Assembly (NCBI GenBank): GCA_014874475.1
Contig: JADBJJ010000025.1
Location: forward strand, 1-64,000
Direction: 5' to 3'
Source of the DNA: Chloroflexota bacterium
GTDB lineage: Bacteria; Chloroflexota; Anaerolineae; B4-G1; DUEL01
Length of the DNA stretch: 64,000 bases
Part shown: positions 1 to 64,000 of the stretch, piece after piece
Numbering within the stretch: the first letter of the stretch is position 1
How the letters are laid out: every line of letters begins with the position of its first letter
Notes under the pieces: generated by a model
Database searches by the model: none
What the model saw: the letters and a program-made list of their open reading frames with translations, nothing else
Told to the model about the DNA's origin: nothing
Translations under genes and position numbers: made by a program

Positions 1-151
1 GGTACATCGCTGTTCCCCAGGTGGGGCCGAAAGAACGTTTGCACACTCGGCATACCCAACGCTGGCGTCCCCCTTTGTGGCCGTTTCGTACCCCGTGCGT
101 GGCCTTACAGTGGGGGCAGGAAGGATTATCCGGAGAAGGTTTCCGTCCCAT
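1..151 (-). CDS. Transposase N-terminal zinc ribbon (partial, IS1/InsA-like)
   Basis: An open frame starts at an ATG at 151 and runs 50 codons off the left edge. An excellent Shine-Dalgarno sequence (AGGAGGTGG) sits just upstream. The visible part is a zinc ribbon: C12-x2-C15, then a basic segment with NGHKGGRQRW, then C34-x2-C37 followed by RSFGPTWGT. This Cys4 layout and the Q-R-(W/Y)-x-C-x2-C block are typical of the N-terminal DNA-binding ribbon of IS1/InsA-like transposases. Most of the protein, including any catalytic domain, lies outside the window, so the exact IS family cannot be fixed. It faces away from the EcfT gene and probably separates that gene from its original neighbours. 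Confidence 0.6.
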   Translation of the reverse strand, partial: MGRKPSPDNPSCPHCKATHGVRNGHKGGRQRWVCRVCKRSFGPTWGTAMY

Positions 152-197
152 TTTCCACCTCCTGCCCTTATTATACCACAAATCACTACTAGTTGGA

Positions 198-956
198 GTG
201 ATTACCCACCGTCTGGACCCCCGGACGAAAATCATCGGGGTCCTGCTCCTCTTCGGTATCGTGATGGTCTTCAACCATCCGCTGTATATGGCGGCGGTCG
301 CTCTGGGGCTGGTGCTGCTGGGAGCAGCGGCGAAGGCGTTGCTCAACTTCTGGCGGATGCGCTACATTCTCGCCCTGCTGGTGGTCTTCAGCACAGTGCT
401 GTGGCCCTTTTTCGCCAAAGGGCCGACCCCACTGTGGTCGTGGGGCCGGCTGGAGGTGAGCCGGGAGTCGCTGATGTACGCGATCGCAATGGGGCTGCGG
501 CTGGCATCTTTCGTGGCCGCCGGGCTCATCTTCCTCTCCGTCACCACCAACGAGGAGTTCACTCAGGGGCTGATCCGCCTGGGGTTGCCCTATCCGGTGG
601 CCTTTGCCTTCTCCACCGCTCTGCGTCTGGTGCCGACCTTCGCCGGCGCCGGTGCGACCATCGTTCAGGCCCAGATTTCCCGCGGGCTGGACGTGGAGTC
701 GGGGAACATCTTCCAGCGCGCGGGCAAGTTTATCCCTCTGGGTGTCCCGCTATTTATCTACGCCGTCCGGCACACCAACATGCTGGCTATGGCGCTGGAA
801 TCCAAAGGCTTCAACCCCGGAGCACCGCGCACCTGGTATCTGAATCCCCAGATGCGTCGGGCGGACTACACTGCTCTGGCCGTGCTGATGCTCCTTTTCC
901 TGGTCGCGCTCGTCCTGCGGCTGCAAGGCTACGGCCAGGTCCTGCCGCGACTGTAG
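198..956 (+). CDS. ecfT: ECF transporter transmembrane subunit EcfT
   Basis: Integral membrane scaffold of an energy-coupling factor vitamin/metal importer; it couples two ATPases to a substrate-binding S component. The GTG at 198 was chosen because it yields the usual family opening (ITHRLDPRTK). The open frame extends further upstream, but that part overlaps the divergent transposase and is not family-like. Several hydrophobic segments follow. The two cytoplasmic coupling helices are visible as AQISRGLD and ALESKGF, variants of the conserved Ala-Arg-Gly motifs that contact the ATPases. Length (252 aa) is normal. No EcfA or S-component gene is in the window; the upstream neighbour is a transposase fragment, so the gene may have been separated from its operon. 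Confidence 0.85.
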   Translation: MITHRLDPRTKIIGVLLLFGIVMVFNHPLYMAAVALGLVLLGAAAKALLNFWRMRYILALLVVFSTVLWPFFAKGPTPLWSWGRLEVSRESLMYAIAMGLRLASFVAAGLIFLSVTTNEEFTQGLIRLGLPYPVAFAFSTALRLVPTFAGAGATIVQAQISRGLDVESGNIFQRAGKFIPLGVPLFIYAVRHTNMLAMALESKGFNPGAPRTWYLNPQMRRADYTALAVLMLLFLVALVLRLQGYGQVLPRL

Positions 957-1002
957 GGGGGAGGCACGGGGAGTTTTGGGGCAGTACCGCCACTTATCAA
1001 AC

Positions 1003-1020
1003 CCTTCCCTAACGGGAAGG
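1003..1020 (+). terminator. Weak hairpin after ecfT
   Basis: CCTTCCC and GGGAAGG pair around a TAAC loop, 46 bases after the ecfT stop and before the trkA pair. No T-run follows, so termination is uncertain. Confidence 0.3.
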
Positions 1021-1075
1021 AGGGGTAAACTGCTGCCCAACAGGACAGCGATTCCACGGGAGTTCTGAAGTATCT

Positions 1076-1747
1076 ATGCACATCATCATTGTCGGTTGTG
1101 GACGTACGGGTTCTCTTCTGGCCCGCACACTGGCTGAACGGGGTCACCAGGTCGTCGTGGTGGACCCGAATCCAGACCAGTTTCTCCGATTGGGGCCAAA
1201 TTTTCGCGGCCGTACCATCACCGGTCTGGGATTTGACCGGGATGTCCTCTTGCGAGCGGGGATAGAACAGGCCCAGGGTGTGGCAGCCGTCACCAGCGAC
1301 GAAATGGCCAACCTTCTGGTTGCCTTCATCGCCCGCTCTCACTTCAATGTTCCCAACGTGGTCGCCCGTCTATTTGAGCCGGAGCGGGCCGCCCTCTACC
1401 AGGCCATTGGCGTCCCGGTCGTGACGGCGGCAAAGTGGCGGGCCCACCGCTTGGAGCAACTGCTCTGCCAGCCTGCACTGAACGTGGTGGACACCGTGGG
1501 TAACGGGGAAGTCACCATCGTGGAACTGCGGGTCCCGCCGGCCTGGGCAGGCCAGCCGATCTCTTTCCTGTTCATCCCGGAAAAGACCATCCCTACGGCG
1601 CTGATCCGCGGGGGAACGGCCCGTATTCCGACCCCAGATATCTCGCTGGAGGCTGGGGACATTGTTCGCCTCAGCATAGCGACGGGCGCCCTGGAGGACT
1701 TGCGGGCCCGATTGGCTCAGGCAGGAGGGGTGGAATGCGCGTCGTGA
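1076..1747 (+). CDS. trkA: TrkA-family potassium channel/transporter regulatory protein (first of pair)
   Basis: Cytosolic regulatory subunit of a Trk/Ktr potassium uptake system. Residues 1-120 form an RCK/TrkA-N Rossmann domain with the nucleotide-binding glycine pattern GCGRTG near the start and an acidic residue (VVDPNPD) at the end of the second strand. The C-terminal 80 residues fit a TrkA-C (RCK-C) domain. At 223 aa it is a single-unit TrkA of the CeoB/KtrA size. It overlaps the next trkA-like gene by 13 bases, so the two are probably translationally coupled and work as a heteromer, as paired TrkA proteins do in Actinobacteria and Chloroflexi. No TrkH/KtrB membrane subunit is in the window. 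Confidence 0.85.
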   Translation: MHIIIVGCGRTGSLLARTLAERGHQVVVVDPNPDQFLRLGPNFRGRTITGLGFDRDVLLRAGIEQAQGVAAVTSDEMANLLVAFIARSHFNVPNVVARLFEPERAALYQAIGVPVVTAAKWRAHRLEQLLCQPALNVVDTVGNGEVTIVELRVPPAWAGQPISFLFIPEKTIPTALIRGGTARIPTPDISLEAGDIVRLSIATGALEDLRARLAQAGGVECAS

Positions 1748-2403
1748 TCGTCGGTGGTGGGAAGGTGGGCTCCCATCTGGCCTCTCTCTTGCTGGCCGAT
1801 GGGTACGAGGTCTGCGTGGTGGAGAACCGCTCCTCGGTGCTGGCCCGGCTGTACCGGGAACTCCCCACAGAGATAGTGATGGATGGGGACGGAACCCGGA
1901 TGAATACGCTGGAGCAAGCGGGCGTTCGCTCCTCCGATGTTCTGGTTGCCGTCACCGGTGATGACGAGGTCAACCTGGCTGTGGCGATGATGGGCCGGTT
2001 CATCTTCAATGTACCGCGCATCATCGTCCGGGTCAACAACCCCCGCAACGCTTGGCTCTTTACCCCTGAAGCGGGCGTGGACGTCGCTCTGAACCAGTCG
2101 GACTTGCTGGCGAAACTGATCGCCGAGGAGATGTCCATGGGGGATATGATGACGCTGCTGCGGCTGCGACGGGGGGAACTGGCGATTGTGACGGAGAAAC
2201 TGGAGCGGGGCGCAAAAGCGGACGGTCAGCGCATTGCCGACCTTCCTATTCCGCCCGACTGTCTGTTGATGGCGGTGGTGCGGGGGGAGGAGATTCTGGT
2301 GCCGCGCGGCGAGACAGTGCTCCAGCCGGGAGACGAGGTGCTGGCACTGGTGCGCGGGGATGCCCGTCGGGCTCTCCACACCCTGCTGACCGGTGCACCG
2401 TGA
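1735..2403 (+). CDS. trkA: TrkA-family potassium channel/transporter regulatory protein (second of pair)
   Basis: Second TrkA-N/TrkA-C protein (222 aa), starting inside the end of the preceding gene. The Rossmann glycine pattern is GGGKVG. At the end of strand 2 it has Glu (VVENRS) where the first protein has Asp, so the two copies may differ in nucleotide preference. The C-terminal TrkA-C part contains the usual (D/G)E(V/I)L-type strand (GDEVLALV). The divergence between neighbours argues for two specialised subunits rather than a recent duplication. The gene ends at a strong bidirectional hairpin shared with the convergent SHOCT-like gene. Confidence 0.85.
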   Translation: MRVVIVGGGKVGSHLASLLLADGYEVCVVENRSSVLARLYRELPTEIVMDGDGTRMNTLEQAGVRSSDVLVAVTGDDEVNLAVAMMGRFIFNVPRIIVRVNNPRNAWLFTPEAGVDVALNQSDLLAKLIAEEMSMGDMMTLLRLRRGELAIVTEKLERGAKADGQRIADLPIPPDCLLMAVVRGEEILVPRGETVLQPGDEVLALVRGDARRALHTLLTGAP

Positions 2404-2410
2404 ACAGGGA

Positions 2411-2448
2411 GAAAGTGCCGGGCACTCCCGGAAGTGCCTGGCACTTTC
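2411..2448. terminator. Bidirectional hairpin / palindromic repeat between convergent genes
   Basis: An almost perfect inverted repeat (GAAAGTGCCGGGCACT pairing with AGTGCCTGGCACTTTC, one mismatch) lies exactly between the convergent trkA and SHOCT-like stop codons. Its A-rich and T-rich ends let it act as a terminator in both directions. A clearly related sequence occurs at 36696-36733, so it also belongs to a small palindromic repeat family. Confidence 0.7.
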
Positions 2449-2812
2449 ATTCCACATATATCTCCACCCGCTCGTTGTCTTCCTCGTCCTCTATCTCCAC
2501 GATTTTCCCGATTGCGCCGCTGGTGATGGCCTCCGTCAGCCCCTGCCAGTCCACCTCGGTCTCCGGGGCGAAACGTTCCGCGATGCGCAGGCCCACCTTC
2601 ACCAACTGAAGGGGGATGGTGATGTTGACTTTGTTCTTTCCCGACCCGATGTCGGTCACGCGCACATGTAAGAAGCGCCCTGCGCCGCGCGGGCTGGGGC
2701 CGACGGGCCCGGTCTTCTGACCGATCGCGCGCAGGAGCGCGGCCGCCTCCTCCGCCGTGATTTTTCCCTCTTCCAGCATCTGGAGAATCTTCAGTCGCTC
2801 TTCTGTCGTCAT
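2447..2812 (-). CDS. SHOCT-like domain protein
   Basis: A 121-residue protein with no signal peptide or membrane segment. Residues 1-30 form a short helical hairpin (LKILQMLEEGKITAEEAAALL) of the SHOCT-like type found at the N-terminus of YvlB/LiaX proteins and bacterial DUF2089/DUF4097 proteins. The rest is a small alpha/beta domain (INITIPLQL-like strand, then EVDW and a charged C-terminus). It is the last gene of a minus-strand run DUF4097 protein, MFS, MFS, SHOCT-like protein. The same motif recurs in two other genes nearby, which suggests a shared protein-protein interaction module. Molecular function is unknown. Confidence 0.7.
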   Translation of the reverse strand: MTTEERLKILQMLEEGKITAEEAAALLRAIGQKTGPVGPSPRGAGRFLHVRVTDIGSGKNKVNITIPLQLVKVGLRIAERFAPETEVDWQGLTEAITSGAIGKIVEIEDEEDNERVEIYVE

Positions 2813-2890
2813 GCGCCACCTCCGTTGAGATTGCCAGTTCCTCTGTAGTGCGGGCTGGCAGCCGGTAGAACCCAGGCCAGGCGGCCTGCG

Positions 2891-4168
2891 CTACGCTACG
2901 CTTTCCGTCAGCCCTCCCGACACAGGAGCAGAAGACGCCACCTGGTCTTCCATGCCCACAATCGCCGGGACAAGGAAAGAGACCACCCCCATCAGGGCAC
3001 AGACGGCGCCGCCGACCAGGAACCAGACCTGCACGCCCAGCCAGTCAGCCACGGGGCCAGCGATAGCGGTCCCCAGAGGCATCATCGCCCCGGCGATGCT
3101 CCCGATAGTCGTGAGGACGCGCCCCTGGAGTTCGGGGGCCACTCGCGCCTGCAGGATGGCGAACACCGGCCCGTTGGTGATGGGGTTCATCGCTCCGGCG
3201 AAGAACATAGCCGCCAACGCCAGGATAAAGCCTTCCGGCGGCACCAGTCCCAGGACCAGTACACTGACCCCCATCCCCACCAACCCCATCAGTGTGGTCA
3301 GGATGCGGCGGCGAAAGCCGCCCCATCCGCTCAGGGTCAGCCCACCGACGACAACGCCGATCCCCCATGCCGACTCCATCCACCCCAGTTCCAGTGCCCC
3401 CCGTCCAAAATGACGGGTGATGAGGATGGGCATCAGCGCAAATCCGGGGTTGATGGTGAAGTTAATGACCGTCGCCATAAGCAGGAGAGCCCGTGCTCCC
3501 GGCCATCGCCAGATGTAGCGCAGTCCCTCCATCACGTCCTGAACCAGGGAGGACGGGGCATTGGCCCGCCCGCGCGCCGCTGGCTGCGGGATGGGGATGA
3601 AGCAGAGGGGAAGGACCGCCAGCAACGCCGTCCCCACGTCTATCGCCAGGATGCCATAGAGGGGGAGGATGCCCCAGAGCAGGGCCCCCACTGGCGGAGC
3701 GACAATCTGTAATGCCCCGTTCAGCGCCTGGTTGAAGCCAGCGACGCGCGCCAGGTGGCGCTCCGGGATCATCAGCGAGGTGGAGGCCTGCATAGCCGCC
3801 CAGTGGAAAACGCCGCCCACCGAGCGGAGGAACATCACCAGAAAAACGTGCCACACCTGCATGATTCCCAGCGCGGACAGGGCTGCCAGGACGAGGATGG
3901 TCATGGCGATGAGACTGTCGGTCACGATCATCACCAGCCGTCGGTTCCAGCGGTCCACCAGTGCCCCGACGAAGGGGCCCAGGAAGACCTGAGGCAGGAG
4001 AGCCACCATCGTCGCCAAACCCAGCACCGTCGCCGAGCCGGTGGTCTTCGTCAGCCACCAGACCAGGGCAAATTGCACCAGTATGCTCCCGAAGAGGGAG
4101 AAGGCCTGACCGGTCCAGATGGTGAAGAACCGGGCGGCCCAGTTGGAGGGAAGATTTTGTTGGGTCAT
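2891..4168 (-). CDS. MFS transporter (second of overlapping pair)
   Basis: Major facilitator superfamily efflux-type permease, 425 aa with about twelve hydrophobic segments. The first segment follows MTQQNLPSNWAARFF. The loop between helices 2 and 3 carries the MFS signature (GALVDRWNRR, matching G-x3-D-R-x-x-R). The ATG at 4168 was chosen because it overlaps the stop of the upstream MFS gene in an ATGA junction; longer in-frame starts would run through that gene. Overall character (VQFALVWWL, LGWMESAWGIG) resembles macrolide/tetracycline-type exporters, but the substrate cannot be told. Two MFS genes in tandem with translational coupling hint at co-dependence. Confidence 0.85.
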   Translation of the reverse strand: MTQQNLPSNWAARFFTIWTGQAFSLFGSILVQFALVWWLTKTTGSATVLGLATMVALLPQVFLGPFVGALVDRWNRRLVMIVTDSLIAMTILVLAALSALGIMQVWHVFLVMFLRSVGGVFHWAAMQASTSLMIPERHLARVAGFNQALNGALQIVAPPVGALLWGILPLYGILAIDVGTALLAVLPLCFIPIPQPAARGRANAPSSLVQDVMEGLRYIWRWPGARALLLMATVINFTINPGFALMPILITRHFGRGALELGWMESAWGIGVVVGGLTLSGWGGFRRRILTTLMGLVGMGVSVLVLGLVPPEGFILALAAMFFAGAMNPITNGPVFAILQARVAPELQGRVLTTIGSIAGAMMPLGTAIAGPVADWLGVQVWFLVGGAVCALMGVVSFLVPAIVGMEDQVASSAPVSGGLTESVA

Positions 4169-5430
4169 GACTTGCTGCCCACAGGAAGGGATTCTGGCCG
4201 TGCCACCGGGCGCTCTGCTCGTCCGAAGAGAGCCAGGGTCAGCAGCGCGGCGAAGAGATAAGTGGTCGCCGTCGTTATGAAGAGCGGCGCGAAGCCGAAA
4301 CTGCGCTGGACGAATCCGCTGATGCCTGGGCCGATCCCCTGTCCCACCGAGAAGGCGATGCCGATCATCGCTCCTACCGTCCCCCGCTCGTTCTCCCGCA
4401 CTCGCTCCATCGCGAAGGCGGTGTAGAGAGGGCCGGCCATATTCATCAGCATCGCCCGCAGCCAGAAGGCTCCGACCGCAATGGGCAGAATGGGTACAAA
4501 CCCCAGCGTCAGCAGGAAGGGCAGGGAGGCCAGTTGAGTGAAGACGACGGTGCGGATTTTGCCCCACCGTTCCGCCAGGATCGGCGCCAGGAGCGTGGCG
4601 CTTCCCATCAGCAACTGGGAGACGGCGAAGGTCAGCCCCAGTACGCTATCCGGGATATGGAAGCGCTGTTTGAAGAAAATGTTCAGGTACGGGATGAGCA
4701 ATCCCGCCCCCAGCGCGATCACCAGTTCGGGCACCAGCAGCGCAACGACGTCCCGACGGAAAGGGAAATCCCGCAGGGTGAAAGGCCGACGATGATCCCC
4801 TGCCGGGCGAACCCGTTCTTCCCGAATCATCAGCAGGGGAATCAGGGCGAATGCCATTATCCCCTCGGCAGTCAGCAGGGTGGCCCGGTATGCCGTCACA
4901 CTCTCCGGGTGGACCCGCAGCAGAACGCCAAAGAGGGCGGGGAAAGAGCCGCCGATGGCACTCCCCAGGAAGCCCATCAGCAGGGAGAGGCCCGATTGGA
5001 GGCTGAAGAGCGTTGGGCGCTCGTCTTCGGTGGCGTTCTCGGCCATGAAGGCAGGGCCGGAGGCCATAAAGAGGGCGTTCCCCGCCCCGTAGAAGACTGC
5101 CGCTACCAGCAGGGGCCAATCCGCTGAGGGAAGGGTCAGCAGCAAGGTGGCAGCGACGGAAAGGGTGGCTCCGGTCCCCATTGCCCGCTTGCGCCCTATC
5201 CGGTCCACCAGAACCCCCATGGGCAAGCCCAGGAACAGAGCGGAGAGGCTCATGCTGGACATCAGCAGGCCCAGGAAGGCCTCATCGTTGCCCCGAGAGA
5301 GCACGAAGAGGTTCATGAAGAGCATGAAGATGCCGCTCCCCAGGGCACTGACGGACACTGTGACCAGAAATAGTTTGGCGTTGCGGCTCAATCCAGCCGC
5401 GCGGCGAAGTTGGCGGGTGAGAGGGTTCAT
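4165..5430 (-). CDS. MFS transporter (first of overlapping pair)
   Basis: A 421-residue major facilitator permease with about twelve hydrophobic segments. The conserved helix 2-3 loop is GVLVDRIGRKRA. It is only distantly similar to the partner gene that follows by a four-base ATGA overlap. It starts 20 bases after the DUF4097 gene stop, so LiaX-like protein, MFS and MFS are likely one transcript. A drug or metabolite efflux role is plausible from family and context; the substrate is unknown. Confidence 0.85.
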   Translation of the reverse strand: MNPLTRQLRRAAGLSRNAKLFLVTVSVSALGSGIFMLFMNLFVLSRGNDEAFLGLLMSSMSLSALFLGLPMGVLVDRIGRKRAMGTGATLSVAATLLLTLPSADWPLLVAAVFYGAGNALFMASGPAFMAENATEDERPTLFSLQSGLSLLMGFLGSAIGGSFPALFGVLLRVHPESVTAYRATLLTAEGIMAFALIPLLMIREERVRPAGDHRRPFTLRDFPFRRDVVALLVPELVIALGAGLLIPYLNIFFKQRFHIPDSVLGLTFAVSQLLMGSATLLAPILAERWGKIRTVVFTQLASLPFLLTLGFVPILPIAVGAFWLRAMLMNMAGPLYTAFAMERVRENERGTVGAMIGIAFSVGQGIGPGISGFVQRSFGFAPLFITTATTYLFAALLTLALFGRAERPVARPESLPVGSKS

Positions 5431-5450
5431 ATCCGTGCTCCGTGTTCTGT

Positions 5451-6671
5451 TCAGCGGCCTTCCAGCGCGGCGATGAGATCGGCCGCCTGCTCGGGGGTGA
5501 GTTTGCCTTCCTCCACCAGGCGAAGCACCCGGAGGATTTCCTCGCTGGCCACTGTTGGACGGGTGGGTTCAGGGCGACGGCCGCTGGCCCGCTGCCAGCG
5601 CCGCTCGGCCCGTTCCGCCTGCATACGGGCCCGTTCCGCTTCCCGTCGGGCCCGTTCTGCCTCCTGACGTGCCTCTCTGCGAGCCCGCTCCGCTTCCCGT
5701 CGGGCCGCCTCCCCAGCCTCCCGGGCATATCGCTCCGCTGCTTGGCGAGCCCGCTCCGCTGCCCGTTCTACCCGTCGGCGGATTTCTTCGCTGTCTACGG
5801 AACGGAGGGTCTCATCCAGACGAGCCTCCAGCATGGCTATCGCCTCCGCAACGCGGGCCTCCACAACGGCCCCGACGTCCTCCATCCCGGCTGCCCATGC
5901 ATTCCACTCCGCCCCCTCGCCCGTTTCCGGTACTAAGAGAATGTGACTGCCTGCCGTGACCTCCAGCAGCGCCTCCCCGCTCCCCAGCGCGCCGGTCATC
6001 ATACCTCCCGTCTCGGCGAGGGAGAGGCCCGGGATAGTGGAGCGGATTCGCCCACCCGCGCGGAGGGCGAAGCGGATGCTGGCGTCGGCGGGGACGACGA
6101 TATGGGCCGTGCTGCCGACCCCGAATCGGTACGTTGCGCCGGGGACATAGGGCGGGCGCAGCCGCAGGTCGGCCCCGATGCCTTCCACTGCTGCTCCGCC
6201 CCGCAGACCGGCAGCCCGCAGGTCTCCGCGGACGGCGCGGACAGAAAGGAAGCCATCCACTTCCTGGATGCGGGCGTCCCCGAACACTTCGCGGATGCGG
6301 ACCTCCCCGGAAACAGCGTGCAGGGAGAGGTCGCCGTAGATTTCGTCCAGGGTCAGGGGGCCCACTCCGCGCAATCTCCCGTCCCCAGAGACCGCGCCGA
6401 CAGTCAGAGGGCCGGAGATGTCTTGGACCCGCAGGTCGCCCCGCACCGCCGCCAGGGTCGGGCGGGCCTTGCGCGGACAGACCAGATAGGCATCGGTGCG
6501 CAGGGTCAGGAAGAACGTCTCCCCTTCCCGCCGGAGGGAGAGCGCATCGGTGCCGTTGCGGAGAGAGATGGTCAGGCGCGGCTCGTCGGCTCCCTGGACC
6601 GATAGGTCGCCCAGGCATTCCTCAACAACGATAGTGGGCGAAAGAGTGGTATCTACAGCCTGGTTCCACAT
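5451..6671 (-). CDS. DUF4097-type beta-solenoid protein with coiled coil and C-terminal SHOCT-like motif (LiaX/YvlB-like, rearranged)
   Basis: A 406-residue protein with three parts. Residues about 30-250 are a DUF4097/adhesin-like beta-solenoid, seen as repeats of the form (G)DLxVxxVSG(D). Residues about 285-365 are a highly charged Arg/Glu/Ala coiled coil (repeated EAERARREA). The last 30 residues are an EEGKLTPEQAADLI helical hairpin. The same building blocks occur in Firmicute YvlB/LiaX, envelope-stress proteins, but there the hairpin is N-terminal and the solenoid C-terminal; here the order is reversed. No signal peptide is visible. SD GGTGGAG precedes the ATG. It heads the run that continues into two MFS permeases. 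Confidence 0.75.
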   Translation of the reverse strand: MWNQAVDTTLSPTIVVEECLGDLSVQGADEPRLTISLRNGTDALSLRREGETFFLTLRTDAYLVCPRKARPTLAAVRGDLRVQDISGPLTVGAVSGDGRLRGVGPLTLDEIYGDLSLHAVSGEVRIREVFGDARIQEVDGFLSVRAVRGDLRAAGLRGGAAVEGIGADLRLRPPYVPGATYRFGVGSTAHIVVPADASIRFALRAGGRIRSTIPGLSLAETGGMMTGALGSGEALLEVTAGSHILLVPETGEGAEWNAWAAGMEDVGAVVEARVAEAIAMLEARLDETLRSVDSEEIRRRVERAAERARQAAERYAREAGEAARREAERARREARQEAERARREAERARMQAERAERRWQRASGRRPEPTRPTVASEEILRVLRLVEEGKLTPEQAADLIAALEGR

Positions 6672-6876
6672 AATTTCTCCACCATTTATTTATGCAAGTT
6701 CGCGGTTTTAGATAGATGGGCTGCGGGACGCGCCGCCGCCCCTTCATTAATGGGCACCGAAACGTACCGGGGTAAGCACAGGCTGGGCAGACAGAGCGAA
6801 CCGCGCCCTTTTGCTCTGAGACTACCCGGCAGGCTGGGGATGGGGCCCAGTCCCCTATCGGCCTCATCGTGGCGCA

Positions 6877-7104
6877 TTAACCGGTCTGACGGACTTGCCA
6901 GGACGACGGGGACACCGGGGCCGGGTATTGCTCCTGCAATTTTTGCCCCCAATGGACCAGATGTTGCCCCAAAACCCGCAGCGCATGCCGATAGAACGGT
7001 TCACGGAGTTTCCTGACCAACAAAGGAAAACGATGTTCCTCCCTCTCTTGCAGCAAATTATGGTATCCCTTGTAATGGGCCACCATCTCCAGCCAGGTCA
7101 TCAT
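6877..7104 (-). CDS. Small hypothetical protein (75 aa)
   Basis: A short charged protein rich in His, Tyr and Leu (TWLEMVAHYKGYHNLL, then REPFYRHALRVLGQ), predicted largely helical and soluble. It is supported by a strong Shine-Dalgarno sequence (GGGAGGTG) five bases before tandem ATG codons, and by protein-like composition up to about residue 60. The last 14 residues look less constrained. It lies between the DUF2089 regulator and the DUF4097-MFS run on the same strand. No family is recognised. Confidence 0.5.
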   Translation of the reverse strand: MMTWLEMVAHYKGYHNLLQEREEHRFPLLVRKLREPFYRHALRVLGQHLVHWGQKLQEQYPAPVSPSSWQVRQTG

Positions 7105-7240
7105 GACACACCTCCCTTCCTGAGCGAAATAACTGGCGGTTCAGAAGTTTATCAGAAACAACGATGAGAGAAACCAAACTGAACTTGTCCTGTTAAGGAA
7201 GAAAAATCCGCGTTCATCTACGCTCTACTTCCGACGGAGT

Positions 7241-7603
7241 TTAGAGCAGTTGCAGGGCCTCTTCAGCGGTGATTTCCCGCCGGGCCAACCGCTGGAGGAC
7301 CTCCTGGCGGCGGCTCTCGGCGTCTTCTCGCTCCTCCCGCACCTCGTACCCCAGGGCGCGGATGACCTCCTCCAGCCGATTGCGGACGGTGGGGTAGGAG
7401 AGCCCCAGTTCCTCCTGGACGCGGTTCAGTTTCCCCTCGCAGCGGAGGAAGAGTTCCACGAAATCAGCCTGTTCGGGAGTGAGAGAGGCCAGGCGCCCGA
7501 GAGTGAAACGGCCCTCCAGGGCCGTACCGCAGGTCGGACAGACCATGCGGGCAATATGCAGTTCATCATGGCACACAGGACAATGGACAGGTGCCGGATA
7601 CAT
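7241..7603 (-). CDS. DUF2089 family zinc-ribbon/HTH protein
   Basis: A 120-residue probable DNA-binding regulator. The N-terminus is a zinc ribbon (CPVCHDEL then CPTCG, four Cys in two CxxC pairs). The middle is a sigma-like helix-turn-helix (LTPEQADFVELFLRCEGKLNRVQEELGLSYPTVRN-type layout, DUF2089). The C-terminus ends in a short helical hairpin (ARREITAEEALQLL) matching that of two neighbouring genes. The ATG at 7603 was chosen over one 11 codons upstream because a GGAGG motif lies just before it. A consensus promoter and an inverted repeat directly upstream suggest autoregulation. It may control the downstream DUF4097-MFS genes. Confidence 0.8.
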   Translation of the reverse strand: MYPAPVHCPVCHDELHIARMVCPTCGTALEGRFTLGRLASLTPEQADFVELFLRCEGKLNRVQEELGLSYPTVRNRLEEVIRALGYEVREEREDAESRRQEVLQRLARREITAEEALQLL

Positions 7604-7642
7604 GGGTTGCCTCCTGAAAAAAATTTTATCCAACACTTGAGA

Positions 7643-7671
7643 ATTTTAACACAGAACTTAATTTTTGTCAA
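7643..7671 (-). promoter_or_regulatory. Promoter of the DUF2089 gene with overlapping inverted repeat
   Basis: On the minus strand TTGACA is followed after exactly 17 bases by TAAAAT, ending about 40 bases before the ATG. An inverted repeat (ACTTGAgAA and TTtTCAAGT arms, roughly 7636-7673) brackets both hexamers and could be an operator for self-repression by the HTH protein. Confidence 0.7.
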
Positions 7672-7708
7672 GTCCTGAAAAATAGTTCTTTTGGCGATGG
7701 GGTGAAGC

Positions 7709-7790
7709 AGTCTCCCTATAGAGGGTTGCTGAATCTTCACCGCCGCGCAAGAAGGCCGAGTTCCGTTTCCGGGATAAGGGCGGGCGTACC
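7709..7790 (-). repeat. 82-bp dispersed repeat, copy 1
   Basis: Reverse complement of 7709-7790 matches 35390-35471 at 75 of 82 positions (counted by eye). It lies in the 381-base gap between the DUF2089 gene and the sigma factor. No coding frame is conserved between the copies. The core reads GCGCGGCGGTGAAGATTCA and the right end CTATAGGGAGACT. Confidence 0.75.
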
Positions 7791-7909
7791 ATCCAGCACA
7801 TCGGCCCCACGTGAAAGAATGACTTCGGCAATCCGCTGTCCCCAACGGCCTTCGCCGGCTGGAAAGCGTCAACGCCGGTGGACACGGTGCGTAAAAGTGT
7901 CCAGAGGAG

Positions 7910-7926
7910 ACCGATTCCCAATCGGT
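7910..7926. promoter_or_regulatory. Perfect inverted repeat upstream of the sigma factor promoter
   Basis: ACCGATT-CCC-AATCGGT lies 17 bases upstream of the -35 element of the sigma factor promoter. Position and symmetry fit an activator or repressor site; no binding protein is assigned. Confidence 0.4.
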
Positions 7927-7943
7927 GCAGAGAGAGGGAGCAG

Positions 7944-7972
7944 TTGACATTTCCTTAACTGAAGATTACAAT
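7944..7972 (+). promoter_or_regulatory. Consensus housekeeping promoter of the ECF sigma gene
   Basis: A perfect TTGACA is followed by a 17-base spacer and TACAAT. Transcription should start near 7979, which excludes the longest reading frame start (7925) and leaves only about six bases before the ATG at 7985. Confidence 0.75.
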
Positions 7973-7984
7973 AAGAATATAGCC

Positions 7985-8629
7985 ATGATTGCTTTGCTCC
8001 CTACCCGATTCGTGCATCTTTGGCGCGGGATTCTGGCCTTCTCCAACGACATTTCTTATAGAGAAGGCCAGCGCGCTACGCCATCTGAGCAGGACCTGAT
8101 GCGGCGGCTGGCCCGCAGAGACCCGGATGCCGCGGCAGAGATGGTCCGGGCTTACGGGGATATGGTCTATCGGTTCATCTACAATCAGGTAGGGGGTATT
8201 GTGGAAGACGCAGAGGACATCACACAGGAAACCTTTCTGGCAGCACTCCAGAGCGCTCACCGGTTTCGCGGAGATAGTCGCCTGCGCACATGGCTGTTCC
8301 GGATCGCCGCCCATAAAATCGCCGACCACTGGCGCTCCCGCCGCAAACGGCCCCCCGAATTTTCTCTGGAAGACTGGCGCCCCACCGCTGACGAAGACGT
8401 GGCCCCTCTCACATTTCTGGAGGAAGCCGAGGTTCGGGATCGGGTGCGCACTGCCCTTCTGACTCTGCCTCCCCATTACCGGACCGCCCTAGTGCTCCGG
8501 TACGTGGAGGATATGCCGGTGGCCGAAATGGCCCAGGTGATGAACCGAAGTCTCAAAAGTGTGGAGTCCATCCTGATCCGCGCAAAACAGATGTTGGGGC
8601 AGACCCTGAGTAAAACGGATGAGTCTTGA
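7985..8629 (+). CDS. ECF-type RNA polymerase sigma factor
   Basis: A 214-residue sigma-70 family factor. Region 2 is seen in DMVYRFIYNQ, EDAEDITQETFLAAL and the DNA-melting segment FRGDSRLRTWLFRIAAHKIADHWR. Region 4 is the HTH (LPPHYRTALVLRYVEDMPVAEMAQVMNRS-type, split by a linker rich in Asp/Glu/Pro). The start at 7985 is dictated by the promoter just upstream; a later ATG at 8099 is possible. The gene overlaps the FecR-like anti-sigma gene by 11 bases, the classic arrangement for co-translation and control of the factor by its membrane partner. Likely targets are the surface-protein genes that follow. Confidence 0.9.
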   Translation: MIALLPTRFVHLWRGILAFSNDISYREGQRATPSEQDLMRRLARRDPDAAAEMVRAYGDMVYRFIYNQVGGIVEDAEDITQETFLAALQSAHRFRGDSRLRTWLFRIAAHKIADHWRSRRKRPPEFSLEDWRPTADEDVAPLTFLEEAEVRDRVRTALLTLPPHYRTALVLRYVEDMPVAEMAQVMNRSLKSVESILIRAKQMLGQTLSKTDES

Positions 8630-9896
8630 GCAAGTCGTAGAAGAACTGCTACGGGCGCTGGCACGGGAGGACGTGCGGTTGCGGCCCGCCTTCAGGGTTC
8701 AGTTGACCGAGCGGCTCATTGCCGCGATGGCTGCGCGCCCGCGCGTCCTCTGGTGGCGCCCGGTGTTGGCTGGGGCCGTCGCACTTCTCGTCCTGGCCAT
8801 CGCCGGATGGCTCCTGACCCCGCGTGTCACCCACTGGGCGACCCTCGCAGTCCAGGACGGTGTGGCTTGGGTCACCTGGCAGCGCCCCCTCTATTTTCGC
8901 TGGACCCGTTCCGGGACCGCTCAGGTCTCCGGGGGGCAGGAGTTCCTTCTGGCCGAAAAGGACCGGCTGACCCTTTCCCCGGACGGTCAGGGGAGCATCG
9001 CCTTTCCGGACGGAAGTCAGTTGCGCCTGATGGGTGCAACCGCTCTGACCCTGGCGGAGATGAACCCGGCCCAGATGACTACCCGAGCGAGGGTAGAGGC
9101 CGGTGAGGTATGGGCAGAAGTCCCTTCGCTCCCTGACCTGTTCTTTGAGATTCAAACGCCCGCGGCGACTGTGCGGGTACGTGGCACGGTTTTCCGTACC
9201 CGCGTTCTCGCCGCCGACCATACTTACAGCGCCACCGATGAAGGAACCACCCAGGTGACGCTGCTGGACCCGGCCCAGGGGTATCCATCGGTGGAAGTCC
9301 CCGCAGGCTATGAGGTGGATGCCATCATCGGTCAGCCGCTGCGGGTCCGCCCTCAGGCCCCCTCCATAGACCACTTAAGCCTGAACGGCCTCACCGTCGG
9401 GGCTCAGGCCTTCGTGACCTCTAACCGGTCGTCGCTGGAAATCTCTGGAAGGACGATCGCCAGGCATTGTGATGCCCTTCTGCTCGTCAGGGGGAGCGTA
9501 GTGGACCGGGCACCAGTCACACCAGAGGGGGAGTTCACTCTCCGCTTCCGGGCTCCGGCGGAGGGAGAGTATCCTATCTGCATCGCAGTAGAGGCTCCCA
9601 ATGGCCCACTGAGCCCCTGTCTCTTTTTGACTTACCATTACGACGCGACGCCCCCCGGCGTCCTACGCCTGCTGGCGCCCACCATGCCCGAGGTCTCTGA
9701 GGAGATCGTCACCATCCAGGGGGAGACGGAGGCCGGTGCAATGGTCCGGCTGAACGGGGAGATGGTCTCTGTGGACCAGGCGGGGGTATTTACGGTCCGC
9801 TGGAGACTGCAGCCGGGGGAGAACCCGATCACTCTGGAATCCTGCGACGAAGCGGGTAACTGTGCCCGTCTGGAGTTTGTCCTGATCCGGCGGTAG
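8619..9896 (+). CDS. FecR-domain membrane protein, probable anti-sigma factor
   Basis: A 425-residue protein with a short cytoplasmic N-terminus (1-45), one membrane helix (about 48-67) and a large extracytoplasmic part. Residues about 105-215 are a FecR domain (GSxLRLxGAT, TRARVEAGEVWAEV, TPAATVRVRGTVFRT). The C-terminal 180 residues look like two Ig-like domains, the last ending GENPITLESCDEAGN as in glucodextranase/cadherin-like repeats. Start is fixed by the overlap with the sigma gene. By analogy with FecR and similar proteins it should bind the sigma factor inside and sense a surface signal outside; the Ig domains may contact the surface proteins encoded next. No classical zinc anti-sigma motif is present. 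Confidence 0.85.
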   Translation: MSLEQVVEELLRALAREDVRLRPAFRVQLTERLIAAMAARPRVLWWRPVLAGAVALLVLAIAGWLLTPRVTHWATLAVQDGVAWVTWQRPLYFRWTRSGTAQVSGGQEFLLAEKDRLTLSPDGQGSIAFPDGSQLRLMGATALTLAEMNPAQMTTRARVEAGEVWAEVPSLPDLFFEIQTPAATVRVRGTVFRTRVLAADHTYSATDEGTTQVTLLDPAQGYPSVEVPAGYEVDAIIGQPLRVRPQAPSIDHLSLNGLTVGAQAFVTSNRSSLEISGRTIARHCDALLLVRGSVVDRAPVTPEGEFTLRFRAPAEGEYPICIAVEAPNGPLSPCLFLTYHYDATPPGVLRLLAPTMPEVSEEIVTIQGETEAGAMVRLNGEMVSVDQAGVFTVRWRLQPGENPITLESCDEAGNCARLEFVLIRR

Positions 9897-9943
9897 GACA
9901 ACCGTTGGATTTGTCTGGCCTGCCCTGACGTTGGAGGCGAAAG

Positions 9944-10768
9944 ATGCGAAAAGGATGGCTGGTGGGTTGGGTCCTCATCGGCGGCCTGCTACTCTGGGGG
10001 GCGAGCGTCCGGGATTCCGCCGTCGCTGGCTTCACTCCCACCTTCACGCCCACCGAGACGCCGACCAGTACGCCAACCGCGACCCCCACAGAGACGCCCA
10101 CTCCCACGGCGACATCCATTCCGCCCTCACCGCCGCCACCTCCTCCGCCGCCACCGCCACCCCCTCCACCGCCCGCGGAGACGCCGACCGCTTCTCCCAC
10201 CGCCACCCAACGGCCCACGCGGACCCCCACCCGGGGCCCGTCGCCCACTCCCTGGTGCTTCACCGCCACGCCGGAAGTGCCCGGCATCGTGGTGGAGAAA
10301 GAGGTCAACCCTCCCACCGTCTCCCTGGGGCAGAATGTCCGGATCACCATCCGGGTCCGAAATACGAGCACTCGACCGATATCCGGGCTGGTTGTGGAAG
10401 ATACCCTTCCCGCCTTTCTGCAAATTCTCTCCGTCCGTTCCACGCGGGGCATCCCTGCCATCTCTGGCCAGACGGTGCGGGTCGCCGTGGGGACACTGGA
10501 AGCGGGTGGCCAGGTCATCGTTGCAATAGAGGCACAGGCCCGCGCCGATGCGCTTGCCGGTACGGTGGTGGAGAACATCGCTGTGGCCTCATATGACGGA
10601 GGCCGAAGCACCGGCCCGTTCCCTCTCCCGACCCCAGACCGTCCAATGTGTCCGCTGATCCCTGAGGCAGGCAAGATTTCCCAACCCCCGTCCTCTGCCG
10701 GTCCATTGCTCCTTCTGGGGCTGGCGCTACTGGCCCTCAGCCTGGCCATTCGGCGAAAAACAGCGTAG
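9944..10768 (+). CDS. Surface protein with Thr-Pro/poly-Pro stalk, one DUF11 domain and LPXTG-like tail
   Basis: A 274-residue exported protein. It has a signal peptide (hydrophobic run about 8-27), mature start AGFTPTFTPTETPT, a Thr-Pro stalk with a run of some fifteen prolines, one DUF11 domain (about 110-215, EKEVNPPTVSLGQNVRITIRV onwards) and a C-terminal sorting-like signal. That signal is LIPEAG, then a hydrophobic helix (PLLLLGLALLALSLAI), then RRKTA. The layout resembles LPXTG proteins but with an IPEAG core, so covalent anchoring is only inferred. It shares its mature N-terminal motif and tail design with the gene at 12596. It follows the anti-sigma gene by 47 bases. Confidence 0.75.
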   Translation: MRKGWLVGWVLIGGLLLWGASVRDSAVAGFTPTFTPTETPTSTPTATPTETPTPTATSIPPSPPPPPPPPPPPPPPPAETPTASPTATQRPTRTPTRGPSPTPWCFTATPEVPGIVVEKEVNPPTVSLGQNVRITIRVRNTSTRPISGLVVEDTLPAFLQILSVRSTRGIPAISGQTVRVAVGTLEAGGQVIVAIEAQARADALAGTVVENIAVASYDGGRSTGPFPLPTPDRPMCPLIPEAGKISQPPSSAGPLLLLGLALLALSLAIRRKTA

Positions 10769-10844
10769 AAGCCGCGCGGGAAATCGTGCCCTGCTGACGA
10801 CTATCGTTATAGAACAATGTAACTCCACATCGCGGAGGTCAAAA

Positions 10845-11345
10845 GTGAGCGCGGCGCGACTGCTGGTTGTGGACGACAGCCCGGACCTCCTGGCCCTGCT
10901 CAAAGGTTTGCTGGAGCAGGTCAATGGCTTCCAGGTGTTTACAGCCGAAGATGGTCCATCGGCTCTCCGTAAGTTTCTGGAGGTCCAGCCCGATCTGGTC
11001 ATCCTGGACGTTTGGATGCCGGAGATGAGTGGAATAGAAGTGGCGCGCCGCATTCGCCAGAGTTCTTCCGTCCCTATCCTCTTCCTCAGCGCGGTAGGCA
11101 CACCCGAGGTGGTTGCCAGAGGATTGGAAGCGGGGGCCGAAGTATTCCTGACCAAGCCTTTCTCGCCTCGGGTCCTTCTGTCTAAAGTTTTTGAATTGCT
11201 TCACTGGTCAACCCATAAGGCAATTGCTGCATCCTATAATTCTAACTGCGATAAGGGAGGCATCCTTGAGCATGGTTCATATCCTGGTTGTGGCGGAAGA
11301 TGCAGAAATCCTCTCCGCCGTTCGTCATACACTCCAGATGGATGA
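10845..11345 (+). CDS. Single-domain response regulator (receiver) with out-of-family tail
   Basis: Residues 1-120 are a receiver domain: acidic pocket VVDDSPD, phosphoacceptor LVILDVWMPEMSG, Ser in place of the usual Thr (FLSAVG), and the conserved Lys in LTKPF. No output domain is present. The last 40 or so residues (from about HKAIAASYN) run across the next gene in another frame and do not look like protein of any family, so an ancestral stop may have been lost. The gene begins with GTG after a weak SD. It is the first of three tandem regulators with no kinase beside them. Confidence 0.8.
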   Translation: MSAARLLVVDDSPDLLALLKGLLEQVNGFQVFTAEDGPSALRKFLEVQPDLVILDVWMPEMSGIEVARRIRQSSSVPILFLSAVGTPEVVARGLEAGAEVFLTKPFSPRVLLSKVFELLHWSTHKAIAASYNSNCDKGGILEHGSYPGCGGRCRNPLRRSSYTPDG

Positions 11346-11634
11346 GGGCATAAATGTCCTTGCGGTTGGCGATAGCCAGGCAGCGCTCCGCCTTCTGACG
11401 GAGGTCCAGCCCGACCTGATCCTGCTGGATAGGGAGATGACCTTCAGAGAGGGGCTCCATTTACCTGCGAGAATGCGACAGATCTCTTGCGCGCCGATCC
11501 TTTTCTTTACGCGGTCGTATCAAACTCAAATTCCGACGAAAAACAGCGTCGGCGGGAATGGACTGATCTCGCGTATCCAGAAAGCGTTAGCCCGCGCTCG
11601 CATCCAGATTACCTCGCTCAACGTCATTTTATGA
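11266..11634 (+). CDS. Degenerate single-domain response regulator
   Basis: A 122-residue receiver-like protein. Strand 1 and pocket read HILVVAEDAEIL, the phosphoacceptor Asp is kept in LILLDREM, and Thr is kept in LFFTRSY. The conserved Lys-Pro is replaced by PTKNSVGG and a shortened loop, so phosphotransfer may be impaired. A TTG at 11266 was chosen because GGGAGG lies five bases upstream; an ATG follows two codons later. The gene overlaps the preceding regulator by 80 bases and the next one by an ATGA junction, making a tightly coupled trio. Confidence 0.65.
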   Translation: MSMVHILVVAEDAEILSAVRHTLQMDEGINVLAVGDSQAALRLLTEVQPDLILLDREMTFREGLHLPARMRQISCAPILFFTRSYQTQIPTKNSVGGNGLISRIQKALARARIQITSLNVIL

Positions 11635-12353
11635 ACGCGTTGGATTCAACGGCCACTCTTATGGATAAAGAGCGGGTTCTTATTGTAGACGATGATCCTG
11701 AAATGCTCAACCTCCTCCAGGCGCTGCTGGAGAGTCGGGGGTTTGCTGTCTATACGGCCTCCAACGGCGAGATGGCTCTCCATCTTCTTCCTCAGGTTGC
11801 TCCCGACCTGGTGATCCTGGATGTGTTGATGCCCGGGCTGAACGGGAAAGAGGTCTGTCAGCGCATCCGCCGCCATTCTTCTGTCCCTATTCTGTTTCTC
11901 ACAGCGGTCGGGGAGGTAGATTCCGTGGTGGACGGGCTGAACCGGGGGGCGGACGATTATATGACCAAACCGTTCCATCCCTCCGAACTGGTCGCCCGGG
12001 TTCAGGCGATGATGCGGCGCGCTCGGCTCTCCGTGGCTCCCCGGAGGCTGATGCGGTTTCGGGGGGGCGAACTGGTCATCAACCGCGACCTGGGGCGAGT
12101 CTTTCTCCGCGAGGAGGAGGTCCCTCTCAGCCCGCTGGAGTATAATCTGCTCGTTTTTCTGGCCGAACGGGCCGGACACATCCTCCCCCCGGAGACCATT
12201 CATCGGGCTGTATGGGGGCCAAACAGCGATGGGGACCTCAGCCATGTGAAGTGGTACATCTGGCGGCTCCGGCAGAAGATAGAAGCCGACCCGCGAAACC
12301 CCCGGTTTATCTGCACTGATCGGGGCCGGGGATACTACTTTGCCCCGGACTGA
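11631..12353 (+). CDS. OmpR-family response regulator
   Basis: A 240-residue two-domain regulator. The receiver has VLIVDDDPEML, LVILDVLMPGLNG, LTAVG and MTKPF, so all phosphorylation residues are present. The C-terminal winged helix (about 145-238) shows PLSPLEYNLLVFLAE and the recognition region SHVKWYIWRLRQKIE, followed by RGRGYYF. The ATG at 11631 was chosen for its ATGA overlap with the previous stop; 11661 is an alternative. No histidine kinase is adjacent, so it is an orphan here; the nearest kinase is at 48619. The position suggests control of the surface-protein genes on either side. Confidence 0.85.
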   Translation: MNALDSTATLMDKERVLIVDDDPEMLNLLQALLESRGFAVYTASNGEMALHLLPQVAPDLVILDVLMPGLNGKEVCQRIRRHSSVPILFLTAVGEVDSVVDGLNRGADDYMTKPFHPSELVARVQAMMRRARLSVAPRRLMRFRGGELVINRDLGRVFLREEEVPLSPLEYNLLVFLAERAGHILPPETIHRAVWGPNSDGDLSHVKWYIWRLRQKIEADPRNPRFICTDRGRGYYFAPD

Positions 12354-12522
12354 TCAGGCCTTTCCCTCATCCGGCGCCCCGCGGGCCGGCTATAGACGAA
12401 CGGTCTTGCGTAAATTTCCCGAAAGCCCCAAAATCGGTTCCTTCCTCTGCAACGGCAGGTATGGCTATTCATTCTCCTTAGGTTGTTCCCCGGTCTCCAA
12501 CCAAATTCAAACCTTGGGATGA

Positions 12523-12528
12523 TATAAT
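12523..12528 (+). promoter_or_regulatory. Extended -10 like element
   Basis: TGATATAAT contains a perfect TATAAT with the extended TG motif but no recognisable -35. It may be a second promoter for the 12596 gene. Confidence 0.35.
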
Positions 12529-12549
12529 TGAAAGAAAGACCAGCCAGAC

Positions 12550-12578
12550 TTGCCAAATGAGCCGATTTGATGTATTAA
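12550..12578 (+). promoter_or_regulatory. Promoter of the Thr-Pro protein/giant protein genes
   Basis: TTGCCA, 17 bases, TATTAA, ending 17 bases before the ATG at 12596. An AAGGAG ribosome site follows. Confidence 0.5.
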
Positions 12579-12595
12579 GGAAATAAGGAGCAAGG

Positions 12596-12931
12596 ATGTT
12601 TTCCAGGTATATTTGGATTACGGGATTCGGAATCGCCATCTTCCTGCTGCTCATCGGTGGGTTTATCACCAGGCAGCCAGCCTTTGCTGGCTTTACCCCT
12701 ACCCCGACGCCGACCGAAACGCCCACTCCAACCTCCACGCCCACAGTAACACCCACTCCACCTCCTCCACCACCCCCGTCTCCCTCACCGCTGGAGACCG
12801 CGACCCCGACTCCAGTGACCCCTCTCCTGCCAGAGGTCGGGGGTGGCCCTGTCATCTCTGCCTGGCCCTTCCTGGCCCTGGGCATCCTTGCTCTGCTGGC
12901 CGGGTGGCTGGCCGTAAAGCGCAAAGCATAA
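12596..12931 (+). CDS. Small Thr-Pro-rich surface protein with LPXTG-like tail
   Basis: A 111-residue exported protein consisting only of a signal peptide (hydrophobic 8-25), a Thr-Pro then poly-Pro stalk beginning AGFTPTPTPTETPT, and a sorting-like tail. The tail is LLPEVGGG, a hydrophobic helix (WPFLALGILALLAGWL) and AVKRKA. It looks like the 9944 gene with its DUF11 domain deleted. LPEVG differs from LPXTG only at the Thr, so sortase recognition is plausible but unproven; a simple membrane anchor is the alternative. It lies 60 bases before the giant DUF11 gene on the same strand and could be co-transcribed. Confidence 0.75.
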   Translation: MFSRYIWITGFGIAIFLLLIGGFITRQPAFAGFTPTPTPTETPTPTSTPTVTPTPPPPPPPSPSPLETATPTPVTPLLPEVGGGPVISAWPFLALGILALLAGWLAVKRKA

Positions 12932-12991
12932 AGCGTTTACGTCTCACGCATCACGTTTCATTTTTCACGTCTCACCCTCCAGGAGGCTCTC

Positions 12992-15900
12992 ATGCATCGT
13001 TCCTGGCTATCTCTCTGGACGCTTTTATCTCTATTTTTGAATTTGACTATGCCTCTGGGCGCCTCCGCCGCGCCTGCTTTTTCAGCAACGGATGCCGCCG
13101 TCCGTGAGGTGAACCTCCTTCCTGCTTGGTTCGCCTCCTCCCGAGCGCATACCGCCCAAGGCTCCACCACCCTGCCCGCCTGGTTCTCCGCACCGATACC
13201 GGCTACCAACTACCCGCCGTCGGCTAACGACTATCCGTTACCGGCTACCCATCACACCATCTATCCCTCTGCCGTCACCGTCACTGGCCCGACTGGCGCG
13301 ATCAACAACTGCGATGTAGTCACCTTCACCATCGTCGCCACCAACGACGCCGTCACCACCACCGGAGTGATCATCACCAGCACGATGCCAGCGGGGTTTG
13401 AGCCCACCCAGTGGGTCTTTGACGTGGGCGAAGTGGGCCCCAACCAGGTCATCACCCGCCACGCCGTCTTCTCTGCCACCTGTAGCGCCGTCTCCGGGCA
13501 GAATGTGTTCACCCTCACCCAGGACGGTTATCCACCCATTGTCCGCTACACCGACTTTGTGGTCAACCCCGGCGCCATCACCGTGCGCAAGGAACCGGCG
13601 ATCGCCCCCGCCGCCATCGGTGACGTGGTCACCTGGACGGTGTACGTGGAGAACACCGGCTACGGCACCGTCTCCAACGTGGTCGTCACCGACGTATTGG
13701 GCAGCGGGCTGGAATACGTCTCCGGCGTCACCTCCACCTCCTACGTCTCCCTCGCTGTGGGACAGGTGGTCACCTTCCCCATTGCCGCGCGGGTGGTGGG
13801 ATGTTCGGGACTGGAGAACGTGGTGACCGCAACCTGGGGCTGCCCAGGGCAAACCTGCCTGACCCCGCAAACCGCCAAAGGGGCAGTAGACCTGCGCATG
13901 CAGAACCCCGACCTGAATTTTGTCCTGCCGCCCTTGGATGTGCCCTACTGCGCCGGGTCGGGCGTTTTCACCATCCCCATCACCAACGTCGGGGATGGAA
14001 CGGCCTACTCTGGAACCTTAGCAGTGAATTTCTCTCCCTTGAGCGTGACCGTCGCGCCGCCTGCTTCCTACAGCGGCGGCGCCTTCCACCTGCCGCCCAT
14101 CCCGCCCGGCGGGACCTACAACCTGGTCTTCACCCTCACCCTCCCCTCTGCCGTCTGCACGATGCCCCGCAGTGGGACCTTCAATTTCGACCTGGACTAC
14201 ACCGACCGCTGCGGCAATCCCTATACCGAGTTGCCACAGAACACCTCCTGGCAATTGACGAACGCGCCCGGGCAATTGAGCGTCAGCAAATCCATGCCCG
14301 GCGAGGTCTATCGGGGCGAGAGGGTCACGCCGACCATCACGGTGAATGCCGATGGCATCGTCGGGAACATTGTCGTTACCGACCGGGTGCCGGCAGGCTG
14401 GAGCGTGGTGAACGCCGCAGGCGGCAACGTCTTCACCATAGGCGGCGTCACCCACATCACCTGGACGCTGACCGGCTCTGCTACCCTCAACCCCGTCTTT
14501 GTCACTCCCGACGCTGCCACCGGTTGCCAGTATTGCGGCACGCTGGCCACCAACGTGGTCACCGCCACCGCCTCCGATTGCCAGAACTGCCTCCAGACCG
14601 CTACTGCCCAGGCTTCCACCTATCTCCAGTGCGAAGAGCCGGTCGCGACTACCGAGAAACAAGTTTCTGCTCCTGTAGCGGCCTGTAGCGACCCGGCCTA
14701 CGTCTACACCAACACCTATGCCTTCGCCAGCACCTTCAACGTGACCCCCACCTGGCAGGGGATGGTCTTTACCGACGTCCTCCCGTACCAGACCTACATC
14801 CCCGGCAGCGCGTCGGTCTGGATGGGCAACGGCGTCCTGTCCTGCACCGCCGCCTTCTCCGAGGCCGTCGTGGGTGGGAGACTGGTCATCTCCAACATCT
14901 CCCCCACCTGCGCCATCACCGTCCCCGGCGCTACGATGTGGATTACCTACCGGACGGCCGTCACCGAACCGTCCACCTGCGCCGATGCCGAATTCTACGA
15001 CTGGTCGTACCTGAATCTGGGGGTGACCGGAAACGCCGAATGCGCCGCCGACGGCGTGATTGAAGAGGGCGTCTTCGTCCAGACCCTGGCCCCGGCGATG
15101 GCGCTGGACCTCTCCGGCCTGCCCCCCTGGGTCTCCTCCTGCGGCATCTATACGGTGACCCTCACCGCGCAGCGCACCTCCGCCGTCCCCGCCTACGACG
15201 CCGTCATAGATGTGCCGACCAGCACCTACTACATCCTGGACGTGCTGGGTTTTGACGGCGCGGCGCCCGCCTACACCACGACCGACGCGCTGGGCTACCA
15301 CTGGTACTACTCCGACACCTTCGCCACCGCCACCACGGGCACGGTGCAGTTGCGGGTACAGTTGCGCTGTGGCAGCGGCACTGCGCCATTCCAGGGCACC
15401 CTTTCCTATGACAACCAATGTGCCGATAACAGTACCTACCGGGAGCGGTGCAGCACCGGCGGCACCCTGGGCGCGCCGCCCATCGTCCAGCCTTTGCCCA
15501 TCATGACCAAATTCCCCGAAGTCATCTATGCCCACGGGGATGTGGTCACCTGGACGCTCATCGCCTACAACTCCGGCGCCGGGCCCGCCTATAGCGTCGT
15601 CCTGACCGACGTCTTGGGCAGCGGCCTGCGCTACATGGATTCGTCCATCACTTCCACCTTGGGCTCCGTCGCCGGGGTGACCCCCGTCACCTCGTCCAAC
15701 CGGGTCACCTGGACCCTGCCGGTGATCCAGCCCAAGGAGCGGGTGACCATCCGCTATGTGGCGGAAATTATCGGCTGCACCGACCTGACCAACCGCTTCG
15801 CCGGCGCGCAGGGCTGCCTGGGCCAGACCTGCCAGAGCGGCGGGCCAGTGACCTCCCGCGTGGAACTTCCGCCGACGATTCTCCTCAACACCAACCAGGC

Positions 15901-18900
15901 GGTCACGCCGATTGACACCTGCTACACCCGCACCGTCACCGTCACCGTGCGCAACGCCGGACTCCTCAGCGTCTACTCCGCCGCCCTCACCGAGACGCTG
16001 CCGCTGGGCCTGCGGTACATCACCAATACCACCCAGGTCAGCACCGATACCGTTACCTGGCAACTCGGTCCCAATCCCAGCATCGTCGGGCAAAACCTGT
16101 ATTGGGATTCCACCAGCGGCGGGCCGCTGGACACGCTCCTTTCCCGCATCCGCCCCGGCGGGACGGTCTACCTGCGCTACGACGTCTACGCCTCCTGCCC
16201 ATTCGAGGGTGGGCAACTGCGCATCCAGACCGGATACCTGGACGCCTGTCGCAACCCCTACCTCACCGAGGCCTCGTACTTTGTGATGCCGGTGCGCCAG
16301 GCCGACCTGACCCTGGTCAAAACCGGCGAGAATCTCAGCCGCACTTCCCCCTCACCCACAATGATTTACGCCGAGCCGGGGGAGCCGGTGGTCTTTACGC
16401 TCACGCTTTCCAATGCCAGCGCCGCGGCTCCGGCGCACCTGGTGGCGGTCACCGATACGCTACCGGGCAACGTGGTCTTTTGGGACGCCAGCCCCGGCTA
16501 CAGCGGCCCCGCGCCCGGCTCCCTGGGCGGGGTCATCACCTGGTCCATCCCGCTGCTCAACCCCGGCGAGAGCCGCGTCCTCACCGTGACCACCGTGGTC
16601 AGCCAGCCGGAGGGGTGCACGGTGGCCGACACGTACAACACCGCCGCCGTCGCCTGGGGCTGCCCCGACGGCTGCCGCCAGAGTCTCCCGCCGACGCAGG
16701 TCACGCTGCGCACCCGGCCGGTCTACGATACACCGAGCATCCGCACCGACATCCCGCCCGCCACCCTCCACCGGTGCGGCGGCGAGATCACGGTTACCCT
16801 GAACAACCAGGGGCCGCCCGCCTACAACGTGATCCTCACCGACACCCTGCCCTCCGGCTATGTCTACAGCGCCACCGTCTACGCCAGCACCCCACCCTCC
16901 AGCACGAGGGACCTGGGCCAGACGGTGGTCTACACCTGGGGCGTGCTCCCCACCGGCCTGACCACGCTCGTCCTGGCGGTGCGCAACAGCGTCGGAGCGG
17001 GCGGGTGCGTCGTGCCTTTCGGCCCCAACGTCATCACCATGACCTATGACGACGACATCGCTGATTGTTACACCACGGGTCTGTACAGCACCACTGCATC
17101 GGCGAACATCAACGTGGTGAGTCCTACCCTGGCAGTGGACAAGTCCCCCGCCAGCCTCACCGCCCAGGTGGGCCAACAGGTCACCTGGACGCTGACGGTG
17201 ACCAACACCGGCAATGGCACGGCCTACAACGTGGTGGTGACCGACGTGGTCGGTTCATCCTTCGTCAGTGTGACGGCGACCGGCGGTGGGGTCGTCGCCG
17301 GGAACGTGGTCACCTGGACGCCGGCGCCGATTCCCGCCGATGGGGTCTGGACGGCGCAGGTGAGCGCAGTGCTCATCAACACCGGCGATAACCGCAACGT
17401 CGTCACCGCCACCGCCTCCTGCGATACGGGGTGTCTGGCCACCACCGCCTCCGATGTGGCCTACGTCACCCTGATGCAGGGGTTTGACAAGGGGCCAGCG
17501 ATCCAGACCGGCACCATCGGCAGCCTGGTCGTCTTTACCTTCACCGCCTTTCTGCCCGATATTGAGAACATCTACGAGCAATTAACCTTCACGGATTCGC
17601 TCTTTGCCGGTCTGGGCTACGTGGCCTCTGCTCTCACTGTCACCTGGGATGTTGACGGCAATCAGGGCGGACCGGTGACTACTGTAATCACTACCCCGAG
17701 TTCCACACCCGGCTATCTGAATAGCGGCGATATCGTCTGGCGGCTGGGGAATATGACCGGCACCGTGCAAGTGAACGGCGTGATCACGGCTGTGATCCAG
17801 AATGCCGCCGTTGCCTACGACGGTGCCCGGCTGACCAACTGGCTGGCGATGACCTACTGGGACGACGGCCAGCCCTACCGCTACGATGACTTTGCTCAGG
17901 TGGACGTGCTAGAGCCGCTCCTGCACATCGGCAAGTCCTACGGGACGCCGTATGGATGCAACGCCACGCTGTTGCAGGATGATTTCAACGACGGGAATGC
18001 TACCGGCTGGGTGGCCGGCAGCGGCACGTGGAATGTGGTTCAGGGAGAATACCGCGCAACCGGTAGCGGTGCTACACGCCTCAATGGCAGCACTGCATGG
18101 ACTGACTACAGTTTCAGCGCAATGCTGCGCGGGGATAGCACGACGAACAGGCCTGGAATATATTTGCGCCATGCTGATGATAATAACTTCGTGCGACTGT
18201 TTTGGCCTACCACTTCTACCTTGCGCTTACAGCAGCGAGTTGGTGGAACTTTTACCACTCTCCGGGATTACTCGTACGCGTTTACCCCTGATACCTGGTA
18301 TCACTTTGAGGTGCAAGTAACAGGCAACACCGTTTATATCTGGGTGAACGGTAGATTGCTGACACCGGTGACGTCATTCTCCCCCACTTTATCAGCCGGA
18401 CGAATAGGGCTTTACAACTCGGGTACCAGCACAGCCGTCTCCCGCTTTGATGACATCCTGGTCACCCGCCTGGGCGATATGGCCTGCACCGTCGGCGCGG
18501 GCGACCTGGTCACCTACACCCTCACCATCTCCAACCAGGCCCGCATCCCCGGCTACGACCTGGTCATCACCGATGTGATCCCCGCCGGGACCAGCCTGGT
18601 CACCTACACGATGACCTCGGATGACCCCACCGCTCAGGTAGTGGCCGCGCCTGCTCCCATCCCCGGCGCCACGGGCGTGCTCACCTGGGGCATCAACCAC
18701 CTGACCCCCACCGTCCCCTACACCTGGGGCCAGCATACCGCCATCACCCTCAACGTGGTGCTTCAGATCGCCGATGGGATTACTGCCAACACGGTGCTTT
18801 CCAACCAGGCCTCGCTGGCCTACAGTTCCCAGCCCGGCAGCGGCCCCGTGGGCGTGGAGCGCCCCTACAGCGGCGGCTCCCACTCCACCGCCGTGCGCAC

Positions 18901-21900
18901 CGTCAACGGCGGCATCCTCAAGACGGTCACCTTCTCCCCGCCGCCCACGGCCACGCTGGGCACGCTGGTCACCTACACGCTGATCGTGCCCGCCAGCCCC
19001 ATCAGCGCCACGCTGTACACCGTGCGGGTGACCGATACGGTGGACAGCCGTCTGCGGATAGAGGGGGTGACCACCGGCGGTGGGACGGGCGGGCTCTCCG
19101 GTTGGGCCGGCCAGTTGGTCACGGCCACCTTTGCCAGCATCCCCCACAGCACGCAGGCTTTCATTACCATCACCGCGCGCATCTCCCACGAGTGGCCCAG
19201 CGCGGCGGGCGACGCCAACGCCGGCGACGTCATCACCGACGTGGCGCAGATGAGCCACGCCACCGCCCCGGTGACCAGCAGCAACACGGTCAGCACGACG
19301 GTGGGCGAGCCGAACCTGCTCCTGGATAAATCTGCCGAATCCAGCACCGGGAGCCTCACCGACCTGGACGGCACGGCCCTGCTGACGTACACCATCCGCC
19401 TGACCAACACCGGTACCAGCCCTGCCTACAGCGTCTACATCACCGACGCGGTTCCGGCGGGCATCTCCGTCACCGCCCAGTACGGCGGCGATAGCCGCAG
19501 CGGTCCGGTCGTGGGGCCAGGGGTACTCACCTGGATAGTGGGGTATATCAGCAACACCGCCCCGGCCAACGTCGTCGTCCTCACCTATACCGCGCGCGTC
19601 TCCCAGGCGCTGGTCAACGCCTGGATGACCAACACCGTGGACATCCTCTACCACTCCCTCACCGACACCATCCCCGGCGTGCGGCCCTACACAAACACCG
19701 ACCAGTTGCCATTGGAGACGGCCCAACCGGCGGTGGACAAACTCACCGAACCCTTTATCCTTGAAGTCGGCGATGTGGTGACCTACCATGTGGTCTTCAC
19801 GGTCCCGGCCGGGACGGTCTGGTCAGGTCACACGTTGGTGGATAGCCTCAGCCCCGGTCTCTGGTATATCACCAACAGCGAGACCCTGACCTGGACGCCG
19901 CCCACGGTCAACGTGACCATCACCAGCCGGGTGAGCAATACGACCGAGGTCCCCGGTTCCCAGATCATCCGCTGGTACTTTGAACCCATCACCAGCGAGC
20001 AGGAGAACCCAACGGTGGTCACGATGACCTTCCAGGCGCAGGCCGTCGGGCTGCGTATAGACACGCTGGAGCCGGTCTGGCTCACCCAGACCGAGCGCTT
20101 CTGGCCGAGCAACTATGTGCAATTGGAGTTCCCGTGGCCGAACGTGGTGACCGATGTCGTCGTCAATATGCTCCTCCAGCCCTACCTGGAGATCGCCAAA
20201 GAGAGCACCCCGCCGCCTGGTGCATTCGTAGGTGCGGGCGACCGCATCACCTATACGCTGGTGGTCACCAACTCCGGCCACGGCCAGGCCTACGACATCG
20301 TCATTAGCGACGTCCTGCCGGCGGAACTGTTCTACGTGACGTCCACCGTCGCCAGCGATAGCCCGCCGTATATCACCTTCCTCGCTGAGCCGCCGATGGG
20401 CGCCACGGGGGTGCTGACCTGGCGGGTGAACGAACTCTGGGGGCTGGAGTGGGGTTCCTATGGGCCGAAGGTGGCGACGGTCACCGTCGTGGCGCAGGTG
20501 ACCGACACCGTTGGCGCCAACCTCATCCTGACCAACACCGCCGCCATCCCATACTACGACTCCCAGCCCGGCGACGGCCCCGGCCCCTACATCCCCGACG
20601 AGCGGGAGTACACCGACGGCTCCGACAGCGTCTATCACCGCACGGTGGACGCGGGAATCCTCAAGACCGTCACCCCGCCCACGGCCACGTTGGGGAGTGT
20701 GGTCACCTACGTCATCGTCGTCCCGGCGACGCCCATCACCGCCACCCTCTACGACGTGACCGTCACCGACCGACTGGATTCCCGCCTGCAACTGCACACG
20801 GTGACGGACGGGCCGGACGGCGATGTGACCGTCGGCGGCAACACGTTCACCGTCACCTATCCGGCCATCCCGCACGGCCAGCAGCGCTTGATCACGGTGA
20901 CGGCGATCCTCTCCGACCCGCTGGGGGCGGTGGCGGGCAACGTCATCACCAACCTGGCGGTCCTGCAGCACCGGGACGGCGGCCCGACGAACTCCAATCA
21001 GCCGGTCTTTACCGTCACCGAGCCGTCGCTGGCGCTGGTCAAATCCAGCGACCCGCCCACCAGCAGCACCGTCCGCGCCGGCGAGCGGGTGACCTACACC
21101 GTCGCTATCACCAACCGTTCGGGGGTCACCATCAGCCTCGCCTACGACGTCCTCTTCACCGACACGCTGCCAGTCGGGATGCGTGCGGCTCCCCCCGTGC
21201 TTCTCGCCGTTACGCTGAACGGCGCACCCGCTTCGGCCAGCGATTACATCACCGGCTATAACCCGGCCACCGGCGCCTTCACCGTCGCCTTCACCCCCGC
21301 CTTCAGCATCCCCCTGGGCGGCGAACTGGTCATCCAGTACGTGGCGACGGTGGATTCCGATGCCCCGGCCGCCACCGACCTGACGAACCGGGCTGAGGCC
21401 ACCTGGTCCAGCCTGCCCGGAGACGTGCCCGGCGACCGGGATTACGGCCCGATCACCGACACGACCACTGTGCACACACCGCTGGCGACTGGTCTGGTCA
21501 AGAACGTCTCACCGCCCACGGTGACGGTCGGCTCGCGGGTGGTCTTTACAGTCGCCGTACCCACCCCGCCCGTCGGGGCCGTGCTGCACAACGTCATCGT
21601 CACCGATGTGGTGGACGGCCGCCTGCGGATTGACGGGGTCAGTCCCAACGCCACCTTCAGCGGCCAGGTGGTCACCGCCTTCTTCACGACCATCCCCACC
21701 TACACGCAGCAGCACATCATCATCACGGCCACCGTGCGCGACCTGGTCACCGTCACCGCCGGCACGCAGATCACGAATGGGGCCCTCTTTGACTATCGGG
21801 ACAACCCGTCCGGCCCCATCCCGTCCAATGTGGTGACGGTCACCGTGGCCGAGCCGCAGGTCACACTGGACAAATCCGTCCAGGTGCCGCGCGACCCGCT

Positions 21901-24900
21901 GGGCGCAGGCGACATCGTCACCTACACCCTGGCTCTCTCCAACACCGGCACCTGGCCGGCCTACGACCTGGTCATCACCGATAGCCTCCCGGCCGGCCTC
22001 TCCTTCGTCGCCACCGTCGGCTTCACCGTCACCGACCCGGCCACCGCCGCGCTGGGCGGGACTTATCCGGCCTGGACGGTCTCGCAACTGAACGTGGGCG
22101 GCTTTGTCTACATCACCTTCACCGCGCAGGTGGCCTGGGACATCGGTGCGGGGCGGGTTCTGACCAACGCCGCCTGGGGCCGGTACGACGGCCAACCCGG
22201 CCCGAACCCCGACCAGCGGACGTATCCCATCCCGACGGACACCGTGCCGGTGAACACCGGCTACCCGGCGCTGGACCTGGAGAAATCGGCCGCGCCGAGC
22301 CCGGTGGAGGCGGGTGGCCTTTTGACCTATACCCTTACTGTGACCAACACCGGTATTGTTTCGGCGACGGGCGTGGTCATCACCGATGCGGTCCCGGCCA
22401 ACACCACCTACCTGTCCTGCGGTCCGGCCCCGTGCAGTGAGGGGGGCGGCGTCGTCTCCTGGACGCTGGGCGTGCTGGATATCGGCGTCCCGCGCCTGGT
22501 GACCATGGTCGTGCAGGTGGCCTCGCCGCTGCCCAACGGGACAATCATCACCAACACCGCCTGGGTCACCTCCACCGAGGGCCTGACCGACACCGACACC
22601 ATCACCACGCCGGTGGGGAGCGCCCCCATTCTGCATCTGGCCAAGTCCAGCACCGACGGGAACGGGCTGCCCTTGCGCCCCGGCGACCTCCTGACCTACA
22701 CCCTCGTCGTCTCCAATACCGGCAACGAGACGGCCACCAACGTGACCGTCTCCGACACCATCCCGGCCCACACCACCTACGTCCCCGGCTCCATCGCTGG
22801 CGGGGATAGCCGCAGCGACGCCGGTCTGCCGGTGCTGGTCTGGACGATCAACACTCTACCGCCGAACGTGCCGGTTTATTTGACCTTTGCCGTCACGGTC
22901 AACATCCCGCTGACGGACGGGCTGCCGATTGTTAACACCGGCGCGGTCACCGCCACCCAGGTGCCGACACCGACCACCGATACGGTCACCGATACCGTCA
23001 CGTCTGCCCATATATTGGCCGTGACCAAGAGCGCCTGGCCCAGCCCGGTGCAGGCCGGAGACCTGCTGACCTACACCATCGCCTACACCGTCACGGGCGA
23101 CGAGCCGGTCTACGGCGTGACCGTCAGCGACACGGTGCCGGTCAACACCACCTTCGTCACCGCGACACTTCCTCACATCCTGATAGGCGACACAGTGGTC
23201 TGGCCGTTGGGCGACTTTTTGCCGCCCGCAAGCGGAATCACCCAGGCCACCGGCATCCTGACCCTGGTGGTGCAGGTGGACAGCCCGCTGGTCAGCGGCA
23301 CGGTCATTTATAACGCCGTCGCCATCACCGACACGTCGGGCCTCACAGACACCGACGACATCACCACGCCGGTCCAGAGCAGCCACACGCTGAGCGTGAC
23401 CAAGAGCGCGTCGCCTTCGCCGGTGCAGGCCGGGGGGTTGCTGACCTACACCATCGCCTGGGGCATCTCCGGCAACGAGCCGGCCTTCGGGGTGACGGTC
23501 TCGGACACAGTGCCGCTGAGCACGACTTTTGTTTCCTGCACCGGCGGCCTCTCCTGCGATGAGTCGGGCGGCCTGGTGACCTGGGACCTCGGCGACCAGT
23601 ACCCGCCCGCCTCGGGCGTGTTGACCCTGGTGGTTCTTGTGGACAGCCCGCTGGTGAGCGGCACGCTTATCTACAACGGTGTCGCCATCACCGACACGTC
23701 CGGCCTCACGGATACGGACGACATCACCACGCCGGTCCAGAGCAGCCACGCGCTGAGCGTGGCCAAGAGCGCGTCGCCTTCGCCGGTGCAGGCCGGGGGG
23801 TTGCTGACCTACACCATCGCCTGGAGCGTCTCCGGCAACGAGCCGGCCTTTGGGGTGACGGTCTCGGACACGGTGCCGCTGAGCACGACCTATGTGGCCT
23901 GCGCTGGCGGCCTATCCTGCGATGAGTCGGGCGGTCTGGTCACCTGGAGTTTGGGCGACCAGTACCCGCCCGCATCGGGTGTGGTCACCCTCATCGTTCG
24001 GGTGGATAGCACCGTACCTACCGGGACGGTGCTCTACAACGCCGTTGCCATCACCGATACCTCCGGCATCACCGACACCGACGAGATCACTACACCGGTG
24101 GAAGCCCGCGCCGACCTGGCGGTTGTCAAGGCCGACGACCCCGACCCGGTCATCGTGGGCACACTGCTCACCTATACGCTGTCGGTGACCAACTACGGCC
24201 CGTCCGACGCCCAGAACGTAGTGGCGACCGACATTTTGCCGCCGGAGGTGGCCTTCGTCTCCGCCGATCCCGCGCAGAGCGCCGGCCCCAACCCGCTGGT
24301 CTGGAATCTCGGCGACCTGGCCGTGGGCGAATCCCTGCGGCTGACGGTCACCGTACGGGTGCTGGTGACGACGACCGGCGTCTTTACCAACGCGGTCACC
24401 GTCGGCTCCGACACGCCCGACGACAATCCCGCCAACAACACCGACGACGAACCCACCACGCCGCTGGTGCCGGGTCTGGAACTGACCAAAGACGTGGCGC
24501 CGGGCCAGGCGGTGCGGAGTATGCCCTTCACCTACACCATCCGCATCACCAACACCGGCCAGGTGACCTTTGACCCGCTGGTGCTGACGGACACGCTGCC
24601 CGCCGATTTCCACTACGTCGTCGGTTCCGGCAACCCATCCGACCCGGACATCATCGCCGAGCCGACGCTGGTCTGGCAGAACCTGGGACCGCTGGCGCCG
24701 GGCGCGAGCCTCACCGTCACCTTCGCCGTCACCGCCACGCCGGGCATCACCGGCACCTACTGGAACGTGGCGCTGGTCGGTGGCGAGTATCCGGGCGGCG
24801 TCCTGACCGACACCGACGACGCGCCGGTGGCGATTGAGGACCCCACGGTCGCCATAGATAAGCAGTTGGTGGCCTTTGACAACGACGACCTGCTTCCCAA

Positions 24901-25594
24901 CTTTGTCACCTTCACCATCGTCATCACCAACGTCGGCATCAGCACGATAGATACCCTGCCGCTGCTGGACCAGTACGACCCGTACTACCTGAGTTTCGTC
25001 ACGGCGGAGCCCTATCCTGAGGATGATGCCGACGACGGGATGATCACCTGGCTGGACCTGACCGGCCCGGCTCCCCACGGCTTTGACCGAAACCTGGTTC
25101 CCGGTGAATCGTTCCGCATCACCACCGTCTTCCGTGTGGTCCACGACATCACCACGACGGTGAACACGGCCATCATCAGCGATCCGGTAGATATTTACCA
25201 GAATCCGGCCAACGAGCCGCGCGACGACGAGCCGATCGTCAACATCCCGACGGCGGTGGAACTCCTGTACTTCCGGGTGGGCAGGGTCTCGGGCCAGAGC
25301 GTCCGGCTGGAGTGGGCCACGGCAGTAGAGATAGACAACTTTGGCTTCAACCTCTACCGGGCGCCGGGGGACGATTTCTCGCGGGCCACAACCATCGCCT
25401 TCGTGCCCTCCGAGGCGCGAGGCGGCGGGGCGACCTACGTCTACAACGACACGGCGCCCTACGAGGCCGTCTGGTGGTACTGGCTGGCGGATGTGGACAC
25501 TTCGGGCCGGGAGACCCTGCACGGGCCGGTGAGCGTGCAGGTGGGAGCGGCAGCCCTACGGTATCGGGTCTATCTGCCGCTGGTGCTGCGGTGA
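12992..25594 (+). CDS. Giant secreted DUF11-repeat surface protein (4200 aa)
   Basis: A signal peptide (about 1-28, cleavage near ASAAPA) is followed by about 25 DUF11-type beta domains. Each unit has the pattern K-(S/T)...G(D)xVTYTLxVxNxG...A.(D/N)VVVTDxLPxG. Around residues 1655-1825 (nt 17935-18475) a LamG/concanavalin-like domain is inserted (DDFNDGNATGW, GIYLRHADDNNFVRLFW, DTWYHFEVQVTGN). Units near 18.5-22 kb form a higher-order repeat with PPTATLG units. Units at 23371-24096 are nearly identical at DNA level. The C-terminus (from about VELLYFRVGR) is a fibronectin-like domain ending in YLPLVLR, a tail seen on many exported Chloroflexota proteins and probably a sorting or anchoring mark. 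Likely a long cell-surface fibre or adhesin. Long reverse-strand frames inside it are shadows. Confidence 0.9.
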   Translation: MHRSWLSLWTLLSLFLNLTMPLGASAAPAFSATDAAVREVNLLPAWFASSRAHTAQGSTTLPAWFSAPIPATNYPPSANDYPLPATHHTIYPSAVTVTGPTGAINNCDVVTFTIVATNDAVTTTGVIITSTMPAGFEPTQWVFDVGEVGPNQVITRHAVFSATCSAVSGQNVFTLTQDGYPPIVRYTDFVVNPGAITVRKEPAIAPAAIGDVVTWTVYVENTGYGTVSNVVVTDVLGSGLEYVSGVTSTSYVSLAVGQVVTFPIAARVVGCSGLENVVTATWGCPGQTCLTPQTAKGAVDLRMQNPDLNFVLPPLDVPYCAGSGVFTIPITNVGDGTAYSGTLAVNFSPLSVTVAPPASYSGGAFHLPPIPPGGTYNLVFTLTLPSAVCTMPRSGTFNFDLDYTDRCGNPYTELPQNTSWQLTNAPGQLSVSKSMPGEVYRGERVTPTITVNADGIVGNIVVTDRVPAGWSVVNAAGGNVFTIGGVTHITWTLTGSATLNPVFVTPDAATGCQYCGTLATNVVTATASDCQNCLQTATAQASTYLQCEEPVATTEKQVSAPVAACSDPAYVYTNTYAFASTFNVTPTWQGMVFTDVLPYQTYIPGSASVWMGNGVLSCTAAFSEAVVGGRLVISNISPTCAITVPGATMWITYRTAVTEPSTCADAEFYDWSYLNLGVTGNAECAADGVIEEGVFVQTLAPAMALDLSGLPPWVSSCGIYTVTLTAQRTSAVPAYDAVIDVPTSTYYILDVLGFDGAAPAYTTTDALGYHWYYSDTFATATTGTVQLRVQLRCGSGTAPFQGTLSYDNQCADNSTYRERCSTGGTLGAPPIVQPLPIMTKFPEVIYAHGDVVTWTLIAYNSGAGPAYSVVLTDVLGSGLRYMDSSITSTLGSVAGVTPVTSSNRVTWTLPVIQPKERVTIRYVAEIIGCTDLTNRFAGAQGCLGQTCQSGGPVTSRVELPPTILLNTNQAVTPIDTCYTRTVTVTVRNAGLLSVYSAALTETLPLGLRYITNTTQVSTDTVTWQLGPNPSIVGQNLYWDSTSGGPLDTLLSRIRPGGTVYLRYDVYASCPFEGGQLRIQTGYLDACRNPYLTEASYFVMPVRQADLTLVKTGENLSRTSPSPTMIYAEPGEPVVFTLTLSNASAAAPAHLVAVTDTLPGNVVFWDASPGYSGPAPGSLGGVITWSIPLLNPGESRVLTVTTVVSQPEGCTVADTYNTAAVAWGCPDGCRQSLPPTQVTLRTRPVYDTPSIRTDIPPATLHRCGGEITVTLNNQGPPAYNVILTDTLPSGYVYSATVYASTPPSSTRDLGQTVVYTWGVLPTGLTTLVLAVRNSVGAGGCVVPFGPNVITMTYDDDIADCYTTGLYSTTASANINVVSPTLAVDKSPASLTAQVGQQVTWTLTVTNTGNGTAYNVVVTDVVGSSFVSVTATGGGVVAGNVVTWTPAPIPADGVWTAQVSAVLINTGDNRNVVTATASCDTGCLATTASDVAYVTLMQGFDKGPAIQTGTIGSLVVFTFTAFLPDIENIYEQLTFTDSLFAGLGYVASALTVTWDVDGNQGGPVTTVITTPSSTPGYLNSGDIVWRLGNMTGTVQVNGVITAVIQNAAVAYDGARLTNWLAMTYWDDGQPYRYDDFAQVDVLEPLLHIGKSYGTPYGCNATLLQDDFNDGNATGWVAGSGTWNVVQGEYRATGSGATRLNGSTAWTDYSFSAMLRGDSTTNRPGIYLRHADDNNFVRLFWPTTSTLRLQQRVGGTFTTLRDYSYAFTPDTWYHFEVQVTGNTVYIWVNGRLLTPVTSFSPTLSAGRIGLYNSGTSTAVSRFDDILVTRLGDMACTVGAGDLVTYTLTISNQARIPGYDLVITDVIPAGTSLVTYTMTSDDPTAQVVAAPAPIPGATGVLTWGINHLTPTVPYTWGQHTAITLNVVLQIADGITANTVLSNQASLAYSSQPGSGPVGVERPYSGGSHSTAVRTVNGGILKTVTFSPPPTATLGTLVTYTLIVPASPISATLYTVRVTDTVDSRLRIEGVTTGGGTGGLSGWAGQLVTATFASIPHSTQAFITITARISHEWPSAAGDANAGDVITDVAQMSHATAPVTSSNTVSTTVGEPNLLLDKSAESSTGSLTDLDGTALLTYTIRLTNTGTSPAYSVYITDAVPAGISVTAQYGGDSRSGPVVGPGVLTWIVGYISNTAPANVVVLTYTARVSQALVNAWMTNTVDILYHSLTDTIPGVRPYTNTDQLPLETAQPAVDKLTEPFILEVGDVVTYHVVFTVPAGTVWSGHTLVDSLSPGLWYITNSETLTWTPPTVNVTITSRVSNTTEVPGSQIIRWYFEPITSEQENPTVVTMTFQAQAVGLRIDTLEPVWLTQTERFWPSNYVQLEFPWPNVVTDVVVNMLLQPYLEIAKESTPPPGAFVGAGDRITYTLVVTNSGHGQAYDIVISDVLPAELFYVTSTVASDSPPYITFLAEPPMGATGVLTWRVNELWGLEWGSYGPKVATVTVVAQVTDTVGANLILTNTAAIPYYDSQPGDGPGPYIPDEREYTDGSDSVYHRTVDAGILKTVTPPTATLGSVVTYVIVVPATPITATLYDVTVTDRLDSRLQLHTVTDGPDGDVTVGGNTFTVTYPAIPHGQQRLITVTAILSDPLGAVAGNVITNLAVLQHRDGGPTNSNQPVFTVTEPSLALVKSSDPPTSSTVRAGERVTYTVAITNRSGVTISLAYDVLFTDTLPVGMRAAPPVLLAVTLNGAPASASDYITGYNPATGAFTVAFTPAFSIPLGGELVIQYVATVDSDAPAATDLTNRAEATWSSLPGDVPGDRDYGPITDTTTVHTPLATGLVKNVSPPTVTVGSRVVFTVAVPTPPVGAVLHNVIVTDVVDGRLRIDGVSPNATFSGQVVTAFFTTIPTYTQQHIIITATVRDLVTVTAGTQITNGALFDYRDNPSGPIPSNVVTVTVAEPQVTLDKSVQVPRDPLGAGDIVTYTLALSNTGTWPAYDLVITDSLPAGLSFVATVGFTVTDPATAALGGTYPAWTVSQLNVGGFVYITFTAQVAWDIGAGRVLTNAAWGRYDGQPGPNPDQRTYPIPTDTVPVNTGYPALDLEKSAAPSPVEAGGLLTYTLTVTNTGIVSATGVVITDAVPANTTYLSCGPAPCSEGGGVVSWTLGVLDIGVPRLVTMVVQVASPLPNGTIITNTAWVTSTEGLTDTDTITTPVGSAPILHLAKSSTDGNGLPLRPGDLLTYTLVVSNTGNETATNVTVSDTIPAHTTYVPGSIAGGDSRSDAGLPVLVWTINTLPPNVPVYLTFAVTVNIPLTDGLPIVNTGAVTATQVPTPTTDTVTDTVTSAHILAVTKSAWPSPVQAGDLLTYTIAYTVTGDEPVYGVTVSDTVPVNTTFVTATLPHILIGDTVVWPLGDFLPPASGITQATGILTLVVQVDSPLVSGTVIYNAVAITDTSGLTDTDDITTPVQSSHTLSVTKSASPSPVQAGGLLTYTIAWGISGNEPAFGVTVSDTVPLSTTFVSCTGGLSCDESGGLVTWDLGDQYPPASGVLTLVVLVDSPLVSGTLIYNGVAITDTSGLTDTDDITTPVQSSHALSVAKSASPSPVQAGGLLTYTIAWSVSGNEPAFGVTVSDTVPLSTTYVACAGGLSCDESGGLVTWSLGDQYPPASGVVTLIVRVDSTVPTGTVLYNAVAITDTSGITDTDEITTPVEARADLAVVKADDPDPVIVGTLLTYTLSVTNYGPSDAQNVVATDILPPEVAFVSADPAQSAGPNPLVWNLGDLAVGESLRLTVTVRVLVTTTGVFTNAVTVGSDTPDDNPANNTDDEPTTPLVPGLELTKDVAPGQAVRSMPFTYTIRITNTGQVTFDPLVLTDTLPADFHYVVGSGNPSDPDIIAEPTLVWQNLGPLAPGASLTVTFAVTATPGITGTYWNVALVGGEYPGGVLTDTDDAPVAIEDPTVAIDKQLVAFDNDDLLPNFVTFTIVITNVGISTIDTLPLLDQYDPYYLSFVTAEPYPEDDADDGMITWLDLTGPAPHGFDRNLVPGESFRITTVFRVVHDITTTVNTAIISDPVDIYQNPANEPRDDEPIVNIPTAVELLYFRVGRVSGQSVRLEWATAVEIDNFGFNLYRAPGDDFSRATTIAFVPSEARGGGATYVYNDTAPYEAVWWYWLADVDTSGRETLHGPVSVQVGAAALRYRVYLPLVLR
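17935..18475 (+). other. Inserted LamG/concanavalin-like domain segment, AT-richer than surroundings
   Basis: Within the giant gene this segment drops the Thr/Val/Asp DUF11 style for a jelly-roll sequence rich in aromatic and Asn residues. Third-position codon use shifts to A/T (for example in the stretch around 18100-18440). It interrupts a DUF11 region, which resumes with a domain start at about 18490. Confidence 0.6.
23371..24096 (+). repeat. Two near-identical 363-bp tandem repeats in the giant gene
   Basis: Units 23371-23733 and 23734-24096 encode consecutive DUF11 domains of 121 residues with only scattered differences. A third, more diverged copy precedes them from about 22996. This indicates recent duplication or gene conversion. 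Confidence 0.8.
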
Positions 25595-25770
25595 GGGGAG
25601 CGGAGGGTTGGGCGGCTGAGCCAATGATTCCGGCCATCGCCCGCGAGGGGATTTGACCCCTCCCTACGCTGCGAAGCGGCGGCGGAGAGAAGGGCGGGGG
25701 GCGAGACGGAAATTTCGGCGGCGGATTGCCGGGGTCATTTCCCAAGTTACAATATCTTGCGCTGGGACTG

Positions 25771-25811
25771 GGGGCGAAGAAGGCAGAGGTCTGCCTGCTT
25801 CGCCCCTTTTT
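25771..25811 (+). terminator. Rho-independent terminator
   Basis: GGGGCGAAG-aAGGCAGA / CTGCCT-g-CTTCGCCCC forms a long stem ending in TTTTT. It lies about 180 bases after the giant gene and just before the next promoter. The 303-base gap 25595-25897 otherwise holds no gene. Confidence 0.8.
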
Positions 25812-25824
25812 GCTATCGTCCTAC

Positions 25825-25852
25825 TTGACAACCCGGCATTTTGGGCTATTCT
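25825..25852 (+). promoter_or_regulatory. Promoter of the PP2C-like membrane protein gene
   Basis: Perfect TTGACA, 16-base spacer, TATTCT; predicted start near 25859, about 40 bases before the ATG at 25898. Confidence 0.65.
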
Positions 25853-25897
25853 ATAAGCAGGAAACCTCTGCCCCGCATCTCTACGAAAGGCGCGGCT

Positions 25898-28111
25898 ATG
25901 GAGCCCTGGACTGGGTGGATTCGCCTGACGGACGGGCGGCGACAGACAGGAGGGCATCCGGGCACGACCTGGCTTGCCCCGCCCCTGCATCCGGCCCCGG
26001 GGCGAGAAGGCGAACGGTTCGCAATGGTGCTGGACCTGACCGGGCCGGCCCCTTCTCGCCTCTACCGGGAAATTCGGGACGCAGCAGCGCAGGCATTCTG
26101 GTCTGCTCCCGGAAGCCCGATTGCTGCCCTGCGGCGGGCCGTCGTCGCGGCGAACCGGGTCCTGTTCCGCTTCAGCCAGCAACTCCCCTCGGGGAGCCGT
26201 TGCGTGGGGAACATCGCCTGCGCCGCGTCGCAGGCCGATGAGGTGTTCCTGGCCCACGCGGGTCTGGCCTGGTCATACGTCCTCTCTGCGGATGGCGACG
26301 AACAACACCCCGACCGTCCCCTCCCCTACCTGGGAAGCCGACCCTATGCCGAGGTGGCCATTTCCTACGTTCCCGTCCGGCCCGGTATGATTCTACTCTT
26401 AAGTACCCAGAATCTCCTCCGCCTGGTCACCCCAGACGCCCTGGGACAGGTGCTCCGCCGGGAAGGAGAGGAGATACTGGATGGCCTGGAGCAACTGGCC
26501 GGAGAGGAGTCGCTGACGGCTATGGTGCTGTGCTGGCCTGAGGAGCAGATATCCCCACCCTTGGCCCCGCTCCCCCGGCGCCGTTACGAGGCGCCCTCTC
26601 CACCGGCAGTGCCCCCTGCACCGCCTCCACCGATGGAAGAGGAACGAATGCCCGGAGAAACGCTTCTCCCGGAGGAGATGCCGCTGCGAGAGGGCGTTGC
26701 GGGAGAAGAGTTGGCAGAACCGGGCGTCTGGACCCGAGGGGGGGAATCCCCTCCTACCCGGCCCTCACCAAGGTTATCCCTTCTGGGGGAGAGGGTGAGG
26801 GCAAGATGTGCAGCCATCGGCAGAGGGCTGGCCAAAGGCACAGTAGCCGTTGTCGGAGGACTGGCCCGGGGAGCATCCGCATTGGGGATGGGCCTGAGGG
26901 GAGCGGCCCGATCCGCCTATCGCGGAGCGCAGGTTCTCGTCCGTCGTGCCCTTCCCGGCGCAGATCGTCGCCGGAGAGTCAGCATGCCTGTGCCCCGACC
27001 CGTCCCCCAGGAGAATCCCCGCCGAATGGCCGCTCTGGCCATCGTCATCCTGATTCTGGTTATTCTGACCACCCTGTTCGTCTGGTTCCGGTACAGTGGG
27101 GACCTCCGACGGAGCGAGGTCCTCTCCCGGGCTCAGGAGCAGGTTCTGGCAGCCCAACAGGCTCCCCATCCGGAACTGGCCCGTCCCCACTGGGAGGCGG
27201 TCCTGGCTCTGACAGCGAACGACGAGGCCCCGGAGGTGAGAGCGCTCCACTCTATGGCCCAGGACGCACTGGATCAGATGGATGGCGTCATTCGGGTGGC
27301 GCCGAGTTTGCTGGCCGATCTGGGCACTCAAGTCTCCCGGAACCGTCTGGTGTCGTGGGAGCAGAGCATAGCCGTTCTGGAGGGTCCCGGTCAGATACGC
27401 CGGGTCCTGATCGGTGGCGGGAGCGAATTCATCACTATCCCGGAAGCGCCCTCTCTGATAGATATCACCTACTATCACGCGGAGACCAGTCAACTATCCC
27501 AAGGGCTTCTCATCCTGGGAGCCGGGGGACGTCTCTGGGCGTACGATACCCACTGGTCAGAAGCCCAATCAGTGGCGTTATCTCCCACTCCTGGGGGGTA
27601 TGACCCAGTGGCGATGGCTACGTATTATGGACGGCTGTACCTGCTGGACCCGGCGGCGGGACAAATCTGGCGGTACGTCCCGCAGAACGGGGAGTTTAAA
27701 GGAGAACCAGAGCCCTACTTTTCAGCAGCGGCCCCGCCTCTGACAGGAGCCCGGGATATGGCCGTGAACTACAATATCTACGTCCTTTTTGAGGACGGGG
27801 GAGTGGCCCGCTATAAGGAGGGGAAGGCCGCACCTTTTGCCGTCGGCGGCGTCCCGGCCCCGGCACCTCGCTTTGTCGCGCTGGCAGTGGATCCTGAACA
27901 GGAAAACGGCCCAGTCTATCTGGCTGATGGGGCGGCAGAACGCATCGTTGTCCTTCGGGAGGACGGGACATTTTGCGCCCAGTTGCGCCCTGCGGGGGGA
28001 GAGTTTCAGAGTCTCCAGGCGTTGACGGTCAGCCAGGCCGGCGATTCCCTCTTTGTCCTGGCGCAGGGGAAGATATATCGGGTGATCATTCCCTCGCTGC
28101 CCTGCTGGTAA
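25898..28111 (+). CDS. Membrane protein with PP2C-like cytoplasmic part and extracytoplasmic propeller-like part
   Basis: A 737-residue protein. Residues 1-210 resemble a degenerate PP2C-type phosphatase fold (GNIACAA...ADEVFLAHAG, then GMILLLSTQNLLRLV), but no Asp metal ligands are evident, so a catalytic role is doubtful. Residues 210-370 are a Pro/Arg-rich linker with an Ala/Gly segment. One membrane helix lies at about 376-395 (ALAIVILILVILTTLFVWF). Residues about 400-737 form an extracytoplasmic part with a helical start (LSRAQEQVLAAQQ) and propeller-like strands (LLILGAGGRLWAYDT, LYLLDPAAGQIWRY). The ATG at 25898 follows GAAAGGCG and fits the promoter. It resembles Chloroflexi proteins of unknown function, perhaps a scaffold in envelope signalling. 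Confidence 0.6.
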   Translation: MEPWTGWIRLTDGRRQTGGHPGTTWLAPPLHPAPGREGERFAMVLDLTGPAPSRLYREIRDAAAQAFWSAPGSPIAALRRAVVAANRVLFRFSQQLPSGSRCVGNIACAASQADEVFLAHAGLAWSYVLSADGDEQHPDRPLPYLGSRPYAEVAISYVPVRPGMILLLSTQNLLRLVTPDALGQVLRREGEEILDGLEQLAGEESLTAMVLCWPEEQISPPLAPLPRRRYEAPSPPAVPPAPPPPMEEERMPGETLLPEEMPLREGVAGEELAEPGVWTRGGESPPTRPSPRLSLLGERVRARCAAIGRGLAKGTVAVVGGLARGASALGMGLRGAARSAYRGAQVLVRRALPGADRRRRVSMPVPRPVPQENPRRMAALAIVILILVILTTLFVWFRYSGDLRRSEVLSRAQEQVLAAQQAPHPELARPHWEAVLALTANDEAPEVRALHSMAQDALDQMDGVIRVAPSLLADLGTQVSRNRLVSWEQSIAVLEGPGQIRRVLIGGGSEFITIPEAPSLIDITYYHAETSQLSQGLLILGAGGRLWAYDTHWSEAQSVALSPTPGGYDPVAMATYYGRLYLLDPAAGQIWRYVPQNGEFKGEPEPYFSAAAPPLTGARDMAVNYNIYVLFEDGGVARYKEGKAAPFAVGGVPAPAPRFVALAVDPEQENGPVYLADGAAERIVVLREDGTFCAQLRPAGGEFQSLQALTVSQAGDSLFVLAQGKIYRVIIPSLPCW

Positions 28112-28119
28112 ATAGCGGA

Positions 28120-28139
28120 CGGCGGCAATCTTGCCGCCG
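28120..28139. terminator. Bidirectional hairpin between convergent genes
   Basis: CGGCGGCAA-TC-TTGCCGCCG lies between the stops of the PP2C-like gene and clpC. GC-rich stem, no long T-run on either side. Confidence 0.55.
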
Positions 28140-28158
28140 CCCATTTCATCTCTTTGCT

Positions 28159-30654
28159 CTAATCCTGGGCCTGCAGGACCGGATCGGGCATCCGAAACGT
28201 GGATTTCTCTTCGCCCGCCTCTACTCGGGTGAAGGTCAGGCCGGAATCTCCGACATCCACCCGCACCCGGTCGCCGCAGCGAAACTCCCCGCGCAGAAGA
28301 CGCACGCTGAGAGGGCTTTCCACGTGCCGCTGGAGAGCCCGCCGCAGCGGTCGGGCGCCGAACTGAGGATCGTACCCCTCCCGGGCCAGCCATCGGCGGG
28401 CTGCATCGGTCAACTCCACCTCCAGCCCTTGCTCCGCCAGTCGCTCGGCAATCTCCCGCATCTGCAGGTCCACAATCTGCTCCATATGCTCCAGAGTCAG
28501 CCGGTTGAAGATGATGATTTCGTCCACCCGGTTGATGAACTCTGGACGGAACGTCTCCTTCAGGGCCCGCTCAATGCGTTGACGGCTTTCTTCCTGCTCC
28601 CGCCGATCCGTTCCTTCCCGCAGGAACCCCAGCGCTCCGCCTTTGCCCGCAAACTCCGTCCCCACGTTGGAGGTCATAATGATGACGGTGTTCCGAAAGT
28701 CCACCGTCCGGCCCTGGCCGTCAGTCAGGCGACCGTCATCCAGAACCTGGAGCAGGGCGTGGAGGACTTCGGGGTGGGCCTTCTCTATCTCGTCAAAAAG
28801 GACGACCTGGTAGGGACGACGACGGACGGCCTCGGTGAGTTGGCCGCCCTCCTCGTAGCCAATGTAGCCGGGCGGAGCGCCGAAGAGACGGCTGACGGTA
28901 TGCCGCTCGTGATACTCGCTCATGTCAATGCGCAGGAGGGCGTCCTCATCGTCAAAGAGGAACCAGGCCAGCGCCTTTGCCATTTCTGTCTTGCCCACGC
29001 CGGAGGCCCCCAGGAAGATAAAGGAGCCGATGGGCCGCCGGGGGTCCTTCAGGCCGGAACGCCCGCGCCGGATGGCGTCGGCGACAGCAGCAATGGCCTC
29101 GTCCTGCCCGACGATGCGCTGGCGGAGCGCTTCCTCCATCCGCAGCAGTTTCTCCGCCTCTGTCTCTAACATCTGGGCTATCGGAATGCCGGTCCACAAG
29201 GCCACCACCTGGGCGATGTCCTCCGCGTCCACCGTCTCATCCAACTGGTGCTCTCGCTGCCAGGCCTCGCGCTGCTGGCGGAACTGGTCCTCTAGGCGAA
29301 GCCGCCGGACCTTGATCTCGGCGGCCCGTTCGTAATCCCGCGCGTTACTGGCAGCCTCTTCTTCCATCTGGAGACGGCTGATCTCGGCCTCTATCTGCTT
29401 CAGTTCAGGGGGAAGGGTATAGAGGGCCACCCGCACCTTGGCCGCCGCCTCGTCCATCAGGTCTATCGCCTTATCAGGCAGACGTCGATCGGTGACGTAG
29501 CGGTGGGAGAGGCGCGCGGCGGCGATGATGGCCTCGTCGGTGATACGGACGCGGTGATGGGCCTCGTAGCGGTCCCGCAGGCCGCGCAGCATCTCTATGG
29601 TCTCCTCCATCGTCGGCTCGTCCACAAAGACGGGAGCGAACCGGCGTTCCAGCGCGCCGTCCTTCTCTATGTACTGGCGGTACTCGTCCAGCGTCGTGGC
29701 GCCGATGCACTGCAACTCGCCCCGGGCCAGATACGGCTTCATAATGCTGGACGCGTCCAGCGCGCCGCTTCCCGCCCCCGCCCCGACGACGGTATGCAGT
29801 TCATCAATGAAGAGGATGACTTCCCCCTGTGCCCGCTGGATTTCCTCCACGGTGGCCTTCAGCCGCTCTTCAAACTCGCCCCGGAAGCGGGTGCCGGCGA
29901 CCATCGCGGCCAGGTCCAGTTGCATCACCCGCCGGCCCTTGAGGATTTCGGGGACGTTGTCAGAGGCGATCTTCTGGGCCAGCCCCTCCACGATAGCGGT
30001 CTTGCCGACCCCAGGCTCGCCGATGAGGACAGGGTTATTTTTGGTGCGACGGCAGAGAATCTGGATGACGCGCAGGATTTCCGCATCCCGCCCGATAACC
30101 GGGTCCAGTTTCCCTTCTTTCGCCAGCCGGGTCAGATCGCGGCTGAACTTCTCCAGAGTGCGATAGCGGGATTCGGGGCGGCTATCGGCAAACGACTGCC
30201 CGCTGCGGATGGCCCGGATGGCTGCATAGACTCGCTCCCGGGTAATCCCGGCCTCTGCCATCACGCGGGCCACCTGGGTACCCCGCTCGGTGATGATGGC
30301 CAGGAAGAGATGTTCCGTGGAAATGGAGTCATCGCTGAGACGGTTGGCTTCAGTACTGGCCTCATCCAGCACTCGTCTGACCCGGGGGGTGATGAAAATC
30401 TGCCCCATATTGCCCCGCCCATAGATGCCGGCCTTGGGGCTGCGGCGGAGAATCTCGTCCACCTGATTGGCGATCCAATCTGGGTCCACACCCAGTTGGG
30501 CCAGAATCTGTGAGACCATGCCGTCCGGCTGCTCCAGCAGGGCCAGCAGGACATGTTCCGTGTCCACCTGAGTATGCCCGTAGCGGGTCATAATTTCCAC
30601 TGCCCGCTGGGCGGCATCCTGCGCCCGCTCGTCGAATCGGTCCATTCGCATCAT
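28159..30654 (-). CDS. clpC: ClpC-type ATP-dependent unfoldase (Clp protease ATP-binding subunit)
   Basis: An 831-residue Hsp100 AAA+ unfoldase that feeds proteins to ClpP. In order: Clp-N double repeat (about 5-145), first AAA domain with Walker A GEPGVGKT (about 210), a short middle region with a UVR-like helix pair ([10 protein letters not shown]), and a second AAA domain with GASGVGKTE. The tripeptide LGF after SNVGTEF sits where the ClpP-docking loop occurs in ClpC/ClpA, so this is ClpC rather than ClpB; the long ClpB middle coil is also absent. The ATG follows AGGAG by a good distance. No CIRCE or CtsR-like operator was recognised, and ClpP is not in the window. Confidence 0.92.
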
Positions 30655-30729
30655 GGGAATTCTCCTTACAAAAACAACAGCCCAGATTGACGGGATGGTT
30701 GGGAGGTGAGGGCCACAGCCCTATGGGCC

Positions 30730-30745
30730 TTGCCCCGTAGGGCAA
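30730..30745 (-). other. Hairpin in the clpC leader
   Basis: TTGCCC-CGTA-GGGCAA inverted repeat about 80 bases upstream of the clpC start, inside the 351-base gap 30655-31005. It might influence leader structure; no known riboswitch is recognised. Confidence 0.3.
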
Positions 30746-30967
30746 CAAGGGGCGATGTTGACGCCCGCAAAAGCCTTACCCGGCCCATCCCGGATTGATG
30801 GTTACCTTATTCTACCTGCAATATGTTGGATTCCCGATAAAGGAGTATTAACATTGTGTTAGAACACCCCCATCTCCCTGCAATCATTATACCACACTTG
30901 GGCAAAGAGGGCAGATACCACTTCTACGGAGTGTCCCGAATCGTTGGGCTTCCTTCGCCTGGTGCGA

Positions 30968-30996
30968 TTGACAACCCCCCTGGTTCATGCTATCAT
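30968..30996 (+). promoter_or_regulatory. Consensus promoter of the Thr-Pro membrane protein
   Basis: TTGACA, 17 bases, TATCAT. Predicted transcription start about 31003, only a few bases before the ATG at 31006. Confidence 0.7.
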
Positions 30997-31005
30997 ATAG
31001 TCCGT

Positions 31006-31722
31006 ATGGACGTCGAGCCACGGAACAAGTGGGGTTTAACCCCTCTGCAGATGACCCTTCTGGGGATTATCCTGCTGACCATCCCCTGCTATTGTCTGGG
31101 GTTTGTGCTTCTCTACCTGTATTCTACCCCTGCTCGCTCCACGCCGGTGCCGACCGTCGTGACGGATACCCCTACACAGACGTTCACGCCCGCTCCGCCG
31201 ACGCCGACGCTGGAGGCAACGCCGACCCAGTGGTGGCCGCCGACTTACACTCCCACCGCCACGCCCACGCCGACGCCCACGCCCACTCCCACTCCCACGC
31301 CGACGACGACACCGACGCCTACTCCCACGCCGACGACGACACCGACGCCCACCCCCACGCCGGAGCCGCCGACGCCTACTCCCACGCCGACGCCGCCGAC
31401 GCCTACTCCCACGCCGCCGACGCCGACGCCCACCCCCACGCCGGAGCCGCCGACGTCTACTCCCACGCCAACGCCGACGCCGACGGCCACGCCGACGAAT
31501 ACTCCTACCCTCGCGTCAGTAGCGACGGATACCCCTACACCGACGGCGATACCCACCGCAACGCCGACGGAGACACCGGTATCCCCCACACCTCCGCCGC
31601 CCGCTGCCTCGCTGGTGCCTACCGACACAGTCTCGCCTACGGCCATCCCGACCTGGGCGCCCGTTCCTGCTTCAACACATGCGGGGTATGCACCAGCGCC
31701 GCCTGTCCTCTGCGTGGGCTGA
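31006..31722 (+). CDS. Membrane-anchored Thr-Pro-rich protein
   Basis: A 238-residue protein with a short N-terminus, one membrane helix (about 18-42, [22 protein letters not shown]) and a long extracytoplasmic tail of Thr-Pro repeats (TPTPTP and TPPTPTP arrays) with no folded domain visible. Such tails act as glycosylated stalks or spacers in many Chloroflexota proteins. It ends in APPVLCVG and lacks an LPXTG-like signal. The ATG at 31006 was chosen because the consensus promoter lies immediately upstream, which rules out the longer frame from 30856. Confidence 0.7.
31256..31500 (+). repeat. Thr-Pro codon microsatellite
   Basis: Low-complexity array of ACx-CCx codons (ACGCCGACGCCC and similar) encoding the stalk of the 31006 gene. 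Prone to slippage. Confidence 0.8.
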
Positions 31723-31794
31723 AAGACGATCCTGGAAACGGGCGAACTGCCGCCCGCAATACGGTTACCCGGTTTTAAGGAGTCCTCACGCCTT

Positions 31795-32847
31795 ATGGAA
31801 ACGCTCCAACTGCTGAAACAACTTTCGGAAGCCCCGGGCCTGCCCGGTCACGAAGAGCCGGTGCGGGCTCTGGTGCGCACTCTTTGGACCCCCCTGGTAG
31901 ATGAGATTCATATAGATGGCCTGGGGAGCCTCCTCGGCCGCCGGCGCGGCTCCGGCCCCGAACCTCGCCCCACCCTGATGTTTGCCGCCCATATGGACGA
32001 GATCGGCCTGCGGGTGGTGGCCATAGAGCGAGGCTTCCTGCGCGTCGCCCGCGTTGGCGGGACCGATCGGCGCATCCTGCCGGGGACGGAAGTCCTCGTC
32101 CACGGAGAGCGAGACCTCCCCGGCGTTGTGGGTATGCGCCCGCCCCATGTTGTCCCCCCCGACCGGCGGGATAAGACTCTCCCCTGGGAGGAACTGTTCG
32201 TGGACGTAGGATTGCCGGAGGAGGAACTAAAAGCCGTCGTCCGGGTAGGCGACCCCATCTCCTTCCGGCGGGAGGCTGTAGAATTGAAAAACGGCCTGCT
32301 GGCGGGCAAAGCGCTGGATAATCGGGTTTCTGTGGCGGTTCTGACGCTGGCCCTGGAGCACCTCTCCCGCACATCTCCCACCTGGGATGTGGTTGCCGTA
32401 GCGACGGTCCAGGAAGAGGTGGGGCTCTACGGCGCCACCACTGCCGCCTACGGCGTCGCCCCCGATATAGCCGTTGCGGTGGACGTCACCTTCGGACGAC
32501 AGGCCGGAGTCCCCAACCATCGGGCTTTTCCACTGGGGGAGGGAATCGCCATTGGCGTGGGGCCCAATTTCCATCCGGCGATGGTGGAGCGGCTGAAGAG
32601 GACGGCTGAGGCCAACGAAATCCCCTACCACATAGACCCCATTCCCGGCCGCAGCGGCACCGACGCCTGGGCCATCCAGGTGAGCCGCGAGGGCGTGCCC
32701 ACCGGCCTGGTCTCAGTCCCTCTCCGTTATATGCACCAGCCAGTGGAGACGGTGTCGCTGAAGGACGTGGAGCGGGCCGGACGGCTGCTAGCCCTCTTCG
32801 CAGCCGGGCTGGAGGCGGATTTCCGGCCACGATGGGAAGACGAGTAA
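31795..32847 (+). CDS. M42 family metallopeptidase (first of three)
   Basis: A 350-residue cytosolic di-metal aminopeptidase of the glutamyl/TET type, probably acting on short peptides as a large homo-oligomer. Metal-site motifs are visible in order: AAHMDEIGL (His-x-Asp), ALDNRVS (bridging Asp), QEEVGLYGA (catalytic Glu pair), VDVTFG and a C-terminal RYMHQPVE (His). Length is normal. It begins a run of three M42 genes on the plus strand with gaps of about 140 bases, each divergent in sequence, so the enzymes likely differ in residue preference. SD AAGGAG lies somewhat far upstream. Confidence 0.9.
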   Translation: METLQLLKQLSEAPGLPGHEEPVRALVRTLWTPLVDEIHIDGLGSLLGRRRGSGPEPRPTLMFAAHMDEIGLRVVAIERGFLRVARVGGTDRRILPGTEVLVHGERDLPGVVGMRPPHVVPPDRRDKTLPWEELFVDVGLPEEELKAVVRVGDPISFRREAVELKNGLLAGKALDNRVSVAVLTLALEHLSRTSPTWDVVAVATVQEEVGLYGATTAAYGVAPDIAVAVDVTFGRQAGVPNHRAFPLGEGIAIGVGPNFHPAMVERLKRTAEANEIPYHIDPIPGRSGTDAWAIQVSREGVPTGLVSVPLRYMHQPVETVSLKDVERAGRLLALFAAGLEADFRPRWEDE

Positions 32848-32991
32848 GGGAAACTGCTCTCGTTCGCTCGCCGCGCGAACGGGAACTCCGGGAATACGCT
32901 CTGAAGAGGTGGCAAACCGATCACCTTCGGTTGACCTCTGGGCCGTTTCTCTATCCCGGATTGAGTCCAGCAAATCTCAGGTAGGCGAACC

Positions 32992-34026
32992 GTGGAACTT
33001 TTAAAGGAATTATCCGAAGCCTTTGGCCCTTCGGGCCACGAAAAAGAAATCCGGCAAGTGCTGCGCCGGGCCCTGGAGGGGCACGCGGACCGGATTTGGG
33101 TGGACGCATTGGGCAATCTTCATGCCTTCCGGGAGGGAACCGGGGCGGACCGCCTGCGCGTCCTGCTGGCTGCCCATATGGACGAGGTCGGGCTGATGGT
33201 CGTGGGGCACGACGATTCCGGCGGCCTGCGCGTGCGCGCCATCGGCGGCATAGATGACCGGGTCTTCCCCGGCGCTCAGGTCTGGGTGGGGCCGGACCGC
33301 ATTCCCGGCGTCATCGGCCTGAAGCCTGTCCATCTCCTGGAAAGGGGAGAGGATGAGAAAGTCATCCCGATAGACCAGTTGCTGGTGGACATCGGGGCAA
33401 AAGGAAAAGAAGAAGCCCAGCGGTGGGCCCCTTTGGGCACCCCGATGGTCTTCGCCACCCGCTTTGAAGAGGTGGGCGCGCTGGTCAAGGGAAAGTCCTT
33501 TGACGACCGGGCTGGCTGCACGGTCCTGGCGGAACTGGTGCGCGGCGAACGGCTTCCCCACGACCTCTATGCCGTCTTCACCGTCCAGGAGGAAGTCGGG
33601 CTGCGGGGCGCGCGCGTTGCCGCCTACGCCAACCGCCCCGATTGCGCCTTTGCCCTGGAGGGCACTATCGCCGATGACCTGCCCAAAAAGAAGGATGTTA
33701 GCCCCACATCCGAGTTGGGCAAAGGACCAGCGATTACAGTGATGGACCACACGTTCATCGCTCACCGGGGCCTGTTGCGGCTGCTGGTGGAGACAGCAGA
33801 AGCGCTGGGTATCCCTTATCAGTTCAAACAGCCGGGCATCGGCGGCACCGATTCTGGCGCCATCCATCTGGCCCGCGAGGGGGTTCCCTGCGGCACCGTC
33901 GCTGTCCCCTGTCGCTACATCCATAGCCCCGTTAGCCTGCTCTCGCCGGCGGACCTGGAGAACACCGTCCGGCTGATGCGGGAAAGCCTGCGCCGTCTCA
34001 CTCCCGCTGTCCTGGAAAGGGCGTGA
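32992..34026 (+). CDS. M42 family metallopeptidase (second of three)
   Basis: A 344-residue M42 aminopeptidase. Motifs: AAHMDEVGL, SFDDRAG, QEEVGLRGA, ALEGTIADD and RYIHSP. A GTG start was chosen because the N-terminus (ELLKELSEAFGPSGHE) matches the start of M42 proteins exactly. The metal-site Glu-Gly after ALEGT, rather than the VDVT of its neighbours, marks it as a distinct subtype. It sits between two other M42 genes. Confidence 0.9.
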   Translation: MELLKELSEAFGPSGHEKEIRQVLRRALEGHADRIWVDALGNLHAFREGTGADRLRVLLAAHMDEVGLMVVGHDDSGGLRVRAIGGIDDRVFPGAQVWVGPDRIPGVIGLKPVHLLERGEDEKVIPIDQLLVDIGAKGKEEAQRWAPLGTPMVFATRFEEVGALVKGKSFDDRAGCTVLAELVRGERLPHDLYAVFTVQEEVGLRGARVAAYANRPDCAFALEGTIADDLPKKKDVSPTSELGKGPAITVMDHTFIAHRGLLRLLVETAEALGIPYQFKQPGIGGTDSGAIHLAREGVPCGTVAVPCRYIHSPVSLLSPADLENTVRLMRESLRRLTPAVLERA

Positions 34027-34167
34027 ACGATGCTCCCTTGCCCGGTGGGAGAAGGGCAGGGAGTGGGGCCAATATGACCGAAAACTGTCACCGGCAGGAT
34101 TTCGGCCTGGATACCCTGCGCGGACAACGTTGCTGGGAGGAACAGAAACGCTCCGAAGGAGGAAACT

Positions 34168-35151
34168 GTGAATGACTTGATCTGTCAATTGACTGAAGCC
34201 TACGGGCCGTCCGGTTTTGAAGATGCCGTTCGTTCCCTTCTGCGCTCCGTGGTCACCCCTCTGGCCGACGAAGTCCGGGTTACCCCACTGGGCAGTCTGG
34301 TCGCCGTCCGCCGGGGGACCGGCAACGGGCGCCGCATCGTGCTGGCAGCCCATATGGACGAAATCGGCGTCATGGTCACCTACGTAGACGAGAAGGGCTT
34401 CCTTCGGTTCACCCCGATTGGCGGTGTCTCACCCCTCACCTGCCTGGGCGCGCGCGTCCGCTTTGAGAACGGCACCCTGGGCGTCATCGGGTCGGAGAAA
34501 CGGGAGGACCCCGGTAAGGCTCCGACGTTTGAGCAACTCTACATAGACGTGGGCGCTACCGGTCGGGATGACTGCCCCGTGCGGGTGGGGGACGCGGCTG
34601 TCTTTGAGCGGCCCTTCGCTGTCCAGGGCCGGCGGCTGGTCGCCAAAGCGATGGACGACCGCATCGGTTGCGCCGTTCTGGTGGAAACGCTGCGGCGGCT
34701 CGGACCGACGCCCCACGAGGTCCATTTCGTCTTCAGCGTTCAGGAGGAGACGACGCTCTCCGGCGCCCGAACGGCGGCCTACGGGATTGAGCCGGATATG
34801 GCGATCGCAGTGGATGTAACCGGGACGGGAGATACACCGGAGAGCCGGCCGATGGCGGTGGAACTGGGGAAAGGACCGGCGATCAAGGTCCAGGATGCCG
34901 GGATGATCGCCCACCCAACCGTGCGGGAATGGCTGGTACGCGCAGCGGAGGCAGCGGGAATCCCCTATCAGATGGAGGTCCTGGAATGGGGGACAACCGA
35001 CGCCGCAGCGATGCAACTGGTCCGTTCCGGTGTCCCCTCTGGCTGTCTCTCTATCCCCTGCCGCTACATCCACACCCCCAGTGAGATGGTGGATCAGGAA
35101 GATGTGGAGGGAGCCGTTCGGCTCCTGCTTCATGCCCTTCAGACGGCGTAA
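34168..35151 (+). CDS. M42 family metallopeptidase (third of three)
   Basis: A 327-residue M42 aminopeptidase starting with GTG seven bases after a strong AAGGAGG site. Motifs: AAHMDEIGV, AMDDRIG, QEETTLSGA, VDVTGTGDTPE and RYIHTPSE. It closes the M42 run and is followed by a strong terminator, so the three genes may form one transcript that ends there. Confidence 0.9.
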   Translation: MNDLICQLTEAYGPSGFEDAVRSLLRSVVTPLADEVRVTPLGSLVAVRRGTGNGRRIVLAAHMDEIGVMVTYVDEKGFLRFTPIGGVSPLTCLGARVRFENGTLGVIGSEKREDPGKAPTFEQLYIDVGATGRDDCPVRVGDAAVFERPFAVQGRRLVAKAMDDRIGCAVLVETLRRLGPTPHEVHFVFSVQEETTLSGARTAAYGIEPDMAIAVDVTGTGDTPESRPMAVELGKGPAIKVQDAGMIAHPTVREWLVRAAEAAGIPYQMEVLEWGTTDAAAMQLVRSGVPSGCLSIPCRYIHTPSEMVDQEDVEGAVRLLLHALQTA

Positions 35152-35190
35152 CCCGGCCCCATCCAAACCGTTTCTCCGACGGAGGGAGGG

Positions 35191-35222
35191 AGATTCTGCG
35201 GCGGCTGACCGCCGCAGAATCT
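35191..35222 (+). terminator. Strong terminator after the M42 genes
   Basis: A perfect 14-bp stem (AGATTCTGCGGCGG / CCGCCGCAGAATCT) with CTGA loop, followed by GTTTCT. Confidence 0.75.
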
Positions 35223-35389
35223 GTTTCTCGGGCGTGTTCCCGATTGGCGGGCTTCTTGTGCCCAGCGGTGAACCCGCAGGGCTCAATGCCCAATCTCTCT
35301 TCCAGGGCTGAGGACGCCTGACCTTTCTCCCATCCCCCATCCACGCACGACGTAACCGTGGGGACAGGGGACAGGAGGGCGACATACTG

Positions 35390-35471
35390 GGTACGCCCGC
35401 CCGTATCCAGGAAACGGAATCCGGCATTCTTGCGCGGCGGTGAAGATTCAACAACACTCTATAGGGAGACT
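35390..35471 (+). repeat. 82-bp dispersed repeat, copy 2
   Basis: Matches the reverse complement of 7709-7790 at 75 of 82 positions. It lies in the 429-base gap 35152-35580, which otherwise holds a terminator at the left, a promoter at the right and no recognisable gene. Confidence 0.75.
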
Positions 35472-35524
35472 ACCCAAAAGGCTATTCCCGACGAAATCGG
35501 GACACCCTCCGTTTTCCTGCCTGC

Positions 35525-35552
35525 TTGCCAAACCCTAAAATTGTGTTACACT
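35525..35552 (+). promoter_or_regulatory. Promoter of the M29 aminopeptidase gene
   Basis: TTGCCA, 16 bases, TACACT, ending 28 bases before the ATG; AAGGAG ribosome site follows. Confidence 0.55.
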
Positions 35553-35580
35553 CTCCTTACTGGAATCTCCTAAGGAGTCA

Positions 35581-36687
35581 ATGATGAAAGACCCACGCGC
35601 AGAACGACTCGCTGCTGTATTGGTACAGTACTCCACTGCTATTCAGCCCGGCGACCTGGTCGCCATTCAGGGGATGCCGGAGGCGGCCCCGTTACTGCTG
35701 GCCATCTACGAAGAGGTCCTGAAAGCCGGTGGCCACCCCCACCTGCTGGCCAGTCTGCCCGGCGCTGAAGAGGCCTTCTTTCGTCTGGCCTCCGATGCCC
35801 AACTGGATTTCGTCTCCCCTCTCAACCGGCTGGTCATAGAGCAGTTTGACGCCATCATCAACATCCGCTCCGACCGCAACACCCGCGAACTGACCGCGAT
35901 AGACCCGGCCCGTCAGCGGCGCCGCAGCCAGGCTATGGCCCCCCTCATCAAGACCTATTTGCAGCGGGGCGCTACGGGGGAACTGAAGTGGACCGCCACC
36001 CAGTACCCCACCGCCGCCTACGCGCAGGAAGCGGATATGAGTCTGCGGGACTACGAGGACTTTGTCTACGGCGCGTGCTTCTGCAACGACGATGACGCCG
36101 TCGCCCGCTGGCAGGAGGTCCGCCAGCGCCAGCAGCGGCTGATAGAGTGGCTGAAGGGGAAACGAGAGGTCCGCATCACCGGCCCCAATGCCGACCTGAC
36201 CCTCTCCATTGAGGGGCGCGCGTTCATCAACTGTGACGGTCGCTATAATATGCCCGACGGCGAAATCTTCACCGGCCCCGTGGAGGATAGCGCCCGGGGC
36301 TGGGTGCGCTTCACCTATCCCGCCGTCACCGGCGGGCGGGAAGTAGAGGGAGTGGAACTCTGGTTTGAGGACGGGCGCGTCGTGCGGGCGACGGCCCGCA
36401 AAAACGAGGAGTACCTCCTCCAGATGCTGGAGGCCGACCCGGGCGCCCGCTACCTGGGCGAGTTCGCCTTCGGTACCAACTCCGGCATCCAGCGGTTCAC
36501 CAAAAATATCCTCTTTGATGAGAAAATCGGCGGCTCTTTCCACCTGGCCCTGGGCGCCGGGTACCCGGAGACCGGCAGCCGCAACGAATCGGCCATCCAC
36601 TGGGATATGATTTGCGATATGCGAGAGGGCGGCGAAGTCTGGGTAGATGGGGAACTCTTCTACCACGATGGGGAATTTGTTGTGTAG
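35581..36687 (+). CDS. M29 family aminopeptidase (thermophilic aminopeptidase T/AmpS-like)
   Basis: A 368-residue cytosolic co-catalytic metallo-aminopeptidase. The N-terminus (PRAERLAAVLVQYSTAIQPGD) and the C-terminal metal-site elements (TGPVEDSARG, LGEFAFGTN, HLALGAGYPETG, HWDMICDM, HDGEFV) are typical of M29 enzymes such as AmpT of Thermus, which release most N-terminal residues. Tandem ATG codons follow AAGGAG. Its stop overlaps the start region of the M28 lipoprotein gene, suggesting coupling. It follows the three M42 genes after a terminator and its own promoter. Confidence 0.9.
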   Translation: MMKDPRAERLAAVLVQYSTAIQPGDLVAIQGMPEAAPLLLAIYEEVLKAGGHPHLLASLPGAEEAFFRLASDAQLDFVSPLNRLVIEQFDAIINIRSDRNTRELTAIDPARQRRRSQAMAPLIKTYLQRGATGELKWTATQYPTAAYAQEADMSLRDYEDFVYGACFCNDDDAVARWQEVRQRQQRLIEWLKGKREVRITGPNADLTLSIEGRAFINCDGRYNMPDGEIFTGPVEDSARGWVRFTYPAVTGGREVEGVELWFEDGRVVRATARKNEEYLLQMLEADPGARYLGEFAFGTNSGIQRFTKNILFDEKIGGSFHLALGAGYPETGSRNESAIHWDMICDMREGGEVWVDGELFYHDGEFVV

Positions 36688-37564
36688 CCGGATTAGAAAG
36701 ATGCCGGGCACCTTCAAAGTGCTCGGCACCTTCTTGTTCGCTTTCGCGCTGCTTCTCCTGACGGCCTGCGGGTCGGCGTCGCCCCGAACCTTCAGCGGCG
36801 AACAGGCCTACGCTCACGTCTTGGAACAGTGCGCCCTGGGCCCCCGGCCTACCGGCTCCCCTGCCATCCGCGCGGCCGGAGATGCTATCATTGCCCATCT
36901 GGAGGGATGGGGCTGGGCTGTGGAGACCCAGTCGTTCACCTACCGGGATACGCCTGTCCGCAACATCATCGGGCGGGCCGGAGAGGGGCCGGTGGTCATC
37001 GTTGGCGCGCACTACGACACCCGCCGCTCCGCCGACCAGGAGGATCCCACTCAGCCCGTCCTGGGGGCCAACGACGGCGCCTCCGGCACTGCCGTCCTGA
37101 TGGAACTGGCGCGCGTCCTGGACAAGGAGCGACTGCGCCACCAGGTCTGGCTCGTCTTCTTTGACGCGGAGGACAACGGCGGCCTGGACGGCTGGGAGTG
37201 GTGCGTGGGCTCCTCCTATATGGCGGCCCACTTGACCATCCGCCCCGAGGCTATGGTCCTGGTGGACATGGTCGGCGACGCTGACCAACAGTTATACTTT
37301 GAGCGCAATTCCGACCCAAACCTCATGCGGGAACTTTGGGACATCGCAGCCACGCTGGGCTACACCGCCACCTTCATCCCGGAGTATCGCTGGGCAGTGT
37401 ACGATGACCACATCCCCTTTGCCCAGCGGGGCATCCCAGCGGTAGACATCATTGATTTTGACTATCCGTATTGGCACACGACTCGCGACACGCCCGACAA
37501 AGTCAGCCCGGAAAGCCTGGAGCGGGTGGGCCGGGTACTGGAGGTCTGGCTGGAGGGACAATAA
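36668..37564 (+). CDS. M28 family peptidase-like lipoprotein
   Basis: A predicted lipoprotein of about 298 residues. It has a signal peptide with lipobox LLLTAC, then an M28 zinc-peptidase/glutaminyl cyclase-like domain. Metal-site motifs: GAHYDT (His, Asp), GANDGASGTAVL (bridging Asp), FFDAEDNGG (Glu-Asp), VDMVGDAD (Asp) and the late His in YPYWHTTRDTPDK. The glutaminyl-peptide cyclotransferase branch is as likely as an aminopeptidase. The start is uncertain: 36668 gives a basic n-region (SRIRK), 36701 a shorter signal. The 36701 ATG and following 11 codons lie inside a palindromic repeat (36696-36733), so the N-terminus seems rebuilt by a repeat insertion. Confidence 0.8.
   Translation: MGNLLCSRIRKMPGTFKVLGTFLFAFALLLLTACGSASPRTFSGEQAYAHVLEQCALGPRPTGSPAIRAAGDAIIAHLEGWGWAVETQSFTYRDTPVRNIIGRAGEGPVVIVGAHYDTRRSADQEDPTQPVLGANDGASGTAVLMELARVLDKERLRHQVWLVFFDAEDNGGLDGWEWCVGSSYMAAHLTIRPEAMVLVDMVGDADQQLYFERNSDPNLMRELWDIAATLGYTATFIPEYRWAVYDDHIPFAQRGIPAVDIIDFDYPYWHTTRDTPDKVSPESLERVGRVLEVWLEGQ
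36696..36733. repeat. Palindromic repeat inside the lipoprotein signal peptide
   Basis: GAAAGaTGCCGGGCAC...AAAGTGCTCGGCACCTTC matches the terminator palindrome at 2411-2448 (GAAAGTGCCGGGCAC...AAGTGCCTGGCACTTTC) over nearly its whole length. Here it is translated as MPGTFKVLGTF. Confidence 0.6.
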
Positions 37565-37582
37565 ACCACCGAACAAGGAGAG

Positions 37583-38539
37583 ATGATGCGCATCCTGATC
37601 ACCGGCGGAGCCGGATTCATCGGCTCTCACCTTTGTGACCGCCTGCTGGCGGAAGGGCACGAAGTGATCGCAATGGACAACTTGAGCACCGGCAGCGTGG
37701 AGAACATCGCCCACCTGGCCGGTCATGAGCGATTTCACTTTATCAAGCACGACGTTACTCACTATATCTACATTCCCGGGCCGCTGGACGCGGTTCTCCA
37801 CCTGGCCAGTCTCCCCAGCCCGGTAGACTACCTGAACTACCCCATCCAGACCCTGAAAGTGGGCGCGCTGGGGACTCACAACGCGCTGGGGGTGGCGCTG
37901 GCCAAGGGGGCCCTCTTCCTCCTGGCTTCTACCTCCGAGGTCTACGGCGACCCGCTGGTTCATCCCCAATCCGAGGACTACTGGGGGAACGTCAACCCGA
38001 TCGGCCCGCGCGGCGTCTATGACGAGAGCAAGCGGTTCGCCGAGGCGCTCACGATGGCCTACCATCGCTACCACGGGGTGGATACTCGCATCGCCCGCAT
38101 CTTCAACTGCTACGGTCCCCGGATGCGGCTGGACGACGGGCGGGTGGTGCCCAACTTCATCGGCCAGGCGCTGCGGGGCGAGCCCCTCACCGTCTACGAC
38201 GACGGCACTCGTACCCGCTCCTTCTGCTACGTCTCGGATATGGTGGATGGGTTGGTGCGCCTGCTGTTTTCCAGTGAGACCCGCCCGGTGAACCTGGGCA
38301 ACCCTCAAGAGATGACCATCCTGGAATTTGCGCAGAAGATTCTGGAGATTACAGGGAGTAAATCCGAAATCGCTTTTGTCCGCCCCACCGACGACCGCAC
38401 CCGCGATGACCCCCAACGGCGCTGCCCAGATATCACCCGCGCCCGCCAGGTGCTGGGCTGGGAGCCGAAAGTCTCCCTGGAGGAGGGCCTGCGGGAGACG
38501 GTGGCGTATTTTCGGAGCAAGATTGTGGCGCAAGGTTAA
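37583..38539 (+). CDS. NAD-dependent epimerase/dehydratase, probable UDP-glucuronate decarboxylase
   Basis: A 318-residue extended short-chain dehydrogenase. It has the Rossmann motif [10 protein letters not shown], the catalytic Ser/Thr region STSEVYGDP, and Y-x3-K in YDESKR. The block [18 protein letters not shown] and the later NCYGPRM, VVPNF and [13 protein letters not shown] are characteristic of UDP-glucuronate decarboxylase (UXS), which makes UDP-xylose. The first basic positions also fit RmlB-like enzymes, but the [11 protein letters not shown] signature favours UXS. It follows the M28 gene by 18 bases with SD AAGGAG, so may share its transcript. Product may feed cell-surface glycans. 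Confidence 0.88.
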
Positions 38540-38566
38540 CCTTGCGCTACGGAGCCAGGAGTCGGC

Positions 38567-38758
38567 ATGCTTACCCAGTCCGCAGCCCGGTTCGTTGAAG
38601 CCTTTTTCCTCCACCTCGATCAATTCCCAGGAGTGGTCAGCCAGGCCAGCGCCGAGGAACTGGCGGAGGCTCTTGCAGAGAAGGGAAAGTTAGATGTTGG
38701 AGTTGAACACGTTCATCGTTGGAGATGCCCTGGAGATTCTACGGACTCTGCCAGATGA
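38567..38758 (+). CDS. Small ORF overlapping the DNA methyltransferase start
   Basis: A 63-residue frame (LTQSAARFVEAFFLHLDQF, then ASAEELAEALAEKGKL) with a good AGGAG ribosome site. The first 45 residues are helical and protein-like. From DVGVEH onwards it overlaps the methyltransferase gene in another frame and looks like read-through. A TAG overlapping the methyltransferase ATG lies one frame away. It could be a small partner protein or a decayed gene; no family recognised. Confidence 0.4.
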   Translation: MLTQSAARFVEAFFLHLDQFPGVVSQASAEELAEALAEKGKLDVGVEHVHRWRCPGDSTDSAR

Positions 38759-39572
38759 CCTTCTTGATGTTACGGTCACTTCACCTCCATACAACAAGGG
38801 AGAGCGGGATAAAGGCTGGCTGGTAGACCGGGTTGTGTACGATGTGGCCACCGACCGGAAAGACGAAGAGGCGTACCAGGAAGAGCAAATTGCGGTGCTG
38901 AACGAGATATATCGGGTTACCCGACCGGGAGGCTCGTTCTTTTACAATCATAAAATTCGGTGGTCCAGAGGTCGGCTGATCCATCCTTATGAGTGGGTCA
39001 GCCGTTCCCGGTGGATTTTGAGGCAGGAAATCATCTGGTATCGGAAGATTGCCGCCAATCTGCGAGGCTGGCGATTCTGGCAGGTGGATGAGCGGATTTA
39101 CTGGCTCTGCAAGCCCCGTTTTCCCGGAGATGCCATCGGCGCAGAATTGGGTTCTCGCCACGCCCTGCTGACTTCGGTATGGGAAATCCGGCCTGAACGG
39201 GACCCTCGTCACCCGAACCCCTTTCCCATTGAACTCCCGGTCCGCTGTATTTACTCCGTTCTGGACGACCGCAAGGGAATTGTGCTGGACCCTTATGCCG
39301 GTATCGGAACGACACTGGTTGCGGCCCAACTCTTAGGGCATGATTTCCTCGGGATAGATATCAGCGAGACTTACGCAGCCATCGCCAAGGAGCGAATAGA
39401 GAGCGCCGAGCGGGAACGGGCCCGGGTTCTGGCGGAACTGGAATTCCACAAAGTACGGAAGACCTTCCAGGAGCGGAAAGCCCTGGGAGAATGGATAGGG
39501 CGGTTTCGCCCATCCAGAACTTCTGCTCGGCAGGGTCTGCTTCTGCCCGAGAGAGAAATAGAAAACACGTAG
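38694..39572 (+). CDS. Site-specific DNA methyltransferase (beta-type, adenine-N6 or cytosine-N4)
   Basis: A 292-residue amino-methyltransferase. The catalytic motif IV TSPPYN is near the N-terminus (residues 29-34) and the SAM-binding motif I is near the C-terminus (DPYAGIGTT, about 203-211, followed by FLGIDIS), the order of the beta class. TSPPY is common in N4-cytosine and some N6-adenine enzymes, so the base is not certain. No restriction endonuclease is adjacent: the downstream gene is a peptidase, so it appears to be an orphan, or its partner is the small overlapping ORF. The charged C-terminus (from about residue 235) is a non-catalytic extension. Confidence 0.85.
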   Translation: MLELNTFIVGDALEILRTLPDDLLDVTVTSPPYNKGERDKGWLVDRVVYDVATDRKDEEAYQEEQIAVLNEIYRVTRPGGSFFYNHKIRWSRGRLIHPYEWVSRSRWILRQEIIWYRKIAANLRGWRFWQVDERIYWLCKPRFPGDAIGAELGSRHALLTSVWEIRPERDPRHPNPFPIELPVRCIYSVLDDRKGIVLDPYAGIGTTLVAAQLLGHDFLGIDISETYAAIAKERIESAERERARVLAELEFHKVRKTFQERKALGEWIGRFRPSRTSARQGLLLPEREIENT

Positions 39573-39606
39573 CGCAGGCTGTCGGTCTGCATTATGGAGA
39601 AAGAGG

Positions 39607-40827
39607 ATGAAACGCGACATAGACACCTTAATGGAAGCCCGAGGGCTGGATGCTTTCGTCGTCTCTGGCCGCACGTACGGAAATCCATCCCTTGTCTACC
39701 TCCTCAACGGGGCCAACGTGACCCAGGGGATTGTGGTCAAAAAACGGGGCGAGTCCCCCATCTTCATTCACTCCCCGATTGAACGGGACGAGGCCGCCGC
39801 CAGCGGACTCCCGCTGGTCAACATGGCCCGCTACCGTTTCACCGAAATCCTCCGCGAGACGGGCGACCGGCTGAAGGCGACGGTGGAACTCTACCGCCGC
39901 ATCTTTGCCGACCTGGGGGTGCAGGGAGATGTGGGCTTCTACGGCATGGCCGACCAGGGGTACGCGTACCTGCTTCTCTCCGCCATAGCGGAGGCGCTGC
40001 CAGAGATTCGGGTGCGGGGCGAGTACGACGAGAATCTGCTGGAAGTCGCCCGGGCAACAAAGGACGCCGATGAGGTGGCACAAATTCGGGAGGTCGCCCG
40101 CCTGACCTGCGAAGTGGTGGAAGAGACGATCGCCTTTCTGCGCCGCCACCCGGTAAAGGACGAAACCCTTGTCACCGACGACGGTGCTCCGCTGACGGTC
40201 GGTCAGGTAAAGGAATACGTCTACGGGTTGCTGGCCCAGCGGCGGCTGGAATCCCCGGAGGGGTTCATTTTCGCCATCGGACGGGACGCAGGGGTTCCCC
40301 ACAGCCAGGGCCGTCCGGATGACCCCATCCGGCTGGGGCAAACGATTGTCTACGATATTTTCCCCCGGCGGGCCGGTGGCTACTATTTTGACCTGACCCG
40401 TACTTTCTGCCTGGGATACGCGCCGCCGGAAGTGGAGAACGTTTACCGGGACGTGGCGGATTGCCTGGATGCGGTGATTGCCGAGGCTCGGGTGGGGGTA
40501 GAGGCCCGGCGCCTCCAGCAAGTGGCCTGTGCCTTCTTCGCCCAGCGGGGTTATCCGACAGTCGCGGAGAATCCGGAGACCGAGGTAGGCTTCAATCATC
40601 TCATCGGGCATGGGCTGGGGTTGGCAATTCATGAAGAGCCGGTCTTTACCGATGTCCCCAGCAACATCCGCACCCTGCAGCCGGGCCACGTCTTCACCGT
40701 GGAGCCAGGCCTCTACGACCCCGATAGGGGCTACGGCGTCCGCCTGGAGGACGTCCTGTGGATAGATGAGGAGGGGCGGGTCCACAACTTGACCCCGCTG
40801 CCGAAGGAACTGGTGGTGACTCTGTAG
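39607..40827 (+). CDS. M24 family Xaa-Pro peptidase
   Basis: A 406-residue pita-bread metallopeptidase. The N-terminal creatinase-like domain occupies about 1-160. The catalytic domain shows all five M24 metal ligands: Asp in YDIFPRR, Asp in YYFDLTRTF, His in LIGHGLGLAIHE, Glu in VEPGLY and Glu in GVRLEDVLWI. The enzyme should cleave Xaa-Pro dipeptides or N-terminal Xaa-Pro bonds in the cytosol. It ends at a bidirectional hairpin and closes the peptidase island. Confidence 0.9.
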   Translation: MKRDIDTLMEARGLDAFVVSGRTYGNPSLVYLLNGANVTQGIVVKKRGESPIFIHSPIERDEAAASGLPLVNMARYRFTEILRETGDRLKATVELYRRIFADLGVQGDVGFYGMADQGYAYLLLSAIAEALPEIRVRGEYDENLLEVARATKDADEVAQIREVARLTCEVVEETIAFLRRHPVKDETLVTDDGAPLTVGQVKEYVYGLLAQRRLESPEGFIFAIGRDAGVPHSQGRPDDPIRLGQTIVYDIFPRRAGGYYFDLTRTFCLGYAPPEVENVYRDVADCLDAVIAEARVGVEARRLQQVACAFFAQRGYPTVAENPETEVGFNHLIGHGLGLAIHEEPVFTDVPSNIRTLQPGHVFTVEPGLYDPDRGYGVRLEDVLWIDEEGRVHNLTPLPKELVVTL

Positions 40828-40850
40828 GAGAACTCCCCAGGAGTTGTCCT
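40826..40850. terminator. Bidirectional hairpin between convergent genes
   Basis: AGGAGAACTC-CCCAG-GAGTTGTCCT (one mismatch) lies between the M24 peptidase stop and the stop of the substrate-binding protein gene. Loop and inner arms resemble the hairpin at 48541-48569. Confidence 0.6.
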
Positions 40851-40852
40851 GA

Positions 40853-42148
40853 TTATCGCACGGACTGAACGGCGCGGGCAGCGGCCTCTGCCGGGCTCTG
40901 GTGGCCCCGGAGCACGGCCTCCAGGGCCATCTGCAGCGGCGGCCCCAGCCGTTCCCGCACTGGGTGGGGTAGAGGTTCCCGGGCCCCCGCCAGGATAGCG
41001 CCGATCACCTCCCGCCGCTCCACGGAGACTTCCCACCCCGCCAGACCGCTCCGGGTCACCGGCAGGTAGCCGGTGCTCTGCGTCCACATCCCGTACCAAC
41101 CGGGGTCCAGCAGCCAGGCCACCAACGCCATCGCCTGTCGCTGTCGCTCCGGATCGGCCGTCACCAGCGCCAGGACCCACCCCTCTGCCAGCGCGACCGG
41201 GCGGCCATCCCGGGTGGGAATCGGACCCGGCTCAGCCGTGCGTTCCCCCTCCGTCCAGAACCAGCGGGAATCCACTACCGCCATCCCCTCCTCCTCCTGG
41301 AAGCGAGCCCAGCATTCTTCGGTACTTCCCAGGGAGAGGGCAACCAGAGGAGAAATAACCCCCGTCGCCGTCGCCTGAGCGTAGAAGTCCAGGACCGCTG
41401 TCAGCGGACCCTCCTCCAACATCGGATTTCCCCCCTCGTCCATCAGACGCCCTCCTGCTCCCAGGTACTGGATAAAGGTAAAATCGTCCGCGATATTGTT
41501 CTGCCCGACAGCAGGGAAGAAAAGGGGGAGTCCGGCGGAGAGAACATCGTTCCAGGAAACAGGCGGGGCAGAAAATGAGGTCGGGGAGTAAGCCAGATGT
41601 TGCAGTTTGGCCACCAGGGGTAAGCCGAAGCGGGTTTCGCCCATCTGGCCCAATTGGGGGGCGAAGGGAAACAGATCGGCCTCCAGATCAGGGGGGATCA
41701 GGCCATCCAGTGGCTGGAGAAGGCCATCCTGAGCCGCCACCCGCAGGTCCGCTGGGTCCAGCACCACCAGGTCGGGAAGAACGGACGGGGCGGCGATGCT
41801 CGCCGTCTTCAGAAAATTCAGCAATCCGCCGCGCCCGTGGCTCTTTTTGACGATGACCTGGACCTGAAGGTCAGGATGGACGGCGCCGAAATCGGCCAGG
41901 CGAGTGACCAAAAGATCGGCCCCGGCCTTCTCCTTGTGGGGGCTCAGTTCTTCCGGCAGCCAGATGGTCAGGGGGACCATCAACGGTCCGGGCCAGGGGG
42001 TCGCCGTCGGAGTCGGCGAAGGAGGGACAGGCGTTGGCGAGGTGAAGGGAGTTGGAGCGGGCACAGGAGGGACGCACGCGGTCACCAGAAGGAGTACCAG
42101 GCCGGAGAGAGCACCCCGCAGAACCTGGTGGATCCGCTCAGTTTGCAT
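40853..42148 (-). CDS. ABC transporter substrate-binding lipoprotein (sugar-type)
   Basis: A 431-residue extracytoplasmic solute-binding protein. It has a lipoprotein signal with lipobox LLVTAC, a short Pro-rich linker, then a family 1 (SBP_bac_1) fold: [50 protein letters not shown] and [14 protein letters not shown]. The ATG at 42148 was chosen because it gives a clean signal peptide and an 11-base overlap with the upstream sulfite-oxidase-like gene. No ABC permease or ATPase is nearby, so its partner transporter is elsewhere. Confidence 0.8.
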
Positions 42149-42707
42149 ACCGTTGCTCCAGCCAGGGGTCACCTTCGTTGTGATAACCGGCCTGCTCCCA
42201 GAAGCCGGGGCGGTCCTCAAAGGAAAACTCAATCCCCCGTACCCACTTGGCCGACTTCCAGAAATAGAGATCGGGCACCACCAGCCGCAACGGCCAGCCG
42301 TGCTCCGGGGTCAGAGGCCGGTCGTCGTACTTCCAGGCCAGCAGGACGTTGTCAGCCAGAAGGCGACGGAGGGGCAGGTTGGTTGTAAAGCCATACTCGG
42401 CGTGGACGATAACGTATTCGGCCCCAGGGAGAGGTCGGACATAGTTCAGCAGGTCCCGGAAACGGATGCCTTCCCAGACGGTGTCAAACTTGGACCAGCG
42501 GGTGACGCAGTGGATATCGGCGACGATACGGGTGGTGGGAAGGGAGGTCAGTTGCTCATAGGTGAAACGGACTTCTTCCTCCACCGCTCCGAAGATGCGC
42601 AGGTCCCAATCGTCCAGGCTTTCGTAGCGCGGGACGGGGCCGTAGTGGAGGACCGGAAAGCGCTGGGTCAGCACCTGTCCGGGAGGGAGGCGAGGTCGGG
42701 TACTCAT
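42138..42707 (-). CDS. Sulfite oxidase-like molybdopterin oxidoreductase
   Basis: A 189-residue cytosolic protein with the oxidoreductase molybdopterin-binding fold of the sulfite oxidase/YedY/YuiH group. The molybdenum-coordinating Cys is in DIHCVTRW, followed by the motif GIRFRDLL. The C-terminal motif [21 protein letters not shown] is conserved in the family. No Tat signal, haem domain or dimerisation domain is present, as in the short YuiH-like branch whose substrate is unknown. It overlaps the lipoprotein gene by 11 bases; the link between them is unclear. Confidence 0.88.
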
Positions 42708-42830
42708 AATGGCTCCTCAAATGTGTCCGAAAACCTTTCGGGACACAAAGGAAACAAAGGGCGCAAAGGTGTTTGGACGTCTTTCTCAAACCCCTTTGTG
42801 CCCTTGCGTTTCCTTCGGGACCCTTGTGAT

Positions 42831-43250
42831 TCAGAAAGGAATCTCCTCTTCAGAGATTGGCTCTTCGTACTCCGGGATTTCTTCCACCACCGGAGCGGCC
42901 GCTTCTTCCCGCCGGCCCAGGAAGCGGACGGTATTGGCGGTTACCTCGTAGGAGGCATGAACCATCCCGTCCTGCCCGACCCAGGTGCGGGGGTTGCCCC
43001 GGTCGTCAGGCCGGAGGCGTCCCTCTATCAGGACGGGTCGCCCCTTCGCCAGGAATTGATTGCAGGTCTCCGCCAGTTTGCCGAAGGCGGAGACGCGGAA
43101 CCAGACGGTCTCTTCATGAGGCTGGCCGTCCTGGCCTGTCCAGCGGCGGGTGGAGGCCACAGAGAAGGTTGTCACAGGTCGCCCATCAGGCAGATACCGC
43201 ATCTCCGGGTCCCGTCCCAGATGTCCCGCAATGATGATCGTGTGGAACAT
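42831..43250 (-). CDS. ssb: Single-stranded DNA-binding protein
   Basis: A 139-residue SSB. An OB fold at 1-110 (HTIIIAGHLGRDPEMRYLPDG, TTFSVASTRRW, WFRVSAFGKLAETC, GRPVLIEGRL) is followed by a short linker and an acidic tip ending ISEEEIPF that recruits partner proteins. The ATG at 43250 was chosen because it directly precedes the OB fold and follows GGAGG. Short-tailed SSBs of this kind may be secondary copies used outside main replication. Confidence 0.92.
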   Translation of the reverse strand: MFHTIIIAGHLGRDPEMRYLPDGRPVTTFSVASTRRWTGQDGQPHEETVWFRVSAFGKLAETCNQFLAKGRPVLIEGRLRPDDRGNPRTWVGQDGMVHASYEVTANTVRFLGRREEAAAPVVEEIPEYEEPISEEEIPF

Positions 43251-43293
43251 GGCTCCTCCTTTACTTTGTATGGTCGGCTGGTAACTGGATGGA

Positions 43294-44700
43294 TCAGTCT
43301 GCCAGGCCCTCGCTGATGGAAAGGGCCTTCTCAGCGCCAAAGCCAGCGGGGGTCTTGTGGATTTCCAGTGGCCGAATGTAACGGGCTACCATATCGGTCG
43401 TGCCGGTCACCCCCAATTGCTCAAACAGGAAGATGAACTGGGCCTCCAGTTCCTGTCCCACCGTTGCCCGGACCTCCTCCGGCAGGTTCCAGAGTTCCCG
43501 CTTGAAGGGGCCCAGGGCTTTTTTGCGCGCCTCGTAGAGGAACTGCTCCTCGGTTTTGCCCTCTTTCCAGTCGGCGGCATGCTCTTTTCGGAGATAGGCG
43601 TATATCTCTTCCCGCAGGTCAGCGGGGAAGAGGGGATGGTCGTAGAGAAGGTTCTGGAACGCGGTCGCCAGGTGGATTTCCGCCGTGCCGACCTCAGGGA
43701 ACTTGTGGAACGCCTCCGGTGGCAGGGTGGAGGCGCCGTGCTGAACCGCGCCGGCCAGGCCGTACTCCTCCCGGGCTATCCGGCTGAGCCGCTCCAGGGT
43801 GCCAAAGTCAATCTTGACCCGTGCCAGAGTGCCGTCGGGGAGGACGACACCGCCGTGAGAGGTGCCGGTCTGGATGCTCAGTTTGCTGACGCCGGGCATC
43901 CCGGACGACAGGGAACTGTTGTAGCCGTCCATGAAGGCCCGCAGTTCCTCCTCGGTGGTGTTGTGGCCCCCCACTTCGCCAATCTCGCCGCCGACGGAGA
44001 CTGTCACCCCCTCCGGCTGGAGGCTGCGGATCAAGTGGGTAAAGTGGGCACAAACTTCATAGTTCGTCCGCTGTTGCTCGGGCACCGTCGGGCGGTTCAG
44101 GTCTACCAGAGTGGAGGTGTCTATGTCTATGTTGAAGAATCCGGCAGCGATGGCCTCGCGGATGAGGTCCTCCACTGCCCCCACTTCAGCGTCCCGGGCA
44201 CTGGCATACTTTTTGGCGCTCACCTGGAAGTGGTCACCCTGGAGGAAGAGAGGGCCTTGATAGCCCTCGCGGATCGCCGCGCCGATAATGACAGTGGCAT
44301 ATTCGGCAGGACGCTGGTCGGTGTAGCCGATTTCAGAGCGGGCGATCTCAAAAATCATCGCGCCGACGTTCCGGGCCAGCGCGGCGCGAAAGACGGCTCG
44401 GGCCATATCGTACGTCAGGGTGCGCAGGTTCATTGCGGGCACAGTCCAGTTCGTGGAGGTCTCGCCGCGCCCTCGGGCCATATAGAGGTCGTGGATAGAG
44501 GCCGGGCGAATACCCAGAGCCTGTCCCAGTTCCCAGAGGAGCGCACGGGCAGCCGCCCGCTCCTCCGCATCGCCGAACACGGCAGCCTTGACCAGACTGT
44601 CCAGCGCCGGACCGCGCAGGCGGGCCTCGCTCAGTATTCGCACCCGCTCCCCTTCCGGAACAACAATCTCTTTGAGTTCATCCAGCCATTTCTTCGTCAT
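43294..44700 (-). CDS. Class II fructose-bisphosphate aldolase family protein (long form)
   Basis: A 468-residue member of the class II aldolase superfamily, longer than the usual 300-350. TIM-barrel pieces are visible: FLQGDHFQVS (zinc-type His near the end of a strand), FFNIDIDTSTLVDL, VSVGGEIGEVGGHNTTEEE, LSIQTGTSHGGVV and AVQHGASTLP. The GGEIGE and QHGAS motifs correspond to the metal and phosphate sites of class II aldolases. Substrate may be fructose- or another ketose-bisphosphate. It lies between ssb and an RmlC-like epimerase on the minus strand. Confidence 0.8.
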   Translation of the reverse strand: MTKKWLDELKEIVVPEGERVRILSEARLRGPALDSLVKAAVFGDAEERAAARALLWELGQALGIRPASIHDLYMARGRGETSTNWTVPAMNLRTLTYDMARAVFRAALARNVGAMIFEIARSEIGYTDQRPAEYATVIIGAAIREGYQGPLFLQGDHFQVSAKKYASARDAEVGAVEDLIREAIAAGFFNIDIDTSTLVDLNRPTVPEQQRTNYEVCAHFTHLIRSLQPEGVTVSVGGEIGEVGGHNTTEEELRAFMDGYNSSLSSGMPGVSKLSIQTGTSHGGVVLPDGTLARVKIDFGTLERLSRIAREEYGLAGAVQHGASTLPPEAFHKFPEVGTAEIHLATAFQNLLYDHPLFPADLREEIYAYLRKEHAADWKEGKTEEQFLYEARKKALGPFKRELWNLPEEVRATVGQELEAQFIFLFEQLGVTGTTDMVARYIRPLEIHKTPAGFGAEKALSISEGLAD

Positions 44701-44749
44701 CAGTGCCTCCGGGCGAAAATGGGTCTTCGCGTCTTTGTGGTTTTAGAAA

Positions 44750-45208
44750 TCATTTAATCTCCGGCCAGCGGGTCCAGTCGTAGCCGATGGTGGGGTCGTC
44801 GTGGGGGATGCGGCCCTCATCGGTTCCGTCGTACTCGTTGGAGGTGATGTAGAAGATGTGGGCGGGGCCCTGAAGGACCCGGTAGCCGTGGGCCACGCCT
44901 GGGGGGATTTTCAGGACGACAGGGGGATGGCCGTCCCCCAGCAGGAATTCCTGTAGTTGCCCATAGGTAGGGGAGTCGGGTCGGGCATCGTAGAGGGCTG
45001 CCCGGACTGTCCCGCAAGCCACGTACCACCAGTCAGTCTGGCGTTGGTGGATGTGCCACGCCTTGGCGACGCCGGTGTGGCTCATCGTGTGGCTCCACTG
45101 ACCGAAGCCCTCAGAGAACATAGGGTCACTGGCGCGGATGATTTCGCGGAAAAAGCCGCGCTCGTCGGTGTGGGTGACCAGGGGTTTGAGTTCTACGCCG
45201 TAGATCAC
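44750..45208 (-). CDS. dTDP-4-dehydrorhamnose 3,5-epimerase-like cupin
   Basis: A 152-residue RmlC-type beta-jelly-roll protein. Motifs: TDERGFFREI, the catalytic His region WHIHQRQTDWWYVACG, and IPPGVAHGYRVL, which holds the second conserved His. The Tyr usually acting as acid is not obvious, so it may be a related sugar isomerase. A GTG at 45208 was chosen because AAAGGAGG lies eight bases upstream; the ATG 13 codons earlier lacks such a site. The product probably feeds surface polysaccharide. Confidence 0.8.
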   Translation of the reverse strand: MIYGVELKPLVTHTDERGFFREIIRASDPMFSEGFGQWSHTMSHTGVAKAWHIHQRQTDWWYVACGTVRAALYDARPDSPTYGQLQEFLLGDGHPPVVLKIPPGVAHGYRVLQGPAHIFYITSNEYDGTDEGRIPHDDPTIGYDWTRWPEIK

Positions 45209-45341
45209 GAAGAAGGCCTCCTTTGCTCCCCGCTTATTATATCCCACTCTGGAAAACGGGCAAGAGCCATTGGCGCTTGCGCCAGGAGATCGTTATGGCA
45301 GGAAGCGACCCTGGGGAAAGGCAGTGCCCTCTATGTGGCAC

Positions 45342-45370
45342 GGGGGCGACGGCTGGAGGCCGTCGCCCCC
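45342..45370. terminator. Long GC-rich hairpin
   Basis: A 12-bp perfect stem (GGGGGCGACGGC / GCCGTCGCCCCC) with a five-base loop in the 294-base gap between the carbamate kinase stop and the RmlC-like gene start. No T-run on the minus strand, so termination is possible but unproven. The rest of the gap shows no gene. Confidence 0.45.
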
Positions 45371-45502
45371 CTTCCCCTCTCCGTTCGGGGAGCAGATGAT
45401 TTTTAGACCCTGCGCGGTTTCTGCAAGGGGCTTCCTTGCAAACGTTACTGGGTAACCGTACGGGTGGCAAAATCTTCCCACTGTTGCGGGGAAGCGACGG
45501 GC

Positions 45503-46453
45503 TTAGCCGGGGATGATGCGGGTGCCCGTCTCGCCACGCAATGCCCGGGCGATGTTCTCCGGGTTGGTGATGATGGCCTCTTTGCCCCCCGCTTCCAGGA
45601 ACCAGATAATGGCCTCAATCTTGGGCAGCATGCTCCCCTTGGCGAAGTGGCCTTCGGCGATGTACCGCTTCGCCTCAGAGACGGTCATCACGTCTATGGG
45701 CCGCTGGTCCGGCTTGTTGAAGTTCAGGTACACCTTCTCCACGGCGGTGGAGATGAGGAAGAGGTCGGCGCCGATGGAGCGGGCCAGGAGAGAAGCAGCG
45801 TAGTCTTTGTCAATGACGGCGGCGACGCCCTTCAGGTCGCCGTTCTCGTCCTCAATGACGGGAATGCCGCCCCCGCCCACGGTGATGGTGATGATGCCCG
45901 CATCCAGCAGCCGCTGCACGGCGTCCAGTTCCACGATGCGCTGGGGGAGGGGGGAAGCCACAACCCGCCGCCAGCCTCGGCCGGCGTCCTCCACCACCTT
46001 CCAGCCTTCCTCTTGTTCCCGACGTCGGGCTTCCTCTTCAGTCATGAAGCCGCCGATGGGCTTGGTGGGGTTCTGGAAGGAGGGGTCGTTCCGGTCCACG
46101 ACCACCTGGGTGACCACGGTGGCGGCCTGTCTGGCAATGCCTCGCTGCCGGAATTTGTTCTGCAGGTTCTGCTGGAGAGCGTAGCCGATGGCCCCCTGGG
46201 TATCCGCCCCGCAGACGTCCAGCGGCACCTCGTGCATCCCGGCAACCTTATGGGCGATCTCGGAGCGACGGAGGATGAAGCCGACCTGCGGGCCGTTCCC
46301 GTGCCCGATTGCCACATCCCAGCCCTGCTCAATCATATCTGCGATGTAGTAACACGTCTCCTTTGCGGCCTCGTACTGGTCCTCAACTCGTACGCGGGTG
46401 TTATCTTTGATCAACGAATTTCCACCAATTGCCACAACGGCCAGTTTTCGCAT
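45503..46453 (-). CDS. arcC: Carbamate kinase
   Basis: A 316-residue amino-acid-kinase-fold enzyme that makes ATP from carbamoyl phosphate and ADP. The N-terminus is VVAIGGNSLI; further signatures are IGHGNGPQVG, GGGGIPVI and IDKDYAA, with the C-terminal GSMLPKIEA. Length is normal. It is the third gene of a minus-strand set after two carbamoyltransferases (gap 37 bases), the classic context of catabolic carbamoyl-phosphate use. The carbamoylated substrate is not established. Confidence 0.93.
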   Translation of the reverse strand: MRKLAVVAIGGNSLIKDNTRVRVEDQYEAAKETCYYIADMIEQGWDVAIGHGNGPQVGFILRRSEIAHKVAGMHEVPLDVCGADTQGAIGYALQQNLQNKFRQRGIARQAATVVTQVVVDRNDPSFQNPTKPIGGFMTEEEARRREQEEGWKVVEDAGRGWRRVVASPLPQRIVELDAVQRLLDAGIITITVGGGGIPVIEDENGDLKGVAAVIDKDYAASLLARSIGADLFLISTAVEKVYLNFNKPDQRPIDVMTVSEAKRYIAEGHFAKGSMLPKIEAIIWFLEAGGKEAIITNPENIARALRGETGTRIIPG

Positions 46454-46490
46454 GTTCGTGCTCCGGGTTTCGTGTTCCGTGATTTTATGG

Positions 46491-47480
46491 TCAGGACATT
46501 GTCAGGGCCATGACGGCTTTCTGGACATGGAGGCGGTTCTCCGCCTGGTCGTAGACCACCGACTGCGAGCCGTCCAGTACCCCATCGGTGACCTCTATGT
46601 TACGGTCGGCCGGGAGAGGGTGCATATAGATGGCATCCGGCTTCGCCAGACGGAGTTTCGCCTCGTCCATAATCCAGTGCCGGTACTGGTCCTGGATGCG
46701 CTTCCCTTCCTCCGGGTCGTTGGTGGTCAGGAGGGGGCCCCAGGACTTGGCGTAGATGATGTCACCACCCTGACAGGCTTCCTCCATACCGTTGGGGTCG
46801 GCGATGATATCAAAGGCAGTGCCGTAGCGGCGCGCTTCCGCCTGGGCCTGGGCAACGATATCCGGCATCAGCGCGAACTCCGGCGGGTAGGCCAGAGTGA
46901 TGTCCAGGCCGAAGCGAGGCATCTGTAGGATGAGGGATTGGGGCACCGAGATGGGCTTCAGGTAGGAAGCGGCGTAGGCCCAGGAGACGACCAGCCGCTT
47001 GCCCCGCAGATCCCGGCCCTTTTTTTCTATGATGGTCATCAGATCCGCCAGGCACTGGAAGGGATGGTAGATGTCGCACTGCATATTCAGGACGGGTACC
47101 CGGCTGTAGCGGGCGACCTCGGTGATGTACCGGTTGCCCACCCCCCACTCCACGTGCCGGATGGCGATGCCGTCAAAGTAACGACCGAAGATTTCGCCGA
47201 TTTCTTTGGGGGTATCGCCGTGGGCGATCTGGGTGGTCTTGCTCTCTATGAAGGCAGCGTGTCCGCCCAACTGGGCCATGCCGGCCTCAAAGGAGCCGCG
47301 CGTGCGGGTGCTGGAGAAGAAAAAGAGCATCGCCAGCACTTTATCCCGCAAGTAGGGATGGGGTTCACCCAATGCCCGCTTGCGTTTCAGGTCAAAGGCC
47401 ACATCCAGGACAGTCTCTACTTCTTCTTTGGAGAAGTCCAGGTCGCCAATCAGGTCGCGGTTTCTCAGGTTGGTCTGCAT
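46491..47480 (-). CDS. Knotted carbamoyltransferase, YgeW/acetylornithine-carbamoyltransferase-like
   Basis: A 329-residue transcarbamylase. The carbamoyl-phosphate loop is FSSTRTRGSFE, followed by the second motif QCDIYHPFQCLAD. The second-substrate loop reads MHPLPADRNIEVTDGV where ornithine carbamoyltransferases have HCLP. The stretch VSWAYAASYLKPISVPQ matches the Lys-Pro-containing knot region of YgeW and N-acetyl/succinyl-ornithine enzymes. So the substrate is probably not plain ornithine. It follows an aspartate-type carbamoyltransferase and precedes carbamate kinase, a layout like the E. coli yge/yqe purine-catabolic cluster. Confidence 0.8.
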   Translation of the reverse strand: MQTNLRNRDLIGDLDFSKEEVETVLDVAFDLKRKRALGEPHPYLRDKVLAMLFFFSSTRTRGSFEAGMAQLGGHAAFIESKTTQIAHGDTPKEIGEIFGRYFDGIAIRHVEWGVGNRYITEVARYSRVPVLNMQCDIYHPFQCLADLMTIIEKKGRDLRGKRLVVSWAYAASYLKPISVPQSLILQMPRFGLDITLAYPPEFALMPDIVAQAQAEARRYGTAFDIIADPNGMEEACQGGDIIYAKSWGPLLTTNDPEEGKRIQDQYRHWIMDEAKLRLAKPDAIYMHPLPADRNIEVTDGVLDGSQSVVYDQAENRLHVQKAVMALTMS

Positions 47481-47552
47481 ATCTGCCCTCCTGCAAAATG
47501 CGGAAAGAGGACGGGTTGCGGTGGCTTGGTCGCCACAACCCGTCCCGGTCTC

Positions 47553-48506
47553 TTATTCCATCGCGCCCAGCACCAGCACCAGCAAGGCCATTCGCACGAC
47601 CACGCCGTAGAAGGCTTCCTGCCAGTAGCGGGACCACCGGGTTATGTCCACATCGGTGGGGATTTCGTCCATACGCGGGAGGGAATGGAGGAGGATGGCA
47701 TCCGGCTTGGCCTTGCGCTCCAGCAGTTCGCGGGTGATTTTGTAGTTAGCGGGGGTCAGGCCCACCTCGCCCGTGCGCTCGTCCCGGGATTTGGTGTAGT
47801 CGGGCTGAACAACGGGCTCCACCAGAATCACGTCCGCGTCGCCGATGGCTTGCTCCACGTGCTCCGCCTCCCGGAAGTTCAGGCTGTACTGGCGGAGTTC
47901 GGCCTTGAACTCCTCGGTCAGGCTCATCTCCGGCGGGGCAACGAAGGTGATGGGGCAATCAAACTGGGTCAGTGCGTAGGCCAGGGAGTGCATAGTGCGC
48001 ATCCGCATATCGCCCACCGCCAGCCATTTCAGGCCGTCGATGCGGCCTTTCTCCCGCAGGACGGTGTAGAGATCGGTCAGAATCTGGGTGGGGTGCTCGC
48101 CCCAGCCGTCCCCGGCGTTGATGACAGGGATGGAGGCCCATCGGGCCGCCTCGTGGGGCGCGCCTTGCTGGAAATGGCGCATCACGATCACATCGCCGTA
48201 GAATTCCAGCATGCGGACGGTGTCTTTGATGGACTCCTGGTAGAAATCGCCGGCGCGCGTCATCTTGGGGTCGGCGAAGCCAACGACGTGCCCGCCCAAG
48301 CGGTGCATAGCCGCTTCATGCGCCAGGCGGGTGCGCGTGGACGGCTGATAGAAGGCGGTGACCATGGTCTTTTCCTTCAGCATATCCACGTTGCGGCGGG
48401 AGCGGGCGATGGGCTCCATTTTCTGAGCGACCTCAAAGACGTGGAAGAACTCGCATCGCTCAAAGTCTTTCAGGGACAGGATGTCCCGACCGGCAAAACT
48501 GCGCAT
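47553..48506 (-). CDS. Aspartate/ornithine carbamoyltransferase family protein, ATCase-like
   Basis: A 317-residue transcarbamylase. The carbamoyl-phosphate loop is YQPSTRTRLAHE, the second motif is HPTQILTDLYT, and the substrate loop LLHSLPRMDEIPTDVD with following RYWQEAFYGVVVRMALL is ATCase-like. The ATG at 48506 was chosen because AGGAGG lies seven bases upstream; longer starts enter a terminator. It could be biosynthetic PyrB, but no pyrimidine gene is nearby and a carbamate kinase is, so a catabolic or atypical role is possible. Confidence 0.8.
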   Translation of the reverse strand: MRSFAGRDILSLKDFERCEFFHVFEVAQKMEPIARSRRNVDMLKEKTMVTAFYQPSTRTRLAHEAAMHRLGGHVVGFADPKMTRAGDFYQESIKDTVRMLEFYGDVIVMRHFQQGAPHEAARWASIPVINAGDGWGEHPTQILTDLYTVLREKGRIDGLKWLAVGDMRMRTMHSLAYALTQFDCPITFVAPPEMSLTEEFKAELRQYSLNFREAEHVEQAIGDADVILVEPVVQPDYTKSRDERTGEVGLTPANYKITRELLERKAKPDAILLHSLPRMDEIPTDVDITRWSRYWQEAFYGVVVRMALLVLVLGAME

Positions 48507-48540
48507 TCTAACCTCCTGGATAGATGGGTTCTCTGAAATA

Positions 48541-48569
48541 ATAGAGCAACTCCCCAAGAGTTGCTCTAT
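48541..48569. terminator. Perfect 12-bp hairpin between kinase and carbamoyltransferase genes
   Basis: ATAGAGCAACTC-CCCAA-GAGTTGCTCTAT, located 50 bases after the kinase stop on the minus strand. A short T-rich stretch follows (TATTT). Sequence of loop and inner arms is like that at 40826-40850. Confidence 0.65.
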
Positions 48570-48618
48570 AGCAGAATTATAATTTGGAACTTGAGGGTTG
48601 TCAAACCGGGGGAAGTGC

Positions 48619-50616
48619 TTATTGTTGCTCCATTGCAGGGAGTAGAAAAGTGAAGGTAGTGCCTTCGCCGGGCCGGCTCTCCACCCATACTCGTCCGCCG
48701 TGTTTCTCAACGATGGACTTCACAATAGAGAGCCCGAGGCCAGTGCCTTCAATGTCTTCTGTCTCCGGGCGCTGGACGCGGTAGAACCGATCAAACACAT
48801 GAGGGAGATCTTCCGGTGGGATGCCGATTCCGCTATCGGCGACTCGCACAACAATGTAACCGTCCCGATACTCGGCGCTGATGGCAATCCATCCTCCCTC
48901 CCGATTGTATTTCACCGCATTGCTGAGGAGGTTCTCCATCACCCGACGCAACCGATGGGGATTCCCCCGGATGAGCGGAAGCGGGGTCAGTTCCCACCGC
49001 AAACTCAGCCCCTTCTCCGCGGCAATCTGACGGTAACCGTCCACCACCGCGTCTATGATGCTCTCCAGATGGAAGGGTTCCATCTCCATGTCGGTGCTCG
49101 CCTCAATGCGGCCCAGTTCCAGCAAATCACCCACCAGGGTTGTGATATGGGCTATACTTCGGCGAATCTTTCCCAAGAAGTCCTGCTGCTGCTCTGTAAG
49201 CGGTCCTACTTTTTCCAGAAGGTCCACGTATCCCCGAATGGCAGCCAGGGGGCTCCTCAGGTCATGAGATACGGTGGCCAGGAATTCCGCTTTGATCCGA
49301 TCCAGTTCCTTAACCTGGGTGATGTCGTGCATCATCAGGACGTATCCCACGCCCTTTACCGGGGTCAACTGGGCGCTGTAGGTGCGTCCACCGGGAATCC
49401 AGACCTCGGCGTGATAACTTTTCGGAGCACGGCTGGCTTTCCAGAGCATGTCCTGCAAGGTGTTATGGGATATGACTTCCAGGGCCTTCTTCCCGATAAC
49501 CTCCGGAGAGAACCGCAAAGTGGCTGTAGCCGCAGGATTGCAAAGGAGGATGCGCATCTCGGGGTCCAGGATGAGGATCAGTTCTTCAGTTGCCTGGAGA
49601 ACGGCTTCCAGTTTCTGTCGTTCCTCCTCCGTCTCATCGTAGAGACAGGCGTTTTCCAGCGCGATGGCGGCGTAGTCGGCCAGGGCGCAGAGGAGACGGA
49701 CGTCGTGGGGGGTGAAAGAACGGGGTTTCTCCCGATTCATAACGCCCAGGAGTCCAAAAATGCCCCGTTCCGGCGTACGGAGAGGAGCATAGATGAGGGA
49801 GTGGACCAGATATCCCGTCACCACTTTGGGCTGCCCATCGGTGATGAGCAAGGGCTCACCACTTTGGAAGACTCGCCCGGCGAGAGAGTCCTGCACGGGG
49901 ATGCGGAATTCGCGCGCATGCTTCTCGTCCACGTTTTTTGCGGCCCGAAGTATCAGTTCACCCGTCTTCGGGTCCAGCAGAAGGAGCAGCCCCTCTTCGG
50001 CCCGGGTCAGAAAGACGGCAGCCTCTACAACGCGGGTCAGCACGACTTCCAGGTCCAGCCGCGAAGTGACAGAGCGTCCGATGGAATAAAGGGTGTTCAG
50101 TTCCTGTATCTGTTGTTGCAGTCGGCGGTTGGCTTCCTCCAGTTGAGCGACCAGTTGGTCCCGTTCCCGACGCAAACGGATTTCCATCAGGGCCCGCTCT
50201 ATCGCCCGGGCCATCTCCTGGGGCTCAAAGGGCTTGATGACGTAATCCCGCACGCCCAGGCGGAAGGCCTGAACAGCCAGGTCCTCGGAGCCGAACGCGG
50301 TCATAAAAATCACCGGAATCTGGATATTCTGGTCCCGCATAGCCCGGAGGACCTGAATGCCGGTCATTCCCGGCATCTGCTCATCCAGGATCAATAGGTC
50401 TGGACGGCTTTCCATCAGCAGCCGGAAACCGTCCGCGCCGTTGTTGGCGGTCAGCACCCGGTAACCGGCAGGTTCCAGGATGAGGTTAGCAATGATATCG
50501 CGTACTTCGTTACTATCGTCTACAACCAGCACCCTTTCTCCGGCCAAAGGACTCCTTCCAGAAATGGTGCCAAACGGCGCAGATTTTCGTGGGGACGGTT
50601 CCTCACCATAAGCCAT
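48619..50616 (-). CDS. Receiver-GAF-PAS histidine kinase (sensor)
   Basis: A 665-residue cytosolic sensor kinase. Order: receiver (about 28-145; VVDDSN, LLILDEQMPGMTG, FMTAFG, IKPFEP), a coiled coil (to about 180), GAF (about 190-335), PAS (about 345-450), HisKA with phospho-acceptor in VSHDLRSPLAAIRG (about 445-460), and HATPase (N box ENLLSNAVKYN, then DSGIGIPPEDL, GTGLGLSIVKSI, GEGTTFTFLLP). No membrane segment is seen, so it reads an internal or phosphorelay signal. It is transcribed just after a lytic transglycosylase (gap 10 bases), suggesting a link with cell-wall state. Confidence 0.9.
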   Translation of the reverse strand: MAYGEEPSPRKSAPFGTISGRSPLAGERVLVVDDSNEVRDIIANLILEPAGYRVLTANNGADGFRLLMESRPDLLILDEQMPGMTGIQVLRAMRDQNIQIPVIFMTAFGSEDLAVQAFRLGVRDYVIKPFEPQEMARAIERALMEIRLRRERDQLVAQLEEANRRLQQQIQELNTLYSIGRSVTSRLDLEVVLTRVVEAAVFLTRAEEGLLLLLDPKTGELILRAAKNVDEKHAREFRIPVQDSLAGRVFQSGEPLLITDGQPKVVTGYLVHSLIYAPLRTPERGIFGLLGVMNREKPRSFTPHDVRLLCALADYAAIALENACLYDETEEERQKLEAVLQATEELILILDPEMRILLCNPAATATLRFSPEVIGKKALEVISHNTLQDMLWKASRAPKSYHAEVWIPGGRTYSAQLTPVKGVGYVLMMHDITQVKELDRIKAEFLATVSHDLRSPLAAIRGYVDLLEKVGPLTEQQQDFLGKIRRSIAHITTLVGDLLELGRIEASTDMEMEPFHLESIIDAVVDGYRQIAAEKGLSLRWELTPLPLIRGNPHRLRRVMENLLSNAVKYNREGGWIAISAEYRDGYIVVRVADSGIGIPPEDLPHVFDRFYRVQRPETEDIEGTGLGLSIVKSIVEKHGGRVWVESRPGEGTTFTFLLPAMEQQ

Positions 50617-50626
50617 CCCTTTTCTG

Positions 50627-51475
50627 TCAGTGCGTGGCGCTTAAAGTGGTTCTTGAAACGGAAACCACCGTTGGTTCGGATAAGCGGAGGACCTGCCCGT
50701 TCCACCATAACCATAGGCCAACGTCTCCGTCCAGGTCCCCATCGCTGCGAGGGGCAAAGATCAGCGTGGTAGGGCGTCCTTCTACCCCGGCGTCCTTAAG
50801 GCGGAGGGCGACCGGCCGAGCACTGTAGCGGGTCAGTGGGTACTGGGGGCCCAGAACCGTCAGGCCAGTACGCGCCCGGGAGTCCACAGCGGCCAGAGTT
50901 GCCACCCACGGGCCTTCGGCAGGGAGCCCCATGCGGACGGCCACCGCCCGCGCGTAGTGGAACAGGGTATCTTCGGCGTACCGGCGCGGTCCTGAAAACT
51001 GAATCTGTTCCCAGCCGCCGTTATAGGCCGCTAGAGCCAGAAAAAGGTCCCCTCGGGCCTGCCGGATGACGATGGAAAGGGTGCGGGTGCCCCAGAAGAT
51101 GTTCAAGGCCGGGTTCTCCAGTTCCCGGGCGGTGGGGCGCCAGGAGAAACCGGCCTCTTTGGGCATTACGCCCATCAATCCAACGGCTCCCGCTGGGCTA
51201 TGGAGGTGTGGACGCCCGAGGGATTCAGTCCAGATGACTGCTGCGATGAAATCCGGATCTATCCCCCGCCGCCTGGATTCATCCAGGATGAGAGGCTCCC
51301 AGCGAGTAACGTCCGGATGCCAGTAAGGGGAGAGAAGGGATTCCTGGGCCGGCGCGAGAGGTGGTACAGGGTCAGCGAAGGCCGTTTGGGGAAGAAGGCC
51401 CAGTAGCCCCAGCAGGGCCAGGGTGCTGATTCCAGTTCGGATGAAACGGCTTTTGGTCTCAGAGGCGATGCTCAT
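50627..51475 (-). CDS. Lytic transglycosylase (SLT domain), exported
   Basis: A 282-residue protein with signal peptide (about 14-34, LALLGLLGLLPQTAFA). The SLT lysozyme-like domain (about 50-180) has the catalytic Glu in AVIWTESLGRP, then SPAGAVGLMGVMP, NPALNIFWGT and LALAAYNGG, all typical. The C-terminal 90 residues are a small beta-rich part (LTVLGPQYPLTRYS, LIFAPRSDGDLDGDVGLWL). It should cut peptidoglycan at the cell surface, supporting a monoderm-like envelope with a wall. It lies directly upstream of the sensor kinase. Confidence 0.88.
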   Translation of the reverse strand: MSIASETKSRFIRTGISTLALLGLLGLLPQTAFADPVPPLAPAQESLLSPYWHPDVTRWEPLILDESRRRGIDPDFIAAVIWTESLGRPHLHSPAGAVGLMGVMPKEAGFSWRPTARELENPALNIFWGTRTLSIVIRQARGDLFLALAAYNGGWEQIQFSGPRRYAEDTLFHYARAVAVRMGLPAEGPWVATLAAVDSRARTGLTVLGPQYPLTRYSARPVALRLKDAGVEGRPTTLIFAPRSDGDLDGDVGLWLWWNGQVLRLSEPTVVSVSRTTLSATH

Positions 51476-52002
51476 CTCTCCAGGCGGTTGTCCTTTTCCC
51501 TTAATATATCCGAAACGAAATAGATGTCAAGTCGCAGAGAGGGCATCCAGGGCCTGGGGATAAAGAGGCCCATGGGCCCGCCCGTCCCGTCGCCGGGTAT
51601 CTCTACAGAACCGCGTGGGGTCGTAAAAGGTATGAGAGCCGCCGCTGGTTCCCCGACGGTAAGAGAGTGTGGGAAAAATTGACGGACGACTCTTTTCGGG
51701 ACGGGATGGCCGTGAATTTCGGGAACGGGTAATCGTTAACCACGCAGCGAAGGGGCGCCGGGATGGCACTTGGCTGGGCTCCGTGCCGGGCTACGAACTG
51801 GTTTTCAGAGGATCTCTGAACCGTCGGGTTCAGTGGCGAGTCCCTCCTGCAGGGGCTGGAATCTGGCTGGCTGGACGCTTCATAAACTGAAGGGCTTCGT
51901 TTTCTGAGCCTGGGCGTCTCCGCCCGGACCTCTCAGAGCCGCCCCGACGCCGACCGTGGTTTTCCCCAGTCCTACCTAAAGATGGGGGCAAAGTTAAGGC
52001 AG
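51476..52002. other. 527-base gap without recognised gene
   Basis: Short frames on both strands (51527-51769 minus, 51669-51890 plus) lack ribosome sites and family resemblance. One small hairpin (CTGAACC-GTCG-GGTTCAG, 51816-51833) is visible. It may contain the promoter of the transglycosylase-kinase pair, but no convincing hexamers were found. Confidence 0.5.
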
Positions 52003-53283
52003 TTATTCCCTCTTCAGTGCCTCCCAGAAACATCGGGGCAGGGTAAACAGGGTCTGGTGGATATGGCCATCGTAGTAGCGGAGTTTTTCCCGTTCACAGC
52101 GCTGAGAGAGGCGGGATTCCACTTCCTCCGGTGTCAGGTCGCGCGGGTCGTGGACATCCGAAGCCACAATGAATCCCCAGGGCTCTGAAAACGAGGCAAT
52201 CTGGAAGGAACAAGGAGCCAATTTTCCGAAAACGGTGCCCATCATTTGGTAGGTACTGGCGAAAAGACCGATCAAGACACCGGTGCTGCCGGACTGGTTC
52301 ACCAGAATCCCCCCGGGCTTGAGGCAGCGGTGCATAGCCTGAAATATCTCCCGGCTGAGCAGTGGCTCCGACGGGGTGCCTGGCTCTGGCTCCGTCAGGT
52401 CGGAGATAATAATGTCAAACCGGTCCCGGGTCTCCTGGAGGTAGCGAATCGCATCCTCTATCCGGACTTCGGCCCGGGGGTCGTCAAAGGCACCGTCGCT
52501 CCACTCCGGGAGGTAGCGACGGCTGACTTCTATGACCTGAGGGTCAATATCCACCATCACCGCCCGCTCCACGCTCCGATGGCGCAGGACTTCGCGGAGG
52601 GTGGCGCCTTCTCCGCCGCCGAGAATCAGCACCTCTCGCGGGTCGGGGTGGGTGACCATCGCCGGATGGACCAGGGCTTCGTGGTAGATGAATTCATCCG
52701 CTTCCGCCGACTGGATGCGGCCGTCCAGGATAAGACAGCGACCAAAGGCTTCCGTCTCCAGGATATCTATCTGCTGGTAAGCGGAACGGGAAGAATGGAG
52801 AACGGACTTCACCCGCAGCAGCGTCGCTGTGCTGGGGTTGACATAGTCCACAAAGAGCCAGTCCGTGGGGGGCTGAAGCCCCCAACGGGCGGGGGCGAAA
52901 GGACTCGGAGGTTCCGATCCAGGTTCGTCCATAATGGGATGTTCTCCTCTGCCCACGATCATACAGAAGACGCTCTTGGCCTGCAGCGCCTCCACGATGT
53001 AGAAGGCGGCCCGCAGTGGGTCGGTGTGGCCGCAGGTGTAGATGTCGGCTGATGCATAACCATATTCGGGCCAGGTGTGGATGGAGAGGTGGGATTCCCC
53101 CACCACCACCACGCCGCTGACTCCCTGAGGGGAGAACTGGTGGAAGCGAGCATCTAAAACGGTGGCCTTTGCCTGTTTTGCCGCTTCTATCAGAATCCGT
53201 CTGACCTCGGGGAGGTCATTAATTACTGTGGGGTCGCAACCCCGCAATTCCAGCAAGTAATGCACCCCGAGGGGTTGCACCAT
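52003..53283 (-). CDS. speDE: Bifunctional S-adenosylmethionine decarboxylase / spermidine synthase fusion
   Basis: A 426-residue fusion. Residues 1-125 are a prokaryotic AdoMet decarboxylase. The self-cleavage site is E63-S64 in GESHLSIHTWPE, where Ser becomes the pyruvoyl cofactor; TCGHTDP holds the catalytic Cys. After a short linker (about 126-145) comes spermidine synthase: GRCLILDGRIQ, YHEALVHPA, the aminopropyl-donor motif GGGEGAT, and DIIISDLTEPEPG with the catalytic Asp. Usually these are two genes. Fusion would pass decarboxylated AdoMet straight to the transferase. Start ATG follows GAGGAGGTGAGAG. Some SpeD relatives act on ornithine or arginine, so substrate needs testing. Confidence 0.92.
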   Translation of the reverse strand: MVQPLGVHYLLELRGCDPTVINDLPEVRRILIEAAKQAKATVLDARFHQFSPQGVSGVVVVGESHLSIHTWPEYGYASADIYTCGHTDPLRAAFYIVEALQAKSVFCMIVGRGEHPIMDEPGSEPPSPFAPARWGLQPPTDWLFVDYVNPSTATLLRVKSVLHSSRSAYQQIDILETEAFGRCLILDGRIQSAEADEFIYHEALVHPAMVTHPDPREVLILGGGEGATLREVLRHRSVERAVMVDIDPQVIEVSRRYLPEWSDGAFDDPRAEVRIEDAIRYLQETRDRFDIIISDLTEPEPGTPSEPLLSREIFQAMHRCLKPGGILVNQSGSTGVLIGLFASTYQMMGTVFGKLAPCSFQIASFSEPWGFIVASDVHDPRDLTPEEVESRLSQRCEREKLRYYDGHIHQTLFTLPRCFWEALKRE

Positions 53284-53345
53284 CTCTCACCTCCTCTTGT
53301 TAAGATTTCAGGTTGGCGTCTGGAGGATGGCTGCCATCCTCTTTT

Positions 53346-53520
53346 TCACCTCCCCCCTTGTTCCGGCAACTCGCGGATTTCTTCTCTGCTCCCCAACTAC
53401 AACTCTATGGCCTCTTTCGCCATCTCTACGGCTTCCTTCACGGTCTCTCCCACACATCTGATGAGGGAAGGAACCGTCACCGTGTAGCCCCCTTCCGGCT
53501 CTCTCTGCCGAAGAATCCGG
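53346..53520 (-). pseudogene. Decayed HicB-type antitoxin remnant
   Basis: Reading the minus strand gives EPEGGYTVTVPSLIRCVGET then VKEAVEMAKEAIEL and a TAG stop at 53397-53399. The GGYTVTVPxLxxC and EAxxxAKEAIEL blocks are hallmarks of HicB. Beyond the stop the same frame continues LGSREEIRELPEQGG to a TGA at 53346, which looks like the rest of the protein. No start codon or N-terminal strand is evident. No HicA toxin was found beside it. Confidence 0.6.
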
Positions 53521-53545
53521 CCAGCGCGCGGGGTGTTTTCTGCGC

Positions 53546-55264
53546 TTACTCTGTCTCTAACCCCACCAAGCGAGCCCAGGGGCCGTGAATGCCATCGTCG
53601 GTGACGCCGTAGTAGATGCGCACCCGACCGTCTTCCCGCTGGGCCAGGTCGTAGCGCACCTGGCCGCCCCGTTCCCGCTTGCGGATGAGAGCGATGTCTC
53701 CCTCCCAGCGGAGTTGGTCCGGGTCTACTGGGTGGTCTTCCGCCTGGGTGATGGCATAGTGCCAGAGCCGCCGCGCCGATTGGCGGGTGACGTTGGTGAC
53801 CACGTTGCCGTTACGCAGGTCGCGCATAGTGTGGTAGCGAACGCCCTGGCGTTCCTCTGTAGCGATGATTTCCACGCCTGTGCGGGGCGGCTCTATCCCC
53901 ACGCGGGGAAGTTCTGCCTGCTCGGGTTGGGGCCTTTCCCCCGGCTCCGCCGCTACCGCCAGTGCCCGCCGGACCAGGCTGACGATCTCATCCCGCACCG
54001 CCAGACCGGTCTCCGACTCGCTGCGGATGTAGATTTTGCTCTCATCAATGGCATACGGGGGATCGGCCCCGCGGGGCACCAGCAGCCGCACCACTTTCTT
54101 GCCCTGGGTCTCCTGGATGTCGGCGGTGATTTCCAGCGGTGGGGTGATGCGGCGGGCCACTTCGGCCTGGATGGCCTCTATGGCCTGGCGCGGGTTGCCC
54201 ACACCCACCGGGGGCTGTTTCGGGTCGGTGCTGACGCCGATATAGAGGGTGCCCCCGTTGGTATTGGCAAACGCACAAATGTCCCAGAGAATGGCGTCCA
54301 GATACCCGCCGCGCTGGCTATATCGTTCGTGGAAGTCCTGGACAATGGTCGGGCCCTCCTCCCGTGCTGCCTGGATGTAATCAAAGGGCGCCTTTGCCGC
54401 CGGACGGAAGGGCCGGGTGAGAGTGAGATCGTTTCCCAGAAAGACCGCCCGCAGGGCCTGAAAACTGACCTGCGGGAGCAGGACCTCCGTGACCCGGTCG
54501 CCGATGCCCAGGTTGCGCGAGTCGTTGGGGTCCCGGGCCAGTCGGTGGGCATCAGAGCCCTGGATGCAGCGCATGCGGCGCGGGTACTCCGGCTTGGAGC
54601 CGTCAAAGAAGCGGGCCGTCGTCCGGGGCCCTTTCTTATCCAGGTCCGTCACCTCCAGCGCGTGCAGGTTCGGGTCCTGGGTGTAGGCGATGCGGGTCTG
54701 CCCGCCAAAGTCAAAGCCGCGCATGGCCACTCCGTTAGCCGAGTTGGCGTGAGCGGCGATGACGATGCCCCCGGCCTCGGCAATGGCCCGGTACGCGGTC
54801 AGGACGTCCACCGTGGCGCCGACTTCCGCACTCCCCTGGTCCAGTTTCTCCAGTGGGATGTTCAGACGGCGCAGGAGGAACTCCAGTTCCCGCAGGTCTG
54901 TATCCGGGCTGAAGATGCCCAGGATGTGAAAGCCAAAAGTAGCAGTGAATTCAAAACCGGGCAGGACCAGAATTTGGGAAAGCAGGCGGCGATATTCGTT
55001 CAGTTGCTCTTTCTCTTCTTTTCGCAAGCGGCCCAGCCGCTCCAGCAACTCCAGGTGGTGGATTTCCTCCTGCATCCGCCGGTATCCCGCCACGGTGTTG
55101 TGGTCGGTGAAGGCGATGATGTCCAGTCCCTTACTCTCCGCCTGCCGGAGGATGTCCAGAAAAGAGACGTCCGGCTCATAGTAATCGGCGGAGGCGGGGG
55201 TGTGGAGATGGAGGTCCACCCGTCGCCACTGGGCCTGGCTTTTGGATTTTCGTTTGCGGGCCAT
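53546..55264 (-). CDS. PHP-domain / AlbA_2 (Schlafen-type) fusion protein
   Basis: A 572-residue protein. Residues about 15-270 are a PHP phosphoesterase domain: metal motifs [24 protein letters not shown] and GSDAH are all present. Residues about 295-430 match an AlbA_2 divergent AAA-4 domain ([41 protein letters not shown]), found in Schlafen-like and transcription-linked proteins. The C-terminus (about 450-572) is unassigned. PHP and AlbA_2 domains each occur in nucleic-acid and defence proteins. It follows a receiver gene by 13 bases in the Hsp20-Lon operon. Confidence 0.8.
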
Positions 55265-55277
55265 TGGGTCGTGAACG

Positions 55278-55633
55278 TCAACGATTTTCCAGCAAGGTGC
55301 CGACGGTCCTGATCATTTCGTCCGGGATGAAGGGTTTCATCAGGAAGCAGTTGGCCCCTGCCTCCAGGCATTGCTTCCGATAGTCCATCCCGGAGGTCAT
55401 CACCACCGGGATGTTCGTCAGTTCCGGTTCCTGGCGCATCTGGCGAACCACATCCAGCGTTTCCTTTCCCTGAACGCGCACATCCATCAGGACAGCATCC
55501 GGTTGGACCTGCCGGATGATGGGTAGGATTTCCTGGTAGCGTTGAGCAATAACGACCTCAAAGCTTTCCAGTTCAAATATAGTACGCATCAGGCGGCTCA
55601 TCAGGGGATCATCGTCCACGATGACGATTTTCC

Positions 55634-55637
<4 letters not shown>
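55278..55637 (-). CDS. Single-domain response regulator
   Basis: A 119-residue stand-alone receiver: [23 protein letters not shown] (phosphoacceptor Asp), VVMTSGMD (Thr) and [10 protein letters not shown] (Lys). No output domain. It overlaps lon by ATGA and is 13 bases from the PHP/AlbA gene, so a phospho-signal may be wired directly into this proteolysis operon, for instance by binding Lon, the PHP protein or a kinase elsewhere. Confidence 0.88.
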
Positions 55638-58162
<2,525 letters not shown>

Positions 58163-58194
58163 GGTTATCTGTTATCCTGATTATTTATCCTGAG

Positions 58195-58626
58195 TTATCC
58201 AGAGTCCTCACGGTTTCCCGATATCACTGCACGGACCCGACAGGTGGGGGGGCGAGGCACAGAGACCCGGAGAAAGCCATTCTCGTAGGTGGCCTCCACG
58301 CAGTTCGGGTCCACAATCCAGGGCAGATACACCTCCACATGGAATTCGCCGTAGCCAATTTCCATCTGGTAATACATCTGTTTCGGCTCCGGGTCCTGAC
58401 GTACACCCTCAATGACCAGGCGACGTTCGTCCAGAGTGATGGAGAAATCCTCGGCACGCATTCCAGCAATCTCCAGACGGACCACGACGCCGTTCTCGTT
58501 TTCGTAGACGTCGGTGGGGGGCTGCCAAGGGCGCGCCGGGCGCAGGGTGGTCCACCCCACCGCTCTCCAGACCTCTGTGCGGGTTTGCAGCCAGTCCGGA
58601 GCACCGGTTCTGCTCTTCACGACCAT
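58195..58626 (-). CDS. Hsp20 family small heat shock protein
   Basis: A 143-residue alpha-crystallin-type holdase. The domain runs about 35-130: PPTDVYENENGVVVRLEIAG, EDFSITLDERRLVIEG and the late YLPWIVDPNCVEATYENGFLRVSVPR with the conserved A-x-x-x-N-G-(F/V)-L motif. It heads the run Hsp20, Lon, receiver, PHP/AlbA. No CIRCE element or clear heat-shock promoter was seen in the 146 bases upstream. Confidence 0.92.
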   Translation of the reverse strand: MVVKSRTGAPDWLQTRTEVWRAVGWTTLRPARPWQPPTDVYENENGVVVRLEIAGMRAEDFSITLDERRLVIEGVRQDPEPKQMYYQMEIGYGEFHVEVYLPWIVDPNCVEATYENGFLRVSVPRPPTCRVRAVISGNREDSG

Positions 58627-58772
58627 TTCTGACTACTCCGACGGGATAAGCGGATTGCAGACTGCAAATAATTATCGTACCCGGTTTATATTGGTTTTGC
58701 GAAAGAAAAGGGTTAGATTTGTGATAGAAAGTGCGCTGGACGAGAATAATTTTACCACATTGAGGGGAAATT

Positions 58773-59537
58773 TCAAGATGTTTCCGGATTTGCTGCCCGT
58801 TTCCGCCATAATCGGTTCAGTTGGCGATATTTTACTGCCTCATAGTACGCCATCAGCAGGCTTAGCCGCAGGCCGTGCCAGCCATCCCGGAAGCCCTTCA
58901 GAGTGACGAACCGCCACCAGAAATGCCGCACGGCCTGAGAATACGGCGTGTAGAGACGGGGACGAACGCCTTCTCCGAACAGAACGGCCGCGTCGTAGAG
59001 GGTGTACCGTCTCTGGCGGGCGATGAAATCCGCCAGGTCATCGTAATTGTAATGGATAAGGGGGTTTTGCAGATAGCCTGTAGGGCCGTCCACCACAGCG
59101 ATTTCGTGGACCGCGCGCTCCCAGCGGGCATATCCGCGCCGGACTAGGCGCATCTGATAATCGGGATACCAGCCGGCCCCCCGGGTCAGCCGTCCGAAGA
59201 TGTAATTGTGACGGGGCACCCACCAGCCCACTTCCGGCCTATCCCCGGTCACCACTGCCTGAACCTCTGCTGCCAGTTCCGACGGCACCCGTTCGTCGGC
59301 GTCCACGAAAAAAATCCAATCCGCCTCCACCCACTCCAGTGCGACGTTTCGCTGACGGGCGTAGTTCTCAAAAGGGTGTTGCAGAACCTCCGCGCCCATC
59401 TCCTGTGCCAGTTCCACTGTCCGGTCGGTGCTGAAAGAGTCCAGCACCACCCGACGGTCCGCCCAGGCCAGAGTGGTCAGACAATCCACAATGTTTTGCT
59501 CTTCATTATAAGTCAACACCACACCAGCCAGTCCCAT
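58773..59537 (-). CDS. Family 2 glycosyltransferase (WaaE/KdtX-like)
   Basis: A 254-residue GT-A glycosyltransferase. It opens VVLTYNEEQNI, has VLDSFSTDRT and the DxD-type metal motif VDADERV, and NYIFGRLTRGAGWYPDYQMRL, a block shared with LPS core glucosyltransferase WaaE-type enzymes. The ATG at 59537 was chosen for its GGAAGGGTGAG site; 59570 is an alternative. A helix near the C-terminus suggests membrane association. Likely role: glycan or glycolipid assembly at the inner membrane face. Confidence 0.85.
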   Translation of the reverse strand: MGLAGVVLTYNEEQNIVDCLTTLAWADRRVVLDSFSTDRTVELAQEMGAEVLQHPFENYARQRNVALEWVEADWIFFVDADERVPSELAAEVQAVVTGDRPEVGWWVPRHNYIFGRLTRGAGWYPDYQMRLVRRGYARWERAVHEIAVVDGPTGYLQNPLIHYNYDDLADFIARQRRYTLYDAAVLFGEGVRPRLYTPYSQAVRHFWWRFVTLKGFRDGWHGLRLSLLMAYYEAVKYRQLNRLWRKRAANPETS

Positions 59538-59573
59538 CTCACCCTTCCCTTTCCACGTTTCGCGCTTCACTTT

Positions 59574-60269
59574 TCACTTTTCACTCCGCAGATTCCCCCC
59601 CATCCCACCAGCAATCCCCAGAATCTCATCCAGCATCTGCGGGGTCAGGCGGCCCGTCTGAGTGTTCTGGCGGCTGGGGTGGTAGGAGATCAGCAATGTC
59701 GGCAGGGGCGACGGGAAGGGAACCACCGCGCCATGGCGAAACGGGATGGGAGGTACGGCCACACCCTGTCTTTGGAGCAGGGTCCGGTACCCCTCCAGCG
59801 CAATTTGTCCCAGGGCCAGCACCACCCGGACGTTCGGCAGCAGGGCCATCTCCTGGGCCAGGAAGGGGAGACAGTTCTCTATCTCCTGGCGGGAAGGGCG
59901 ATTCTGGGGCGGCGCGCAGCGGACGACCGCCGTCTCAAAGACGCCGCGCAATTCCAGGCCGTCGTCCCGGTGCTCGGAGGTGGGCTGGCTGGCCAGGCCG
60001 GCCCGGTAGAGAGCGGCGGTCAGAGTGGCGCCGGAACCGTCGCCGGTGAACATGCGGCCGGTACGATTGGCGCCGTGAGCCGCCGGGGCCAGCCCGACGA
60101 TCAGAAGCCAGGCATTCCGGTCGCCGAAGCCGGGCAGCGGGCGGCCCCAGTACACCCAGTCCCGGTATGCGCGCCTCCGGGTGCGGGCAACCTCCTCCCG
60201 GTAGGCCACCAGCCGGGGACAGGCCCGGCAGTTCACGATCTCCTGCTGAAGGATGTCCCAACTGTTCAT
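59574..60269 (-). CDS. Type 5 uracil-DNA glycosylase (UdgB)
   Basis: A 231-residue DNA repair enzyme. Iron-sulfur ligands are visible (C14-x2-C17 in NCRACPRL, plus Cys in VRCAPPQNRPS and ENCLPFL). Motif A is GLAPAAHGANRTGRMFTGD, typical of UDGb, which lacks the polar catalytic residue of other families, and motif B is HPSRQN. The enzyme removes uracil and often hypoxanthine or other deaminated bases, common in thermophiles. It overlaps the upstream glycosyltransferase by ATGA. Confidence 0.92.
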   Translation of the reverse strand: MNSWDILQQEIVNCRACPRLVAYREEVARTRRRAYRDWVYWGRPLPGFGDRNAWLLIVGLAPAAHGANRTGRMFTGDGSGATLTAALYRAGLASQPTSEHRDDGLELRGVFETAVVRCAPPQNRPSRQEIENCLPFLAQEMALLPNVRVVLALGQIALEGYRTLLQRQGVAVPPIPFRHGAVVPFPSPLPTLLISYHPSRQNTQTGRLTPQMLDEILGIAGGMGGNLRSEK

Positions 60270-61195
60270 TGACTCTCTGCTCTATGCGACCACGCCCGCA
60301 GAACCTGCCGGATGGCCTCCTGCCATTCAGGGGCGGCGCCCCGCATCCGCCGCCGCATCCCGGCGTGGACCAGCATCCGGGCCAGGCGGCGGGTTGCGGG
60401 TCCGTGATGGCGGGTATAGAGCCGCGCCCGGCTGGTCCACAGATGGACGAAAGATGAGACGGGGACCTGGCCTGTGGAGCCGCCAGCGTGATGGACAACT
60501 TGCGCCGCGGGGACGCAGAGAGCCCGCCAGCCGGCCCGCCGCATCCGCCAGCACCAGTCTATCTCTTCGCAGTAGATGCGGTATTCTTCATCCAGCAGCC
60601 CCACCTGCTCCACCGCTTCTGTGCGAACCATCATCGTCGCTCCCAGCGGATGGTCCACGAAGAAGGGAATTTTCCCATCGTAGAGGCGGCGCGGGTAGCG
60701 GCCGTTCAGACGGGTCTCATAGAGACGCGCGGGCATCGGGAAGAGGTCAAAGGCCAACTGGACCAGTCCCGGAAAGCGGAAGGCGGAATGCTGAAGGGAG
60801 CCATTGGGGTAGAGGAGTTTTGCTCCAGCGACCCCAACCTGGGAATGGGCCTCCATTGCGGCGATGAGGGCCGTCGTTGCGCCGGGGAGAACTTCGGTAT
60901 CGGGGTTCAGCAGCCAGAAGTAGCGCGGCGGGGCGGCGGCGAGGGCCGCGCGCATAGCCTCGTTGTTGGCCGCGGCGAATCCGGCATTATCCTGGCGGGC
61001 GAGCAGGTGTACGGTCGGGAACTCCCGCACGACCATATCCGGCGTGCCGTCGGAGGAGCCGTTGTCCACGACCCAGACTTCGGCCTTCAGGTCCGCGCGG
61101 GTCAGGTCGCTCAGGAGGGCACGCAGGCAGGCCGCCAGCAGATCGCGCACGTTCCAACTGACGATGATGACGGTGAGCAGGGGATGGGCTGGCAT
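60266..61195 (-). CDS. Family 2 glycosyltransferase (rhamnosyltransferase-like)
   Basis: A 309-residue GT-A enzyme: VIIVSWNVRDLL, WVVDNGSSDGT, RQDNAGFAAANNEA, LLNPDTEVLPGA and later FFVDHPLGATMMVR and YCEEIDWCWRMRRAGW. These match WbbL/rhamnosyltransferase-type proteins that add sugars to cell-surface polymers. It is the first gene of a three-gene run with the uracil glycosylase and a second glycosyltransferase. Confidence 0.88.
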   Translation of the reverse strand: MPAHPLLTVIIVSWNVRDLLAACLRALLSDLTRADLKAEVWVVDNGSSDGTPDMVVREFPTVHLLARQDNAGFAAANNEAMRAALAAAPPRYFWLLNPDTEVLPGATTALIAAMEAHSQVGVAGAKLLYPNGSLQHSAFRFPGLVQLAFDLFPMPARLYETRLNGRYPRRLYDGKIPFFVDHPLGATMMVRTEAVEQVGLLDEEYRIYCEEIDWCWRMRRAGWRALCVPAAQVVHHAGGSTGQVPVSSFVHLWTSRARLYTRHHGPATRRLARMLVHAGMRRRMRGAAPEWQEAIRQVLRAWSHRAESQ

Positions 61196-61323
61196 AGGAC
61201 TCCCGATACGCCCGGCGCAGGCCGGGCACGAAAATTCAACTTGTAAGGATACACGACTTTTTTATTTTGCACAAATGGGCAGTGGGCCGAGGAACCCTCT
61301 TTTCCCATCCGATGATGGCGGTG

Positions 61324-61351
61324 TTGACTCTTGAGCGAGAGGATATATACT
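61324..61351 (+). promoter_or_regulatory. Promoter of the short exported protein
   Basis: TTGACT, 16 bases, TATACT (or 18 bases to TACTAT); start near 61358, about 60 bases before the ATG at 61418. Confidence 0.6.
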
Positions 61352-61417
61352 ATAACCGGGTGTGACGATGCTTCCCCTGGTTTTACACCAAGTTACCAGG
61401 AACACCGAAGGAGTTTT

Positions 61418-61894
61418 ATGAAAGCCCACTTTCTCAGACATATGCTCCCGCTGGTCATTGGCCTGGCTATTGGCCTCCTGGTCGCCAGCCAGGTCAACGC
61501 CTTCCTGGGAATCACGTGCCTCCAGAAAGACCTCCCTACCGAGTCTCGCCCTATCGGGCCGCCTGTCGTTGGAACGCCGGAGCCCCTGATGCCGGTGGAG
61601 GCCGTCATCCTTCCAGCCAGCGCGCGGCAGGACGACCTGTACGTTCGGGCAGCCGAAGCGCTGGCCGATGCGCTGGAGGAGCGGAGCGGGGTGCGTCCGC
61701 GGGTTCTGGAGGCTCCCGCCGCGGCTCCGCCGGGGCCTACCATTATGGTCGGCACCCGAAGTGGTCTCCGTTACGAAGGTGACCTCGCCATCGTCACCCC
61801 TGACGGATTTAGTCTGATCGCGATGGCTTCGCGCAACGATGGAAACGGCCCACCGGACGCTGGAGGTGTACCGTTGCTGACTGGTGGTCCGTAG
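61418..61894 (+). CDS. Short exported/membrane-anchored protein, possibly truncated
   Basis: A 158-residue protein with an N-terminal hydrophobic segment (about 8-26, MLPLVIGLAIGLLVASQ) that may be an uncleaved anchor. Residues about 60-145 form an alpha/beta unit (VILPASARQDDLYVRAAEALADAL, GPTIMVGTRSG, AIVTPDGFSLIAMAS) reminiscent of the small N-terminal domain of some GH67/GH20-like glycosidases. The following catalytic domain is missing, so it may be a truncation or a stand-alone accessory. The ATG follows GAAGGAG. It precedes the MalT-like regulator by 46 bases. Confidence 0.55.
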   Translation: MKAHFLRHMLPLVIGLAIGLLVASQVNAFLGITCLQKDLPTESRPIGPPVVGTPEPLMPVEAVILPASARQDDLYVRAAEALADALEERSGVRPRVLEAPAAAPPGPTIMVGTRSGLRYEGDLAIVTPDGFSLIAMASRNDGNGPPDAGGVPLLTGGP

Positions 61895-61940
61895 GCAGCG
61901 CGAACCTGATGCTCTGAGGGCGATGCAGAAGTAAGTATCT

Positions 61941-64000
61941 ATGTACCGAGGGATGCCTCTCGTCCGGGCCAAACTGGTCCCACCCCGGCTGCACTCCCGG
62001 GTGCTGTCTCGGGAACGGCTGACGCGCCGATTGCTGGAAGGGCTGGAGTACCGGCTGACCGTTGTACAGGCTGGCGCGGGATACGGCAAGACCACTGCCC
62101 TGGCCACTCTGGCCGAAAGCGGGTACCCGCTTGTCTGGTATCATCTGGACCCGGAGGACGCGGACGTTTCGGTTTTTCTCCGGCATTTGGTCTATGGCTT
62201 GCAAATCCGCTTTCCGGACCTTTCCGAAGATTTACTGGCCCTTTTAGATATCCGAGAAGAGAGCGAGCGAACCTTTTGGGGCAGTCTTGTGGATATACTG
62301 GCCAACGAACTGATGCCCCACGTGCGCAGCCCCACTCTCCTGATTCTGGATGATGTCCATCATTTGAACAGTGCCCCGGAAACCCTCAACGCGCTGGACC
62401 GGTGGATAGACCGATGTCCGCCGGACCTGCATATGGTGATCTCCACCCGCTATCCCCTACAGGTGCCCTCGCTGGCCCGTCGGCGGGCGTATGGAGAGGT
62501 GCTGGAGATAGGTGAGGAGGAGTTAGCCTTTACCTCTCAAGAGATCGCTCAGTTATTTGAAAAATATGGAGTGCCTCTGGAGCCGCGGGAGGTTGCCCTC
62601 CTGGCCGATTGCACCGAGGGCTGGGCCATTGCCCTCCAGTTACTCTGGCACGAGTGGAAAGAAGGGAAAATATCAGTAGCCCAGGCATTAGAGAAAAGCA
62701 TCCGTCCGGGGAAACCTCTGTTTGATTATCTGGCCCAGGAATTCCTGGCCCGTCAGCCGAAGGAAGTACGGGAGTTCCTGCTTTTCACCGCCGTCTTGCG
62801 TGACCTGACTCCCTCCATATGCGATGCTCTCCGTGAGGCGACCGATAGCGCTCGCATATTGCGCGATCTCTCAGAAGCAGGTCTTTTCCTGGTGGAGATG
62901 GGAGAGGGACATATGCGGTATCATCACCTCTTCCGCCGTTTCCTCTACCATCAACACTCGCCGGAAGTGCTTCAGGCCCTGCACCGGAAGGCCGCACTAT
63001 GTTATCAACAGGTGGGGCAACTGGAGGAAAGCGTAGAGCATTTCCTGGCGGCGAGGGCATTTGAGGAGGCGGCGCACCTTCTTGGCCAGATCGGACGCGC
63101 ACTGGTCTATTCGGGACGGCTGGATACGCTGATGGGATGGCTGAGCGCTTTGCCTCCGGCCATGCTGGAACAGTATCCGGTTCTTCTCACTTATCTGGGA
63201 GACATCGCCCGCCTGCGCAGCCGTTTTGATGAAGCATTGCAGTGGTATCAGCAAGCCGAACGGTGGTGCCGTAGCCGGGGAGACATCCGAGGGACCGGCC
63301 AGGCCCTGCGGGGAATGGCGCGTATCTACCTGGATACGGTGAACCCTCGCCAGGCAGAGGTGTTTCTCCAGGAAGCTCTTCGCCTGAGCGATGGCCTGGA
63401 GGATCGGGAAAGTCGGGCCCGCCTGCTGGAGTTGTTGGCGGAGAATCAACTCAACCTGGGCCGCCCCGAGGAGGCGGAGCGGCTGCGGGCTCAGGCAGTG
63501 CTGCTGCGGGCAGAAGGCCCGGGAGAAGCCGAACTCTCCGTGCGCATCCTTTTGCGTACCGGTCGGCTGGATGAGGCTCGGTATATCCTTGAAGAACGGG
63601 CCCGGGTTGAAGAGCGGGAGCCCGTTCTGCGGCCTCGCGCCCATCGGGAGACTTTCCTGTTGCTTTCCCTGATCCTGGCCTTCCAGGGGGAGGGAGAGAA
63701 AGCGGCGGAATACGCTGTCAAGGGCACCGAGCGTGGGCAGGCTTTGGGCTCCCCCTTCGTGACCGCAGTGGGGTATATGCGCCGGGGGCATGCCTGGCTC
63801 TTGAAAGATGACCCTCGCAGTTACACCGAAGCCTGCGCCTGCTATCAGAAGGCTCTTGGTCTGGGGGATGCTCTGAACGTCCCGCGCCTCCAGGTGGAAG
63901 CCTACTGGGGGCTCTGTCGGGCCCATGGATTCCACGGTGCCCTGGATATAGCCCAGCAGGCCGCCGAAGCAGGCATAGCCATCGCCCAGCAGGCCGGTGA
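61941..64000 (+). CDS. MalT/LuxR-type STAND ATPase regulator (partial)
   Basis: An open frame runs at least 686 codons off the right edge. The N-terminus (PLVRAKLVPPRLHSRVLSRERL) is the MalT-type opening. The P-loop is AGAGYGKTT (about residues 45-53), Walker B is LLILDDVHHL, and the sensor region is STRYPLQ. From about residue 400 tetratricopeptide-like helical pairs follow (LLTYLGDIARLRSRFDEALQWYQQAE). The expected C-terminal LuxR HTH lies beyond the window. Such proteins bind an inducer through the repeat domain and switch on transcription. An ATG four codons downstream is an alternative start. Confidence 0.85.
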   Translation, partial: MYRGMPLVRAKLVPPRLHSRVLSRERLTRRLLEGLEYRLTVVQAGAGYGKTTALATLAESGYPLVWYHLDPEDADVSVFLRHLVYGLQIRFPDLSEDLLALLDIREESERTFWGSLVDILANELMPHVRSPTLLILDDVHHLNSAPETLNALDRWIDRCPPDLHMVISTRYPLQVPSLARRRAYGEVLEIGEEELAFTSQEIAQLFEKYGVPLEPREVALLADCTEGWAIALQLLWHEWKEGKISVAQALEKSIRPGKPLFDYLAQEFLARQPKEVREFLLFTAVLRDLTPSICDALREATDSARILRDLSEAGLFLVEMGEGHMRYHHLFRRFLYHQHSPEVLQALHRKAALCYQQVGQLEESVEHFLAARAFEEAAHLLGQIGRALVYSGRLDTLMGWLSALPPAMLEQYPVLLTYLGDIARLRSRFDEALQWYQQAERWCRSRGDIRGTGQALRGMARIYLDTVNPRQAEVFLQEALRLSDGLEDRESRARLLELLAENQLNLGRPEEAERLRAQAVLLRAEGPGEAELSVRILLRTGRLDEARYILEERARVEEREPVLRPRAHRETFLLLSLILAFQGEGEKAAEYAVKGTERGQALGSPFVTAVGYMRRGHAWLLKDDPRSYTEACACYQKALGLGDALNVPRLQVEAYWGLCRAHGFHGALDIAQQAAEAGIAIAQQAG

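Follow-up and report, generated by a model that had tools for sequence, protein, structure and literature searches.

A class-wide DUF2089 gene cluster of Anaerolineae as a probable link between regulator, sub-membrane scaffold and exporters

The locus belongs to a heat-loving Chloroflexota source genome (3.0 Mb assembly, 97.7% complete), and the whole stretch of DNA analysed, 64,000 nucleotides long, is called the window here. The genes have an operon-like layout on the minus strand, where the order of transcription is DUF2089, a 75-aa ORF, Toastrack-SHOCT, MFS B, MFS A and a small SHOCT-CTD gene. The features are:

7643..7671, minus strand: sigma-70-type promoter TTGACA-17-TAAAAT, 11/12 consensus, 39 bases before the DUF2089 start
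7241..7603, minus strand: DUF2089 regulator with zinc ribbon PF22747, HTH PF09862 and a shortened C-terminal SHOCT-like hairpin
7244..7309, minus strand: shortened SHOCT-like hairpin of DUF2089, residues 99-120 (18.3 bits, cut-off 27)
6877..7104, minus strand: 75-aa small ORF, start MMTWLEMVAHYKGY, genus-specific, no Pfam match
5451..6671, minus strand: Toastrack (DUF4097-like) beta-helix, long helical linker and C-terminal SHOCT-like hairpin
5454..5543, minus strand: SHOCT-like domain PF22746 in the Toastrack protein
4165..5430, minus strand: MFS exporter B (MFS_1)
2891..4168, minus strand: MFS exporter A (Mef-like, MFS_1/MFS_3)
2447..2812, minus strand: small SHOCT-CTD protein, a SHOCT-like hairpin followed by a C-terminal domain
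2717..2803, minus strand: SHOCT-like domain PF22746 in the small protein
2450..2680, minus strand: CTD (a name coined in this analysis), a beta-beta-alpha-alpha-beta-beta domain

By gene coordinates the gaps along the operon are 136, 205, 20 and 78 bases in transcription order, with a 4-base overlap between the start of MFS A and the stop of MFS B. The three hairpin genes were found where the original prediction had placed them, all on the minus strand. The 75-aa ORF, which was absent from its gene set, is conserved in 5 genomes of the genus, counting that of the window, with no convincing homologue in the other loci fetched. A search of window positions 1-12000 gave no Rfam match to an RNA element. 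On the plus strand, two TrkA-like (TrkA_N + TrkA_C) genes at 1076-2403 are convergent with the small gene, and such genes adjoin the small SHOCT-CTD gene also in G001, G003 and G004. Also on the plus strand, at 7925-9896, a divergent ECF sigma factor gene is followed, with an 11-base overlap, by that of a FecR-domain membrane protein. This pair was rejected as a part of the system: among the operons mapped, only the window and G003 (one genome entered twice, as L035 and L073) have it, and a sigma match occurs in 2 of 60 class-wide DUF2089 loci (L139 and L140).

The original prediction rested on one helical hairpin recurring in three neighbouring genes, and this is upheld with the qualification that the DUF2089 copy is shortened. 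Two copies lie above the 27-bit cut-off of PF22746 (SHOCT-like_DUF2089-C), namely those of the small protein (43.2 bits, residues 4-32) and of the Toastrack protein (38.0 bits, residues 377-405). The DUF2089 match of 18.3 bits is below the cut-off and ends at profile position 24 of 32, therefore this hairpin is to be read as a shortened and not an equal copy. Judged from the sequence, it is homologous to PF22746 despite the shortening, and 15 of the 20 aligned DUF2089 proteins match the profile at E<=0.01 (best 9.6e-9). The two full copies are predicted to fold as two-helix hairpins, with helices at residues 3-15 and 20-31 in the small protein and at 374-387 and 393-404 in the Toastrack C-terminus. 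Searching the whole 3.0 Mb genome gave only two PF22746 matches, both inside the cluster, and a single DUF2089 match; the sharing of the hairpin exceeds chance. As PF22746 covers the small and Toastrack proteins, the shared hairpin is a catalogued domain, and its likeness to DUF2089 is already recorded in the 'DUF2089-C' of the family's own name. The canonical SHOCT domain, which we take to be PF09851, a different family from PF22746, is not among the Pfam matches shown for the three hairpin proteins. Downstream of another DUF2089 gene (L068:7449-8321), a SHOCT-like hairpin is followed by pentapeptide-like repeats, the repeat being judged by eye.

The DUF2089 protein itself is a clear family member, matching the HTH PF09862 with 81.4 bits and the zinc ribbon PF22747 with 50.1 bits, and the zinc-ribbon cysteines C8, C11, C22 and C25 do not vary in any of the 20 DUF2089 proteins aligned. 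Among named records holding the same DUF2089, MAGs of Thermoflexales / Thermoflexus come closest; Thermoflexus hugenholtzii is named as a cultured species in PMC8129789. The promoter block of the DUF2089 gene shows little or no variation across all 5 same-genus loci aligned. In most loci of the genus this promoter is flanked by two copies of the motif ATTTTTCAGGA or a near-match (window 7610-7700, minus strand); the first copy is absent in G005 and the second overlaps the ribosome-binding site, and the copies are a possible operator.

For the second hairpin protein the label 'DUF4097' was found to be right in predicted fold and wrong by Pfam score, since its 11.3 bits against PF13349 fall short of the 22.9 cut-off; this profile is matched at E<=0.01 by 5 of 14 aligned Toastrack proteins. 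The AF2 model (pLDDT 87.7) shows a beta-helix, then a long helix, a linker and the hairpin. It matches 4QRK (Foldseek E 1.8e-7; Z 10.2, rmsd 2.5, 137 aligned) and 4OPW (Z 11.7, rmsd 3.6, 202 aligned), which places the model in the beta-helix fold of Toastrack / DUF4097, both structures being named as Toastrack exemplars in PMC11237479.

In the model of the small protein (pLDDT 76) the hairpin is followed by a low-confidence linker (residues 32-43) and then by the CTD; in the Toastrack model, too, a low-confidence linker adjoins the well-formed hairpin, such linkers standing before or after it. Among 16 aligned members the only Pfam match of the CTD was a weak one to DUF4315 (E 0.0029), and against the PDB its fold gave no clear match (Foldseek best E 0.41, best Z 4.0), which does not show a new fold because the model is only moderate. 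A PDB sequence search with three alignments also gave no convincing relative. The CTD recurs in 'MID' proteins (SHOCT-TM-CTD), preceded there by a pair of TM helices; two hydrophobic segments lie between hairpin and CTD in all 4 examined and one has a third inside the CTD. In L046 the adaptor sits at the C-terminus of the exporter as an MFS-SHOCT-CTD fusion (548 aa from the start chosen in this analysis), the only MFS-SHOCT fusion among 48 genomes of the order, from a draft assembly. In L081, L083 and L084 SHOCT-CTD stands in one frame behind an N-terminal region that is coiled-coil-like as judged from sequence by eye.

Of 249 genomes in the class, 182 have a DUF2089 match. To count its neighbours, 60 loci from 60 genomes were hand-picked for taxon spread from the listed PF09862 places, with the neighbours not known beforehand, and genes on the same strand up to 6 kb downstream were read as domains with profiles built from these 60 loci and the earlier loci themselves. 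The counts, which are minima because contig ends cut some of the 60 loci, give a co-directional SHOCT gene of any kind in 58 loci, small SHOCT-CTD in 49, Toastrack in 35 (34 of them with SHOCT), GNAT in 26, MFS in 17 and the two-TM MID in 15. In the upstream control, comprising 47 loci with at least 5 kb upstream and read on either strand, we found MFS in 2, GNAT in 1, TrkA-N in 1, and neither SHOCT nor Toastrack. Comparing downstream with upstream, MFS (17/60 vs 2/47, Fisher p = 0.0016), GNAT (26/60 vs 1/47, p = 2.5e-7) and Toastrack (35/60 vs 0/47, p = 4e-12) are all linked to the downstream side. The original prediction was to fall if its genes did not co-occur in other genomes; the linkage proved to be class-wide, with DUF2089 as the constant member and with MFS and GNAT recurring beside it. 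The enzyme seen most often in DUF2089 operons is about 330 aa long and begins with a GNAT domain (26/60; e.g. L062, L063, L072 and L047), which three of these proteins match in Pfam; the window operon is without a GNAT gene.

Within the genus, the order DUF2089-Toastrack-MFS B-MFS A is kept in 5 of 7 genomes, MFS A being truncated in G005 and cut by a contig end in G002. In G004 the SHOCT-CTD gene stands alone (L036:7905-8273) without DUF2089 or other mapped operon genes nearby, possibly from decay or from an incomplete assembly, and G006 has no PF22746 match and a sub-threshold DUF2089 match only. The gene set thus seems able to decay, as G004 and G006 suggest.

Against NCBIfam MefA, MFS A scores 263 bits where the cut-off is 675, so that by this score it is related to Mef-type macrolide exporters and is not a member. 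Homologues from operons in other genera mostly share 47-63% identity with it, whereas the best other MFS of the same genome reaches 28%. Out of 83 homologues in the class, 24 were set aside as the DUF2089 place in their genome was not listed, and 17 of the 59 testable ones lie within 6 kb of DUF2089 vs about 0.4% expected, the expected fraction being from rough figures and the DUF2089 place in G056 from the domain map of this analysis. The MFS proteins of other operons are only distantly related (about 23-36% identity). We also considered MFS A as an operon-specific clade and rejected it, because, of 20 homologues sampled away from DUF2089, only L173 has a SHOCT or Toastrack gene near and the other 19 have none. 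Since MFS is found in 17 of 60 loci and these 19 distant homologues stand without SHOCT or Toastrack, the exporter is an interchangeable accessory, and it looks like an output that has been recruited repeatedly.

The original prediction further proposed that the three proteins interact through the hairpin. For hairpin co-variation, 13 loci judged to be duplicates were dropped. An unrestricted shuffle gave a signal for toast-small (0/2000), DUF2089-small (p 0.004) and, marginally, toast-MID (p 0.042). Yet, set against hairpins from the loci of nearest relatives, those that share a locus show no greater likeness (toast-small p=0.15, DUF2089-small p=0.35, DUF2089-toast p=0.84), and we therefore rejected the toast-small and DUF2089-small co-variation as relatedness. 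In the nearest-relative analysis DUF2089-MID gave p 0.0075 on 24 loci as one of six comparisons and is not relied on; the partial correlations of 0.24-0.49 carry no significance test. One canonical SHOCT domain was a monomer in a published size-exclusion test, with no self-association (PMC3581485). Direct hairpin-hairpin contact is possible but unsupported, and with no co-variation and a monomeric canonical SHOCT, docking on a third membrane partner fits better.

Taken together, the cluster probably connects exporters in the membrane with a scaffold beneath it and with a gene regulator. As to the regulator-sensor-effector set first proposed, a regulator-scaffold-transporter set is a fair description. 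No match to PspA (PF04012) was found in the source genome, 97.7% complete, and none to PspC (PF04024), therefore the operon would act without a PSP effector. Most likely it is an envelope-stress operon that works without PspA, in which scaffold and adaptor lie close to the membrane, the zinc-ribbon-HTH protein regulates itself and the exporters are the output. The reading that we favour, with middling confidence, is that PF22746 hairpins tag three operon products for docking to a common membrane partner in a Lia-like envelope-stress and efflux operon. The tagged products would be the zinc-ribbon/HTH regulator DUF2089, the soluble Toastrack beta-helix scaffold and the small SHOCT-CTD adaptor, and the hairpins, terminal modules borne on flexible linkers, would dock them at the membrane's inner face. 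Their common partner would most likely be a membrane-bound SHOCT-CTD protein, either of the two-TM kind or, compare the L046 fusion, the exporter. Docking, altered by envelope stress or a toxic compound, may keep DUF2089 from its own promoter or release it to it, and the output would be more scaffold and more exporter. In a genome without detectable PspA/PspC this would amount to a stand-alone, Lia-like envelope-stress and efflux operon. A bolder version, which we consider rather unlikely, takes SHOCT-CTD as an undescribed adaptor family coupling DUF2089 and Toastrack to exporters across Anaerolineae, as a PspA-free, kinase-free one-component envelope-stress system with the exporter in the sensing complex.

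It is conceivable, though somewhat unlikely, that the hairpin is a mere membrane-proximity tag, each copy binding by itself to the inner leaflet or to some general component of the membrane so that the proteins need not touch. Such a role is proposed for SHOCT-like domains in PMC11237479, and it fits the absent hairpin co-variation and the absent SHOCT self-association (PMC3581485); a simple hydropathy scan picked up no TM segment in any of the three soluble hairpin proteins. But it leaves the tight SHOCT linkage to one regulator (58/60 loci) unexplained, and the two-TM MID and MFS fusion proteins, already in the membrane, still keep the hairpin. We regard as quite improbable the view that the genes are merely co-regulated and that the hairpins descend from one ancient duplicated domain without a joint role now. 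The hairpins do group by protein type and not by locus (mean identity 0.47-0.58 within a type, 0.37-0.52 across types) and differ in length, and the window's DUF2089 hairpin is degenerate; however, 52 of 60 DUF2089 and 34 of 35 Toastrack proteins retain the hairpin, with several nearly invariant positions that are unexpected for a useless relic. That the genes are neighbours by chance, the efflux pair being generic, is already disfavoured and very improbable, for although MFS genes are common in the genome (21 PF07690 matches, about 17 genes) and members of the MFS-A family are widespread outside DUF2089 loci, the gene order within the genus, the excess of MFS-A homologues close to DUF2089 and the recurrence of the linkage with distant MFS proteins speak against it.

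Envelope-stress sensing beyond Proteobacteria and Bacillota is poorly known, and for DUF2089, a family without assigned function, the class-wide operon gives testable partners in the scaffold, a domain absent from Pfam and the exporters.

As regards known systems, the operon resembles the lia / yvl-LiaXYZ operons of Bacillota (LiaX = YvlB-like), which have an envelope-stress role, in combining Toastrack with a SHOCT-like domain (PMC11237479, PMC10269926). It differs from them in that there is no two-component system among the mapped genes, SHOCT is C-terminal and not N-terminal, and PspC is absent from this genome. Like canonical SHOCT PF09851 (PMC3581485), PF22746 is a short bi-helical module at protein ends with many partners, but it is a separate Pfam family. 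In leaderless bacteriocin clusters a DUF2089-family gene also stands beside efflux genes (ABC/HlyD), but the exporters there are ABC, not MFS, and the DUF2089 proteins are of 89 and 98 aa (PMC7332713 and PMC10707071). The nearest precedent is PMC11237479, published in 2024 and here represented by its main text, which describes DUF2089-Toastrack-SHOCT-like contexts, gives DUF2089 as zinc ribbon-HTH-SHOCT-like in a four-gene context with Toastrack and SHOCT-like proteins, and proposes that such contexts act like the lia operon in a membrane-linked stress response. Both there and in the window, DUF2089 stands next to Toastrack and SHOCT-like proteins. Unlike the window operon, the contexts in that main text include LiaI-LiaF-TM, B-box or PspC variants, and the same main text has no mention of MFS, acetyltransferase or GNAT. 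The SHOCT-CTD-bearing operons with MFS or GNAT go beyond the DUF2089-Toastrack-SHOCT-like context of that main text.

Follow-up and report, generated by a model that had tools for sequence, protein, structure and literature searches.

What look like two surface modules side by side in a Chloroflexota genome: a FecR-sigma pair tied to DUF11 proteins and a GhlA-type giant with a small neighbour

The 64,000-nucleotide window analysed here is a stretch of contig JADBJJ010000025.1 from the MAG of an Anaerolineae bacterium of the Chloroflexota (genome G000 in our comparisons). It carries a series of genes, from an ECF sigma factor through to a giant DUF11 protein, that looks like two surface modules lying side by side rather than a single fixed system. 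This reading is based on relatives of the organism, which keep the two modules separately. Module A (7985-10768) comprises the ECF sigma factor, a FecR-type anti-sigma candidate and the Thr/Pro protein TP1, and is followed by response regulators. Module B (12596-25594) comprises the small protein TP2 (111 residues) and the giant (4200 residues), and is separated from the preceding genes by a gap of 242 bp with an extended -10 element inside. We consider the chances about even that module A works as a FecR-sigma switch that senses a DUF11 rod anchored in the wall, and module B is a GhlA-type fibre gene with its small partner. All named parts are encoded on the + strand and are as follows:

7944-7972, + strand: sigma-70-type promoter of the ECF sigma gene, TTGACA-17-TACAAT (11/12 matches)
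7985-8629, + strand: ECF sigma factor, regions 2 and 4 (Pfam Sigma70_r2 9.9e-18, Sigma70_r4_2 3.8e-14)
8619-9896, + strand: FecR-type membrane anti-sigma candidate, 425 aa (Pfam, structure model, orthologs)
9944-10768, + strand: TP1, with signal, AGFTPT start, Thr/Pro rod, one DUF11 domain, LPxxG-like tail, transmembrane segment (TM) and basic end
10845-11345, + strand: RR1, receiver-only response regulator (Pfam Response_reg 5.8e-29)
11260-11634, + strand: RR2, degenerate receiver without the conserved Lys (Pfam Response_reg 3.3e-12)
11661-12353, + strand: RR3, complete OmpR-type response regulator (Pfam Response_reg 3.1e-32, Trans_reg_C 3.8e-20)
12520-12528, + strand: sigma-70-like extended -10 (TGATATAAT) 5′ of TP2-giant, with a weak -35
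12596-12931, + strand: TP2, small Thr/Pro protein (AGFTPT start; LPEVGG; TM; basic C-terminus)
12992-25594, + strand: giant GhlA-type DUF11 fibre protein, 4200 aa (domain matches, N- and C-terminal homology)
25565-25594, + strand: C-terminal YRVYLPLVLR of the giant, a putative YLP-box sorting motif (NCBIfam NF053834, 10.6 bits; cut-off 10)

The genes of relatives were called by a self-made codon model and homology searches; most of the compared genomes are fragmented MAGs, and genome counts do not equal independent events. TP2 and the giant are found without a close sigma-FecR ortholog in five genomes (G006, G007, G010, G012 and G048), three of which (G007, G010 and G012) have distant FecR proteins only. 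Sigma-FecR is found without a detected giant in a further five (G004, G015, G037, G039 and G040). Single absences are weak evidence because some of the compared genomes are incomplete; completeness is 100% for G007 and 95% for G048. Both modules are present, on different contigs, in G001, G003, G014 and G083, and among the genomes with both they are joined only in G000. An earlier note on this DNA had proposed a self-contained system that senses the surface and controls a large fibre, and had named a giant kept without the sigma/FecR pair in related genomes as the first half of what would make the grouping accidental; neighbourhood comparison finds such genomes. What stands of the proposal is the tie between sigma-FecR and a DUF11 surface protein. 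The place of the giant in the same system is not supported, given that relatives keep the modules apart.

The joining of the modules in one genome, and their separate contigs in four others, would also be seen if two unrelated surface loci had landed together with no functional link. We regard such an accident as possible, if rather unlikely, since TP1 and TP2 are built alike in an uncommon way, with a GFTPT start, a Thr/Pro rod, an LPxxG-like motif and a TM, DUF11 is found in both modules, and RR3 lies 5′ of TP2-giant in two species. The sister species G003 keeps RR3-TP2-giant (L052) and G004 keeps a contiguous sigma-FecR-TP1-RR1-RR3 (L029), and on the strength of these two retained orders the joined arrangement may be ancestral in the genus of G000.

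A possibly ancestral order would likewise suit a single self-contained system, in which sigma-FecR senses the surface and turns on the giant through the regulators, as would the use of one strand throughout with short gaps, and a GFTPT start that within G000 is found only in TP1 and TP2. The giant family is present in 5 of the 10 genomes with a FecR ortholog, compared with 60 of all 396 genomes (Fisher p ~0.009, a value that ignores relatedness). Even so, we think a single system unlikely, in view of the two groups of five genomes that have one module without the other, and of the 242-bp gap and sigma-70-like promoter that precede TP2 with no common ECF-type motif. The giant unit has its own extended -10 element, and G003 has TGGTATCAT at the matching position. 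A search for an ECF-type element common to both modules found none, and the generic ECF promoter pattern (GGAA..-CGT) had no matches upstream of sigma and TP2. We infer that the sigma factor of module A does not obligately control the giant.

At the start of module A, the promoter block 5′ of the ECF sigma gene is conserved in G003 and G004. The position at which the locus had been taken to begin, 7944, is the TTGACA of this promoter, and the sigma gene itself most likely starts at ATG 7985, which is backed by a conserved N-terminus in G004 and G014. Because the sigma gene's own promoter is of the sigma-70 type, sigma autoregulation is not indicated. The protein scores over the cut-off for the NCBIfam sigma70-ECF superfamily. 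Its ORF ends at 8629 and the FecR ATG lies at 8619, so the overlap described in the earlier note is confirmed and measures 11 bp, and the sigma gene is directly upstream of FecR in all nine orthologous loci where the contig reaches.

The FecR protein is predicted to have a short cytoplasmic part with two short helices, one TM (approximately residues 47-66), and an outer FecR beta domain with Ig-like domains (structure model, mean pLDDT 80.9). Pfam matches the FecR domain at 2.5e-12, and the Ig-like domains that had been read from the sequence of the outer part are borne out by Glucodextran_B at 6.7e-9; a Big_6 match is below cut-off. Among the 40 nearest relatives, 8 have clear orthologs, three of these over the N-terminal part only; across the class, orthologs occur in 10 of 396 genomes, G000 counted, at E 1.2e-87 or better. 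The cytoplasmic segment is conserved among the orthologs. No known anti-sigma domain was found in it with Pfam and NCBIfam; DUF4880 is among those unmatched, and for this reason we refrain from assigning the protein to the classical FecR type. Its position suggests that it would act as the anti-sigma factor of the adjoining ECF sigma. That it is instead a structural or adhesive envelope protein, with sigma controlled otherwise, would agree with the lack of a known anti-sigma domain and with its top NCBIfam matches, which are weak and to leptospiral surface proteins, but is very unlikely given that the sigma gene adjoins FecR wherever visible and overlaps it in G000, and that the cytoplasmic segment of FecR is conserved.

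The third component of module A, TP1, contains a DUF11 domain (Pfam 1e-13) in which the Lys-Asp-Asn triad is kept by pattern, and its tail motif is IPEAG in G000 and LPETG in G083. A Thr/Pro-DUF11 protein follows sigma-FecR, or is fused to FecR, in all nine Anaerolineae loci with continuing sequence, and these nine informative loci sustain the link between sigma-FecR and a DUF11 surface protein. The gene is immediately 3′ of FecR in G000, G003, G004 and G039. A CHASE2 gene stands between the two in three further genomes, encoding a kinase in two of them (G001 and G083) and a cyclase in the third (G014). In G037 and G040, FecR is fused to the DUF11 protein via a Thr/Pro linker, and the G037 fusion ends in VYIPMILRRR, resembling the ends of the giants. 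These fusions give the strongest grounds for thinking that FecR and a DUF11 rod work together, and TP1 would then be the sensing partner of FecR. The only CHASE2 protein of G000 is a cyclase encoded away from the locus.

The earlier note had placed two Thr-Pro proteins directly after FecR; this is so for TP1, while TP2 comes after the regulators, immediately 5′ of the giant. It had also counted three orphan receivers. Three regulator genes are indeed present, of which RR1 is receiver-only, RR2 is degenerate and RR3 is a complete OmpR-type regulator. The C-terminal extension of RR1 overlaps RR2, and the G004 ortholog of RR1 (L029) stops at approximately 121 aa. RR2 has a counterpart in G003 that is 46% identical.

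In module B, the 4200-residue DUF11 protein is confirmed as a single intact frame. The giant begins with a signal-like hydrophobic N-terminus and a Cys-bearing N-terminal block, and contains 18 DUF11 stretches by Pfam (E 7.7e-185) or 29 DUF11-like units when counted with a local profile. After a crystal structure revealed a Lys-Asp-Asn isopeptide bond, DUF11 received the new name CLIPPER (PMC12617251); the triad is matched in 17 of the 29 units of the giant by a regular-expression pattern, which does not draw on structures. Within the giant there is also a 3-keto-disaccharide-hydrolase/laminin-G-like insert. No solved structure was matched when the entire giant served as a sequence query. Foldseek, run with a model of the N-terminal block (pLDDT 81), returned generic tandem Ig-like folds only, for example integrins and axoneme proteins; the matches being generic, the block is taken to be a beta-sandwich array with no specific relative indicated. 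As a sorter for the YLP-box end, sortase_YLP (NF053836) was considered and rejected for G000, where the model is unmatched; 3 of 150 class genomes have one.

A profile built from orthologs detects the N-terminal family of the giant in 60 of 396 sampled class genomes, about 15%. It matches G203 at 2.3e-45, in an ORF whose length is exactly 6,596 codons. The N-terminal block of the giant matches this ORF with a domain E of 4.6e-47, and its last 170 residues match by blastp at 7.9e-13. GhlA of Litorilinea aerophila, which forms a grappling-hook-like filament, has 6,596 aa, 49 DUF11 domains and a hydrophobic N-terminal stretch (PMC13319060), and the length and layout of the G203 ORF, the two features compared, suggest that it encodes GhlA. 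The giant is a GhlA homolog as judged by homology at both ends to the 6,596-codon ORF, part of which could be repeat similarity because DUF11 repeats are alike by nature. The fibre of G000 may likewise form hooks.

The small neighbour of the giant, TP2, is present in 12 of the 27 regions read upstream of giants. It lies immediately 5′ of the giant in G000, in seven relatives belonging to its order and in two genomes from a different family (together G000, G001, G003, G006, G007, G010, G012, G014, G083 and G048), and one gene upstream in G207 and G192 of a further family. The 15 regions in which TP2 was not found beside the giant come from one f2, ten f6 and three f44 genomes and from G203. All TP1 and TP2 proteins, except that of G039, share a mature AGFTPT start; the C-terminal part of TP2, and of most TP1 copies, has an LPxxG-like motif with a TM and basic residues after it, and the proteins of relatives carry the canonical LPVTGG or LPETG. 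A third match to GFTPT in the DNA of G000, on contig C5, was set aside as non-coding, with in-frame stops. There are two sortase genes in G000, and a sortase might join TP1 and TP2 to the wall. Because IPEAG and LPEVGG are non-canonical and no anchor model scores above cut-off (TP2 reaches 15.7 bits for NCBIfam LPXTG_anchor against a cut-off of 15.9, and the Pfam anchor model does not match it), we can only infer wall anchoring. TP2 probably anchors or caps the giant fibre, and is apparently a so far unreported small partner of GhlA-type giants; the accessible part of the GhlA description mentions neither partner genes nor control (PMC13319060).

Taken as a whole, the proposed mechanism would run as follows. 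FecR would hold the ECF sigma at the membrane, and its outer FecR and Ig-like part would sense the state of the wall-anchored, Thr/Pro-linked DUF11 rod (TP1); in relatives, FecR would also read a CHASE2 sensor. Sigma would be freed when the envelope or adhesion changes, with the response regulators supplying a second input. Module B would build a surface fibre from the giant, with about 29 DUF11 (CLIPPER) units, predicted mostly to carry the isopeptide triad, and the YLP-box end. In a bolder and improbable version, the anti-sigma ectodomain would be mechanically coupled to the DUF11 rod, which is fused to it in two relatives and of isopeptide type in the genus, and load on the fibre or its loss would directly release sigma. 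If true, the adhesive fibres read by a sigma switch would include, in the genus of G000, a GhlA-type hook.

The GhlA hook has only recently been described in Chloroflexota, and the present locus adds to it the homologous N-terminal family and a small LPxxG-type protein that accompanies the GhlA-type giant in at least four families. The evolutionary tie of a FecR-sigma pair to DUF11/Thr-Pro surface proteins, fusions included, offers a concrete candidate for an anti-sigma factor that reads cell-surface state. A search for a published link between DUF11 and an anti-sigma factor found none, the search term being confounded by other DUF numbers beginning with 11; what is apparently new is a proposed FecR switch connected with DUF11 rods, together with a small partner of GhlA-type giants.

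Several described systems resemble parts of the locus. GhlA (PMC13319060) is likewise a giant DUF11 chain with a hydrophobic N-terminus from the same class, and the N-terminal block and the C-terminal domain with its YR-YLP ending are homologous; GhlA is longer (6596 aa against 4200 aa), whereas the giant of G000 has the hydrolase/laminin-G-like insert and is preceded by TP2, in contrast to the SurA-like/thioredoxin gene upstream of the GhlA-like G203 ORF. FecI-FecR pairs also have an ECF sigma gene overlapping that of a one-TM FecR-domain protein, but the FecR protein of G000 has no detected DUF4880-like N-terminal domain, has Ig-like outer domains, and is partnered with Thr/Pro-DUF11, to which it is fused in relatives; no TonB-dependent receptor was noticed among the locus proteins scanned with Pfam. 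The BiofilmReg operon of Burkholderia encodes a response regulator, a FecR-LysM protein and a CHASE2 kinase (PMC5192318), recalling the CHASE2 genes that adjoin FecR in relatives, but has neither a sigma factor nor a DUF11 protein, and the locus of G000 has no CHASE2 gene. The CLIPPER stalks of fibrillar adhesins (PMC12617251, 9IFR) also consist of tandem DUF11 units with the Lys-Asp-Asn triad, although some units of the giant are without it and its bonds are predicted from the pattern. Finally, TP1 and TP2 resemble LPXTG sortase substrates in their signal, LPxTG-like motif, TM and basic tail, and differ in that the motifs canonical in relatives are replaced in G000 by LPEVGG (TP2) and IPEAG (TP1).

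A gene that fuses SurA-like and thioredoxin/AhpC parts adjoins GhlA-family giants in several families, and the 6,596-codon ORF, taken as GhlA of Litorilinea aerophila by length and layout, also has this neighbour. The fusion product is possibly a helper in folding or disulfide formation of the giants' Cys-bearing N-terminal block.

SurA-like plus thioredoxin/AhpC fusion genes
L085:2646-3803, reverse strand
L092:807-2264, reverse strand
L087:2264-3355
L089, reverse strand

C-terminal tails of the YLP[LV]V type (NCBIfam YLP-box type) are common among large surface proteins of the genome itself, G000; despite these many tails, a search of that genome gave no match to the sortase model named for the YLP-box.

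YLP-type tails in G000
Window 25565-25594, tail of the giant
L042:5814-11378, reverse strand, large surface protein
L043:6996-11603, large surface protein
L045:3415-8502, large surface protein
L039:17455-19260 and 19293-20000, both reverse strand, large surface proteins

In the Thr/Pro proteins TP1 (9944-10768) and TP2 (12596-12931) and their orthologues, AGFTPT at the mature N-terminus is almost invariant and the rod beyond it is variable.

Divergent from the sigma gene lies a small gene (window 7241-7546, reverse strand) that has its own sigma-70-like promoter at 7671-7643 and encodes CxxC motifs as well as a stretch resembling a helix-turn-helix; similar sequence is found upstream of sigma in the sister species, G003. 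The gene after the giant (27026-28111) is retained there too (L053:8106-10325), and has no match among Pfam families. Directly upstream of TP2-giant in G001, in the place taken by RR3 in the window, is a further large surface protein (L057:1-2268) with the C-terminal end YRLYLPIVLRNR.

Sigma-70-like and histidine-kinase-like regions and a transmembrane FecR part with a Thr/Pro tail form a single ORF in G008 (L080:4439-6904) and likewise one polypeptide in G010 (L081:1122-4382); in the related G007, sigma and FecR are two distinct genes (L079).
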